Below are positions 1 through 64,000 of a stretch of DNA of 64,000 nucleotides, piece after piece (within the stretch, counting starts at the first letter, position 1; every line of letters starts with the position of its first letter). The DNA is from Branchiostoma floridae. Its lineage: Eukaryota > Chordata > Leptocardii > Amphioxiformes > Branchiostomatidae. Location: NCBI RefSeq assembly GCF_000003815.2, contig NC_049992.1, positions 1,048,669-1,112,668 of the forward strand, read 5' to 3'. The translations under genes and the position numbers were made by a program. The notes below the pieces were generated by a model. It ran no database searches, had not been told where the DNA came from, and was given only the letters and a program-made list of their open reading frames with translations.

Positions 1-140
1 CTTGTGTATGTTCCATATACCACACGTGACGTGAAAAAAGGATTGATTGAATCATTGACATAAGCGCTCACACCGATAGGACGATACAGTGTTGAACACA
101 AGCAGTGAAATTTGGGCCCTTTTTTTGGTGACCCACTCAC

Positions 141-260
141 GTAACCAGGCCTGGTGCTCGTTCCATGAGTTATCAATCATAATGAAATTTATACCATTGG
201 AAATACAATCACATAAGCTTTCTATTGATAAATAATGCAATGAAATTGATGCAGAAACAT
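141..260 (-). CDS. Gene A exon 23: phase-1 exon of unassigned fold
   Basis: 120 bp between a consensus acceptor (CTATTTCAG) and donor (GTGAGT), phase 1-1 like its neighbours. It encodes 40 residues including SLCDCISNGINF and DNSWNEHQAWL. No domain is assigned. The CDC motif and W/L spacing recall leucine-rich-repeat flanking regions, which would fit an LDLa-LRR receptor of GRL101 type further left, but this is speculative. Confidence 0.45.
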
Positions 261-302
261 CTGAAATAGGATATTCCAAACTTTTTCTGCCGACTTTATA
301 TA

Positions 303-363
<61 letters not shown>

Positions 364-3300
364 GTGCGTGTGTGCGAGTGTGTGTGTGTTAAACATTGCT
401 GATTTGTCAATCGTTCGAAACCTGCTCAATGTTTTGTCAAATCAGAGACATTAACTTGTCTCTATCACGACTTCATTCAACAAAATACCAAGATGTACTT
501 TGAATTATTCTTAGTACAAGAAAAAAAACAGAAATTGGACCAACGTATGTACTGCATCAATTTTACCACAAAACTAGTAGTATCTACATGCTACTAACCA
601 CAGTGTTTTTCGTCCTCTCCATTTGAGCAATCAAGAATTGTATCACAAACATAATCGACGGGCAAACAGGTATTTTCTCTAGGGCATTTCCACCCGTAAG
701 TTCCCTGATGACACGGGGTCGGCATTCCTGCAAGAACATTGTCATGCACAACAAGCTGTAAAGAGTAGACACCATGCACCAAATGGCAATTACACTGCAC
801 GAAATGCGGGACTTACCAACAACAATAAATGCCTAGTAATGGTTGCTTTTGGCATTTGATGTTTGAGATTACGTCTACCAGACTTATGGAGGATGTACCT
901 GGGGATATAATCTCGTAATAGCATAAATATCGCACAATTTCCATATAGAGGGTTCACTCCACAAAAAAGTGGTATTTAAACAGTGACAAATACATCCAGT
1001 AAATCTATACAGCCCTCGTCACAAACCAAGAAATGAGCTCAGCCGATATGTCGGTGAGCTCCAAATGGGCTTTTTAGCAGCTCGTCAGCAGGTAGGAGAG
1101 ACAATGACTTCAGCTTTCAAGAGTGAAACATCGAGCCCCGGCGTTCGCTTGAACTGTGACGCCGGCTTACTGAGGCCGTGTATCTCCCAAGTTAACCAAC
1201 ACCAAATATCTCTATTTTCGTGCATTGTTACTCAAGCAAAGTTGACTGGATATAATTTTAAAAATCAATTGAATGCTTGTCAATGAATAATTTCTCATCT
1301 TCTTACATGGATGCCGTCGCTACATAATAAAAAAAAATCGTGCAAGCGCTTGAAATTGTAAGGAACCTTGGGCGCAGTCAGTTTCATCGTGAACGCCGGA
1401 TTCTCCCATATAGTCGAGGTCGCCATCACAGATACGATCGTTCCAAAGGCATCCATCATGATACATGGACAATTTGTCAGAACCCCATGGCCACGATACC
1501 CAGACGTCATCCTGCATCTGGCGATACAGAGATATTCCAAACTCTCCACAGTAACCTAATAAAAGAGATTTAAATGAATTATGTGTGCCTTAGTGCTGCA
1601 AGATTAAAATGTATAAACGAAACCTAATGAAAATATTAGCTTGAAAATATGCTTTGTATACATTGAACTTCTTACTTGTCAGCTTTCAACAACAATAAGT
1701 AAATGAATAGAAGTCAGCAGAAGCGTTACCGCAGCCGATCTCATCCGAGTGGTCGCTGCAGTCCACCCAGCCGTCACATCTTTCCTGCCGACTGATGCAC
1801 CTCGGGAAAGGAGGGAGTGCGGATCGACAGGGCCAGTACCCGATAGACTCACACAGAGCGCCTGCAGTTTGTAGCCAGAAAAGAAATCGGATAGAACTAT
1901 ATATAGAGACGTAACGCTAATTAACCTTTATCCGCGACGTAACCTATATCCGTTGTTTTTGAAAACAGGTTATCGCCTCAACGGACGATTGTTGCTGTTT
2001 AATCTGCAATACATTTTAATTTTTGAAAATATTGCCATTTGAAACCACCGTTCGTTGATATGATATCATGTTTTTGAAAGCAATAGGTCACTCCGAGGAT
2101 GAAGGTGGACTAGCGTTATTTTCTAATGTATAATGTACAAACTACATGGAATATCTGCAAAAAAATTATGCATTGTGTAAGATTCTGCAGATGTCTAAAC
2201 TGCACAGGATGCTGGACTATTGATTAGCTTCTTTCCTTTTCTTTTGTCCAGCTTTCTTCGGGAATCCTCCCCAAATAGCTGTAAACAAGATTTGCAATCC
2301 GATGTGAAGTGGTTAGGTCTGACAGGTCGTACAGTGTAATATAACCACTTGGTGCTTCGCCGTGTGTCAGCTGGTGCGTTATACTGGCAATATAGATCCA
2401 GATTTCTTGTCTGTTGTTCTTTCTTTCTTTCTTTCTCTTTCTTTTTCTTTCTCTCTTTCTTTCTTTCTTTCTCTTTCCAAACTCATGTCGTGTACATGCT
2501 TCTGTTTACTGTTGTTTTCTGTTATATTTCCAGTCTCGAGTCCTTCCATATCGTGTGCTTTAAAGCCATAGACGCCAAAGGCTTTATAATTTTAGCCACT
2601 GCGAGGATAAAACATTCCCAACTCTCTGCTCCTACCTCTTCTTCGACTACTTCTGCCCCTAAGACAATCTCCACTAGTCTTTCATCAGGCTGTTGAAAAA
2701 CTCTAACAGCAGCATTAACACCAAGCTTGTCTGTTATCTCATTTGCTATGTCAGTTCTGGTGTTGTTAAATGTACTGCATTCGGCTACTAAGTGTCCTAC
2801 AATGTCCTGAGTCATTCTATCACATGTGGACACAGTCTGTTGCCTTGGTTCACCGGAGCAGTGCTCAGATGTATGAGGTTTTGCAAGTTAACTCTGTGTT
2901 CGGGTTTCTTTCTGGCCAGTGTCCACAGTTTGTTGGGCTGCAGGGTTGTGTGATGTAATTTGTAGAATCTGGGGCATGTTTGTCGCTCAGCTACCCTGGC
3001 TTTCCACCGTTGCTCTTCCTTATGATTTACAGCTGTCGTAACCACTCGTTTCCACTCCGTTACTGAAGGAAAATCCCTTGTTAACCAATAATTTTCCAGG
3101 TATTGTTGGAGTCCATACTCTTTGGCAATTGCAAAACAGTCTCTCGCAAAGCCTGTGGTAGTTTGGCACTTTCTCCTTAGAATATATGAGTAAAGTCTGT
3201 ACGTGAAGATTTTTTGGCCAATATTGTACTAGGTAGTTGCCTTCAGCCTCCCAAAGAAATGTAGCTTGCGTTTGTCCATCATGGCTTTTAATGTCAGCAT

Positions 3301-6300
3301 CCCTAGTGATCCCAGACTTGCATTAGTCTCTGTCTGGAAGTGCATTCCTTGCATTTGTTTTACCCCTGCTCTGTGGACTCTTTCTAACTTAAGTAGGTCG
3401 GTGTTGGTTGGATACCACAGTTCACAGCCATGCATCATGCTAGGGATTACAATTGTGTTGTGTGATTATGGGGTTTGGAGTATGTCCCTCAGAACCCGTT
3501 TCCAGTATTGCACTGATTTTACCCTTCCCTTTCTTGCAAGCGTTTTCTATGGCCTCTGATGATCTGAGGTCGGTCGAGTGTTGGACCCCCACATGGGTGA
3601 CCACAGTTACTTCTGGGATTGTGGATGCTCCCATCTTCCAATTGCTTGTCAGGACTGCTGCTGTGGGGTGCTCCTTTACCCTTTTTCCAAACACTGCACC
3701 CTTGCTTTTTTTTTCCGGGGCGTATTGAAACCGCCATTTCCTTCCATAGTCATGCAATGCACCTATCAGTTTCTCTAATCCCGTCCTGGTGCTTGCAAGA
3801 AGACATATATCCATTCTGTCCAGAGCTAATTGAAGACGAATATCACTTTATTGTTGTATGTCCCAAATATTCTGATATACGAGATTCTCTGTACACAAGG
3901 CTGTCATCTTATACACAAAGATTTATCACAATGGACCTGAAGTGCAAATTCAAATACATAATGACATGTGACAATCCCTACATGACAGATATAGGAACAT
4001 ATATTAAAGAAAGTTTAGACATTAGAAACTCCTCCAATGATTGTAAAAGCCACCAATGACTGTAACAAACCTATCCCATACTACAACTTCTGTATTAGAT
4101 GTTGATGCCATACTTTGTACCCCGTAAAATTGTTGTGCAATAAAGCTATCTCTATCATCTGCCAGTGCAGGTGATCCAAAGTAGGTTTCACCTATACACA
4201 CGCCACCACCTAGGGCTTGAAGTTCTGCATGGATGTCATTTGTCGCTAAGAGATAGCCGGTGAGCGACAAAACGCCGCCTTGGTTCACCCCACGTGATGT
4301 TCTGAATTCCCTTGACATCTCACCATTCAGTAATACACAGTAAGTGTTTCCAGTGTGCATTTGTTTCAATATTCTCCATAATTTTCCATTCACTCCTTCT
4401 CTGTACACTTTGTACAGCATTCCTTGGGTCCATACTGTATCATACGCCTTCTTTGTATCCAGAAAGCACCCATAGACTGCATTGTTTCTTTCCTTGTAGT
4501 GGTTGAGTGTTTCTTGAACGGTATAGGCGGTGGTTATGTTGCAGCATCCGATCTGCCCCCCACTCTGTAGTTCATGTGGTATACCTCTTGCCAACAACCA
4601 AGGCCTCCATCTGTTGTGTAGCACCTTCTCCCAGATTTTAGCCATGACATTTAACAGTGTTATCCCTCTGTGAGAGTCTAGGTCAGTTTTATCTGCTTTC
4701 CCCTGCTTAAGTAGGGGTATTTTGATTCCTTTTTTGAATTCTTCAGGTATGTATTCCAATCCTCTCATCATGTTGAACAACAGTGTCATTCTTGCCCAAA
4801 GTGCTTCTCCTCCATATTTAATGTGCTCATATGTTAATCCATCATTACCTCCAGCCTTGCTCTCTGTGAGTAATAATCTCTGTGAGTAGGAATGGCTCTT
4901 CTAGAATGCCCTCTAAGTTGTTATGGCTTTCCTTCTCCATCTCAGTTACTTCTGCAGTGATTACTTTCTGGTGTGACTCATCAAACCATTTACTCTCTTC
5001 TTCCTGTTCATTTCCCAATGTTTCAAAATGGCTGGCCCAAGCCTCTCTCACTTCTTTGGGGTCAGTCAGGAATTGATCCCCCAGTCTCACTGCCTGTGGT
5101 CTGCCTATTTCCCCTTTTCTGCATCTTATCCTTTTCCAGAAGGTTTTATCATCAGTCTCAGCTAACTTTGCTAACTCTTCATTCTCTTGTTCTTCCTGTA
5201 GTAGTTTAGCTCTCCTCAGCTCTGCTCTAAATCGTGCTTTACTTTCTTTGTACTTTTTGTATAAGTGATTGTCCTTTTCCCTCGGTTTTCCTGCCTCCTT
5301 CCACTGTAGCCATAAATCAATCTCTTCCTTGTGTGTGTCTACAAGGGTCTGTGACCAGTATGGCCGCTGTTGCTTCCTTATTTCCTTAGCTGGTATCACT
5401 TCAGCCGCTGTACTTCTTAGTACTCTGGTTAACGCTATAAGTTCTTTTTCTATAGCCACTGTTGACCTCTGTGTGAGGGTTTCCATCCCCTCTAACTTCC
5501 TCTGAACATTTTCCTCGTACGTGTTCACGAGAAGTCGATCCCCTGCTCTTTCCCAGTCCAGCTTTTCTGTAGGGTTACTCTCTTTCCATTCTTTTGGTTT
5601 GTTCTTCAGGATGGCTATAACTGGCTTGTGATCAGACATGTTCAGAACATCACCTTCCATTATTTTGCATGATATCACTTCTGCTACTATTTCTCCTGGT
5701 ACTATGATATGGTCTATAGTTGACTTGTGTTTAGTATTCTTTGTTTCAAATGTCTCTACTGGGCCTGTACATATGTGGCTCAGATTCAGGGAGGTCATCT
5801 CCAGCTCACTCAGGATCTCTGCCAACTCACTGCCATTCCTGGATGGTGAGCCCTTCCCTCTTGGGCCTCCTTGCTCTCCAACATCTGCGTTGAAGTCGCC
5901 CATGAAGATAACAGTTCCTTCATTTTCATATTTCCTGTACAAGTCTCTCAGCATGTCTACATGTTGTCTGTACTCGTCTACCTTTTCCCCTGCATGGGGA
6001 AGGTATACCGCAAAAATGAACAGCCTCTGTCCTCCTACCAATCGGAGTCGTATCCCTATGACTCTATCGTTCCCTGCCTCTAGTTTGTGTACCGCATAGT
6101 CCAGTGATTTTCGCCACAGTAGGGCTACACCCCCTTGACCTCTTTTCCAAGGTCCCAATGTGTGCTTTTTAAGCCTCTCATCTGCTCTCCCAAAGCCTCT
6201 GTGGCTGTGTAGGATGTTACTTAGTGTGCTTAGTGCCTCCGGAAACAGCCAGTGTTCTGAAATGGCAATTATGTCTGTTTGTGGTAGGTGTTTTGTTATA

Positions 6301-8327
6301 AACGGTATTGCTGTGGACAATCCTCTTGAATTGTAACATCCAATTGACAGCTCTCTCTCTTTGTCATGGCCTGCTTTCATAGCTGTGTCTGGGTCCCTGG
6401 TGGCCTGGGACTTGCTTTCTCCTCCTCTGTGTCTCTCTCTTCCTTGCCCTTGTACTTTCTTCCAGACAACCATTTTCTGCAGGCTATTCCAGGGGGCCAA
6501 AATCTTTCTCCCACAACCTTATGTGCTTGGTATAGAGGCACATTGATTCTAGTAAAGTACAAGTCTCTCTGTTTGGTAGGCATCAATCTTACAAAGGATA
6601 GCTGGACTCCTTTGCGCTGGGCATACCTGAAGTCCGGAGTCCTCCTTAATGGTTCTCCAGGTCAAAACTCTGCTACAAACCAAAAACTCTCAGACGCTCT
6701 GCATTCATTTTTAACATCAACAAACCGATTTACAGCACCTTCCATCTGCTCCTCATAGCCTACGTAGCCTATGTGGCCTATTATGTACATATCTGTAATT
6801 TAGATTTGTTTGTTGTATCTTTGTGGGTCAGCCGTCATCAGCTTGAATAGACTGCCTAGGCTGGCCCAGTGTAATGACTTGTTGTCATTTTCAATAAATA
6901 AATACCTGAAGATGGTTTGTTGCAATTTCTTTGGGTCATTTTTCTTCATATAACCCAAGAAGAATCTCTTCCTCCTTATTCTCCTTCTCTCTACTCCAAT
7001 GAAGTCTCTGAACATGTCGTCAGCATTACTATCATCGTTGTCTTCATGCGAGATGATTCTCTTTCTCTTGTCTTGAGTAGCAGGATTGGTGGTGCTACTT
7101 TCTTCCAGGCACGGGACACGTCTCTTCTTCATCGGTGCTTCATTGATTTCAATTACTTCATGGTCTGTGTCTAGCACATTCTCTGTTATGTGCTTTCTTT
7201 TCTCTCCCTTCTCCGCACCTGGTTCTGTAATGAGTGCAGTGTTTTTGCTCCTGATATAGGGCTTGGATCTAACTGTACTATGGCTTCTGTTGTGCTAGGT
7301 TTCTTTTTCTTGTACTGGGTCAGCTGGTTTCTTGGCCCGTGGTCATCTCTGGTTCGTTAAGTGCTTAGTGTTTTTAGGTTGTGTTCTGGGTTGTTGTTGT
7401 CTTCAAGTTGTCTCATTCTATCTTGGTCTCGCGACGTGCTGTCATGTCTCGCCTTTCTGAGGAATGATGAGATCTCTGATTCCTGTGCCCAGTTACCCTT
7501 ACACACTGTTGCATAACTCTCCATTTGCATTTCGCTGCCAGTGTTCCTATTTGGCAATCTATTAGCTCCAGTTACAGGTCCTACAGCTTTACTGTTGCTA
7601 GTCTCCAGTTTCTTATTTCTTTCTTTGTCCGGCGATTGCCTCTTTCTTAAGTCTGCTGTTCTAGCACCTTCTAAGTGTCCTAGTCTGTCCCTCAGTTCCC
7701 GTACAGTCGAGTGTGTATTCGACAGAGCACATTCTTGCTCCTTGATTCTCTCCTCCACTGTATGACCCAGATTTTGTACATAGGCAGCTAGTTTACTATG
7801 CTCAGCTGTAGCGTCTTTGTCTTGGATTGTCTTCCTTATGCATGCTTGAATTTCTGTCTCGAGTGAGTGTATTCTTTTCATGTATGATGCCATTGATGTG
7901 TTCATTTTCACTTGGTTTGTTTCTATTCTCTTAAGCTTTCCTTTCAAACTGTCTATATCTTCCTGTTGTTTTGATTGAGCATCTTTGTTGTCTGCTAATT
8001 CAAACTGTATGCTCTGTATCTGTCTGTCGCATTCGTCAGCAATGTCTGCTCTTGCTTTATCCTGTCGTTTTGTGATGTCTTCCATCTTTGTTAGCCTCTC
8101 ATTTGTTTCTTTCAACTCATACTTCAGTTGATCTCGCAACTTTGCGTTCTCTGCTAGTATCCTTATCACCACGTCCTGATCGTGATCTCCTTCTTCATCA
8201 ATGGTGCTCAGTGTTCTGCTTCTTGTTAAGGTGGGGCTCTGGAAGGTTTGTGTTTGACTACTGGTTGGAAACATCTTTTTTTATTTCTGCCAGGTTTCTT
8301 TCTCCTTCTATAAATTGGAACAGAGCA

Positions 8328-8385
<58 letters not shown>

Positions 8386-11300
8386 CTCCAAAGTGGACTT
8401 TTTTCAATGTCTATAAGATCTCTACAACAATCCTCTGCTCCGAACTTTTGAATTTTTATACACTCGTTTTAAAATATGCAACAAAGCATGATAATGTGAA
8501 AAAGGAATCTTACCACTGTGACAGTTTTCTTCGTCCGATCCGTCCCCACACTCAGGAACACCGTTGCAGAGAAATTCTCCTTTGATACAACCGGGGGCAT
8601 CACGGCACTTCCAGAAAGCAGTGTCCCCGAACAAACCGTGAAGGGAGCAGAATTCGTCTATCCAAAGGAGGCATGCGTCGAATTGGGAATGAGCATTTCA
8701 ATGAGTTTTTCTCCCTACAATGATTTTGAGCACCATACCAAACGTTATTCTGAATGGAACCAGGCTGTGATTTCCAACACAAACTAAACTACCCTAAATA
8801 AACTTGCCCAAATTTTCGACTGATCAGTCCTTATCTTTGAAAAATCCACTGCTGCTGTGACGTCACGTTATGTAGACAGCACACGTGACTTCGTGAACAG
8901 TGGATCATAAGTTGCAGAAAGTCTATGGCGATCTCCGTCTCTGTTTAAGGATGTCCGTAAAGCCCTGAGGTAGATAGCTTCCTCCTCTATTCCTCTGGCA
9001 ACAAAGTCAGGTTCTGTATCTAAGATTCTCACTTTGTCCAGTGTGAGCGAGTGTCCAGGCGACTCTATATATGTGTTTTGGGAAACTTCTGAAGATGTTG
9101 AACTTCGGCGTCTATGTTCAAGGAACCAGGTCTTGAGTAATCTTTCTGTCTTCCTAATGTACGATTCCTAACACGGAACTTTGATGTTTGACCTTGGTAC
9201 AGTATATGATACACAACACCACATTTACTCTCCTTAAAGAGTTTTGTCCTTGGGTGCTACCAAGATGGACGGTCTAAAGCAGCTTTTTATCCCATGTGCA
9301 GTGAAGATTATTTCAAGCCCTTCTGACACCACCTTCACGTAAAGAAGTACAACAAAGCCTCTGTTTTCCCCCTTACTGTGCTTCACCTTTATCTTTGTCT
9401 TTCTTTGACAAAGACTAGAGCTGATAAGTCGAAAATTTGTGTTGGAAATCCATTTTTGTGTTGGAAATTACAGCTTAGTTCCATTCAGAATGACTTCTAC
9501 CAACACAGATGAACTTTCAAGTTAAAACCAAACGTTACTTGATAAAAGAACATGCATCGATTAAAATTTCGCTTGCAGTTATATCCTTAGAAAACAGACT
9601 TATGAAAAAAAAGTTACAGGTAAAGTTCCCACCACATTTGACCTCGTCAGAGCCGTCCAAGCAGTCACTCTTGCCATCGCAAACATTTGTAATCTTGATA
9701 CAGCCATTCAAGTCACGGCATTGGACCATGTCTCGCAGAAGAAAAAGGTCCCTCTCACAGTACTTGATGCAGCTGTCTGCAAAGTTAATGTATAAACTAT
9801 AAAGGCCGACATTTGCTCGGCAGCAAATACAGTATATTGCAATCCATCTTCATCCCTATTCAAAAATGTACTGTTCCATATCAACCTTTTGCAGGAGTTC
9901 ACCTATCCCACAACATCATCCCACTCCAAACTTGATTTTACCCCCATACAAAAATAGACTCTTCCAGAACACCCCTTTCTATGCGAAATGGATTAGTCTA
10001 TGTGACCCATGACCATTTCAATACCTAGTGCTAAAGTTACCCCAATACCAAATTCCAAATCAGTTGGCTTTTTCATGACACAGGAACCAAAAATATACAA
10101 TTTTGGTCAAAAATGGCAAAAAATCCCAAAATTCAATAATTTCAAAGTGATGTGTGAATAGAGCCCTACATACAAAATTTCAGATCATTTGGTTTTCATA
10201 CAAAGGCATAGGGGCCAAAATTTAACATTTTTAGTCTAAAAATTGCAGAAAATCCCCATATTCAACAATTTAGGTAATGTATGCTCAAAATGAAAAGAAA
10301 GTACTCGTGGGCACTAGTCCTATACACCTTCATGCCAAAAATTTAGGTCATTTGGTTTCAATACAAGGGCAAAGGAGCAAAAAATGTACATTTTTGGCTA
10401 AAAATGGCCAAAAATCACAAAATAACTCAATTTTGGAGTAATCTATGGAGAAAGTGTCGGTAGATTCCAGTGGTCATATGTTCAATGCACCTATGTACCA
10501 CATTTCAAGTTATTAGGTTCTAATACAGGGGCATAGTAGCCAAAAATATACATTTTTGGTAAAAAAAGGCCAAAAACTCCAAAATAACTCATTTTCAAGT
10601 GATCTATAAAGAAAGTGTTGATGGAATCCTGTGCTCATATGCCTAATGCACCTCTGTACCAAATTTTATTATGGTCATTAGGTTGTAATACCAGAGCACA
10701 GGGATCAAAATATATATATTTGTTCTAAAAATGATAACGTCTGGGGGTATTTGCTACCCCTACCTGCATGCCAAATTTCAGCTCATTTGGCCAAAAGAGA
10801 AAAAAAAGTTGAATCCATTTGAAGATTTGACAGGAGAAGGAGAAGAAGAGACTGAGAAACTAGAAAGGCCGACATTTGCTTGAGAGTAAATACAGCACAT
10901 TCAGCCATCTCCCTCCCTATGCAACAATAGACTATTCCAACGTGCAAAAATGGAACACATTTGCTTAAAATCACTTCTACTAATGAGACTTAAGCCCAAA
11001 AATGAATCTTACAAAATTCCCAGTGGTAGTGCAACAATGGACTCTTCCAGTGCACCCCATGTGAATTTTCACAATAGACCAGTCCAGAAATACTTCCACT
11101 GAAAACATGGCCTTTTGATTAAGAAACCCAGTCCAAAGTTGAACTGAGCAAAAAAGGCCCCTGTGCATGAAAAGGTAAAATCGACGAGTCCAAAAACACT
11201 TCCGCTAAAAATGGAATATTGAATCATCACTCGTTCAAAAGTTAATTTGAAAACACATCCCCTCCAAGCAAAAATTGACTTTTATTGCGATGCCTCTATG

Positions 11301-14300
11301 TAAAGTGGTGCAGTCCTAAAATGAAAATCCCAAAAATGGATTTTAAATATTCCCCCTCCATGTAAGAATGGACTCTTCCAGCACACCTTATGTAAAATTG
11401 CAAAATAGACCAGTCCCAAAATAACCACACTGAAACACTTTGACATAATCATCAAAGTCAAAAACAAATTTAAAAAATGCACCCCTCTGTGTAAGACTGG
11501 ACTCTTCAAGTATACCCCATGTAAAATTGCGAAATAGACCAGTTCAAAAATACTCCCACTGAGAGACTTTATATAATCAACAGTCCAAAGATGTATTTAA
11601 AAAAATGTATCCATCCGTGCCAGAATGGACTCTTCCAGATAACACCAGGCTCACTGATTATCTGCCAAATCTCTTTCGGGATGTGGATTCAGGCTACGTG
11701 ATTGGTTGCCTCTTTAATCAAGTTACGAGTATATAGACATGTGCACATGCATGCTGTCTTCAGGTGGGAAGTCAAAAACCTTGAGGTCGTTGACACCTCT
11801 GTAAAAGTACAAAAAAATCCCCAAATATATAATTCTGAAGTGGTTTATGCCAGAAATTATACATGGGTCATCTAAATAAATATCTGGTGCACCAATTTAC
11901 CAAAATTTAGGTCATTTGGTTGTAAGACCAGGGAACAGGAGCCAAAAGTGTACGTTTTTGGTCAAACAATGGCCAAAAAATCCCCATTTTTAAGCATTTT
12001 GCTGTACTGTATGCCAAAAGTGTTATTGAATCCATGCAGATGGCACTCCTATACCAAATCTTAGGTCATTTGGCCAAAATGAGCCAAAATGTCCTTTTCG
12101 GGGCAAAAAAATACCAAAAAAGGCAAAATTAAGCATTTTGTTGTATCGTATGCCAAAACTGTTATTGGTTCTTTGTGGGCATATGATCAAGGCACCTGTG
12201 TACCAAATTTCAGGTCATTCGGCTGTAATACCAGGGCACAGGGGGGCAAAATGTAAACAAAAATTGCCCAAAACATGAATAAAATCATTTTAAAGGCAGA
12301 TATGAAAAAAAAAATGAAGAAAAAAAAAACGCGTAAGGGTATTGGCCCACTCCACCCTTGTACCAAATTTCCGGTCACTCGGTCCAGGAATGACGGAGAT
12401 GATTCGATAGGAAGATTTGACAGGAGAAAAAACATTACTAGAAAGGCCGACGTTTACTTGGGAGCAAATACAGGATATTGCAATCCATCTTTATACCTAT
12501 GCCCAAATGTACTGTTCCATATCAACCTTTCGCAGGAGTTGACCTGTCCTACAACATCATCCCGCTACAAACCTCTTTTACCCCTCATACTAAAATGGAC
12601 TCTTCCAGAACACCCCTATCTATGCAAATTGGACTGGTCTATATGTGGTCCATTTTCCATTTATAGTGCTATAGCTACCCCAATACCAAATTCCAAATCA
12701 GTTGGCTTTTTCATAACACAGGAAGCAAAAATATACATTTTTGGTAAAAATGGCAAAAAATCCCAAATTTAACAATTTTTAATTGATGTACACCATAGAT
12801 GTAAATAGAGCCCTGTGGCCACATACCGTACGCACCTTCATACCAAATTTCAGATCATTTGGTTTTCATACATTGGCACAGGAGCCAAAACTTTTTAGTC
12901 TAAAAATGGCAAAAATTCCAAAATTCAACAACTTAAAGTAATGTATGCCCAAAGTAATAATGGATTACTGTTGAAACTTTACAGACACACCTTCATGCCA
13001 AATTTCATGTCATTAGCTTTCCATACAAGGGCATAGGAGCCAAAAATATACATTTTTAATCAAAAATGGCCGAAAACCTCAAAATAACTAATTTTAAGTG
13101 ATCTATGAAGAAAGTGTTCATGGAGCCCTGTGTTCATATGTCCAATGCACCTATGTACTAAGCTTCAGGTCATTTGGTTTCCACACAAGGGCATAGGAGC
13201 CAAAAATATACAATGGTAGTCAAAGGTGCAAAAAAAAACCAAATAGCTAATTTTGGATCCATGAGAAAAAGTGCTGATGGGGTCCTGGGGTCATATGTCC
13301 AATGTACCTCTGTACCAATTTTCAGGTCATTTGGTTTCTATAGAAGGGCATGGGAGCCAAAAATATAAATTTTTAGTCAAGTCGTTGACCCCCCACCTGC
13401 AGACTGCACATGCAGGCCTGTATGTCTATCTAATCTAAATATATAGGTAACCAATCACTTAGCCTGAATCTATATCCAAAAGGGGAATTAGGCAGCCAAT
13501 CAGCGAGCCCGGTGTTATCTGGAAGAGTACATTCTTACACGGAGGTTTTTTCTTCTTTGTACTATTGATTATGTAAAATCTTTCAGTGGGTGTATTTTTG
13601 GACTGGTCTATTTTGTAATTTTACAGAAGGTGTGTTGGGAGAGTCCATTCTTGCACGGAGGGGCGGACTTTTTAAAAATTGATTTTTGGACTTTGGTGAC
13701 TACTAGCTTGTCAAAGTCTTTCAATAGGGTTATTTTGGACTGGTCTAATTTGCAATCTTACATGGGTTTGCTCGATGAGTCAATTCTTGCACGGAGGGGG
13801 CTTTTTTAAAAATCCATTTTTGGACTTTGGTGATTATGTCAAAGTCCTATTTTAGCGGATGTATTTTTGGACTGCTCGGCTTTACACGGAAGGGGGATTT
13901 TTTCAAATTCAGTTTTGGACGAGTGATGATTCAAAATTCCATATTTAGTGCAAGTGTTTTTTAGACTGGTCTATTATAACTTTTCATGCACGGGGGACCT
14001 TTTTTGTTAAATTCAATTTTGGATTCGGTTTCTTATTCAAAAGGCCAAGGTTTGAGAGGGAGTATTTCTGGACTGGTCTATTGTGCACATTCACATAGTG
14101 TGCACTGGAGTCCGTTCTTGAACGGCGGAATTTGGTAAGATTCATTTTTGGGTTAAATCTTCATTAGTAAAAGTGATTTTCCAAATGGGTGATTTTGGAA
14201 GTCTATTTTTGTATTGGGAGTTAGATGGCCGAAATATGCTGTATTTGGTCTCAAGAAAATGTCGGCCTTTAGTTTGTATTGGGTTCAGGAAGAATATTGG

Positions 14301-17300
14301 TGAAAGAAAGCCCCTCATAGACTCACGTATTCCTGTTCCCTCAATTTCAAGGCCATGAAGGTATGATGATGACTGAAGATCATGATATACCCATACCGGG
14401 ACAGTTCCCGACCGTGTAGAACTGAACCATACCGGGACAGTCCCGCCTGTGTAGAACTGAACCATACCGAGACAGTCCCGCCCGTGTCGAACTGAACCGT
14501 GCCGGGAGAGCCCCGCTTGTGTATAACTGAACCATACCGGAACAGTCCCGGACGTGTAGAACTGAACCATACCGGGACAGTCCCGCTTGTGTATAACTGA
14601 ACCATACCGGAACAGTTCCGTTCGTGCAGAACTGAACCATAACGTACACAAGACGAAAAGACCGAATATGTAGACGGATGCTGACGAGCAGTGACCACCA
14701 ATCATGTTTTCCCTATCCTTATAATGCATTTAATGGCAAATAGAAGCTGTCAAAAGTCACCTACCTGACGTTTCGTTCTCGAAAAACTAACACTGAGAGG
14801 GTAGCCCGGCTTCTAAAATGTCTATTCTCAACTTTTCGGAACTTTCTGACCACTGGAACACATGTGACTTGCATCCAAACGCAACTCGGTGACCTTTGAC
14901 CCTATCTGACAGCTACATAACAAACTTCTTTCTAGTGTTCCAGGCACCCAAAACAGGCTTGAAAGTCTGTTTTTTTCGACATAATAAAAAACCTACAACC
15001 CTTACCTGTAGAATACAGCTCCAAGATGCCAACATTTCCAAAGAAAAACACATCTTCTGATACTTTTAAAAATCAATCCTGTGGGGACTCACCGGGGACC
15101 TTCTGCGCAGCCGTCAATTAGGGGTCATTGCCCTGACGGATTCCAATTTGCAACACCTGACGGATGCTGACGTATGCTGACAAATGCTGACGGATCCCAA
15201 AAACCATCACGGATCTCAAAAAATGACGGATCCCACTTGCATCCGCAACGCATTCGTAGGTATCCGTAACTCTCATCGGTGGATACAAACACAGAACCCG
15301 TATACTCAGTACTTCGTGACGGATGCTAACACTGCATTCGTATGGATACTTACTTATAATCACGGATTCGTTAGTATCTGTAAGCCACTAGCTGATTCAA
15401 ACATTGTATTCGTATGGATACTTAGTTTTAACGCAAACGAAAGAATACGTGGTCAGGATTCTTGTTTATCAGCGAAAAGTCTTCAGATGCAGACGAATAC
15501 CAAGGATACGAATTTGCAACATCCTGACGGATGCTGACGGATACCAAAGATTACCAAAAATCACGGATCCCATACACATCCGTAACGCATTAGTTGGTAT
15601 CCGAAACTCGTGGTGGATGCAAACACGGAATTCGTTTGCTTACTTACTTCGTGGCGGATGGTAACACAGCTTCCGTAAGAATACTTACTTTTTATGTATG
15701 CGTGGCTAGCACTCTTGTTTTTGAGCATATATTTTATTTTTTAGATTGGTCATATCTTTCCCCCTTTTTGTACCTCGGACACCACAGTTTGTAACGTCAA
15801 TACAAGTGGGACAATCCACGTTACGCTAGATACCAGGATACTCGGATTCGTAAGGATGCAAAATGGTTTTTTTCTGCATTCGTGGCAAGATTACCAACAA
15901 TGCACTGCTCCAGTGGATTACTCCAGTGGAGGGGATTCCATTGGAGCAGTGCATTGTTGGTAATCTTGGGATATCTGTATTTTTTTGCATCCGTACATTG
16001 GGGCGGTGTATTGTGGGTAATCCAATCGTTGTCTCTCTGACCAATCAGACTGCATATCAGTCAGTTTAAAAATAAAGCGGAGATAGTTAGCGTTGTCCGT
16101 GAGGACCGCAATCTTTTTGTACCTCAAACTTTTTGAAACGTTGAACTCGGGATATGGATTTGTACACACGTGTGTGAACTTCTGTAGTAGGGTGATGTTG
16201 AGGCGGTGACCAAACTCAAGTGGCAGTCGACGGACGGGACGGCGATCGAGGGACTGAAACAGCCAGCCCTGTTTTGTAGTTCGGCGTCCTGGAGCTATTT
16301 TACATCACTGTCCTGCGGATCTCACGGCGAGGTATGTTTTATACAATGATTGTTTCCAAACAATACCCGCTTTGAATTCGTCTTTGTGACTATATTCCTT
16401 GTTGGCTAGTAGTTAGTAGCGCTTTTGGTATGCTTGGGCTGAACAGAAACTTATCAGAAAACGACATAACGGAGCCTTACAAAACACAAGTCACAAGCAT
16501 GATACTTGCTGAGTAACTGTTGACTTATTTGGGAAAAATTTGAATCATCATCAAAACAGTACTTGTATACATATATGTTTGTCTCAAGTCTGGTATTTAT
16601 TCGCATTCTGTTCCAACGGTGTTTACGTGTTTGTTTATATGCGACGTCTCGTACACAATGCAAAGTCCGGCCGGGGAAGCAGATCACACCTTGTCACTAA
16701 TTATGCAACGCTAGACTGTTTCTGCCGCGCCCTCCCGGGGGACTTTTTTGGTATGATAATGCGGAATGTAACGCTGATAATGGCGATACCACAATCAGAT
16801 GCATTTGTTCCTGTTGTATAACAAGCCAATCACCATTTCTTTTCATATACATCCTAATTACTTTGACGGACGCATCCATCAAACATGGATGCTTTAGCTA
16901 TCTCAAAATTTGATGGGATTATTCTTTCTCTTTTTCAGAAGGCGGGTCGACATTCTCTGGCCGTGTCAACAGCTGGGAGAACACTGGACTACAGGAAGGG
17001 CACAGAAGGAATTGAGCTGGGAGGGATCAGGGCGTAACTAGCCTGAAAAGAAGCGAAGCACTGTCACTAATAGAAAGGAGACTTTGTGCTGTTGCGAGAA
17101 GCTGTACATACTGATACTATAAGTCATGTTAGTTGTACTTTACAAGCTGGATTCACTATCTGTATCCTGTAGCCGGATGTGGAAATTCCTTAGAGTTGGA
17201 CATCGCGAAGACTTTGATTTGTAATAGAACAGATATTCGTAGAAGAAAATTAGCCAGACTCCCATGTCAGCTTTACATAAAAGTCAAATTGTATTCCCGT

Positions 17301-20300
17301 TTGATCCTATATTCTATTTGGAAGTATAAGAAGTCATGTGATATTGGCGGTTAAAGGATTCAACTTTCCCTTAACATAATCAGATAACAGGAACTCTCTG
17401 TACATACCTGGTATAACCCATTCTTGTTGCAATATTGTATCTGTATACATATCATGTGGCAGACAGGATTCGGCCTCGATGACATTACGTCGTTTAGTTC
17501 TTCTCAGGACTGGTTTAGAATAAGATTATTCTGTGCATTCTTTTCTATTTCAAATCGTGTTAGCCTTTTATAAGAAAGTAATTGGGCACACATGATATTG
17601 TGATTTGTCAAATGTGCGGAAAATTCATTAAAGTGACTTTGTATCTGCAGAAAATCCCGTTTTGGATTCTTTATGATCTGATCATACGAAGAAATCCCTA
17701 AAAAAACGACTTCGCATCCGCGGCAAATGCCGCATTGGGATTTCTTAGGATCTGACCATGCCAAATATACGAGGAAAATCCTATAAAAACGACTTCGCAT
17801 CCACGGCAAATTCCATATTGGGATTTTTTAGGATCCGACCATGACAAATATACGAGGAAAATCCTATAAAAAGGACTTCGCATCCGCGGCAAAGGCCGTT
17901 TTGGGACCCGTTCATTCCAGGTATTCGAAGAAATCCTTTGAAAATCGACTTCGCATCCGAGGGAAATACCGTTTGGGGATTCTTTGCGATCCAATCATTC
18001 CAGGTATTCAAAGAAATCCCTAAAAAAACGACTTCGCATCCGTGGAAAATCCCATTTGGGATATGTTTGAGTCTTTTCATTCCGGATCCCAAAAATCCAA
18101 ATTTCGGATATTTTAGGGATCCAACTCGAATCCGTTTGCATTCGCTAGCATTTGTTACAAATACGCAAATATCCCTGCTCGGATATGGCTACATCCGATA
18201 CCCTTTCCCCCAGTGGTAACAGTCCCGCCCGTGTAGAACTGAACCATACCGGGACAGTCCCGCCCGTGTAGAACTTAACCATACCGGGACAGTCCCGGAC
18301 GTGTAAAACTGAACTATACCGGGACAGTCCCGACCGTGCAGAACTGAACTATACCGGGACAGTCCCGACCGTGCAGAACTGAAACATACCGGGACAGTTC
18401 CGCCCGTGTATAACTAAACTATATCGGGACAGTCCCGCCTGTGTAGAACTGAACCATACCGAAACAGTCCCGCTCGTCCTCCTTGTCTTCCATGCAGTTC
18501 CATTCCCCGTCGCAAACACGGCTGGGGCTGTAGCAGCCTGCATCACCTGTACACACCCGTCTGTGTTTCTCTGGGCAGCCCGCAAACCCTGGAAACCCAA
18601 AAGGGGATAATATTATGTTTTTCAGATACAGACTTTTCTGCACTGTACACCTAGAGATGATAATTTACCATTAAGCCCTACTGGTTCACAAGGCCTCCTT
18701 GAACAACTGGTTACCGCCTTATATGCGCCGTACGTTCACATACTGCAGGGACAGGGCTATCCGGAGTTAAAGATTAAGTGTTTCGGATCTCCTAGTGGCA
18801 CCAAAGCCCCTCAGAGAGATTTATAGAAGATCCCTGGCATACTCCGACTCGCTCATCTGGAACCGACTAACACAGTAAGTTAGGACATTTTCTCCCTTTC
18901 AACCGTCAAAAGACTTTTGTCACGGTAAAGGACTTATGTCGGACGACTACGGACTCGATTCATGTTACGTTGTGTATCCTATTTTGAACGATGGAATAAT
19001 TATGATAGGACTCCAAATTGACTAATTATGTTAGGACTCTAAATTGATGTTTGATAGTATCTTTGTTTAATTTGTTTGACCCTGACCCCTCCCACTGATC
19101 ATGACCTCAACGAAAAAAGCGGCCGGCAAGCCGATTGAGTGTTCTCGAATAAAGAATAGTTCAAACAAACAATATACTATCATAACAAAAGTCCTGAGAC
19201 CTCATAGCTACAGAAGATACTAACAGATTTAATTTATAAATTTCTTTAACGTCTCCATCCCTCTAAAGCATCCGGACCAGACCAAATACCACGTTGGCAA
19301 AATGGCAGCCAGTAAAATCGCACCTGTGTTAACTAATATCTTCCAACACTCATTAGAAGGGGAAAATCCCTGAAGACTAGCAGTTTGATTCCTCCCTCCA
19401 TTGTATTTTATGGTAAAGTCTAATAAACAAATAAACATATGCGCCATTTTTTAAAAGGGATGTAGAGTGGTCTTCAGTAACTACGACCCTGTTTCACTGA
19501 CAGGTGTTTCCTGTAAAGTATACGTAATCGAAGACATTATCCACAGCCATGCCATAAAGCACCTTGAAAGGTGAGGAGCGCTCCCGGTGCCAGCCATATG
19601 GGAACGACAGGCCGGGCACGAGGGACTGGTCATGAGGGGCCGACTGTACCATTATACGTGTGTGGGGGCTTTCCTGACTGGGAAAAAAACAAATTTTCAA
19701 TAAATTTTTATAATCATTATTTTCTATCACTAGAGCAACCATTTTGTGATTCTCAATCATCAGCTCTTAACAAATGAACTTAATTACTCAAAATACACCC
19801 TTTAAGTATTAGAGAGGCTACGGTCACGAGAGGTCTCTTTAGAGTAATTAAGCGTATTTGTTAAAGACCGATGATTGAGAATCATAGAACAGATGCTCTA
19901 TAGTAATAGAAAATATCTAAAAAATTGATCGAAAATTTGTTTCTCACAGTTAGCAAGAAGCCTCTCGTGACCGTAGTCTCTCTGACCCCTATGCTAAGGG
20001 GTCTCTTTTGGGTAATATTAGTTCATTTGTTAAGAACTGATGATTGAGAATCACAGAATGGTTGCTCCAGTGAAAACATTATAAACTAGAGTTCGACAAA
20101 CACATCTCTTCGCCAAATAATCATGCCTTTACTTTGTATTTAAGACTTTAAGTTTAAGGTCTTATTCATGTATTACTAAATAGTAGCATGAACTGTGATC
20201 CTCACGAAATGCTCCCCAAAACAAGTCTGTGATCACAGATGACCTGGTACCCTGCCTGGTCAATCAGAATTTCATGCCTTCCAGAGGTGTTTGTCCCCAG

Positions 20301-20380
20301 TGTAACAGCGTCCAGCTCACAAGCTCCTCCAGCAAAACATCTGTGCAACAGCTGTGTCTATAGATATAGGTCAAAATGAT

Positions 20381-20458
<78 letters not shown>

Positions 20459-23400
20459 AACAGTTTATTTCTGTTAATTGGCCACTAATTACAACTAAAT
20501 GCATCTTTCCATGTAGATTATTATCTAAAGTACCTTTCAGCCAAAAATAATGCAAACAAGTTTGAAAGTCCTATCATGGAATTCAGTAGATTTCTGTACT
20601 TTCCTCATTAATTATGCAAATTAGCTGTTGATTTGAATAATTAGCATTACATTATGTAAGTCGTCACTTAGGCTATCTACCACTCAAAAATCACGACCAC
20701 CACCCCGACCAATCGAATCGGGATGTCCCCCGCAAATGTGCACACTCCTCTAGACAAGGGGACACCCCTCGACTTTCAAGGGGATATTCCTCTTGAAAAG
20801 GGGATGTCCTTCCCTTTATAAGGGGATGCTCCTCCGAAAATGGTATGTTTGCCGGGCATAGGGGACGTCCCTCCAACACCCCTGTCGGCTTGTGGAATCG
20901 GCCGCTAACCCGACAAATCGCTTCCTAGTTCACCTAAACCACAACACCCGCAACTTTCAACCCATCAGTGCTCTGGACAAACCTTACAGCTCGCAAGGCA
21001 AGGATATCTTTTTATTGAAAATTGAAGCATGTAGAAAATGCAGCCGCCCGCGCGGCAGACCATCACTTCTGTTCATTGTTTTAATGGCGGCGTATCGCAC
21101 GCCCGGCAAGCACAACATCGAGTTTTAGCCTAAATATATGCGTGTCTGTCGAGTTTTAAGGCCTCCCTCCCTTACACACATAAATGAGAGAAGTTTCTAA
21201 CACGATGTTAGTCGTAGTTATTGGTTATGGCCTGTCAAAAGGCCACGATGTTACATCAAACGCCCGATAACGACGGCTAACAGTGACAGAAACCGGCGCG
21301 AGTACGTGTGCTGAAGAGGGAAGCATGTCTCGACAAGCACACTGACATGTATCGGGCCATGAAGCCGCGTTGTACGAAAATACCCAACTACTACTAACCT
21401 CATTGTGTTAGAAACTTCTCCCGTGTACGTGTATTAGGGAGGGAGGCCCTAAATTTCGACAGACACGCAGATATTTAGGCTAAAACTCGATGTTGTGCTT
21501 GTCGGGTGTGCGATACGCCGCCATTAAAACACTGAACAGAAGTGATGGTCTGCCGCGCGGGCGGCTACATTTTCTACATGCTTCAATTTTCAATAAAAAG
21601 ATATCCTTGCCTTGCGAGCTGTAAGGTTTGTCCAGAGCACTGGCGGGCTGAAAGTTGCGGATGTTGTGGCTTAGATGAACTAGGAAGCAATTTGTCGGGC
21701 AAGCGGCCGATTCCACAGGCCGACAGGGGTGTTGGAGGGACGACCCCTATGCCCGGTAAACATACCATTTTCGGAGGAGCATCCCCTTATAAAGGGAAGG
21801 ACATCCCCTTTTCAAGAGGAATATCCCCTTGAAAGTCGAGGGGTGTCCCCTTGTCTAGAGGAGTGTGCACATTTGCGGGGGACATCCCCATTCGATTGGT
21901 CGGGGTGGACCACAGCATGTTCAGAACACAAGATGTAAAAAATTGAAGTTTTGCTGCAGTACCTTAGGAAGGGAAGCCGTTAGGGGGCCCACTATCATAC
22001 TCGACCTTTGTTATTCTGACCCCTACCCACCTACTAAATATTATCAGGATCCTTTCAAGGCTTCTCGAGTTATGCATTACACAAACAAACGGTAGCACAC
22101 ACTCGGCCCGCTACCGTCCTAACGGAAAATGATATGCCAACTATTTTTAAACACAACCTTCCTTTCTGCAAACGCTACTCAAATGCCAAATATCATGAAA
22201 ATCCATACACAGATTCTTGAGTTATATGCTGTTGGAATGGATTTATGAACGTTCCTCATTAATTATGCAAATTATCTGCTGATTTGCATAATAAGTATTA
22301 CATTGTGTAAGTCATCACTCATTCTATCTACATACCAAAAATCCTGATGATCCGTCAACACGTTCTTGAGTTATTCTCGTCCAAAATTTGAAAGGAAATC
22401 GGTGCCTGCAGTTCCCAAAAAGCCGCTAGGGGGTCCAAACTCATAGCACTTACTCTCTGTCCCAAGGGCTATCTACCACTCAAAAATCATGACCACAGCC
22501 TGTCCAGAACACGAAGTGTATAATTTAAAAGTTTTGCTGCAGTACCTTAGGCAGCCACTAGAGGGCCCATTATCGAACTTGACCTTCATTTTCCTGACAC
22601 CCACCCACCTACCAAATATCATCAGGATCCATTCAAGGGTTCTCGAGTTATCTTGCATACAGACAAACGCACTTACATACAGATCCCGCTACAGCACCGT
22701 AGGTAAGAGCTAGGTAAACCATTTTCGCACTTGACCTTCCTCTCCAAAACCACTACACACCTACCAAGTATCGTGAAAATCGCCCAGCTGCATTTTGACT
22801 TATGCTGCCCAAAACAAACCCCCAAAACATACCAAACTTGCTGCAGTACCGTAGGAAAACGCCAGGTAAACCGTTTTCTAACTTGGGATTCCTTTTGACA
22901 ACCGCTACACACCTACCAAAAATCACAAAGTTCCATCCACAATTTCTGGAGTTATTTGCTGTTGACCTACATACAGACCCAAGTCAGCAATCTCATACTC
23001 TTCTTGGCGAAGAGAAAATTGATTTCTCAGTTGGAGAAGATAGCCTATAGTTTCAGCCTTTCGTGACCGTAGACTCTTTGATACCTATGGGGGGTGTCTT
23101 TTGAGTATTTATTTATTTATTGGTTTGGCTGCACCGAACAACAACGTCTTTTGAGTAATTAAGCTCATTTGTTAAAAACTGATGATTGAGAATCACAGAA
23201 GGGGTGCTCTAGCGATAGAAAATTAAAAAAAAATAAATTGATTGAAAATGTGTTTTTCCCAGTTAAGAAAGGCCCCCCACGCGTATAATGGTACAGTCGG
23301 CCCCTCGTGCCCAGCCCATCGTGCCCATATGGCTGGCACAGGGAGCACTCCTTACCCCACTCAATTAACCCACATCTCTGAGGTTTTTCCAGCCAGTTTC

Positions 23401-26400
23401 TATGTTCTGGTCATCCAGTGAGACAGCCTCTAGTTTATCTCTCAGCTTGTCTACAAGCAATTGTTTTGTTTCAGCATCCTTTAGCTTACTGGCATTTAGT
23501 TGTCTTGGTGGTTTCATCCCTTATAGACGCCTCTTGGGTTTGATACGAATGTTCAGTTTGGTGATTATAAGACGGTGATCAGTCCAACATTCAGCACCAC
23601 ACATAGATTTGGTGATCCGAACATCCTGTCTGTCTCTCTTCCTACCAATGGCATAATTAATCAAATTCCAGTGTTTAGATCTCGGATGCATCCACGATGC
23701 TAGGATCCTTCTCAATCGCCTTATAGTACATCTTGATCAAGGACTGCTTCCAGAGAGTCAGTGTGGATTTAGAAAAGACAGAGGAACTATTGACATTATC
23801 TTTGCTGCAAGACAGCTGCAAGGAAAATGCCAGGAGCAGAACTCTTCACATATGTTGACCTGACAAAAGCATTCGATTCAGTGTGCAGGGAAGGTCCCTG
23901 GAAGATACTGGCAAAATACGGATGCCCCTTGAAGTTCATCAATCTTGTGCGGCAGTTCCATGACGGCATGCAGGCTCATGTGCGGGACAGTGACGCACTG
24001 TCTGACCCATTCCCGGTTACAAACGGTGCAAAGCAGGGTTGTATACTAGCAGTCTAGCACCCACGCTGTTCAGTATCATGTTTACTGCGATGTTAACGGA
24101 TGCATTCAGTGGAGGAGATGTGGGAATTGGCATCAGATACAGAACAGACGGCAAATTGTTCAACCTTAGGAGACTACAAGCAAAACCAAAGTGCAGACAG
24201 ATATTGTCAGGGACTTTTTTTGCCGACGTCGACGATTGTGCACTAAATGCCGGTTCAGAACCCAACATGCAGTGCAGTGTTGACAACTTCTCAAATGGAT
24301 GTAACAACTTTGGCTTGACAATCAGCACCAAGAAAACAGAAGTTCTCCATCTACCAGCTCCAGGAAAACCCTATGTGGAGCCAACCATCACAGTAAATAA
24401 CAAAAAAACTCAATGTGGTTAGCAGATTCACTTACCTTGGCAGCACCCTTAACCAGAATGCTAACATTGATGATGAAGTAGATGCCAGGATCGCAAAAGC
24501 GAGTGCTACCTTTGGCAGACTTCATGATAATGTCTGGAATAGGCGATGAATTCGACTAGAGACAAAACTGCAGGTGTACAAAGCAACTGTACTTCCGACA
24601 CTTTTGTATGCATGTGAAACATGGACAGTCTACCGACGACATGCCAAAAGACTCAATCACTTTCACATCACACGCCTTAGGAAGATTCTCAACATCAAAT
24701 GGCAAGACAAAATTCCAGACACAGAGGTACTGACCAGCGCAGGCATGCCGAGTATCTACATCATGCTGATGCAGTCCCAGCTCCAATGGACATCTAGTCC
24801 GTATGCCAGACCACCGACTGCCCAAGAAACTGTTCTATGGTGAACTTGAAGAAGGTGCACGGCTACGCACGGCTGGGATGATTGACCAAGATCAAAGCCC
24901 ATTTTNNNNNNNNNNNNNNNNNNNNNNNNNNNNNNNNNNNNNNNNNNNNNNNNNNNNNNNNNNNNNNNNNNNNNNNNNNNNNNNNNNNNNNNNNNNNNNN
25001 NNNNNNNNNNNNNNNNNNNNNNNNNNNNNNNNNNNNNNNNNNNNNNNNNNNNNNNNNNNNNNNNNNNNNNNNNNNNNNNNNNNNNNNNNNNNNNNNNNNN
25101 NNNNNNNNNNNNNNNNNNNNNNNNNNNNNNNNNNNNNNNNNNNNNNNNNNNNNNNNNNNNNNNNNNNNNNNNNNNNNNNNNNNNNNNNNNNNNNNNNNNN
25201 NNNNNNNNNNNNNNNNNNNNNNNNNNNNNNNNNNNNNNNNNNNNNNNNNNNNNNNNNNNNNNNNNNNNNNNNNNNNNNNNNNNNNNNNNNNNNNNNNNNN
25301 NNNNNNNNNNNNNNNNNNNNNNNNNNNNNNNNNNNNNNNNNNNNNNNNNNNNNNNNNNNNNNNNNNNNNNNNNNNNNNNNNNNNNNNNNNNNNNNNNNNN
25401 NNNNNNNNNNNNNNNNNNNNNNNNNNNNNNNNNNNNNNNNNNNNNNNNNNNNNNNNNNNNNNNNNNNNNNNNNNNNNNNNNNNNNNNNNNNNNNNNNNNN
25501 NNNNNNNNNNNNNNNNNNNNNNNNNNNNNNNNNNNNNNNNNNNNNNNNNNNNNNNNNNNNNNNNNNNNNNNNNNNNNNNNNNNNNNNNNNNNNNNNNNNN
25601 NNNNNNNNNNNNNNNNNNNNNNNNNNNNNNNNNNNNNNNNNNNNNNNNNNNNNNNNNNNNNNNNNNNTATTTCTTAAGAGCTGCCAAGTTGAAGTTTGTC
25701 CATGGTTGTTCACATTATAATGTCTTACACCTGGCTGTAATCTAATTGGAGGGTACTCGGGGGGTTACTGCTTTATAATGCAACCTCTCCCTTGTCCAAG
25801 TTCAATGTCAAGTGGTCGATACAATTACATTTGAGATTCAGAAAGATATTACTAGCAGAACTGGAACACTCGCCCCTGGAGTACAGTATAGCTTTAAAGC
25901 ATCCCTGAAAGCCTTTGATATAAAAACTGATTCCTGGGAGCATCTTGCCAGCGACCGGCCACAGTGGCGGCACGCAGTTCATGAAGGTGTCGTTGCCTAC
26001 GAGGGAACACGCAGAGCTACTGCCCAGCAGAAGAGGCAGGCCAGGAAGGAACGAACAGCCAACCCTCCATCGAGCATCTCTCTACTTCCCTGCCCTCATT
26101 GCAACAGACAATTCGGAGCGAAGATAGGGCTATGCAGCCACCTTCGAACTCATGTGACTTCCTGAAGGAGGGACGACAACGATGACAAAAGCGGTTCTCG
26201 TCGACTCGACGGACGAACAACAACCCACATTGATTCAGAGTCACGCGATTCACAGAAACAAAGCTGATTCTAACAATTAATTTCATAGACATATTCTCAT
26301 ATCGATCATGAAATGTTAATCTACATAACACAATAGAGAAATAAGCAAATGCTACGTGGTCTCGTACAGCAGTTCCGTTCGTCTGCGTCGTCATCGTCCC

Positions 26401-29400
26401 CACAGTCCACGATGCCGTCACACACACTGCATTCTGGGATGCATTTCCCGCTGTGAGGACAAATGATCTCGTCCTTTGCGCATAGACGCTTTTCTGATGT
26501 AAAAAATGAGTTAGATTAACAAAAGTATATTCGATGCAGTGCATTATTTGAAATAGCAGAAGAGCTAAATATGGATCTGTTGTGCTTTCTAAATAATTCT
26601 ATAATGATAAGAAATCTCCGGCACTCCCAGTCCGATAATTGACACATTTGCTTGAAAAACAAAGAAGGATGGCCAAAGAGAGGATTTTTACTTAAGTTTT
26701 GCACAACGTAATATCTACTATAAACTTTTATACAACATAAACTAATTGGAAGTTAGAGCCGCGAAACATTGTAATGTAGCTATTTTGTCCTCCTTGCAGG
26801 CTGTAGCAAGGAACAGGAACGTGCAATACAGAGAGTCCAACAGCGGGCTCTACGGATGATCAGCCGAGCGGGCAGGCGCGATGTGCCCGACCTACCCTCC
26901 CTCCAGTCGCGACGCGAGGATGCTGCCGTCAGACTCTCTTCAAATAGACGTTGGAAGTTGACCATTCACTACATGACCTGGTCCCACCTCCCAGAACAAC
27001 TGCTACGGTACGTTAAATGCGAAACAAAAACACAGTCTCCATCCCCCCAGCCAGAACTAAAAGGCTTAAAAGACTTCAGAACTCTTTCTTGCATACGGCT
27101 GTCAATCTGTACAACAATACTATAGACACTTAATGTCAGGGATGCTGTATACCATTTTGATATATATTGTTTTTATGTACACATACGGACGGAGTCGGTT
27201 ATGTGTCTGTTGTAAATTCCAAAGCCATTCAGGCTACTACTATGTGTATGTTTGTTATGTTGAATCAATAAAGGAAATAAAATTGGAAAAAAAAAGTTGA
27301 GCTGGTCTCAATCATGATGTTTCTGACTTAGGGAGAAGAGATGCTGTTACAGATGAATGTAACCCGTAACCTTGAAGTGGCCTTTGGGTCACCCCTACGG
27401 TAACAGGACGTTTCGCCCGATGATTAATTTATGAAAAGATATGCCAACATTTTAAAGGAGCCTCTACGTTGAGTATGTGTTTGATCACAAAAAGAGTGAT
27501 GTTACCCTTTCGTGTAGCGTAGCACATCGAACGTCCTTTCAGGCCCACTTGGCACACTTCCGTGCCGACAGGTGCTGATAGAACATTTGCAAACACGCGG
27601 TTGTTAGAGTCTACACCCCAGACTATTCCGTCTCCCACAGCCACTTGTCGCAGATTTATCCCTGGTACGTGCACCCACTCTTCACCAGGGGAGGTTTCAT
27701 TCAGAAACGTCCCTGATCTGTGATACACGGAACCAACATCATCCACAGCCCAAACTCCTGCACTCCCTACCGATACCGACGCGAAGCAGCCACCAACTGA
27801 TTCCCAGTCGTACTTCGCTGTGTGAAGAAAAGGCGTTAAACAGAAAGGGTTCACTGGATGTTCCTGTCAACAACTTTCTTTGTTTTGCTTTGACGTCACT
27901 AAGACCTTTCCTTGCCTGTTCCGAGGCCTGTATTATTTGATAATCGTTCTCTGGCAGTAGTGTTCTGTGCGCTGGTACTTTTTCGACTACATTAACAAAG
28001 TAGAGGTTAGCATCAGTTGTTTGATATATTAAAGGATTTGTGTTTCAGTGTAGTGAATCAACATGTTTTTTTGCTTAATATTCAAATCGGCTGGGTATCG
28101 TACCGTAGTACAGTTACCTTCTGGGGGGCAAAACATGCAGAATACTTAAGAGCGAAGGGTATTTCAGCTAGGACTGCAAATGCATATTTGATGACTCTAT
28201 TGTACTGGTATTAATGCATTTATGTATGTTATGTTACCTGAAATTTCACAGTAGAAAGGTGCACGCCACACCTTGCCGCTCCTCTCAACCGCCCACAGCT
28301 GCCCAGTTACAGAACTGACGCTGATTTCTTTCATGTTTGCTGCTCCTACAGTTGACCATCTTACGTTTTCAGGCGTCTCTGGGCTAAAGTCTGCGGGGAC
28401 AGAGTAGGCAACACAGTTACGCCCTGGGTGTCAGTTTTTCCTACATCATCCGTTAATTTTTTTCCATGCGTAGAAAATAGTTTTTCTATTGGATAACGCC
28501 ATTAAGTATCATGTACATGACCATAAGTTACAATAGTTCGGTACCTTTCATAACTATGGTCTGTCCTTGCATAACTACGGTCTGTTCTTGCATAGCAAGC
28601 TGATATTCGGATCCAATGACCCAAACTGAATTCTTTCCGGAATGTATCCAATCTATTTCGTGCTTCCAGAAAAACGACTTCCGTAGTTTTTCGAAGCTGA
28701 AGAGCAAATTGTTGACAATATCAATATGAACTGTTTGCCAGCGAACCCCCGCTGTTTTACTGTTCCTGTAAACAGAAAAAAAAAACGTTTCAGCAACAAA
28801 TGCCAATTCTCATAATTCCACTGGCCGATGGGCGCCTTACGACCGCCGCAATATGGTGTTATGGAAGCCTTCAAAACAATGTCTTCGGACACTCAGATAT
28901 GTGTTCATACCTCGCGGATTACTGAAGGTGTAGTTAGTAGATCTCCTAAATTAATCACTTTTGCAAAGTCTTAGGATAGCCGATGACATCATAAGAGTCG
29001 AATTTGAATATGACTACATAGCTGTGGAGTGTGGTGTTAAAGTGTGACATATGAACTACCTACCCGTACGTTCCCACTCGGTACATCAAGATAGAGTGGT
29101 TATAGACCGCCCACACGCCCGCATGTCCCACTGAGATCTGCAGGAACCGCTCCGTACCGTTTACTACTTCCCATCCGGTGCCTACAGGACAAAGTCATGA
29201 TAAATTTCATATGTACATGTAAGATGTTCCAAAACAGGAGCAGCTTTTTTGTTGCCTTGACTCTTCATGTATAATCACGACAAACCTGCTAGCCTATAAA
29301 GAAAAATATGCATCACATAATAAGTGGTAACATGTTAGACAGATCCAAAACGACAGCAGTTTTGTCTAGCCTTTGAAGAAGAATTAATTACAAATTGGGT

Positions 29401-32400
29401 TTTAACCAAACTAGATACCCATACAAACTGTAATTCTGGGAATAGCTACCGAATGCAATAGCAAGGCTTAGAATTTTTGTCATTATACCTGCTGATATAA
29501 AAAAAAGTTGCAACACTGATTTCACTCCGGGCCGTATGCTTGAAAGTTAACGTTGAAACTACGTATACGTTTGTTGATTTCGTCTCTCCACCTTCTCATC
29601 TTGAGGAGCTGTTTTGGTGATACCCGTGCTTACCTTGTGGAGCTGTTTTGGTGATACCCGTGCGTACATTTTGGAGCTTTTTTGGTGATCCCCGTGCGTA
29701 CCTTGTGGAGCTGTTTTGGTGATACCCGTGCGTACCTTGTGGAGCTGTTTTGGTGATCCCCGTGCTTACCTTGTGGAGCTGTTTTGGTGATACCCGTGCG
29801 TACCTTGTGGAGCTGTTTTGGTGATCCCCGTGCGTACCTTGTGGAGCTGTTTTGGTGATACCCGTGCTTACCTTGTGGAGCTGTTTTGGTGATACCCGTG
29901 CGTCGCAGCGGTCTGCCGACGTCATCCAGAACCCACACCTGATTGGTTGCGGCATTGACGCTGATTTGTCTGATCCTGCCGCTGACCAACAGCCAATCAG
30001 ACGTAGTGTCTAGAGCAGCTGGAGTAGGTGGTCCTATATTGTGCGGTAAACCTCATACCTCCATGAAATATTTAGAGCTTTTGTAAATTTTATGCAAATG
30101 ACTTATACATTTACATGATTTATGCATGGTGATGTTCATCATTAACTAACGTACACATGTCACAAGTATGAAATTCTAATCATTAATCATTAAGCTGTTT
30201 TGCAATTTTCGTATACATTGTGCAGATCAGTTCATTTGCATATCTCTTATCTGTTTATGTGCCACCTGTCATAATTTACATGTGTTACATTTATTGAAAT
30301 CCAGTTATTGAACACAATGGAATTATACAATTTCCTCATTAATTATGCAAATAAAGACCTCATTTGCATAACATATATACTTATGAAAATCTCTGCCTAA
30401 GATACATGCATGCCTAAAATGGTGGCAATGAGTCGTTCCTTTCTGCAGTTATCCCCTTTGAGGTGTCTTGATAAAATGCCCCTGCAGTTCCACAATAAAA
30501 TGTTAGGGGGCTGCAACTTGCCCCACTTTGTCATGACGCTGAAAGCTATCCACTACTCAAATGTCAAGACCATAGCATGTTCGGAACAAGAGATACATTG
30601 AAGAAACTGCCATGATAGAATATTCTCAATAATTATACAAATGTACTTCTATTTTGCATAATTAGTATTATATTTTGTACAACTTTGTCTAGGATACCTA
30701 CATACCAAAAATCATGAAAATCCGTAGTTCCCTTCTTGAGTCATCCCCTTCAGAAGTTTTTGACAAACATGCCCCTGATATCCCAAAACTAGCCGCTAGG
30801 GGGACCAAACTAATGTCACTTCTACCTGAGCAGAAGAGCTCTGTAACGAGATAGCAAAAATGGAAGTTGCACTGTAGTAACAAAAATTACCAAGGGAAGC
30901 CGCTAATGGGACCAACGTCTAATCATTTTCAGCTTTCATCACACCCCACCAACCCACCAAGTATGAAACCAATCAACGCAGCCGTTCTTGAGTTATCTTG
31001 TTTATACACACACACACCTACACAAACATCCAGTTGATAAGATACGCCACAAAGCAGTTACTCAAGCAACCTGATGTGGTTTTGGGAACTGTCCGACTTT
31101 TCAGTTATATATACAGGGAGAGAGAGAGGGAGCTAGATAAATAAAAAAAATAAATTGATAGATGGATAGATAGATAGACAGATAGATACATAGACATAGA
31201 TGGATATAGATAGATACATAGATAGAGAGATAGATATGGATATAGATATAAATATAGATAGAAATAATAGAAAAATACTTCGTGTAAAGACATACCTAGC
31301 CTGTTGTCCACTGCCTCATACCGTGCTGAAAACCCAGCTCTGCGAATCACAAAATCCGTGATGAAGAAGACGTACAGACTGTGTTCAGCTGAGGTTATAG
31401 TGCTAGTCGACGAGTGAGCACAAGTGCCACACCAAGACAAGGATTTTTGCTCATAGGGGTCTACAACTTGTACATAGTCGTTACGGCAGTGCCCCAGGTC
31501 GTCTTGTGTATCGATAAACACAAGCGTCAGTTTGACAGCCTTGTGTGTATCCACTGTGATGCTCCACTGCTGATACACGTGGTTATGGTAGGGGTAGTGC
31601 GGGTAGTTCATGGACGAGAACGTGCCAGAATCTCCGGTCAGTTGGTGAATCCGTTGGTATCCTTGGCGATCTTATAACAGAAACGATTTCCGTTACTTCC
31701 TATCATCTGCGCCACGTACAGTAGAGGAAAAACAGTACTTCCCTTCATGAGTTTTCTTTAAGTATTGCTTTGTCATTACATTTATTCGAAACAGTAGTGA
31801 GTCTTGTTATCCTACCCCCCCCCCCCCCCCACACACACACACAATAATGTTTTTCATATGCGTACGTGGCTAGGAGCACGTCGGAAAGCCAATCTGAGAT
31901 TATTAAAGCTTAAATGACATGTGTCGAGCTTCTATTTTAATTAACATTATCGGGACACAAAAGAGCGCACTAAAATTAAGACGACCAGCAAAATATTGCT
32001 TCATACGTACCGTCTTCGGACATGTCTTGTTGATAATAATGGATGTTGAAACCAATTGCCGGTCGCGAGTTGTCTTGGAATCCATCACTGTGAAAATGAA
32101 TCGTCAAGACCGGAGCCATCGACACGTACAAGGGAGGTGGAGACCGACCGCAGAAGGTTTGGTAGAAGTCTGGAACATCATTAAAGTTCAGAGATAGTCA
32201 AATATAAACGTTGATTATCGGTAGTGATAAGAACCATGTTTCTAGCAAATAAAGTAATAGGCGCATAGGAGGCGTGTAAGAAGACAAAATAAGAATATTT
32301 TGTACTTGAGAACTGCAAGACAACAAAGTGACAGATAACAACCGGGGTCGTAGGTCGGTCGCAGATTAAATGCATGAAACACTCCGGAGGAGAGTGTTCT

Positions 32401-35400
32401 GGTTCTGCTAACAGCCGTAAGAAATGATGGTCACAACACGTAAAGGAAATTCTAGACGATACCGGTTACTCTTTTCTATGGAACTCTATGAATTTACAGT
32501 TAGACAAGAAGCATATACATGTATGTACATTGTTAAGAAAAAGGTTGGAAGATATATATATCTAGACATTTTTTTCAAAGACTGTCTACAGATAATGGTA
32601 AGTTAAGATTTTTCAAGAAACTTAACCCTCAAGCGAACCTACATACCGTATCAGCCAGCGAAAGGGTATATCACCCCGTAAGGGGCGGTATAACCCCGCC
32701 GCGTGTAGACATGTGCGAACATGTGCACATGTGTGTATGGCGGCTTTGAAAAGGTGTCCTTAACACCTGTTTCGCCATACCATCCAAATGGAGAATCCTA
32801 ATAAATAAATAAATAAATAAGCACCCGACCTTTTTTTGCGACTAAAATGACCGAGCGGGGTCCAAACGGACCCCAAAATGTTTTGTTCATAAAATCTCAG
32901 TTCCAATTACTATCGGTGATCATTGTACATACATTGGGTTCGTCAATGTAAGAGGAAGATTTTGTTAAGGTGTTGCTAATTCCATCTCATTTATCATATT
33001 TCATGCAAAAGATCAGAAGAACCATGTTTTGCACTAAACCTATCCTGACCAGAGAGGGGAATTTTGAGGCATTCGGCAACTTTTATGTCGCATAACTCAT
33101 GAACGGCTAGTGCTAAAGCTACGAAACTTGGTAATACATCACAAAATATTGCTAGCCAAATTTTTTTGTCGATAAAGTACGTTTATCATTATGTGGAGTT
33201 GCTATGGCAATGGAATTCTGACAGGCATATTTTCACGAAATTTGCCAATTTCGATTTAAACAAGGTTTTCTTGGTAAACCATGCTTGTTTTCTTACAACA
33301 ATAAACTTCTATGAAATTGAATAATATTTTAATGACTCAAAATCTATAATTTATGCTAATTTCATGACGTCATTAGTCAAAATCCAAGATGCCAATCCGA
33401 AACTATTTATCACTATTTATTTGATTGCCCTTTGTTTGATAAACATAGAACGGTTCTTTTAAACAATATATCTAATTTAACTGACCACTTGTTTGATTTT
33501 GACACCATTTCCGACAATCTGAAACTTTCTATAGTTCTTAGAGGTTCGCCTACATTCAATGCTGAAATCAATTCCAAGCTTATGTTATTCACTCAAAAGT
33601 TCATTGATCTTACTCAGCGTTTCTAGTCCTACTGTTATTAATATTTCATGTGTAGAATTTACTACATTTATACATCATTGAATTGTCTACTTTGTACATG
33701 GGGTGCGTAGGGGTGTTTGGGCACACACGACGTTAGTCGATTTGTTTGTTCAATTATTGTTTCTAATGTTGTTATATCTGTATTCATGTATTCAAATGTA
33801 TGTTAAGTGGCACTGTTAAGATAAGTTTTTTTTTTTAACTTGAGTGCAGTGGCACTTTGTCCTGTCTGCTTTTATGTTGAATAAATAAAAAAAATAAATA
33901 AAAATCCAAGATGACCGCCCTTATTAGCTAAATGACGTCATAATTTCGTCATATTATATGGTAATGAAACAGAAATTTCTATGAGGATTTTGTTTTACAT
34001 GTTTAGTATCCTCTAAAAGTTTGGTGGTGATACGATACGTAGTTGGGGAGTTAAACTCAAAAGTTTGTTTCAAAAGCTGCACTTTTTTGCTGGGGTCCGT
34101 TTGGACCTCAGACGGACTGATCACGGACTTTCTTTATAGTTTCCACAGTATTGTAACAATCGTCATAAAAACTAAGGAGAAGGTATAGAAGATATTGGCT
34201 GGCAAAGTCACGGAAGGAATTTTTCTTCAGATCAAAAATTTTAAGCCTGGGGTCCAAATGGACCCCACTCGGATGTTTGAGGGTTAAGAAGTGATACTCA
34301 ACGGAAAATTATCTTACTTTACTAGATAAATTTGAGGTAAGATCGGCAATGTACAAACTTAGAATTAGCGCCCACCCCTTGAAATTGAGAAAAGGCGATA
34401 CAAAAAGCTACCTATGGGCGAAAGAACCTGTAAATATTGCACTGCAAAACCGGTGGAAGACGAAATACATTTTATTTCTAACTGCCTCTCTAGCAACCAG
34501 GAAAAGTTCTATTCGAACGTTTCCAAACGTTTACTGACTAAAACAAAACTGTAACCCTGTTAACGTCACACAACTCACTCATCATAGCAATTAAGTGGGG
34601 AACTTCGTCTTGCACTGCTTTCTGAAAAGAAGTCAAACCCCAAATGCTTAGATTGCAGCTCTCAGCAGGCCATATTGTTGCTAGAATAGTCACTTGTTTC
34701 CGCTTGTCACCATTGTTATCTATACCAAAGTCTTTTATTTCATATGATTACTATATACATGTATTCTGTATACTTGCCAATAAAACTGTCATTAAAACTT
34801 TCAATAATACCTTTCTAAATCGAGGTAGCAGTTGTGTTTCACAACATCAATTTTCTGATACCTCGGGCATACACCCCCCCCCCCCGAGTATATTATATTG
34901 CGAGCAACCATTGAACAAATAACTGCTCTTAAGAAACCTTTAGTTTAGCATCTGAGTTGGTAAATTGCACAGTGAGAATGAAACTATTCTCCAACTCACA
35001 GGAATTTTCGAAGAAGAAATGACGTGAAGAGAAATCACGTGTCAGCAGTATTCGGGTCAGATAGCTGAAGATGCATGAGAAGACAGTCGAAAATTCCGGT
35101 CAGTCCTCATTCCTTAAGTTGGGGAACAGTTTAATTCTCACTATGCAATCTTTAGTTTAGCTTGAAACTTACTTTTACAATGATTGTGTTTCTGGATAAT
35201 TGTTTGTCAACTTCTAGCCTTAGTAACTTTATTTTCCATTTGATTTGGGCCAAAATGGACTTTGATCTTTGTCAATCATCCCTTGAAACCCATACGTAAG
35301 ATTTGGAAAACAGAGCCCTCATAAAATTGGAGTGCTCTTTTGGAAATCTAGTCCGACCTTCAAAATAATGCTTGTAGCGTGTGTGGTAGCGGTTGTCCAT

Positions 35401-38400
35401 CAATATGTACCCTTAGCAACTTAATTATTCGATTGCTTTGACCCTAAAGTTGACCCATCGTGCAGCACACCCTAAGGGTCTGCATGAAGGTACAATACTC
35501 AGTTACTGGATTATTAATGGTTCATTTAATTGGTCATCTGTCTTTAATTTGTTCAAATTTGGCTGACCATAAGGATGTGCCCTTTTAGAATATAGCACTC
35601 TCCTCCGGAGTGTGCCTTTACACGGTGCTTAGTCGAAGTCGATATTGACAGATGACTTTTTAAAGGGTTTTAAAGGCTATTGGGGTTAGCGTAATAGTAT
35701 TTTTAGCGAATAAAGTGCAGATTTTACATGTTGTAGCATCCATATTCCTATAACGTTACACATACAATTTTGACGTATACGAATAAAACTGCAATTAAAC
35801 CGGTTACTCCGTAAGGGATGCTAATAAATTGCATTGTATTCAGTAGAACTGACAGGTACACTTAGACAACCAGAGGTTAAAATGGGTATGTCCAACTTAC
35901 CCAGATATGGCCTGTCTTGAATCTGAAGAAAATCATGACGGCACCTTGCCTCATACTCAATGTCGAATTCTGGAAACTCCACCACCACAACCTTTCCTGG
36001 ATCTGCCACGATTGTCCAGCTAGAAAAACAAAAGAAGATATTGTGAGTTTAGAATGTCGAAATAACAATGAAATAATTATAAAAAGGCCAATATCGTAAT
36101 CAGAAGTTGTCGTACAGATTTCACATCTTTACTTGCAACCAAATGAATTTTGGGGATGGTATTAAAGAGACACAAACAAACGATGAGAATTTGACTCAGC
36201 TACATCAAACGATATAATTTTAACCAATTATCATAATCAACTAATTGATTCATTGCACTGTTTAATAGTTAAAATAACTTGTATACCGATACATACAGAG
36301 AAGGCTGATATCATGTTGTACCTGCAGTTGAGGTTATTCTGGTACCTCCCGGTCATGACGTCACGCGGAGGCACAATCTCTCCCTCCTCCTCGTACAGAT
36401 AGCGTCCCCCAGTGGCTACGCACGCATGTGCAGGGTCTTTTACAGGCACAGGGAAGAGAAGTACTTGGTTTTCGTAAAGTTCAGATTAAGGATTGAGTTT
36501 ATTCTGACCGTCTTTGCTGTACATGAAAAATAGAACTGTACACACCTCAAAGATAAACAAAGGAGTTTTAGAAAAAGAAACAAACGGTACGGTTTAACCC
36601 TATTCAGACCGAAGGAAGGGCCTTCGAGGCCTGCGCCAACTTTGATGTTGCATGACGCCTGAACGGCTTACGCTAGAGTCACCAAATGTTAATGAATTTT
36701 TTTGGAGAATTTAATTTGCAACAATTCTAACGAGCTTTTCCATTTTTCATTTTTTTCTCGTTGCCATGGCAACCGGTTATTGACAAACATTTTTGACAAA
36801 ATCGCTAATTTAACAAGGTTTTTTTGTGTTTTCTTGCTGTATTAATACTATTTTCTTACATAAATATAATACATTATAATTTATTGTATCTTTCATGATT
36901 GAATATGTATAAATTATGCTTATCGTTATGACGACATCGGCCAATGTCCAAGATGGCGGACCATTCCACCAATTCAAGTATAACTAGAAAGGCCACATTT
37001 TTGCGAAAATGCAGAATGTTTTACCTCTAGGTTTGTTTCAAGCTACTTGAATACTTTTTATCTATTGAATTACTCTGATAATAAACATGTTTTGTGAACG
37101 GGTTTGGCGCACGATGAAATATACGCAACTGTTCTTGTCAAAATCACTTTAATCAGTTTCTTTTAGTACAGTTTTGTGAAAAGGATATAATTTGACAATT
37201 TTAAGAACCACATTCTGAAGTATGGAGGCATAGACAACTTTCTGCATGAATAGTGTTTACACCTCACATCTTCTCGGGACTTTTCTGACTTTTTATCTGA
37301 GTTTTGATTGGCTAAAGGCGGAAGAAATTTAGGCCTTAGTAAAAACAATATGCTTTGCCCTTCGAGAAAACATAATTAGCTTATTGTCCCTTAAAATTCG
37401 TAACTATTTCTTGATGAAAAAGCATTCAAATGTACAATTTTAGTCTATTTTCATTGTCTTTTGCGACCAGTTGTTGAAAGAAAAGTATTTTGGAAAATTC
37501 AAGTTGGCAGACCCAAGATGGCGCACCCCTACTGGTATTTTGAATAGGTATGATGTCATAAAGTTCATGTTCATTTTTGTAGCATACGTTTTCCTTTTTT
37601 GTGTTTTAGTATGCTTTTTCACATTTTAGCCCGAAAAATCGCATTGATGGCGTCATTATGACGTCAAATTATGTCAAGATCATCATCAGCATATCGTCAT
37701 ATCGTTCCGTGCCAGTACTGCAGCCAGGCCACGGCCTTTTCGTTAGCTTCTAGTAGGTCCTGGTTGGAGATGTCAAGTTGACGTAAAAGTTGCAACAAGT
37801 CTCGGGCATTACCTTTACAGTTTACACCGTTTTCTTAAAATTTGATTGTCATACAATAAGTCGTTTAGGAGTAATAGGAGGTTGAGGCGAGGGACCCCCC
37901 ACTCCACCACCACCCTCCCCCAGTCAGAGATTGAATCAAAAACCTTGTCTGAATAGGGTAATGTCCTACCCTCACAACTTGGATTGATGAAGTCCCAGTC
38001 TATTCCAACACGATCATCAAGCACACACGTCAGCCTTTCCTGGCCCAGCAAAACGTAGCCGTCGTTACAGCCGAACGAAACAATCGACCCCACAGCGAAG
38101 CTGTCTCCGGTCCTGTAGCCGTTGTCGGGAGTGCCAGGGTCCGGACACGGATCACTAAAGGTAAATGCTAACGCCCGAAAGACACGTATAGTAATTTGGT
38201 GCATCTTTCAATCTTTCATCTTACTATTGAATACATCAAGAACTACGCCTTAGTTTGAATACTTTTCTGTCACTCAAATGTGCTGCCGTATTAAAACTCA
38301 ATATGAACTCTTTAATGAAGCATATTTATTTATCCGCTGCTGTTGGTACGTCAGAGGCACGTTTGTCAGCATGATAACTAGAGAACGCATGGATGGATTG

Positions 38401-41400
38401 TTTTGATATTTGGCATGTGGGTAGGTTTGGACATGACAAAAGAATGATAGGCGTGTTATGGTTCTGTAGCAGAACTTCTGGTTTTGATATTTTTGTTCTG
38501 GACTTGTTTTGGTCATGATTTTTCAGTGGTGGGTAGCTGTGTAAAAGGATAGTAAGGTGTGTAAATTTTGGCCCCCTAGCGGTTTCCCATGGGCGGTGAA
38601 AGCCATTTTTGTGTTATTTTTTTAGAAGGAATAATGCAATAAGCGGTTGATGGATCGTGATGACTTTAGGTATGCAGATAGCTTACGCAGTGATGTAAAT
38701 AATTGTAGGCTTGTTATGCAAATTTGGAGTTATGCAATAGGTATGTGTAAGAACATTTACAGTGGATGCCTGTCAGCAAGATAACCGGAGAATGCCTGCT
38801 GGATTCTTACGGTTTTGCAGGGGATGTTTGTACTTGGAAAATAGGATGTAGTGTGGCTATAACGTAATAGTGCTATATGTTCAGATGCGTGTATATTATA
38901 ATCATGTGTGTTGTGGATTGTATCAGAAGAAGACTTTGTGGTTATGTGTTGGAAAGATGGTGTATATGTCAGGAGACCGGTACCGTGACAATCGTTGAAG
39001 GCCAGGAAAGCAAAGAATCGAGAAAGGAAGGAGGTCTTTAAGTTTAAGCAGTAAGGTGAAATGTGCTAGCAGAAAGAGGGGGATTTAATCTTTGACAAGG
39101 GATTGTTAACAAGCGGTCATAAGCTCCAAGAATTCTTTGTCCCTTTAAGATTGATAATAGTTCCCCAAAACCTTCGATTTCATTTGATGCATTTATGTGT
39201 ACCCTTGAATAGTTGATTGCGCAACAGTAGAAATATTTTCTTCATTATAAATACGCTTTTTTATTCTGTATAAAAATTCAATGGTGTAACAGTCTGTTAA
39301 TGCTGTAACACACTGCGAGTAGGTTGACAAGAAGTAACCCAAAGTTCAGAGTTGCGGCAATAGAGGGTGCGGCTTAATTATATACCAGTGTCAAAGATTA
39401 CAAGAAAATGATTTATAGGGACTGTTCATGATGGGGTGTACATGTTCCCCATAAGATTTAATATGTAGACCAACAAAAAGGGCAATGGCTTTGGAGGGGA
39501 ATAATTTGGGTTGACGGATTGTAATGGTATTTGGAATGCAGATAGCTTTGGTCATGGGCTGTGAGCAAGCGTGATAGCTTTAGAGATGCATTAGATAATC
39601 AAATTTTCATCATGCAAATCAGGGGATGATTTGCATAAAAAATCTATAAATTTACTGCATTTCATAATAGCAGATACTCAAAGATAAGACACATGTAACT
39701 GACAGAGAGAAATATTAGCCTAAATGGTACTGGACTAAGTATGTCCGATTGTTAAAAATTCCCGGAATTAATTGCAGGTCTTTGATCAAAGCTGCTTGTT
39801 TTATGCTAGTTTTGGATGAATCACGTTTTTTTCACTATCGTTCCGTAATTTGATTTGATTATGTATTAAACGCAACTATATTCTGGGCATCGGTTACATA
39901 AATCAGACTTCAGTTTTTATCCTCCCAGGTTGTGTGTGTTTTGTGTATGCTTGTGTATTTTTCTTTCTTTATTCTGTTTTTGGGTCGACTTTTCGTGACC
40001 GCTTGGGAAAAATCAAACATGGCGTCCCCGGTTCTTCTCAGGTCAATGGGATAGTCTACTGTATTGGAGGTGGAAATATTGCGTGCGGTGTCGGATTGTT
40101 TTCTTTATTAAACTATACAGAACGTAAATCAATTCATTGCAGGACTTTTTTCTCAAAATAAGGAAAACACATGTCAAAGAATGTATGACTCAATAAGATA
40201 ATTGGTCTGAAAATAAATGGTGCCTGTTTATTTCGAATGTACAGATTACCCAAGCTGCTACAAATGATGTTACCCAAGCGGGATGATTGTTGTCAAGAAC
40301 TTCTGGCGGCGTCGGTAATTCGTAGCAAATATTTACAAAGCACTTATTTGGAAAGATCTATAAAATGCCTGATAAAGGCCTTGATAAAATTTAAAGGTGA
40401 CTTTTGAATGGTTTTCCCTGTCGTTTAGATTGCCAGTCCCTGCATAAAATATTCTATAAGCTTTTAAAAGAATTTTTACGACGCAGCGGAATAACGTAAC
40501 TGTTTGAACACAGTGGCGCTCGGTGCCATCAATCCGTTCCATAACTGCTGCGCCACCTTGATCTATTTTATCGAAGGTACTGTTGTCTTTTTCAAACCGT
40601 TTTCTGTCAAGAATTTGTCGCCGAAAAGTGGCTTGGTAAAGCTGTTTACATTACAAATACGTTCGGCTTGGAATATTTCACTACTACCAGCGCCATATTG
40701 AATCTTTTGCCGTTGAAACCCAGCATAAATTGTCAAACTTCACCAGTGGCGCGCCGACTGATATTTCTTTGATGATGGAATATCTTTTAGTATTTTGACC
40801 ATAAGATGGACGAAACTATACTAAGAATACTGTTGGTTTTGAGTCAGACAACGGATTTGTATTGTTAAAACGTGCTAATTAAGAACAATTGAAACCAGTG
40901 GCAGGTAACGCATATGAATAGGCGACGTTGGCGGAAAAAACACAGGGGAGTTATCCTAAAATAAACATTACTACGCCCCGCCTGTAAAATTTTCAACCAA
41001 TCTCGGACAGTTTCCAATGGTGATAACAATGATTGGTACCTAATTTTCATTAATATTCATGTTCCACAAGTGGGGAATTTTCATGCGGTTTTAGACCATC
41101 GTGTCCGGGTTTGCGCAGTTGCATCATCCCTTTGGAGGGTAATAACTAGGGAAGGGTTGACCGATCGTCATGATGTTGATACCTAGATAACTTGGGAGAT
41201 GCCTTCTATAAACATAGAGTATTAATGCAAACCAGGGGCTAGTTTGCACAATTAATTGATCCACCGCGTTTCATAACAGGGCAGTCAAACCGTCAAACGT
41301 ATGACATATGTAACTGAAAAATAGAAATTGCTACCCACATGTAGCTCCACAATGTAGTACATTATATGCCAATATGTATAATGTACTATCGAGATAAAAC

Positions 41401-44400
41401 ATGTCAATGTTGCCGACTTTAAACTTCGTATGGACGGTTCCACAAAGTAATATAGTTTTTGTGCAGCATCTTTACGTGTGATATAAGACCCCTGCAATAC
41501 AGAATTCCAAGAATCCTACTCCAATAACATTACATAGATACAAGTCGTACAGAAACAATTTTAATAGTTTGTTACTGCGAGCCGCTTCTACTAACATACG
41601 TAGAACCTTGCAACTAATTAAAAATGAAATTCTTAACAGAAAAAAAGCAACCGATGTTCTTCCAAGTAAACTTATAGACGGGGAATCGGGTATCTGATCC
41701 AAAAGCTATAGTTGGCAAATTCAATGATTTTTTTGTAAATATTTGCCCCTCTCTGGCAAAAGAGATGGATGAAACAGATCGTTTTCCCACTTCATAACTT
41801 CAAAATTCTTACCCATCTAGAAGCTCTTTCGACGAACCTACGACAATAGAAATTACCGACAATAGGAATTACCTTCGCCAGATTGGCAAGGTTATGTTTT
41901 GAGTAGAGACATGATGTAGTGTCTCTATATGTAGGTCAACAGCATATAAGTAGAGTATCTGTGGATGGACATTCATGATATTCAGTATTTAAGTAGCGGT
42001 TGCTGAAACGAAGGTCCTGTTCGAAAACGGTTCAACTGGCGTTTTCTTCCGGCACTGCAGCGAGGCGAGTGTGTTTGTGTGTGTATGCGTACAAGACTCA
42101 AGACGTTGTGGATCGTCTTGAATGATTTTTGGTAGTTATGTGGAGGTTGGGAAAATGAAGGTCAAGTTCGATAATGGGCTAGTTACGGTATTGCAGCGGA
42201 GGTTCAAAAATCACGATTTTTGGGTAGTGGACACGTCTTTGGGCTTGGGGAAGTTGTGCAAGTTTGGGCCCCCTGGCGGCTTGTTCTAAACTGCAGTGGG
42301 TGATTATGTTTTTATGCTCTTAAATCAAGCAGATGTTGGTGGATTTGCATTTCTTTAGTATGTATATATCCTAGGTGATAATTAAAATCTTTAAATGTAT
42401 GGTATAAAAATCTGGGCTTGTTTGTTTGTGGACTATCTTCTTATGGTAGCAGAACGCAGTATTTATCCGAGCCCCCATCGTGCTGGCTCTGTAACCTATA
42501 AATAAGCTTTACCCACTTTGACGCTGGAAGTAATTTGGAATAGATATAAATGGGAATTTTCAACCGCTGTATACACACTTTCATGCAGCCCTTTAATGCT
42601 GGTAGATACTTTAGTAATACATTAATGACACCTTAAAGTCTTTGATCAAGACACTGTCCATTATTAAACCTTGATTATTTAGCGAAGTTATGAACTTTTC
42701 AAAAAAACGAACCCCCTCGTCCAGGCGAACTGAGCGCCCTGCTCTTAATACAAATTTTCCCCGAAGTTCTAGAGCCAGTAACACATATTTTAAGACACAT
42801 TGAGTAATGGAATTCGTGTCAGCAGACAACAAGAGATGTAAAGACCGCTATACACAGATGGGGATCCATGTGCTTTCACCAATTATCGTCCAATATCAAT
42901 ATTGCTGGCCTTCTGAAAAATCTTGGAAAAAGTAATTTATAAACGGATCGTGAATCATTTAGAAGTAAAGAATACTAGTATATATATTAGATTAACATCA
43001 ATATGGGCTTCGGAGAAAATACTCGACATACATACCGCTTTTACAACTTATTGACAAAATCACTACAGCCTTAGAAAATAACGAATACACAATAGAGATA
43101 TTTCTAGATCTTTCCAAGCTTTCGACACCGTAGACCACAACATACTTTTTAACACACTATTCAAATATGGCTTTACAGACTCCGATCCACTTTGGCTGGA
43201 AGACTACTTGAGTAATCGAAAACAGTTCGTAACTAATAAAGATGATATTTTTTTCCAAAAATATTAATGACTGTGCTTAGTTTCGGTTGTGTAATGACTA
43301 CTACTATTATTATAATCATTAATTATTATCATTTCTATTATCGTTATTGCTTAGATTCTTTATATTTAGTTTATAGGGAGACCCCCTGCATATATATATA
43401 TGATTAAAAATGTATGTGCATTAAACAATGTATGTGCAATAAACAAACAAAAAATATTACACAGAAATAAGGGTAAATGTATCATTATTCAATTTTGTAG
43501 AATTTTCCAACAACTTTAGAGCAATATAAACGTTTGATAACAGTCAGCATCATTTAGTAATATGGTCTACATGATGTATATATCTATGGAAAGTGTCATT
43601 CATATAATTCACCAGTGGTTTCCTTACCCTCAAAGTAGATCTTGAAAATGTCGTCAGCGTTAGGGTAAAATGTACTAAGGACGAGGTGGACAATGTTGGA
43701 AGCAGCACTGAGTTCCGCCGGAAAGTTCGGTCCTGTTAAAAATTTGCGAATGCGGAATTAGCATGTTTTGTTAAGGTAGTTAGAAAATATACACGAACTG
43801 TTAGGCTTAGTTATTGAAGAGAGCTTTTTGTGACTTATAGGTTGGCGGTCCTTTCTTATTTAATACAATTTCAAACTGTAAATGTTTAATACTGTCTTTC
43901 AGATCAGCAACAGATTATCACACAAAACTCGCCCGTTAATTCATTGAATCGGGACAGGGGCCGATACCGACTTCTGACAACCTTTGACCCGTTGCTGACG
44001 TCAAAATTCAGAAAGGTGTCTAAGCAGTGCTGAAGAAATCCAGATGACTTGTTGGTGAGTTCACTAAAATTCTGTTTTTTCGAAAAAAAGATACCAAATG
44101 AATTGGATTTGGACATCCCTTGACTTCATAATTGGAATGCCATGCAATAGTACTGAAAGACAACAATAAATACAAGTTTTTTATCTATGAAATTCGTTGA
44201 GCGATCTGGTCACCATCCTAGTGGACTGTCGGTGTTAACAAACAAAACATAACTTGCAAGGTAAAATTGAGACAAACCTACCAGTGTACATTCCCAACAA
44301 GATAGGGATGCCGAGCTCTTCATCATAGACGTCTAACCAGTTACGATTATTGTCTAAAGAAAACGTCTCTGGTGTCATCTTCACCCCCTCGCCTACGTTG

Positions 44401-46210
44401 ACCTCTATGGTCCACACACGTTGCATGTTGGCGTACTGTCCAGTATATATAGGCGAGTAAACGTAGCCAGATCTCCCGGTGATATTAGCAGTAATATAAC
44501 CTAAATATTGTGGGAAAGTTTCAATATGTTATGTAATTGTTTTCCTTGAAACTCTGACACTACATTTCACGCCGATCATTTAGTAAGTCACTAACCCAAA
44601 ATACAGCTCTTGCTCAAGACACAGACTTGGTCAGTAGCACCGAATGCACTGCCACATTTAAACCAGATGGATAGAAAAGAGGGTAACTCAATCAGTATTG
44701 GATTTGTACAACATTTCAGTGGCTGTAAAGAAATCCACCAGTAGCTTGAAACATCATGCATCTGTGTCTGTGTAATACATCCAGAATATATATCTTTATC
44801 ACTTTTTATTACCCTGAAAGCCGATATCGAAACCTTCATCAGTGTAAGACTCGTCCGTACGAAGGACCAAGTGCGCCATGTTGGATGTAGCAAGGAGTGT
44901 CCATTGGATATCTGTTCCTGTTGAAAATTTTGAGAATATGGAATTAGCATGCTCATTTTCAACCTGGTTAGAAAATATCAATTCAGACTATTGACAAAGG
45001 TTTAAAGACCGTAAACCGCCATTAAATATTTTAGTATACTACCCCTGATGCGGTGTGTAGGGCTCCGTGTACACTGAGTATAGTCTCGGCACTAAATCCT
45101 ACTCTCCAAGCAGAGGTTAGGCTCCGGCTGTTTTTTAACGTTATTTTTAGTCGTTTTTATCGGGCTTTCTATTGTCTATTTTGTATTTTATCTTGCTGTG
45201 TCCGGCCTAACCTCTGCAGGCAGTCGCAATTTTCAAAGCGCCATAAACCTAATCACTTCAGCAGATTATAGCCGTTTACCACGGACGTGCGAAGTGCGCG
45301 CTGCCTTTCAAAGGGTTTCCGTCCCCCCGCTGTGCCAGTGTTTCCGGTCGTGGTCTCGAAGCCTCTGTCAGAATTCCATTACAAATTTCGTTGCTGTGAA
45401 GCTTGTGCCACATACTGTATAATCTATTTAATCTCACGCACGGTTAGAAATTATAGCGTTTTGGGGGAAAATGGAGTAGCTCACGGAACCGATGTGAAAT
45501 AGGCGCTAATTCTCAGTCGTATGTGTTAAAAATTGAAAGAAAATTATCAGTAGCAAGGGCCCTCACCTTCCCCTGAAAATAAGACTCGGCAGTTTACAGG
45601 CTTAAAGTCCGATTAATACATGAATAGAAATAACAGACACGCCGGCGTTGCATATGGTTCTGAATCTGAATAATAAACAAGCGTACCTAAGCGGTAACTT
45701 CAAAACACGCTTGACAAAGAATAAAACAAAGACAAGCCTACCGGTGTACGATCCTAACCAGGTGCGGTTGTGTTGCCCACCCATGTAGACGTCCAGCCAG
45801 TCATGACCTTCTTGTAAAGCAAACCACCTTGGTGTGAACCCCACCCATTCCCCGGCGTTGACTTCTATGGTCCATGTACAGTGCAGGTTGTTGCCGTAAT
45901 TTCGAGGAAAGTTGGGAGAAGTAACGAAGATGATGCTCGAAGAATTACCCTTAATATAAGCACCACAGCCACCTGAAAATTGTAGGGAAATTTTAAGATA
46001 TTTGTATGATTGCTCTCATACCAACTCTGAATCGAGTCTGAAGGCACTACAGATACCGCCCATTGTTTTAGCAAGTCGTCAAATCAAACATACTTCTTAC
46101 TCAAGAAAGACAAAGGTTGATAAAATCACTTTACCGTGCTCTTGAGCGATAGCTGTCAAGTGGTGTAGCATCCATGTTGTCACAAGAATGAGTTTCAGAC
46201 ACCAGACCAT
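141..46210 (-). CDS. Gene A: secreted/receptor-type CUB-CCP-CUB-tectonin-LDLa mosaic protein (23 exons delimited, 3' end outside window)
   Basis: A multi-exon gene read from high to low coordinates. An ATG at 46210 opens a signal peptide. Then come CUB1 (two exons), CUB2 (two), CCP/sushi (one), CUB3 (three), CUB4 (one), six tectonin-type repeats (five exons), at least seven LDLa or LDLa-like modules (one exon each) and a further exon at 141-260. All delimited exons have AG acceptors and GT donors. Almost all are phase 1-1, and the four phase-2 edges pair correctly (CUB3a/CUB3b and tectonin 2/tectonin 3), so about 3,781 nt (about 1,260 residues) read through without a stop. CUB and CCP modules bind proteins or sugars, tectonin propellers of the tachylectin-1 type bind microbial glycans, and LDLa modules bind calcium and ligands, so an extracellular recognition role is inferred. 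No transmembrane segment was seen, but the C terminus is missing. Joining the CUB/tectonin half to the LDLa half is inference from orientation, phase and the absence of any stop or new signal peptide between them. No orthologue is recognised. Confidence 0.72.
301..363. repeat. (AT)n microsatellite
   Basis: About 28 AT units followed by a short GT-rich tract, 40 bp upstream of exon 23 on the minus strand. Confidence 0.97.
599..727 (-). CDS. Gene A exon 22: LDLa module
   Basis: 129 bp, phase 1-1, acceptor TTCTTGCAG, donor GTTAGT. It encodes PCHQGTYGWKCPRENTC, then YVCDTILDCSNGEDEKHC, a complete six-cysteine LDLa. Confidence 0.83.
728..1366. other. Intron between exons 21 and 22
   Basis: No element was recognised. 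A small palindrome, GAGCTCAGCCGATATGTCGG then TGAGCTC, lies at 1035-1061. Confidence 0.5.
1367..1555 (-). CDS. Gene A exon 21: LDLa-like, cysteine-poor module
   Basis: 189 bp, phase 1-1. It starts GYCGEFG and ends with RICDGDLDYMGESGVHDETD followed by C. Only four cysteines are seen and the N-terminal part (DDVWVSWPWGS) is unlike ordinary LDLa. The C-terminal half keeps the C-D-G and D-E-x-x-C pattern. A diverged LDLa is the best description. Confidence 0.7.
1730..1861 (-). CDS. Gene A exon 20: LDLa module 5
   Basis: 132 bp, phase 1-1, acceptor CTGCAG, donor GTAACG. It encodes LCESIGYWPCRSALPPFPRC, then ERCDGWVDCSDHSDEIGC. All six cysteines and the acidic calcium site are present. Confidence 0.84.
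1862..2418. other. Intron, no feature
   Basis: Sequence between LDLa exon 20 and the LINE; nothing recognised. Confidence 0.5.
2419..2480. repeat. CTTT microsatellite at the LINE 3' end
   Basis: Imperfect (CTTT)n/(CTCTTT) tract. On the LINE strand it is a GAAA-rich tail. Confidence 0.9.
2522..6500 (-). pseudogene. LINE ORF2, endonuclease and reverse transcriptase, disrupted
   Basis: The N-terminal 551-codon frame (6500-4845) is an APE endonuclease: IIAISEHW, FMGDFNAD, STIDHIIVPG and MSDHKPV are visible. The reverse transcriptase follows at 4789-4145 (HRGITLLNV, FLDTKKAYDTVW, SRGVNQGGVLS, ALADD), continues at 3814-3440 after a nested insertion, and ends near 2833-2522 with CDRMTQDIVGHLVAEC. 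The main lesions are a 16-bp tandem duplication at 4862-4888 (endonuclease/RT boundary), a foreign LINE fragment right after the catalytic ADD, and later frameshifts. It cannot encode an active enzyme. Confidence 0.85.
3790..4143 (+). mobile_element. 5'-truncated LINE 3' end nested in the LINE RT
   Basis: A plus-strand segment encodes PFCPELIEDEYHFIVVCPKY, the C-x2-C...H...C motif common at LINE ORF2 C termini. It ends ATACTTTGTACC...TTGTGCAATAAAG. It lies exactly between the RT ALADD and CLLAS segments of the host LINE. A related 3' end is seen at 62570-62640. The left junction is approximate. Confidence 0.75.
6377..8274 (-). pseudogene. LINE ORF1, coiled-coil protein, disrupted
   Basis: The first open segment, 8274-7357 (305 codons), is rich in heptad-like E/K/L/Q sequence typical of trimeric ORF1 coiled coils. 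A second segment at 7177-6800 has basic stretches (KKRR, RRRIRRKRF), and a third at 6586-6377 includes FTRINVPLYQAH and FWPPGIACRKWL. Frameshifts and stops separate the three. ORF1 proteins normally bind RNA and chaperone target-primed reverse transcription. Confidence 0.7.
8319..8391. repeat. (CTTT)n microsatellite at the LINE 5' end
   Basis: Near-perfect CTTT repeat of about 17 units, directly before the LINE 5' region. Confidence 0.95.
8514..8657 (-). CDS. Gene A exon 19: LDLa module 4
   Basis: 144 bp, phase 1-1, donor GTAAGA. It encodes EFCSLHGLFGDTAFWKC, GCIKGEFLCNGVPECGDGSD and EENC, a complete LDLa with an extended first loop. The length matches exon 18, suggesting the two are a duplicated pair. 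Confidence 0.82.
8735..9510 (-). mobile_element. Penelope-like element fragment (GIY-YIG endonuclease) between inverted repeats
   Basis: The minus strand between about 9290 and 8870 reads SYIRKTERLLKTWFLEHRRR, then SPGHSLTLDKVRILDTEPD and FVARGIEEEAIYLRALRTSL followed by NRD, the C-terminal GIY-YIG region of Penelope-like elements. The YIG motif is YIR and the conserved Arg in the helix is replaced by Trp, so it looks inactive. The 5' part of the domain needs a frameshift. Inverted repeats of about 80 bp flank it (8745-8830 and 9420-9500, sharing TTCTGAATGGAAC and TTTCCAACACAAA). No reverse transcriptase is present. Confidence 0.75.
9633..9776 (-). CDS. Gene A exon 18: LDLa module 3
   Basis: 144 bp, phase 1-1, acceptor TTTGCAG, donor GTGGGA. 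It encodes SCIKYCERD, then CRDLNGCIKITNVCDGKSDC followed by LDGSDEVKC. The calcium-binding acidic cluster is complete. A large foldback element begins about 22 bases upstream of the acceptor, in the pyrimidine/branch-point interval. Confidence 0.82.
10862..11790 (+). repeat. Left inverted arm of the foldback element
   Basis: Pairs with 13390-14271 in reverse complement, from AAAGGCCGACATTTGCTTGA to GGTCGTTGAC. Similarity persists through the segment with GATAACACC...GGCT near 11640 and 13530. Confidence 0.75.
13390..14271 (-). repeat. Right inverted arm of the foldback element
   Basis: Reverse complement partner of the left arm, ending AAAATGTCGGCCTTT. Multiple small differences show the arms are not freshly made. 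Confidence 0.75.
14391..14645 (-). repeat. Second copy of the 35-bp minisatellite family
   Basis: Seven units of the same 35-bp repeat as at 18.2 kb, with the same phase and orientation. No LDLa exon was found at either edge. The array may be a remnant of a lost exon or a duplication of the 18.2-kb array. The overlapping open frames (14142-14729) are repeat translations. Confidence 0.85.
14651..15110. other. Intron, no feature
   Basis: No exon or repeat recognised. A minus-strand donor-like CCCG/GTGAGT at about 15089-15095 has no credible exon attached. Confidence 0.5.
15111..15700. repeat. Complex repeat based on GACGGATGC
   Basis: Two diverged copies of a block of about 175 bp begin near 15178 and 15525 (GCTGACGGAT, CATCCGTAACGCATT, GTGGATACAAACAC, GGATACTTACTT), with many short GACGGATGC/ACGGATCC motifs between. 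The flanking 15700-15890 and 15960-16020 contain further GGATGCA/CATTCGT motifs. Confidence 0.7.
15887..15967. repeat. Perfect 26-bp inverted repeat (hairpin)
   Basis: AAGATTACCAACAATGCACT followed by GCTCCA at 15887-15912 is the exact reverse complement of 15942-15967, with a 29-base loop that itself contains CCAGTGGA repeats. It could extrude as a cruciform. It is probably the core of a small inverted-repeat element. Confidence 0.85.
16070..17640. other. Intron sequence with no supported gene
   Basis: No repeat family or domain recognised. A donor-like site (GGCGAG/GTATGT near 16331) and an acceptor-like site (CTCTTTTTCAG near 16938) exist on the plus strand, but no coding potential joins them. 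Confidence 0.4.
17690..18095. repeat. 83-bp tandem repeat
   Basis: Five units carry GACTTCGCATCC at 17708, 17791, 17874, 17947 and 18030 (spacing 83, 83, 73, 83). The array lies within 120 bp of the 35-bp minisatellite. Confidence 0.85.
18213..18475 (-). repeat. 35-bp minisatellite spanning an LDLa exon donor
   Basis: About seven 35-bp units, GAACCATACCGGGACAGTCC then CGCCCGTGTAGAACT on the plus strand. On the minus strand each contains CCCG then GTATGG, matching the end of exon 17 and its donor. The array begins within the exon end. Confidence 0.88.
18460..18588 (-). CDS. Gene A exon 17: LDLa module 2
   Basis: 129 bp, phase 1-1, acceptor GGTTTCCAG. It encodes GCPEKHRRVCTGDAGC, then RVCDGEWNCMEDKEDERDC (six cysteines). 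The proposed donor GTATGG lies at the edge of a 35-bp array whose units repeat the same exon-end/donor sequence down to about 18213. Confidence 0.78.
18690..19165 (+). mobile_element. Likely LINE 3' end fragment
   Basis: A short plus-strand reading, PLREIYRRSLAYSDSLIWNR, resembles the C terminus of CR1/L2-type ORF2. It is followed by a noncoding tail ending TCTCGAATAAAGAATAG. Only this stretch supports the call. Confidence 0.45.
19500..20085 (-). repeat. Interspersed repeat with TGATTGAGAATCAC core
   Basis: 19560-19790 is the reverse complement of 23090-23355 (shared GGCCGACTGTACCATTATAC, TGATTGAGAATCAC). Two partial copies follow in opposite orientation at 19838-19990 and 20010-20080. Unknown family. 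Confidence 0.7.
20377..20455. repeat. (TA)n microsatellite
   Basis: About 39 TA units with one interruption (ACATAT). The overlapping IYIY open frame is a repeat translation. Confidence 0.97.
20701..21907. mobile_element. Palindromic (foldback) element with 6-bp target duplication
   Basis: The ends are CACCCCGACCAATCGAAT and its reverse complement. Arms of about 510 bp (20701-21211 and 21400-21907) surround a loop of roughly 190 bp. GACCAC occurs at 20695-20700 and again at 21908-21913, a target-site duplication. An empty version of the target (CATGACCACAGCCTG) is seen at 22488-22502 in another copy of the same host repeat. Both arms carry the same 78-codon frame (20892-21128 plus, 21480-21716 minus), which is probably fortuitous. 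No transposase was found. Confidence 0.85.
21914..23085 (+). repeat. Copies of the ATTATGCAAAT/GGCCCCCTAG interspersed family
   Basis: Several diverged segments share TTAATTATGCAAATT, CAAAAATCATGA, GCTGCAGTACC and GGGGTCC motifs with 30.0-31.1 and 47.7-48.8 kb. This repeat was the target of the palindromic element. It has no coding potential. Confidence 0.65.
23090..23360 (+). repeat. Interspersed repeat with TGATTGAGAATCAC core
   Basis: Inverted partner of 19560-19790; ends near GGCACAGGGAGCACTCC. Confidence 0.7.
23376..23706 (-). mobile_element. LINE endonuclease C-terminal segment, inverted relative to its RT
   Basis: The minus strand reads ASWMHPRSKHWNLINYAIGR, then RDRQDVRITKSM, ECWTDHRLIITKLNIR and, after one stop, PPRQLNASKLKDAETKQ. 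This is the end of an APE endonuclease (DHR-L) plus the linker of a LINE family with a C-terminal zinc finger. It abuts, head to head, the plus-strand RT of the same kind of element. Confidence 0.78.
23702..26165 (+). mobile_element. LINE reverse transcriptase to C-terminal zinc finger, broken and spanning a gap
   Basis: The reading begins RILLNRL and continues QCGFRKDRGTIDIIFAARQL, YVDLTKAFDSVCREGPWKIL, then NGAKQGCILAPTLFSIMF and FADVDDCALNA after frameshifts. The downstream segment LLYACETWTVYRRHAKRLNH and, beyond the 762-N gap, SWEHLASDRPQWRHAVHEG followed by CPHCNRQFGAKIGLCSHLRT complete the family pattern with a terminal C2H2 finger. At least three frameshifts and an insertion in the F-A-D-D box make it inactive. 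It lies in the intron between exons 16 and 17. Confidence 0.85.
24906..25667. other. Assembly gap (762 N)
   Basis: The run of N lies inside the LINE. Open frames crossing it are artefacts. Confidence 1.
26368..26493 (-). CDS. Gene A exon 16: LDLa module 1
   Basis: 126 bp, phase 1-1. It encodes RLCAKDEIICPHSGKC, then VCDGIVDCGDDDDADERNC, with the LDLa calcium-site pattern C-D-G-x3-D-C-x-D-x-(S)-D-E and seven cysteines (one extra). It is the first LDLa after the propeller. Confidence 0.82.
26797..27296 (+). mobile_element. 5'-truncated CR1-like LINE 3' end
   Basis: Encodes EQERAIQRVQQRALRMISRA then RRDVPDLPSLQSRREDAAVR, the ORF2 C terminus of CR1-like LINEs. A stop and a 3' UTR ending GTTGAATCAATAAAGGAAAT follow, with an A-rich tail. 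Lies between LDLa exon 16 and tectonin exon 15. Confidence 0.75.
27506..27817 (-). CDS. Gene A exon 15: tectonin repeats 5 and 6
   Basis: 312 bp, phase 1-1. It holds two blades: YDWESVGGCFASVSVGSAG with VWAVDDVGSVYHRSG, then EEWVHVPGINLRQVAVGDG with VWGVDSNNRVF. Together with exons 11-14 this makes six blades, the number in a closed tachylectin-1-type propeller. It ends with a two-cysteine tail and donor GTAACA. Confidence 0.85.
28238..28390 (-). CDS. Gene A exon 14: tectonin repeat 4
   Basis: 153 bp, phase 1-1, acceptor CCCCGCAG, donor GTAACA. It encodes VRWSTVGAANMKEISVSSVT, then QLWAVERSGKVWRA, a clear tectonin blade. Confidence 0.84.
28545..28765 (-). CDS. Gene A exon 13: diverged tectonin repeat 3
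   Basis: 221 bp, phase 2 in and phase 1 out. It encodes VRWQTVHIDIVNNLLFSF, then IDWIHSGKNSVWVIGSEY. The blade is longer and less regular than its neighbours. The exon ends with an in-frame heptapeptide repeat (QEQTVVM, QGQTIVM, KG) from a 21-bp tandem duplication lying directly against the donor. Confidence 0.72.
29064..29181 (-). CDS. Gene A exon 12: tectonin repeat 2
   Basis: 118 bp, phase 1 in and phase 2 out. It encodes GWEVVNGTERFLQISVGHAG followed by VWAVYNHSILMYRVG, a textbook tectonin blade. A phase-1 donor would run into TAG, so the phase-2 donor GTAGGT is favoured, and the next exon accepts it. Confidence 0.83.
29606..29905 (-). repeat. 34-bp minisatellite spanning the tectonin exon 1 donor
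   Basis: Nine copies repeat every 34 bp (29606, 29640, 29674, 29708, 29742, 29776, 29810, 29844, 29878). On the minus strand each reads CACGGGTATCACCAAAACAG then CTCCACAAG and GTAAGC or GTACGC, so nearly every unit holds a candidate splice donor. The unit is not a multiple of three. Frames open through the array (GITKTAPQGKH... style) are repeat translations, not extra coding. Confidence 0.9.
29872..30033 (-). CDS. Gene A exon 11: tectonin repeat 1
   Basis: 162 bp, phase 1-1. A short Pro/Thr linker leads into DWLLVSGRIRQISVNAATNQ followed by VWVLDDVGRPLRRTGIT, the W-x-x-V, ISV and VW-x-V-(N/D) blade pattern of tectonin/tachylectin-1 propellers. The donor is GTAAGC. The last 28 exon bases and first intron bases form the unit of a 34-bp array continuing to 29606, so the choice of donor among copies is uncertain. 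Confidence 0.78.
30050..31075 (-). repeat. ~1-kb interspersed repeat, minus orientation
   Basis: Reverse complement of the family member at 47694-48795: it begins CATACCTCCATGAAA and shares TTTGCATAATTA, AAATGTCAAGACCATA and GTTAGGGGGCTGCAAC. No coding potential. Confidence 0.75.
31134..31268. repeat. GATA-rich microsatellite
   Basis: Imperfect GATA/GATAGA tract 28 bp from the donor of CUB4 exon 10. Confidence 0.9.
31296..31670 (-). CDS. Gene A exon 10: CUB4, complete in one exon
   Basis: 375 bp, phase 1-1. It encodes a full CUB domain: FSSMNYPHYPYHNHVYQQW, then SITVDTHKAVKLTLVFIDTQ, a cysteine, DYVQVVD, SWCGTC and LYVFFITDFVIRRAGF. Its single-exon organisation differs from CUB1-3, so it may have a separate origin. 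Confidence 0.85.
31815..31843. repeat. Poly-C followed by (CA)n
   Basis: About 15 C residues then ACACACACAC, in the intron between exons 9 and 10. Confidence 0.9.
32011..32169 (-). CDS. Gene A exon 9: CUB3, C-terminal segment
   Basis: 159 bp, phase 1-1, acceptor GTTCCAG, donor GTACGT. It encodes YQTFCGRSPPPLYV, then LTIHFHSDG, RPAIGFNIHYY, the standard CUB ending with a cysteine and S-D. The 3.7-kb intron before it holds the three-level transposon nest. Confidence 0.84.
32626..34283. mobile_element. piggyBac-like non-autonomous element (TTAA flanks)
   Basis: The ends are CCCTCAAGC and the complement GTTTGAGGG, flanked on both sides by TTAA (32622-32625 and 34284-34287). TTAA duplication and CCC-starting termini are the signature of piggyBac elements. 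GGGGTCCAAACGGACCCC-type palindromes lie near both ends (32855 and 34250). No transposase was found. It is nested in a LINE and itself contains a CR1-like fragment. A related element lies at 36598-37958. Confidence 0.75.
33392..33900 (+). mobile_element. 5'-truncated CR1/L2-like LINE nested in the piggyBac-like element
   Basis: Encodes FDKHRTVLLNNISNLTDHLF ... LRGSPTFNAEINSKLMLFTQ then KFI, a typical ORF2 C terminus. It ends TGTTGAATAAATAAAA. It is flanked by a 13-bp target duplication, AAAATCCAAGATG, at 33379-33391 and 33901-33913. Confidence 0.85.
34546..35900. other. Intron, no feature
   Basis: No exon or element was delimited. ACTCTCCTCCGGAGTG near 35598 is complementary to ACTCCGGAGGAGAGTG near 32381, which may mark ends of an older inserted block. 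Confidence 0.4.
35901..36019 (-). CDS. Gene A exon 8: CUB3, middle segment
   Basis: 119 bp, phase 2 in and phase 1 out, donor GTAAGT. It encodes SWTIVADPGKVVVVEFPEFD, a cysteine, then HDFLQIQD, the canonical CUB W-x-I, F-D-I-E and D-x-L-x-I pattern. Confidence 0.84.
36322..36436 (-). CDS. Gene A exon 7: CUB3, first segment
   Basis: 115 bp, phase 1 in and phase 2 out. It encodes the start of a CUB domain (HACVATGG, then an acidic EEEGEIVPP stretch, then GRYQNNLNC). The donor splits the Arg codon before the W-x-I strand in the next exon. Confidence 0.8.
36598..37958. mobile_element. Second piggyBac-like element, abutting the CCP exon donor
   Basis: The ends are CCCTATTCAGAC and GTCTGAATAGGG. 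The left flank is TTAA, the right flank TAAT, read as TTAA with one base lost (a 3-bp TAA duplication is the alternative). Internal sequence resembles the element at 32626 (GCCAACTTTGATGTTGCATGACGCCTGAACGG versus CAACTTTTATGTCGCATAACTCATGAACGG, split here only for comparison). It ends 11 bases into the intron after CCP exon 6. Confidence 0.65.
37970..38167 (-). CDS. Gene A exon 6: CCP/sushi module
   Basis: 198 bp, phase 1-1. It reads as one complement control protein module: CPDPGTPDNG, then VGSIVSFGCNDGYVLLG, RLTCV, and a final SC. The four cysteines and the GY motif are the standard CCP pattern. The acceptor at 38168-38169 was chosen because it restores phase 1; a closer AG just before SDPC would give phase 2. 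A piggyBac-like element ends 11 bases beyond the donor. Confidence 0.85.
38290..39720 (+). repeat. Diverged copies of the ATTATGCAAAT/GGCCCCCTAG family
   Basis: Motifs TTTGGCATGTGGGTAGG, TTTTGGCCCCCTAGCGG, ACTTTAGGTATGCAGATAGC and an ending AGACACATGTAACTGACAG recur. Partial copies are also at 41100-41300, 50120-50470 and 62760-62980. Confidence 0.55.
39721..41470. other. Intron, no feature apart from a short repeat
   Basis: Nothing coding was recognised. 41100-41300 is a partial copy of the interspersed family seen at 39480-39720. Confidence 0.4.
41471..43260 (+). mobile_element. Degraded L2/CR1-type LINE interrupted by a repeat
   Basis: 41490-41830 reads, with frameshifts, YRNNFNSLLLRAAS, KKATDVLPSKLIDGESGI and FFCKYLPLS-like linker sequence. 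42850-43240 reads DPCAFTNYRPISILLAF, LQLIDKITTALENNEYTIEI and LDLSKAFDTVDHNIL, the RT core. The interval 41885-42420 is a copy of the interspersed family. Many stops; dead. Confidence 0.72.
43628..43732 (-). CDS. Gene A exon 5: CUB2, C-terminal half
   Basis: 105 bp, phase 1-1, acceptor TTAACAG, donor GTAAGG. It encodes the final CUB strands (SNIVHLVLSTFYPNADD, then FKIYFEG). It aligns with exon 3 in length and pattern. Confidence 0.8.
44282..44500 (-). CDS. Gene A exon 4: CUB2, N-terminal half
   Basis: 219 bp, phase 1-1, acceptor ATATTTAG, donor GTAGGT. The CUB core is clear (SPIYTGQYAN, VWTIEVN, NWLDVYDEE, LLGMYTG). No cysteine remains in this half, so the usual CUB disulphide is absent. 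Confidence 0.82.
44813..44917 (-). CDS. Gene A exon 3: CUB1, C-terminal half
   Basis: 105 bp, phase 1-1. It encodes the last CUB strands, including NMAHLVLRTDESYTDEGFDI, where the usual CUB pattern is a hydrophobic run, then a D/E-rich turn, then GF-x-I. It has the same length as exon 5, which suggests the two CUB exon pairs arose by duplication. Confidence 0.82.
45103..45226. repeat. Short inverted-repeat element
   Basis: GCAGAGGTTAGGCTCCGGC near the left end is complementary to GTCCGGCCTAACCTCTGC near the right end. A MITE-like hairpin in the intron between exons 2 and 3. Confidence 0.55.
45742..45972 (-). CDS. Gene A exon 2: CUB1, N-terminal half
   Basis: 231 bp, phase 1-1, acceptor TTTTCAG, donor GTAGGC. 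The translation shows CUB hallmarks: SPNFPRNYGNNLHC, then WTIEV, then DWLDVYMGG and LGSYTG. Two cysteines bracket the first strand. The domain is completed by the exon at 44813. Confidence 0.85.
46135..46210 (-). CDS. Gene A exon 1: signal peptide
   Basis: The ATG lies in a good Kozak context (CAGCCATGG). It opens a 25-residue leader with a hydrophobic core (LKLILVTTWML) ending near TAIAQEH, then a GTAAAG donor in phase 1. This is a typical secretory signal and the reason for placing the gene start here. No TATA box or CpG island was identified upstream. Confidence 0.8.
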
Positions 46211-46500
46211 GGCTGGATCTGGTTTAAGCGATTCTTTCGTCTCCCCTCAGCGTCCCGACGTCGCAACACATGGACGGGTGTCCGACAAGCCAGGTGTAAA
46301 ACTGACTATTTTTCATGCGTCACTGGACTGAATAATTTAGTGTTTGTGTCACATTCCAAACAGCACGAGACTCTTCGTCCATCGGGTATGCCATATCTTA
46401 TTTCAACGGATTGATGTCAGTGGAATTTCATTTGTGTCTAAGCATTCGGTACTTGTTTTTCATTTCGCTGGCTCCCATCAGTGGTTGGGAAAAAAAAAGG

Positions 46501-46677
46501 AGGGTCTGCATGCTCTTTTTCGTAAGGCGTAGGCAGCCTATTTTATCTATCTTATCTACTTAATTCGTAGCGAGGCGACCAAATTTAGCGTAATTGCCTT
46601 TCTTGCTTTAGCGTAATACGTAGGGGGTTCTTCTGAATTCAGCGTAAATCGTTGTCGGGACCCCCCATGCAGACCCT
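46501..46677. repeat. MITE-like element upstream of gene A
   Basis: 12-bp terminal inverted repeats AGGGTCTGCATG/CATGCAGACCCT bound 177 bp rich in TAGCGTAA motifs, about 290 bp upstream of the gene A start codon. Confidence 0.65.
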
Positions 46678-47078
46678 CATAAAGGGTATACGATGATTCT
46701 TGTTATCCATGAGACTTACCAACAACATGGGCCTAAATACAAATCTATATGTTGGATTCGATACACATAGTAGTAGAAGTAGTAGCAGTAGTAGTAGAAG
46801 TACTAGGTCTATATTTTGGAACAACTTGCAGCTTTTTTATGCTACTGCATAATCAATTCCAAGCATAAATTATATGTCAATCGAACAGTTTTACATCACT
46901 TGGCGAAAGTATGAAGTCTCAATTTCCAAAAGGAACATTAAGATGTACATTTCGGAGTAAATTCCGTATTATCCAACAGATGACACACCAAAATAGAACC
47001 CAACATACATGCACGTAGTTCAATATCATGTTATAATAGCAACATCTCCATATTTACTCGTACATGCATTCTGTCAAT

Positions 47079-47282
47079 CTGTAAACGCAATTAAGTTCGC
47101 GGGGATTTAATTTCGCGGAAGCAGGAAAAGGACTTTTCGCGGTTGTTTTAATTTCACGGTAACACCATTCACTGTAGTCTCTTACTGCCATGGAAAATGT
47201 TCAGTGGTTTTAAATTCGCGGTGAAGCGGCCACCGCGAAAACCACGAACATTAAACCACCGCGAAAGTTTCTGCATTTACAG
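47079..47282. mobile_element. MITE with CTGTAAA termini
   Basis: 204 bp with ends CTGTAAACGCAATTAAGTTC and the complement of ...CTTTCGCGGTGGTTT, and several internal TTCGCGG motifs on both strands. No coding capacity. Confidence 0.75.
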
Positions 47283-47693
47283 TACTATCTTACAGTAATG
47301 ACTGATTCTGATTCGCACTGATGAAGGTAACAGGCGGTCACCGAAACAACAGCTGGGCAAAGATACTTGATTCTGCACAAGATACTTCTTATCTCGGAAG
47401 AATTGCCAGAACATATAGACCTTCATTCAGATCTAAATGCTGGGTTCTTTAGGTTGCATTCATATATATAACACGGGGTGCTTTTTGATAGTAATTAAAA
47501 GATTTTAATTTTGAAAATACAAATACGTACAAAACACCCATAATTGCACATATATATGAGGATGGTACGGTCCAAGATGGCTGCCACCGTGAATTTTCAG
47601 CCTTGACATTTTAATCCACCTCGATCGTCAGCTGAGATGGTCCTCGGAGGGCTTGTGTTGTAGGTAGGGTTTACATGGGCGTTTCTATGCTTT

Positions 47694-48795
47694 GTTACCT
47701 CCATGAAAAAATGGAGGTATAGTTTTGAGTGTGTCTGTGTGTGTGTTTGTGTGTGTGTTTGTGTGTGTGTTTGTGTGTGTGTCTGTGTGTCCGCATATTT
47801 GTGGTCATCATAACTTGAGAACCTCTTGATGGACTACGATGATATTTGGTATGTAGGTAGGGGTTGGGAAGACGAAGGTCAAGGTCAATTTTGGGCCCCC
47901 TGGTGTGTGGCCTTGGTACTGCAGCGCAACTTCCGGTTTTACTATCTCGGTGTTCTGAACATGCTATGGTCAAGATTTTTAAGCATTAGATAGCTCTTGT
48001 GCTCAGGAAAAAATTACGTAAGTTTGGGCCCCCTAGCGTCTAGTTTGGGAATAGCAGGGGCATTTTTGTCAAAAACTTCTGACGAGGATAACTCAAGAAG
48101 GGAACAACGGATTTTCATCATTTTTGGTATGTAGGTACCTTAGACAATTTTGTACAAGATTAAATACTAATTATGCAAAATAGGAGTACATTTGCATAAT
48201 TAATAAGGATCTTATATCATGGCAGTTTTTTCAATGTATCTCTTGTCCTGGATGTGATATGGTCTTGACATTTGGCTGGTAGATAGCATGCAGTGTAATG
48301 ACAAAGTGGGGCAGGTTTCAGCCCCCTAACATTTAATTGCGGAACTGCAGGGGCGTTTTTGTCAAGACATTCTAAAGAGGATAACTGCAGAAAGGATTGA
48401 TGGATTGGCATCATACTAGGCATGCGGGTACCTTAGGCAAATATGTTCATAATGATATACATTTTATGCAAATGAGGACTAAATTTGCATGATTAATGAG
48501 GAAATTGTATAATTCCATTGTTTTCAATAACTGGACTTCAATAAATGTAACACATGTTAACTATGATAGGTGGAATTTAAGCAGATACCAAATATGGTAA
48601 TGAGGAACTTATTTGCATAATTTATGTAAAAATTGCAAAAACGCTTTATGATTATTAATGGGAATTTTATAATGGTGACATGTGTACGTTAGTCAATGAT
48701 GAACAATACCATGCATAAATTATGTTAATGTGCTAGTCAATTGCATGAAATTTACGAAAGCTCTAAATTTTCATGGAGGTATGAGGTCGCCGAAC
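47694..48795 (+). mobile_element. ~1.1-kb interspersed repeat, best-preserved copy
   Basis: Starts CCTCCATGAAAAAATGGAGG, includes a (GT)n tract, GATATTTGGTATGTAGGTAG, two GGGCCCCCT(A/G)G motifs, several ATTATGCAAAT motifs, and ends CATGGAGGTATGAGG. The start/end motif is an inverted repeat. It has no coding potential and may be non-autonomous. The family also occurs at 22, 30, 38, 42 and 62.8 kb. Confidence 0.7.
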
Positions 48796-49551
48796 TCTAG
48801 TTTTGAATATTAGTCACTAACAGATAGACCAAGGGAATTTTAGCATTACTTATGTTGTTGCAATCTAATTTTTTAGACTATGTCGCAATACATGTGCTAG
48901 TGTCCTTTCAAAAGTTTTGATGCTTCCCTGGAGTGAATAATTTAGTGTTTGTCTCACATTCCAGCACGAGGCTCCTCGTCTATGCCATATCATATTTGTA
49001 CGGGTTGATGTCAACAGAAATTTATTTGTGTCTAAGAACTCAACACGTGTTTTCTTTTTACTTGGCTTATTGAGTTATTCTGATCAGTGTTTGTTCCGAT
49101 CAGTACAGTTGTGCGATATAAAACGTAATGTTGTGAACACAGTTATTGGTCCACGTGTCCACCTAATTAAGTCAATTAACCTTCAAACACCGGACATACG
49201 AAGATAGGCGGGAACAGGGTTCATCATGTTTAAAACTCGACCCAACCAAACAAACACCGTAACCGTAAGATATGATGATGACCGTAACCAAACTCATATA
49301 GTCTCAGAACTAATGCGTTCTTCTACTAGTACTTAAATCACAGTTTTTTTCTTTTTATAAACTTGTAAATAACAGTATTAATATCAACACCCACAGTTTA
49401 CTAAAACCGGGGAACACACACACGCACGTACAGACAGCTACAAATTTTCTTTTTCTCCAAGTACAATTCCGGAGTTGAATGGCACGGTAGTAAGTGCTCC
49501 CACCGTTGAGTGCTTCCGTTTCTGACCGCCCTAAACCTGGACCTCAACTAC

Positions 49552-49570
49552 CACCCCCCCCCCCCCCCCC
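49552..49570. repeat. Poly-C tract
   Basis: About 17 C residues; nothing else was seen in 49080-50120. Confidence 0.95.
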
Positions 49571-50753
49571 TACGTTGCCCCTTGCGGGGCTATTTGAGGG
49601 TAAAACAAGATAACACAAGTTTCCGTAGAAACACAGAAGACTTTCTATGGCTCTTTGAAGTACTCGCATTCTGCCCGAACTAGTGCCTCCAATAGTCGGC
49701 AAAAGGCGCAATCTATGAATATTTCCTATTTTTACACAAAAAAGACGAAGATGAAGCGCTCATGCATCCAGTGCCCAGTTTCTGAATCATCTCCTTCAAT
49801 TGCCTCCGCCCCATCTTCAGATTATCCCATTCCCCTTTAATGGCATCCGTCTCATCCTGGGTGTGGGAGTGAAATATAGCTTGTCATATAAGTAACGCTC
49901 AAGTAACGACATATTGACTGTGCACTTTTTAGAAAGTTTCCATCTTGCTTGTAACAATGGTCAACACAATGTCTGTAAGTTTGGCAGCAAAAAAAATTCA
50001 AAATATTGTAATATATACCGAAATATATCATTTAGTGACGTAATTCTCTGTTTATAACCTAGGCTATGGTGGTTATGTTTTGGCTGTATGTGGCTGGGTG
50101 TTTTCTGATTGTGTTCATTAACACGATAACTCGATAATAACTTGGTGGATTGACTTGATGTTTGGTATTTAGGTAGGTCTACATTTGGGCCACCTAGCAG
50201 CCTCTCATGCTACTGCATAAACAATGCGAAAAATTTATGATACGTCACTTGGAAAGATTTACATCACTTGGCGAAGGTATCACTTTTTTACTACCAAAAG
50301 GAACTTTAAGGTGTACATTTCTGAATAAATTACGTATTATCCTCCAGATGGCACACCATAATATTTGTCGTGTTTTCAACCAAATATATCTGCACGTTCT
50401 GTACATGCTATGGTCATGATATTTCAGTGCTATATAGGTGAAGTAAAATAATTAAGAAATTTTGCCCCCTCCGTTTTTTAATTGTTGTCTTTATCTCTCA
50501 GATCGTGAACAATTGTAAATGTAGTGAGTACTGTCCTTTACTCCAGTTGTTCTGCAATTGGCATGGGCGACACAGTAGGGTCGATCCAGTTTCTGTAGCC
50601 TTTCCTGTCGTCTGAGAAGTTGGTTGATTGAGATCTCTGTTGACGTTTTCACCATGTTTTGCATTTCGTCTTCATGCCTACGCCTATTCTCTGCATGTGC
50701 ATCCCATTTCTTCTCTTCCGCCTCGTCTCATTTCTTCTCGTTCTCTTCTCTCT

Positions 50754-50754
<1 letters not shown>

Positions 50755-50786
<32 letters not shown>

Positions 50787-50829
50787 CCATCTATCTATCT
50801 ATCTATCTATCTTTCTATCTTTCTATCTT

Positions 50830-50877
<48 letters not shown>

Positions 50878-50878
50878 C
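50755..50878. repeat. CTCT/TATA/CTAT microsatellite
   Basis: Compound tract ending in about 25 CTAT-type units. The three overlapping open frames rich in LSIYLS are translations of it. Confidence 0.97.
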
Positions 50879-51461
50879 CGCTTGCTTCTCGGTGCATTTA
50901 AAAAATTGCTGTTTTGTCCAAACTGTATTTTTATTTCAATGTCTGCGTATTATCAGACAAACGGTCACTGAAGTAATAGCTAGGGAAATACTTAGTTGTG
51001 TAACTTGTTTACGGGGAAATTTCCTATCAAGAGATTTAACAATATTTAGCAATATGGCAATATGGGTTCGATACACATTTTATTTTGTGTGATCAGTGGC
51101 GTAGGCTAATACCTAATTCAGTCAGAAATGTACACAGTCTGCCTAGGGAGAAGAACAGACCGTCTTGTATCAACAAATACTTAACATTCATATGTAATAC
51201 TGGTTGCTTTATTTGATAAGGATAAAGAAGACTTTTATGGTACCAACACACCACATACGCTCATATGTACGGGAATGATACCGTCCAAGAAGGCTGCCTT
51301 CGTGATTGTTCTTTTAGCGCTGAGACTTTGAATCCATCTTAATACTTATCGGACATGGTCCTTGGAGGCCCGAAACAACATCAGCTTACTGTGTATGTTC
51401 TGGATAGGTACTCATTTAGTAAAGGACATTATATCATTACTTAATCGCGATGAAGTCGAGC

Positions 51462-51561
51462 NNNNNNNNNNNNNNNNNNNNNNNNNNNNNNNNNNNNNNN
51501 NNNNNNNNNNNNNNNNNNNNNNNNNNNNNNNNNNNNNNNNNNNNNNNNNNNNNNNNNNNNN
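51462..51561. other. Assembly gap (100 N)
   Basis: A round-number gap of unknown true size, at the end of the duplicated upstream region. Confidence 1.
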
Positions 51562-53075
51562 GATGAGTGCACACGCGATGCGGCCCCCCGGAAAATAAGG
51601 TAGGTTAAAACTGTTCAGGGAAACTTATAAACATGTACCGTAAAACACCTAACATTCGTAAAGAAATGCAATTGAGCAAAGGCGCCTCCCTGCAGCAATG
51701 CCCATATTGCAGCCTTGTATTGGCAGGGCCGTAGATTTGCTACTTGGATAAAGACTCTACACCAATGACAATAATAATGTAACATCTGACTTTCACGTGC
51801 TCTTATACTAGCCTAAGTTTACTTTCTTGTCAACAATGAAGAAACACAGATGAAAGTACCTCAAGACATTTATTGTACAAGATCATATCTTAAGCAATAT
51901 CTTGAGTAGATATCGCGCCCATCTATACGGCGAACCTTCTGTATAACCGTAACTCCGTACGTCGATGAAATGTTTTTTGTCACTGACGAAGGGTAACGGA
52001 TACTATCTGAAACATCTGACCGTTTCCCGAAGCTATCTATCGAGAACTCTTACCTTGTGTAAGCCCGTATGTCAGCAAAATATAGTCTCCACAAAAGTAA
52101 ATGTAAACGCAACAAGTGTGATCACATCAGAGGGCACCGACCTTTTAATTTATAGCATCTTGTGACTTCCGTAGCCGGTACCTGTAGGGTTACTAAACCT
52201 AGACCAAATACAATAGAACAGGATGTAACAGAACAGAGTGGAATAGAACAGAACAGAATAGAATAGAATAGAATGGGATAGAATGGAATAGCATACAATA
52301 GACTGCAATAGAATGGAATAAAATGGAGTAAAATGGAATGAAATGGAATAGAACATAACAGAATGGAGTAGAATAGAATGGAATGAAATGGAATAACGTA
52401 GAATGAATGGTTTATTGAAAAACGTTATACCTCGCAGCCAGAGGCTGAATTGCGTATACGGTACAGGCGTGGCACAGTAGCATGTCTTCACTTATCATAC
52501 ACTTTAAAACTTTAAGACAACTTTTGTCTTAATTGGAACATGATTACAATCGGCTATTCACACTATGGCACAATGAAGAAGGGAATAGAATGGAACAGAA
52601 TAGAATAAAATGGAATAGAAGAGAACATTTTGATGCCGCTGGAAAAAGCGTTGTCGGCCTAAGGAGACGCATTTTTTCCTTTTCTGTTCAAACTTCACAA
52701 CTACCACAAACAAGGCATGAATGGACAGAGTAAGGACAAGGAGGTTAAAAATCATTTTTTACCTCCTTGGTGAGGATTTACAACAATGATCAGATCATTT
52801 TTTTTCTCCAACTAAGCTGTCCTAATTAAAGAATCCATCCGTTATGTCCCTGCACTCCCAGAGTCGTATGATGCATGTAGCGCCCGGGGGTGCATATAGG
52901 CATCTCTACGAATAAATTTAGATTCATGCAAACGTAACGAATTTGCATGAAAATCGCACGCGTCTTCACAAATGTGTCCGCATTACAAATGATAAATGTT
53001 TACTTTAAGTTAGTAATACATTAAAAAAGAACTAATATAGGCGCAAACTTAGAGAGAGTTTTTTAGTTTCTCTGA
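51562..53075. other. Intergenic sequence 3' of gene B with a GAATA satellite
   Basis: No coding region was recognised. 52200-52400 and 52570-52625 are imperfect GAATA/GAATG pentamer repeats. Confidence 0.6.
52200..52400. repeat. GAATA/AATGG pentamer repeat
   Basis: Imperfect pentanucleotide array (AGAATAGAATAGAATGG). The FYSILFHS-type open frame is a translation of it. Confidence 0.93.
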
Positions 53076-53263
53076 TCACTCATAATCAGCGGGGTCAGTC
53101 TTGGGCTTCACCACGGCGGGTTTGGACTTCTTCTTCTTGACGAGGTAGTGCGCCAGGGAGCCCAGGCCGGCCAGAACCAGCACCCCTCCCACCGCGCCCC
53201 CGATCAGCACCCCGAGGTTCCCCCCGCCGGCCGACCCCCCGTCCTCCCCGGCTCCCGGGATCT
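53076..53263 (-). CDS. Gene B terminal exon: transmembrane helix and short tail
   Basis: 188 bp, phase 1 in, ending TGA. A Gly/Ser-rich stalk (EIPGAGEDGGSAGGG) is followed by the helix LGVLIGGAVGGVLVLAGLGS and LAHYLV. A KKKK stop-transfer cluster and a tail ending KPKTDPADYE come next. There is no kinase or SH2-type motif beyond a single tyrosine. The acceptor and helix-encoding 5' part of this exon are multiplied in the 130-bp array upstream. No polyadenylation signal was identified in the following 200 bases. Confidence 0.85.
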
Positions 53264-56200
53264 CTGCGGGGGGTAAAGGTTAAAGGTAAAGGTCATTATT
53301 ACAGAACCAGCACCCCGCCCACCGCGCCCCCCATCAGCACCCCGAGGTTCCCTCCGCCGGCCGACCAGCCGTCCTCCCCGGCTCCCGGTGTGAAGCCAAA
53401 TCCCTGCGCCGCCAAATACATGAGAGGTCAGGTGCGCTAGCATGGATTTGGCAGATACAAGCGCCAAATTTGTGCACCGTGCCAAATGCCTGAGATATAC
53501 GGTGTGCATGGGGGTTTCGAATATGACATATATTTTGATTGGCTAAATGGTAACACTAAATACAATGATTACTTTAAAATATTTCAATCCAATCAATACA
53601 AAGCTAAATTTTTCCAAGTTATGGACAATTGCACTGAAGAAAAAGGATTGGTCGTCCATTTTAGCGTCTAAATCGTATTGATTTATTTAATAGTAATGAC
53701 ACCGAAACCACAGGTCACCTCTGATGACCTTTTATAGCCTCACAGAACATAGCACCTAATTTGGACTGATATACAAAGCATTATATTTGTAAGCAGTGCA
53801 TTAGCAGCTCATATATCAATATATTTACTATGGGCACAATTTTGTTGTGTTCTATTTTCTTTTCCGTTTTAGGTAAAACGGAGAGGATCTAATGATCGGT
53901 AACGTTTATAACTGTTACCTGTCATAACTCAACCTAGAATGATTCTTTGAAAAAGTTACATTTGAATATGACAGGTCAGCACATGATAGACAATGGACAC
54001 TTACAAGAATAACACACACTTGTGCACTGGACCAAGAATTATGATCAACTTCTTTTATTGCCTTGTGTGACTAAAAATATAGTAATAAGATAGTTCAGGG
54101 GCGCCAATTATAATTCATTATGCAGATGGTGGCCAGTTCCTTCACCTTGGTCGAAATCGGGGTCTATTCTTCTTACATTGTTCTGATACCTGATATGATA
54201 TGATATAATGGCAATGACAATGACATAACGACAGTCCTTCCCCCATTGCTCGGCGTGTGACCAGAAGTGGTGATCTGGTCATAGTCATACACTGACCCTG
54301 ATTTGCTCATTTTTACACGCTTTGCTAGCCAAATAATGACACAAACATATGTTTTATGTCCCTGCTGTAACTGTTTCTGATGGCTCTAATATCGGAACAC
54401 TACGACTAAGTTGCTGTTGTGGTGCGCGCCAAAACAGTACCATGTTTTCCCGCTGCATCTCATTATCTTAAGGATTGCTGCTGTGGTGAGCGCCAAAACA
54501 GTGCCATGTTTTCCCGCTGCATCTCATTATCTTTAGGATTGCTGTTGTGGTGCGCGCCAAAACAGTATCATGTTTTCCCGCTGCATCTCATTATCTTAAG
54601 GATTGCTGCTGTGGTGCGCGCCAAAACAGTGCCATGTTTTCCCGCTGCATATCACTATCCCACTTCATACAACTAAGTAATATAGGCAAATTCATATTCC
54701 TTATGAATTTAGACAAACCTTTACTTATAAAGCATATCATATATTTTCAACATACTAACTTCATGTATCTCTTGTTGCGACCTGTACTGAACACAGTGGG
54801 TATGTATGTACAATGAAGGTCTCCATGCATTCATTATCTATTTTTAGGATTGCTGCTGTGGTGCGCGCCGAAACAGTGCCATGCTTTCCCGCTGCATATC
54901 ATTATCTTAAGGATTCCTAAAGGGTCTCTATGGAGTGTCCCAATTTTCAATCCCATGAAATCAATGAAGGCAAATTGCTCACTTGAAAGGTTCCCTTTAA
55001 ATGCATGTATTCATATAGTATTAAATTGTGAAATAGTCAGTTGAATTTAAAACAAGGAAAGTTGTTGAAAAACAGGTTTTTCAATATACAAGTTTGTCGA
55101 ATCGGCTACTACAAAACATCTGTTAGCTTTTACAAAGGTCGTTGCCATAGTAATCTTCGCTGCGAAATACTTGCTCCTCCCCTGCATTGCGCAGCCGCAG
55201 TACCTGACCTCTCACGTATTTGGCGGCGCAGGGATTTAGCTTCACACCGGGATCTCTGAGAAGGGTAAAGGTTAAAGGTAAAGGTCATTATTACAGAACC
55301 AGCACCCCGCCCACCGCGCCCCCGATAAGCACCCCAAGGTTCCCCCCGCCGTCCTCACCCGCTCCCGGGATCTCTGAGAAGGGTAAAGGTTAAAGGTAAA
55401 GGTCATTATTCCAGAACCAGCACCCCTCCCACCGCGCCCCCGGTCAGCACCCGAGGTTCCCCCCGCCGGCAGACCCGCCGTCCTCCCCGGCTCCCGGGAT
55501 CTCTGCGGGGGGTAAAGGTTAAAGGTAAAGGTCATTATTACAGAACCAGCACCCCGCCCACCGCGCCCCCGGTCAGCACCCCGAGGTTCCCCCCGCCGGC
55601 CGACCCGCCGTCCTCCCCGGCTCCCGGGATCTCTGCGGAGGGTAAAGGTTAAAGGTAAAGGTCATTATTACAGAACCAGCACCCCTCCCACCGCGCCCCC
55701 GATCAGCACCCCGAGGTTCCCCCCGCCGGCCGACCCGCCGTCCTCCCCGGCTCCCGGGATCTCTGCGGAGGGTAAAGGTTAAAGGTAAAGGTCATTATTA
55801 CAGAACCAGCACCCCTCCCACCGCGCCCCCGATCAGCACCCCGAGGTTCCCCCCGCCGGCCGACCCGCCGTCCTCCCCGGCTCCCGGGATCTCTGCGGAG
55901 GGTAAAGGTTAAAGGTAAAGGTCATTATTACAGAACCAGCACCCCGCCCACCGCGCCCCCGATCAGCACCCCGAGGTTCCCCCCGCCGGCCGACCCGCCG
56001 TCCTCCCCGGCTCCCGGGATCTCTGCGGAGGGTAAAGGTTAAAGGTAAAGGTCATTATTACAGAACCAGCACCCCTCCCACCGCGCCCCCGATCAGGACC
56101 CCGAGGTTCCCCCCGACGGGCGAAACCGCCGTCCTCCCCGNNNNNNNNNNNNNNNNNNNNNNNNNNNNNNNNNNNNNNNNNNNNNNNNNNNNNNNNNNNN

Positions 56201-59200
56201 NNNNNNNNNNNNNNNNNNNNNNNNNNNNNNNNNNNNNNNNCATGTACTTTTATTAGTTTGTATCTCATATCCGACAAACCGTGACGTTAAGGGTTACCGT
56301 GTGACCTTTGTACCTAACGTACGAGCTAGGCAAGAGCAGACAAATTTACAATATGTGGTAGGTTCTTTAACGTTCTCGAGATGTGACTGTCCTCAAATGT
56401 TGGCGATGTGGACCCTAGGCAATGTCGTCTATCAAAACATTCTCATGATCAAGATGTTTCCAGCTTCCACACCTTCGTCACAGTCGGTTCCCTCCCACCC
56501 CTCGGTACAGGTGCAGGTGTAGTAGTCCGGGCCTTCCTCAGGTGTGTCCAGACAGGTGCCGTCATTCTGACAGGGGGCCTCTGAGCAGGGTCCTGTAGAT
56601 AGTCACATGTTTTAATATTTGTCAACATTTATATTCGTTTTGTAGGAGCGGTGCCCATCTCCTTTTCCATAGCCCTTAGGCCACACACTCCCATAATCTC
56701 GCTCTCATGAGTGCTTGGGAGAGAAGCTAGTATAATCATTCATTCTGCAACAGCTATAGACATGATGTCATGAAGGCAGTCTGTATTTTGTCACGTTTTA
56801 GCACTCGTGGCGCTGAAAAGAGGACTTCTTTACCCGGATCTTCACAATGATTTCCAAAATGATTTGTTGTTCAAAGTGGGACACAAATATTGAAACACTG
56901 TCAGTGTCAGTAGTGGGACATGATCATTGAAGCATTCCTAACAATAGGAGCTGAAAGTGTATCTGGGCCGGGTGTAACGCTTAATAGTCCGTGCTTTAGT
57001 GAAGTACATGTACTTGTCATGACACATAACATAAAACAGTTCACTTCTAGCCACAAACATCCAAACACTGTCAGTGTTAGTAGTGGGACATGATCATTCT
57101 AACATTCTAACAATCGGAGCTGACTGTGTATCTGGGGCGTAACGCTTCACATGGCCGTGCTCGTGCTTCAAGTGGAGTGTATTGTACTTGACATGACACA
57201 TAACACAAAACAGTTCTCTTCGGGCCACAAACATTGAAACATTGTCAGTGTCAGTAGTGGGACATGATCATTGAAGCATTATAACAATAGGAACTGACTG
57301 TGTAACTGGGCTGTAACGCTTCACGTGGCCGTGCTCGTGCATTAAGTGGAGTGTATTGTACTTGACATGACATGTAACATAAAGCAGCTCTCTACGGGCC
57401 TCTTCAAATATCAAGGACAAAGTGAAAGAGAGAATTTAACGTCCTGGTTTCAAAAGGTTTAAAAGGACCCTCAATATGTCACCTCCACTTTTATCCATAT
57501 GTGTGTTGGGTTCTTTAACCACTACAACATCGCAGAAATAGCTCTAAATTGATAACAATCACCTATGGAATGGCATTATGTCGTTATATATATCAGCTGA
57601 CTGAAACAAACAAAAATCGGAACAAATTTCCAAACAACCCAACCCTAACCTTTACCTTAACCTAATAAATAAAAATAAAATAAACCTCTCATTGTACATA
57701 CTATAGTCTTAAGATGTTTATACTACAGATGCTGTAGACTCTGTAGTCTAATTATGGATATTATAGATAACATTGCTTTTTTCGTGTTCTTGCTCATCAG
57801 GGAAACTTTGTAATATCTGGGTAGCCTTGGTCGTATTTTGATCACCACTGAACTAATAGAAAGGATGAAGAGATAAAACCGCGGGAAAACTCACTGTCCT
57901 GGCAGATCTCTCCCACCCATCCTCCTGCGCATGTGTCGTTGGGGCAGTGACCTGTGACCCTGTCGCACGCTACGTCATCCAGGCAGTGGCACGTCTCGGT
58001 GCAGTCCTCGCCGAACTTTCCCGCCTCACATTCTGAAACGAGATGTATAATCATTACGCTCATAATGATAAACGACATATCTACACATTCTTATCATTCT
58101 AATAAACTAGATATATAATCTTTATCATCATAATGAGTAGATATCTTAAAAGAGATATGTTATCATTTTGAGGCCTCAGCAAGACCAACTAACATATCAA
58201 ATACCAAGACAATCCAAACAGGTATTCTTTAGATATTGTGTTATAAAATCACCTCATTCGCTTTGCTTATTTGGTGATTTTATTCGATACTTAAAGGAAA
58301 TGACCTAGCCTTATGACACTATGTACACATCGGAGTGGGTCATTGACCCTTAATCATCACACAACCGTTGAGGCGCCACATAGCGGAATCTACCAGTTCT
58401 GCACTTACCCTTAGTAACGTAAAAAATGGTTAAATGGAAAATGTCACTGTCCTTTCAATTAGGGTTAAATGTTTTTTTTTTTAATTAATCACTTTCGAGG
58501 AAGCGAAACTAGTTATGTGTTCATCTTCTCCTTCATCTCAAAGCATGCAGTACTAATAAACTGAACCAGAGTGTCAGGATAGAACTGCAGGTGCTGATCA
58601 ACATTCTCATAGATAGATATATTAGAGTAAGAAAAAAACGAGCTGTGTTCGTCAGGCTAGACCCTACTCTTATACATGGTGTGGTGAATTTGTAAGCTCT
58701 GTGTAAGTAGTGAAGCTTTCTTATCTTAAGAAAGCTTCATGATACACACAGAGAGGCAAAGCGAGCAGTCAGAACTCACCTGTCTGACAGTCGCTTCCCT
58801 CCCACCCCGCATCGCACCCGTCATCACAAGCCCCCGTCACCACGTCACACTGCTCCTTACAGTTACAGTCCTTCAGACAGTTCACTCCGAAAGTCTTACC
58901 GTCACAGGCTACAGAAAGAAGAAACAGTTAGTCACCACGTCACACTGTTCCTTACAGTTCACTCCGAACGTCTTACCGTCACAGGCTACAGAAAGAAGAA
59001 ACAGTTAGTCACCACGTCACACTGTTCCTTACAGTTCACTCCGAACGTCTTACCGTCACAGGCTACAGAAAGAAGAAACAGTTAGTCACCACGTCACACT
59101 GTTCCTTACAGTTCACTCCGAACGTCTTACCGTCACAGGCTACAGAAAGAAGAAACAGTTAGTCACCACGTCACACTGCTCCTTACAGTTACAGTCCTTC

Positions 59201-62200
59201 AGACAGTTCACTCCGAACGTCTTACCGTCACAGGCTACAGAAAGGAGAAACAGTTATAATTATTCACCACGTCACACTATTCCTTACAGTTCACTCCGAA
59301 CGTCTTACCGTCACAGGCTACAGAAAGAAGAAACAGTTAGTCACCACGTCACACTGTTCCTTACAGTTACACTTCTTCAGACAGTTCACTCCGAACGTCT
59401 TATCGTCACAGGCTATACGAATTTTAAAAAAAATTATTACAAAACTGTGATACAGTCATACCGTCCACTCACAAGAGAGCCACGTTCATTTCAAAGGGAA
59501 TTCAAAGTAAAATATAAAATCACCAGGTTATGATTGAATGAATGAAGGAAGGGAGGAAGGAAGAAAGGAGCCTTACGATCGCGGCACTCCGGCGGCTTGA
59601 AGCCGATGTAGCAGGAGCAGGCGTACGGGTCCTGGATACAGAACAACCTCCCGGCGCAAGTCTCGCGAGAGTCGGTCTCGTCCGAGCACTTGTACTCACA
59701 GTTCAAACCGAACCCGTTGGTTCCGCAGGCTGAAACGGGGGAAAAGATACATGTGCAATGTTAAAGACTCTCTTGAAAGTTCGTCTGTGTTGCTAAAAGT
59801 AATTTTCGCTCAAAGCTGAACTGTAGTTGCCTACAGAATTTAAATCTTAATCCAAGGAAGAACAAAGACTGGAGTTGGTTTATCAAGTATTTTGAACTTG
59901 ATCAAATTAAAAAATTTGTAATCAAAGGCTGCTGATTGGTGCCCGCCGAATCATTAATAATAATAGCCTTTATTGCACATTCATGCCCTATCGGGCTAAG
60001 TACAGGCATATAGATACAAAAGGTACGTAGTAATGCAGTACACATGGTTTCTAAAACATGGATTTTAAAACTAGTCTAATACATTTGTTCGGCTTCTTCT
60101 CGTTTCTTAGTAATGTTGAATATGTAGCTTGAGATATGTGTTTGTATAATGTCGTTCGATCAAAGCTCATAAGAAAAATGAATTAATATTAACAAGCAGG
60201 ACTGGTCAATATTGGGACCTGTGCCGTGATAAAGCGTTCAGCAGAGTCGGAGTTCTAGGACGCAGGTTCGTCTCTGCATAGGAGAATAAGAACGGCCTAC
60301 CTTCGTCACACGTATCCCCCATGAAGCCAGGCGGGCACATGCACCTGCCGTCAGACGGGTTACACACGCCGCCGTTCTTACAGTCGGGACAGTCCCGGTC
60401 GCACCCCCCTCCCCACTTCCCGGCGGGGCAACCTGAAGGGCGACAAAGGAGCATTATAGTAAACAAGGGGGTTGCTTCACGCTGCACTGCATGGCTCGGT
60501 AGATCTTATGGTCGGTTTTCACCAAGGAGCGTCAAAAATTTGACAGATGTCCCAATAATCTCCAATAATCTTTTCATAATATCAATGACGGATTTTTGTG
60601 ATCGCACATCAGCTGTAGTAACAAATGGTCATCATTCGATGGAAATGGGGCCTCATCATCAACATTTGAGATAGTCCCTCAAACATATAATTGGTACAAT
60701 GTCGGCCACCACGGTGTTGGCGCTACACATTTTCGCGGCTTTACGATAATGAATTGGTGAATTAATTGTTTATTACGTCAATGTCATTGGAAGACAAACG
60801 TAATGTAGCAGCCTTCATTGCCTTGCATGTAGCATGTGTAGTCGTCAAAATACTTAATGGCCACTCTAATGCGACCTGGTAATACATTGCACTCTTCCGA
60901 TGTTCAGCGGTTTTACATTTGAATCGAGTTACCTGGTATTTAGACCTAAGGTTTTAAGCGCCAGATTATGCCAAACAACCACGAACTGTTTACTCCCAAC
61001 GATGAGCCTCATGATGGTCTGACCGGAACCTGGCCGGAAATTTCAAAACTTACTTTCGAGTAGAAGCTATTTATGCGTACATTTTCAGCTACACTAACCC
61101 AATTGTTTCCATGGCAATGGGTTAAGGTTAAGGTAGTCCATCTAACGTGCAATGTGTCACCACTGTACTGGCGCTACACTTTTTCCGACAACTTTACGGT
61201 AATGCGAAATAAGCACGAGCCGCTTACTCCTGACAATGAGCCTCATGATGGCCTGCTCGGTCGCGCTCCTCTCCTCCTCCGTCCGGTAACACTCGAACAC
61301 GCCGGTGGCCTGGGTCCCCACGCGGTCGATGGTCAGGGTCAGGCCGGACTCCCCCGAGATGATGGACCCGTCCTTACGCCAGGTCACCGGGCCAGAACCT
61401 GGACAAAAAATACGAAGATTCATACAATCATTTTCAAGTAGAAGCTGTCTGTGCCTATAGTGTTATTTTTCAGTGTTGGATGTAAACAACTTAGCATTTT
61501 GTTTCTCTATAATACAAAAAGTAATAGTATCTCCAACAACTAGATAGAATTTGGGAACGTTTCATCAGTGACACTGAGCAAGATCTGTTAACAGGCAGTG
61601 AATCATAAGTCGTTTTGTTTGTTGTTTGTTTGTTATTTTTTTGTTTGTGAGAATAAACAGTAAACAAACCTCCTGTGCTGTCTGTCATCTCCAGCACCAC
61701 CTCGTCCTGCACGCTGACTGTTTGGGTCAGCAGCTTAGGCCGTATGATGGCTGGAGGGGGAAAAATACATTTCACACGGGATTTTCTGGACTAAGCATTA
61801 AAAAAAAGTCATTTACTCTCTAACTGAACTGTGTGTGTTTTAATCCTACCATAGTAATCATCTGTATCTATTATAACACATAGCCATTGCGTTTCTAACC
61901 TAGGTGTTCTTAAAGCTATCTCGTGAGGATTTTCCTACAGTATTCAGTGACAATTAGCTCTATGATGACAGACCCAGAGGCCCCTATTCGATACTGCTGC
62001 AATTGGCTGCCACTAACTGTAAACCGTCAATGGACACCATCATAATCTTCCAACTCTTGTGAACTAAATAAACTCAGACCAGGATAATTCCTCCGTCTCA
62101 GTGGCATCCGATATTTGGACGGCGAGATGTCAACAGTCCTGCAGCCGTTTGTTTAAAGTTAGTGTTAAGGTGATGGGTGGGTTAGGGTTAGAGAATCTAA

Positions 62201-63363
62201 GGCTAGAATCACTAAATATTCTTCCCACTCACCGGCATCCGCCATCTTCACTGTGAAGACGCCCGCGGTCCTGTCGTCGCGGGTCTGCAGCGAGCAGGAG
62301 AACACGTTCATGCGGCTGGCGCCCGACCCGGCGGCGATGGCGTTCTGCGCGCCCGGCCACGACTCGGGGTCGATGTTACCCGCACTGGGCGAGGGGAAAA
62401 GAGTTTTCACGATTTACGTGTCGTTCTTTTTTTAGGCTACAAAGTGTTCTAAATCCAGAAAACCAGCTAATACCCCTGTCACATTATCCACGATCTTTGG
62501 GCGATCGATGGAAGATCGGCCATATTTAAGATCGACAGAGGGTTGCGCGTATTTTTCACCTGAAAACCGTCCTTGTCTCAACTAATCCATACTTTGTACC
62601 TTGTACAATTGTTATGCAATAAAGTTATAATTATGAGGGAGGCTCGGGCGATTGCCGTAGAATAGTCATCCGATCGATTTCCGCCAAATGTGACAGGGGT
62701 ATAGGAACTGGTCATCATGATCAGCATCTTAGTTACAGGAGTCTGTGATGATATATCCATCACTGTTCATCAATAAATGTTTTTGCCACCCGGCGACTTT
62801 CCTTGTTACTGCAACAGAACTTTCAGTTCCTGTCTGTTAAATTCTGTACATGCCGTGGTCATGACTTCATGGTTAAGGATAACCTTTGTGTTCAGGAAGA
62901 AGTGATATCAGTCTAGCCCCTACATACTTATGTCAAAACTGCAGGGGCGTTTGTCAGCGATTTTAGAACAGGATATGTTAATATAAGGGGACGACCGAAC
63001 CTGACACTTAAGAATGTACTGGAGAGTGAGGTTGGACTGAAGGACCGCAACCTGCGAACCGCCATGCTAGACAGAGATGCATGGTCTGATATTATTAGTG
63101 GCACCTCTTATGAATATGAGGATGAACTGAACTGAACTGATATGTTAATAACAGGTGGCTGCAATTTTCCATCATTAACAGAAGAAAAACAGAGTCTGAC
63201 CTGACTTGGTTGGGGTAGTTGGCTCCGTTGCCCACGTCCGCGATGACGTTGAACCTGATGTCCCGGGTGGAACTTGCCTCGTCACTGACACACTTCAGGA
63301 ACGTGTCCTGATCCGCGACGAACGGGAAGTGGTTCACTAGGGTGACGTCAACCCTCTGGGCGC
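53076..63363 (-). CDS. Gene B: Tie-like Ig/EGF type I membrane protein without a kinase domain (5' end outside window)
   Basis: Ten exons, minus strand, in compatible phase from an internal acceptor at 63363 to TGA at 53076 (about 1,427 nt, 475 residues). The order is an N-terminal Ig-like segment (two exons), a second Ig-like domain (two exons), five EGF-like modules, then a final exon with one transmembrane helix and a short basic tail ending PADYE. The junction RLIVR to a C-x-x-x-KWG EGF, CPPGFMG, and the DPYACSC EGF closely match what I know of vertebrate Tie1/Tie2 ectodomains. Tie receptors continue with Ig, fibronectin III and a tyrosine kinase. Here the EGFs lead straight to the membrane with only a 22-residue tail. 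A membrane-bound decoy or adhesion role is inference. The signal peptide exon must lie beyond 63363. Confidence 0.75.
53264..53386 (-). repeat. Split unit of the 130-bp transmembrane-exon array
   Basis: Directly upstream of the real terminal exon is one array unit (intronic spacer, then stalk and helix coding sequence). It is interrupted at GGCTCCC by an inverted-repeat transposon. The sequence resumes at 55249 with GGGATCTCTG, exactly the next bases of the unit. Confidence 0.85.
53387..55248. mobile_element. Non-autonomous DNA transposon with ~47-bp terminal inverted repeats
   Basis: The ends are inverted repeats beginning GGTGTGAAGC, matching over about 47 bp with two mismatches (CCCTGCGCCGCCAAATAC is shared). 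Because the element sits inside a repeat unit of known sequence, its borders are exact: the flanks rejoin as GGCTCCC/GGGATC. That gives either no target duplication or a 2-bp CG duplication. No transposase was recognised. Internal sequence is AT-rich with a 61-codon ORF at 53486-53671 of no known similarity and a 64-bp array. The superfamily is unassigned. Confidence 0.8.
54413..54660. repeat. 64-bp tandem array inside the transposon
   Basis: Four copies of a 64-bp unit contain GTGCGCGCCAAAACAGT and TTTTCCCGCTGCATCTCATT. A fifth, isolated copy lies at 54847-54912. The open frames across it are translations of the repeat. Confidence 0.85.
55249..56140 (-). repeat. 130-bp tandem array of truncated copies of the gene B transmembrane exon (acceptor side)
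   Basis: About seven units repeat every 130 bp (unit starts near 55372, 55501, 55631, 55761, 55891 and 56021, with one shortened unit before them). Each unit carries, on the minus strand, the intron end with a GCAG acceptor, the Gly-rich stalk and the first two thirds of the helix (to GGVLVL), then an in-frame TAA and the intronic motif GGTTAAAGGTAAAGG. The array runs into the gap at 56141. One more unit lies at 53264-53386, cut off by a transposon. Confidence 0.88.
56141..56240. other. Assembly gap (100 N) inside the 130-bp array
   Basis: The array runs into the N block, so its true copy number is unknown. Confidence 1.
56473..56592 (-). CDS. Gene B exon: EGF-like module 5
   Basis: 120 bp, phase 1-1, acceptor CTACAG, donor GTGTGG. 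It encodes PCSEAPCQNDGTCLDTPEEG, then YYTCTCTEGWEGTDC, a classic six-cysteine EGF. It is the last extracellular module before the membrane exon. Confidence 0.85.
56875..57410. repeat. ~173-bp tandem repeat, three copies
   Basis: Units share ACTGTCAGTGT-AGTAGTGGGACATGATCATT, GTAACGCTT and ACATGACACATAACA (motifs quoted in part). Intron between EGF 5 and EGF 4. Confidence 0.85.
57895..58032 (-). CDS. Gene B exon: EGF-like module 4
   Basis: 138 bp, phase 1-1, donor GTGAGT. It encodes CEAGKFGEDCTETCHC, then CDRVTGHC and GGWVGEIC, the C-x4-FG-x-x-C EGF type shared with module 3. Confidence 0.84.
58780..58908 (-). CDS. Gene B exon: EGF-like module 3
   Basis: 129 bp, phase 1-1, acceptor TTTCTGTAG, donor GTGAGT. 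It encodes ACDGKTFGVNCLKDCNCKEQ followed by CDVVTGAC and GWEGSDC. Its acceptor and 5' portion are repeated as an array from 58909 to about 59415. Confidence 0.84.
58909..59415 (-). repeat. ~77-bp array of truncated EGF-exon copies (acceptor side)
   Basis: Acceptor-bearing copies (minus strand TTTCTGTAG then CCTGTGACGGTAAGAC) recur near 58987, 59064, 59141, 59235, 59315 and 59409. Most units are 77 bp and carry a version of the EGF 3 exon start lacking the 17-18 bases that encode part of LKDCNC. The unit near 59160-59230 keeps the full-length version. Units contain no obvious matching donor, so they are probably intronic now. Confidence 0.85.
59577..59729 (-). CDS. Gene B exon: EGF-like module 2 (Tie-type)
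   Basis: 153 bp, phase 1-1, donor GTAAGG. It encodes ACGTNGFGLNCEYKC, then LFCIQDPYACSCYIGFKPPE followed by C. The F-G-x-x-C, FC-x-x-DPY-x-CSC pattern is characteristic of the second Tie EGF. Confidence 0.86.
59948..60080 (-). mobile_element. LINE 3' terminus fragment
   Basis: On the minus strand it ends CCCGATAGGGCATGAATGTG then CAATAAAGGCTATTATTATT, a LINE-type 3' end with a polyadenylation-like signal and a simple tail. No ORF is left. Confidence 0.55.
60301..60432 (-). CDS. Gene B exon: EGF-like module 1 (Tie-type)
   Basis: 132 bp, phase 1-1, acceptor CCCTTCAG, donor GTAGGC. It encodes CPAGKWGGGCDRDCPDC, KNGGVCNPSDGRCMC and PPGFMGDTC. The CPPGFMG core and spacing are those of the first EGF of Tie receptors. 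Confidence 0.86.
60985..61037 (-). pseudogene. Decayed copy of the Ig exon 3' end
   Basis: On the minus strand this reads close to ACCATCATGAGGCTCATCGT followed by a GTAAAC donor-like site, like the end of the real exon at 61228 (MRLIVR then GTAAGC). The surrounding 60690-61070 also resembles 61140-61440 (GGCGCTACAC, GAGTAGAAGCT). This indicates a local tandem duplication with most of the exon core deleted. Confidence 0.6.
61228..61398 (-). CDS. Gene B exon: second Ig-like domain, main part
   Basis: 171 bp, phase 1-1, donor GTAAGC. It encodes VTWRKDGSII, LTLTIDRVGTQATGVFEC, then IMRLIVR: the W, L-x-I and G-x-(Y/F)-x-C pattern of Ig domains. A decayed copy of the 3' end of this exon lies at 60985-61037. 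Confidence 0.82.
61670..61750 (-). CDS. Gene B exon: second Ig-like domain, first part
   Basis: 81 bp, phase 1-1, acceptor CCCCCTCCAG, weak donor GTTTGT. It encodes LLTQTVSVQDEVVLEM and a Thr/Gly turn, the first strands of an Ig-like domain. Confidence 0.7.
61751..62232. other. Gene B intron, no feature
   Basis: No exon or repeat recognised. Confidence 0.5.
62233..62384 (-). CDS. Gene B exon: N-terminal Ig-like segment b
   Basis: 152 bp, phase 2 in and phase 1 out (donor GTGAGT). It encodes NVFSCSLQTRDDRTAGVFTV followed by KMADAG, with the Ig C-terminal cysteine. It is GC-rich relative to the surrounding intron, consistent with selected coding sequence. Confidence 0.72.
62470..62701. mobile_element. 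Tc1/mariner-like MITE with nested LINE tail
   Basis: Terminal inverted repeats CCCCTGTCACATT, flanked by TA on both sides. Inside, 62575-62640 carries ATACTTTGTACCTTGTACAA then TTGTTATGCAATAAAG, the same 3' terminus as the LINE fragment at 3790-4143. Confidence 0.72.
62985..63140 (+). mobile_element. Short LINE ORF2 C-terminal fragment
   Basis: Reads RGRPNLTLKNVLESEVGLKD then RDAWSDIISGTSYE, the R-G-R-P...D-R-D-x-W pattern at ends of many LINE RTs, 60 bp from the N-terminal Ig exon of gene B. Confidence 0.65.
63201..63363 (-). CDS. Gene B exon: N-terminal Ig-like segment a
   Basis: 163 bp, phase 1 in and phase 2 out (donor GTCAGA). It encodes VDVTLVNHFPFVADQDTFLKC, then IRFNVIADVGNG. The start resembles the first Ig domain of Tie receptors (L-x-N-x-x-P-x-V-x-D-x-x-T-x-L-x-C). 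Confidence 0.72.
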
Positions 63364-63782
63364 CTGGGCATGCGCAACAAGGTTGTTGATGTTAGTAGGT
63401 AGAACATAGTTTCGCAAGAAAATAAAGCAGTGGAAGGAATGAATGAAATGGAGAAGAATTGGAGCCATAATGAGTTGGAGAAAAATTGTAACTTCGAGGT
63501 AGAACTTTCTTCTCCAGTTAAAGACGGCGCCAAAATATAACCATACAAGATAAATATTGCTATAAAATGGAGAAACAGAAACCCTTTTCATATAAACCCG
63601 TAACATAGGACAGGAACCTGTCAGGCATAAAAGCGTGGAGAAAAACGTTACAGGAACGTTTGTTCGACTGAAATGCTTTTTTATCTTTGCTTTTGGACAG
63701 ATGAATACAATATGTGGCACTGCACTCAAGTTTGTAACTTTTAACAGTGCCACATGCATCTGCAAAGTATGGACAGAATATA

Positions 63783-63970
63783 AAGCTAGTCATTCACAGT
63801 CAGTCTCTGGCCGAAGTCAGGAGCCCATTTTTAAACCTGGGTGAAGTACGGAAGGTCGTGTAAAGTGCCTTTCCAAAGACAACGACGTCAGGGGCACGGC
63901 GGGTATCGAACTCGGGAGCTCTAGGTTCCGTGCCCACCACTGTACCAGTTACGCAACACACGACGCCAAC
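63783..63970 (-). mobile_element. tRNA-derived SINE
   Basis: The minus strand begins GGCGTCGTGTGTTGCGTAAC with TGGTACAGTGG as a plausible A box and GAGTTCGATACC as a B box, the two internal RNA polymerase III promoter elements. A body with TTTGGAAAGGCACTTTAC and AAAAATGGGC follows. The tRNA-like part is degraded and is not a functional tRNA. Confidence 0.72.
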
Positions 63971-64000
63971 TTGGGCTGGAATGTTACACCAGAAACCTAA

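Follow-up and report, generated by a model that had tools for sequence, protein, structure and literature searches.

The stretch of Branchiostoma floridae DNA analysed here (the window, 64 kb) harbours two neighbouring genes in which tandem arrays lie on the ends of exons. In four of these (arrays A, C, E and F; Table 1), the repeat unit holds the splice junction of a phase-consistent exon, the junctions being two donors and two acceptors, as an earlier note on this DNA had proposed and as the comparison of Tandem Repeats Finder (TRF) output with modelled exons confirms. The 21-bp duplication that it had described at a fifth splice site (site D) is also present; it is in frame and abuts donor 28545, the array overlapping the junction by just one intronic base. 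Array B, with a 35-bp unit, opens the range given in that note, but it is accompanied by no recognisable exon; the array at the LDLa donor is array A.

Array A occupies the end of an exon with an LDLa match (E 0.019, below the Pfam cut-off) and array C that of an exon with a Tectonin match (E 0.0016, also below cut-off). A search of the PDB with the joined tectonin-region exons returned no matches, nor did Rfam at gathering scores. The EGF sequence of array E lies inside a Tie2 match (E 5e-24), and the exon of array F is the last of the gene with a Tie2-like ectodomain. That the exon copies encode domain sequence, albeit through weak matches for LDLa and tectonin, argues that the exon may have preceded the array.

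Scanning of the window yielded 49 TRF rows, merged into 32 arrays, half of which (16) have periods below 20 bp and half (16) periods of at least 20 bp. Modelled splice junctions are covered by four of the longer-period arrays (18219-18477, 28544-28594, 29600-29903 and 58877-59415) and by none of the 16 with shorter periods; the 130-bp array at 55247-56140 becomes a fifth only if it is counted together with the copy bearing the exon (53263), from which an inserted element separates it. None of the 32 merged arrays in the window lies wholly inside one modelled exon. The units of 34, 35, 77/95 and 130 bp are not divisible by three, while the exon-internal 21-bp unit is. The exon models (26 exons, 49 junctions) are our own, built from phases, splice-site scores and domains, with five of the 49 junctions weak or set by eye, and the score matrices represent a general metazoan consensus.

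Table 1. Repeat arrays and associated features in the window
Feature	Position	Strand	Basis
Array B, further locus of the 35-bp repeat family, without recognised exon	14391..14641	-	TRF; 84-91% identity to array A
Array A, unit of 35 bp (last 18 nt of LDLa exon + 17 nt of intron)	18219..18477	-	TRF, copy comparison, phase
Site D, 21-bp in-frame duplication within exon, ending at donor 28545	28544..28594	-	TRF, phase, copies
Array C, unit of 34 bp (last 29 nt of tectonin exon + GTAAG)	29600..29903	-	TRF, phase, copy comparison
Array F, part next to the exon: copy that bears the exon (acceptor 53263) + a copy whose exonic end the element cut	53172..53388	-	Copy comparison
Ginger1-like element, 1,858 bp, inverted ends, CCGG duplication, splitting array F	53389..55246	-	Criteria of PMC2836005
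Array F, main part, unit of 130 bp (final 38 nt of intron + 92 nt of last exon)	55247..56140	-	TRF, copy comparison
Array E, unit of 77/95 bp (final 22 nt of intron + 55 or 73 nt of EGF exon)	58877..59415	-	TRF, phase, copy comparison
Degenerate single duplicate of donor junction of exon 61228-61398	60968..61026	-	59 bp aligned, 80%, 33 exonic bp, E 3.2e-10

Splice signals and copy relations

Array A consists of seven full copies and a partial one, and array C of nine; GT is retained in six of the seven full copies of the former and in eight of the nine of the latter. The exon models place the donors in use at 18460 and 29872, respectively. By the metazoan consensus matrix, the array A donor scores 4.7, as compared with 6.3, 6.3, 7.7 and, twice, 2.9 for other copies. 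The acceptor copies of arrays E (seven, with that at 58908 apparently in use) and F (eight) were found through an AG-containing pattern, and thus all hold AG by construction; their spacing leaves room for no missing full copy. Identical copies occur within array E (E4, E5 and E6), array F (F2 and F3) and array C (C1, C4 and C8), as would be expected of tandem turnover. In arrays E and F the inner copies are homogenised and edge copies (a single one in E) have diverged, a pattern also described for globin BflGb6 (PMC3087553); in array C the most diverged is inner copy 7, the edge copy being less so.

The retention of GT in most donor copies could reflect a function as splicing modules, with the donors or acceptors of different copies used alternatively and the upstream copies of array F acting as last exons, leading to a tail-less receptor. 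Such a role would be in keeping with the four of seven upstream F copies that hold the reading frame until a triple stop (TAA TAA TGA). Reported elsewhere are a human minisatellite that supplies several splice donors (Cuin and Porter 1995, cited in PMC2572611) and, for amphioxus VCBP3, exon copies within introns together with a truncated cDNA (PMC2632668). However, the unit lengths shift the frame, and the upstream copies of array E, if spliced in, meet an early stop in all six cases, while Adh3 data and globin RT-PCR suggest that splicing proceeds normally, undisturbed by such repeats (PMC3087553). Diversity between copies, moreover, displays no consistent constraint and no clear sign of selection (exonic/intronic: A, 0.130/0.157; B, 0.211/0.090; C, 0.044/0.107; E, 0.022/0.015 with the edge copy left out; F, 0.030/0.035), although for A, C and F, three of the five arrays compared, exonic diversity is slightly below intronic diversity, so that some weak constraint is conceivable. 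A role of the copies as splicing modules is considered very unlikely.

Arrays A and B do not represent a segmental duplication, since outside the arrays only 13 bp match (E 0.36). Segments of this 35-bp family fold clearly better than shuffled sequences (A, z -4.57; B, z -2.54; one 130-150-nt segment per array), and they are the only ones to do so (C, z 0.82; E, z -0.57; F, z 0.09), so that hairpin-driven expansion was rejected as a common cause.

The element that splits array F ends in TGTGA, its inverted ends are identical at 47 of 60 positions over 60 bp (the first 45 with two differences, as read by eye), and it is flanked by a 4-bp target duplication, CCGG. Ginger1 elements, reported from lancelet, hydra, sea hare and aphid, are described as having TGTNR ends, inverted repeats of about 40-270 bp, a 4-bp target duplication that is mostly CCGG, and a Gypsy-integrase-like transposase (PMC2836005). 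Its TGTNR termini, the length of its inverted ends (at least 40 bp) and the CCGG duplication make the element Ginger1-like, and it differs from full-length Ginger1, of about 2.6-7 kb (PMC2836005), in its smaller size.

Array F also adjoins a 100-N gap (56141-56240), its counted copies being those assembled and its far edge falling within the gap. This proximity would suit an artefact in which copies were made or lost through misassembly of heterozygous reads, as would the PGBD5 copy numbers that vary between assemblies (PMC3902484) and the assembly errors close to tandem repeats in amphioxus huntingtin (PMC2206037). Nevertheless, the copies are told apart by substitutions and by indels that some of them share, the element inside array F carries its own target duplication, and the PGBD5 repeats were confirmed on re-sequencing (PMC3902484), making misassembly improbable to the point of being nearly negligible.

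Junction placement and chance

Ordinary minisatellites favoured by GC could also overlap exon ends by coincidence, the junctions themselves being irrelevant, and exons are indeed richer in GC (0.549 vs 0.401). All tests of this idea were post hoc. With whole arrays randomised over the window, four of 15 at junctions compare with 2.59 expected (P 0.24), or five of 15 with the 130-bp array counted (P 0.093); over the gene span, the figures are four of nine (P 0.105) and five of nine (P 0.021). With single units randomised, the expectation is 0.95 in the window (P 0.011 for at least four; P 0.0016 for at least five, the 21-bp case counted) and 0.61 in the gene span (P 0.0013 for at least four). 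Matching of units for GC lifts the expectation to 1.38 in the window (P 0.027 for at least four and 0.004 for at least five) and to 1.20 in the gene span (P 0.009 and 0.0007), roughly half of these values coming from array F alone. Unit-based nulls overall give P 0.0016-0.027 in the window and 0.00006-0.009 in the gene span; dropping the five weak junctions or including a sixteenth array changes little. The earlier claim that chance placement is improbable therefore hinges on the choice of null, holding for the unit-based ones and failing for whole arrays. Coincidence draws on this latter result and on GC content, but it is opposed by the unit-based nulls, by the lack of short-period arrays at junctions and by the like pattern in print for other amphioxus genes (PMC3087553, PMC3902484), and on balance it is unlikely.

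Mirages in amphioxus genes

Tandem repeats across exon-intron boundaries have been named ‘mirages’ in the Adh3 and globin genes of amphioxus (PMC3087553), and lancelet PGBD5 carries tandem repeats at splice sites, with Adh and troponin C cited alongside (PMC3902484); boundary-spanning minisatellites at an amphioxus Adh, mentioned in the earlier note, are thus in print. Reported units measure 10-72 bp in Adh3 and 150-160 bp in globin genes (PMC3087553), and 60 and 108 bp in PGBD5 (PMC3902484). The present arrays resemble these cases (Adh3, globins BflGb6 and BflGb9, PGBD5 and troponin C) in having units of similar size across donors or acceptors, splice signals kept in many copies and tandem turnover among copies; they differ in the genes affected, in numbering four within a single 64-kb window and in one of them being split by a transposon. 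Human variable internal tandem repeats are also minisatellites, with units of about 30 bp on average and some at exon-intron boundaries, but they belong to recent segmental duplicates, where they are said to alter splicing, and are not presented as silent intronic copies (PMC2812944). In VCBP3, introns hold whole or partial exons with splice sites that resemble the neighbouring exon, and these are not described as minisatellite arrays (PMC2632668). The Rogers model of intron gain through tandem duplication across AG/GT (cited in PMC3087553) shares the duplicated segment with splice signals, whereas the window arrays lengthen existing introns, with no new intron shown. The window thus adds four clear examples to an already published amphioxus pattern.

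The arrays are probably mirages, that is, tandem duplications across a junction that stay silent since the exon-proximal splice site remains in use. Tandem duplication of a short segment across the junction would be followed by amplification through slippage or unequal exchange, with copies piling up on the intron side while the exon-attached copy keeps a working splice site. Under exon definition, the acceptor and donor closest to each other are paired, and because of this pairing that site would stay in use. The remaining copies would be spliced out as intron and would therefore be free to drift, homogenise and take up transposons at no cost; a duplication inside the exon would change the protein and survive only in frame, as the 21-bp one may have done. 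We infer this course from exon to array, as well as silence in mRNA, the mode of multiplication and the reason why junctions are over-represented. In favour of the mirage reading are the junction-holding units, the domain sequence of the exon copies, unit lengths indivisible by three, early stops in upstream copies if spliced in (six of six in array E and seven of seven acceptor-bearing ones in array F), the lack of consistent constraint, the identical copies, the absence of arrays lying wholly in an exon, and the published Adh3 and globin splicing data. Counted against it are the array A donor being outscored by three copies, the whole-array P of 0.24, the inner-copy divergence of array C, array B with no exon, the possible weak constraint, and the exon models being our own.

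The deep edges of the arrays could alternatively indicate that the splice site itself has moved, exon-internal duplications having turned intronic when splicing switched to a new site inside the unit, stranding the previous one at the far edge. In array E, the similarity of the deepest copy to the exon sets in at exonic base 1, preceded by a different and weaker acceptor (59412; 3.0 vs 13.2 by the metazoan consensus matrix); the tract before this copy is not detectably the 22-nt tract of the units, as 97/765 and 101/765 control stretches align equally in two comparisons, and a source for that 22-nt tract was found nowhere in the window outside the array at up to five mismatches. Similarly, the last copy of array A ends three bases before the junction. 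On the other hand, the deep copy of array C seems to retain a donor in decayed form, which is what ordinary duplication would lead one to expect, the far edge of array F falls in the assembly gap, and a short AATAATT match persists between the two flanks of array E. A general rule that deep edges end at the junction was rejected, as it applies within three bases to A and E, not clearly to C, and is not visible for F. Such a takeover at these arrays is accordingly judged improbable.

A broader possibility, considered unlikely, is that a process in this lineage duplicates DNA preferentially at exon edges and that splicing neutralises it by shifting the boundary to a copy, so that exon ends would become intron and splice sites would migrate, array E being a case caught with its old acceptor stranded at the far edge. 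The literature searched, whose coverage left out most subscription papers, contained no genome-wide test of mirage enrichment. Four such arrays within one 64-kb stretch suggest that minisatellites across junctions could be common in this genome and not curiosities of single genes. If a genome-wide excess at splice sites were true, it would provide a natural test of exon definition, with near-identical splice sites competing side by side, and a testable source of intron growth, of splice-site movement and perhaps of new introns.

Predicted genes and junction-spanning arrays

The 49 TRF rows of the window merge into 32 arrays, among which A, C, E and F have units that hold a splice junction, a donor in A and C and an acceptor in E and F. 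The exons concerned are predicted ones, modelled on domain-like open stretches, splice-site scores and phase agreement, with scoring matrices based on the metazoan consensus. The model set comprises 26 predicted exons (4,288 bp in total) with 49 junctions, of which five (9630, 26367, 30033, 38154 and 63201) are weak or were placed by eye; splice-site scoring left out a predicted exon near 9.7 kb. Both genes bearing arrays are oriented on the minus strand. The joined EGF exons of gene 1, including that of array E, match the angiopoietin-1 receptor (Tie2; 2gy5; E 5e-24). Pfam searches of 20 stretches left five without a match and gave the last exon no more than a chance-level match, and several LDLa, tectonin and Ig matches fall under curated cut-offs.

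Features of the window (window positions)
Feature	Position	Strand	Description
Gene 1	63.4-53.08 kb (approx.)	-	reads as exons with weak Ig similarity, then EGF exons, a hydrophobic segment and a short tail
Gene 2	46-18 kb (approx.), with a possible extension to 9.6 kb	-	CUB, Sushi, tectonin and LDLa exons
Array A	18219-18477	-	unit: 18 nt LDLa exon end + 17 nt intron
Array B	14391-14641		unit common with array A, 84-91% identity
Array C	29600-29903	-	unit: 29 nt tectonin exon end + GTAAG
Site D	28544-28594	-	21-bp in-frame duplication ending at donor of tectonin-region exon
Array E	58877-59415	-	unit: 22 nt intron end + 73 nt EGF exon (55 nt in 4/7 copies)
Array F	55247-56140 and 53172-53388	-	unit: 38 nt intron end + 92 nt last exon
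Lone duplicate	60968-61026		degenerate duplicate of another donor junction
Ginger1-like element	53389-55246	-	1,858 bp; inverted ends of ~45 bp beginning TGTGA; CCGG duplication

None of the four junction arrays has a unit length that is a multiple of three, while the exonic duplication at site D does. Four of the seven E copies have an 18-nt deletion in common, located between AACTGT repeats. No exon was recognised at array B and, beyond the arrays, the A and B loci display no convincing similarity. The two places of this 35-bp family lie 3.6 kb apart, and its unit contains the near-palindrome CGGGAC-T-GTCCCG; one segment of each array folded better than its shuffles (z -4.57 for A, -2.54 for B).

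Elsewhere in the window, two neighbouring CUB exon pairs (43619-44557 and 44804-46030), 63 and 70% identical, resemble an older duplication. A LINE-type element (4022-6518, minus strand) has its endonuclease domain in one reading frame and its reverse transcriptase domain in another, and four tandem arrays at 10339-13833, whose TRF units resemble two related pairs (162/157 bp and reversed 129/134 bp), are perhaps, as judged by eye from TRF, pieces of one dispersed repeat.

Placement of arrays relative to chance

The earlier note had held chance placement at junctions to be unlikely, and the answer varies with what is placed, either the whole array or the single unit, which models the founding segment. 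Every null was chosen with the arrays already seen, and all nulls run are given.

Random placement over modelled junctions (P for single units: at least four; at least five, the latter including site D, whose unit overlaps the junction by one base)
Object placed	Region	Observed	Expected	P
Whole arrays	window	4/15	2.59	0.24
Whole arrays, F included	window	5/15		0.093
Whole arrays	gene span	4/9		0.105
Whole arrays, F included	gene span	5/9		0.021
One array edge within exon	window			0.068
One array edge within exon	gene span			0.018
One array edge within exon, F included	gene span			0.0025
Single units	window		0.95	0.011; 0.0016
Single units	gene span		0.61	0.0013; 0.00006
Single units, remaining copies masked, no GC matching	window			0.0136; 0.0019
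Single units, remaining copies masked, no GC matching	gene span			0.0016; 0.00009
Single units, GC within 5%	window		1.38	0.027; 0.004
Single units, GC within 5%	gene span		1.20	0.009; 0.0007

Array F supplies about half of the GC-matched expectation (0.57-0.61), and is thus weak evidence by itself. The 15-array set omitted a long-period GATA-type microsatellite row (31157-31262); when it was added, with the five weak junctions in or out, the single-unit P for at least four barely changed (0.008 to 0.012) and the whole-array value was 0.19 to 0.27. None of 16 short-period arrays lies over a modelled junction.

Probable origin and silence of the copies

Since domain sequence sits in the exon copy, the exon most likely came before the array. 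A segment spanning the junction would have been duplicated and then multiplied intronward, and with the exon-proximal site in use the mRNA would be the same as before. Upstream copies, if spliced in, would lead to a stop in six of six cases in E and in all seven F copies with an acceptor (two partial F copies lie outside the translation). Used as last exon, four of those seven F copies (53263-56022) would yield a Tie2-like protein without cytoplasmic tail, which closes with a few hydrophobic residues before the stops TAA TAA TGA. Between-copy diversity of the exonic part is somewhat below that of the intronic part in A, C and F but above it in B and E (E edge copy excluded), and thus gives no consistent sign of selection. 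Identical copies occur in E (E4 = E5 = E6) and F (F2 = F3); diverged copies lie at the array edge in both, and in C an inner copy is the most diverged.

Two details are additional to the earlier note. The first concerns the deepest copy of array E, which is similar to the exon starting at the exon's first base; in the stretch preceding it the units' intronic tract is undetectable, with 97/765 and 101/765 controls aligning equally well in two comparisons, and the acceptor score there is 3.0 versus 13.2. The exon boundary may have shifted from the deep edge to a copy. Array C has no such pattern, and the far edge of F falls in an assembly gap. The second is the Ginger1-like element that splits array F, itself containing a 64-bp tandem array (54411-54659). 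A CCGG duplication and TGTNR inverted ends are marks of Ginger1 transposons, with lancelet among the reported hosts (PMC2836005). The insertion of the element within an exon-derived copy is consistent with the copies being dispensable.

Relation to known mirages

Minisatellite-like duplications of intron/exon boundaries have been named mirages in work on globins, which reports Adh3 units of 10-72 bp, states that mirages seem not to disturb splicing, and proposes intron gain out of them (PMC3087553); a PGBD5 study describes splice-site repeats of 60 and 108 bp and cites Adh and troponin C (PMC3902484). The earlier note had pointed to such repeats at Adh and suggested a genome-wide process; a literature search found no genome-wide test of mirage enrichment. 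The present arrays share the structural features of mirages and, on these features, are filed as further members of this known class. As for their frequent hits on junctions, seeds may start in GC-rich exons and survive only on reaching a junction.
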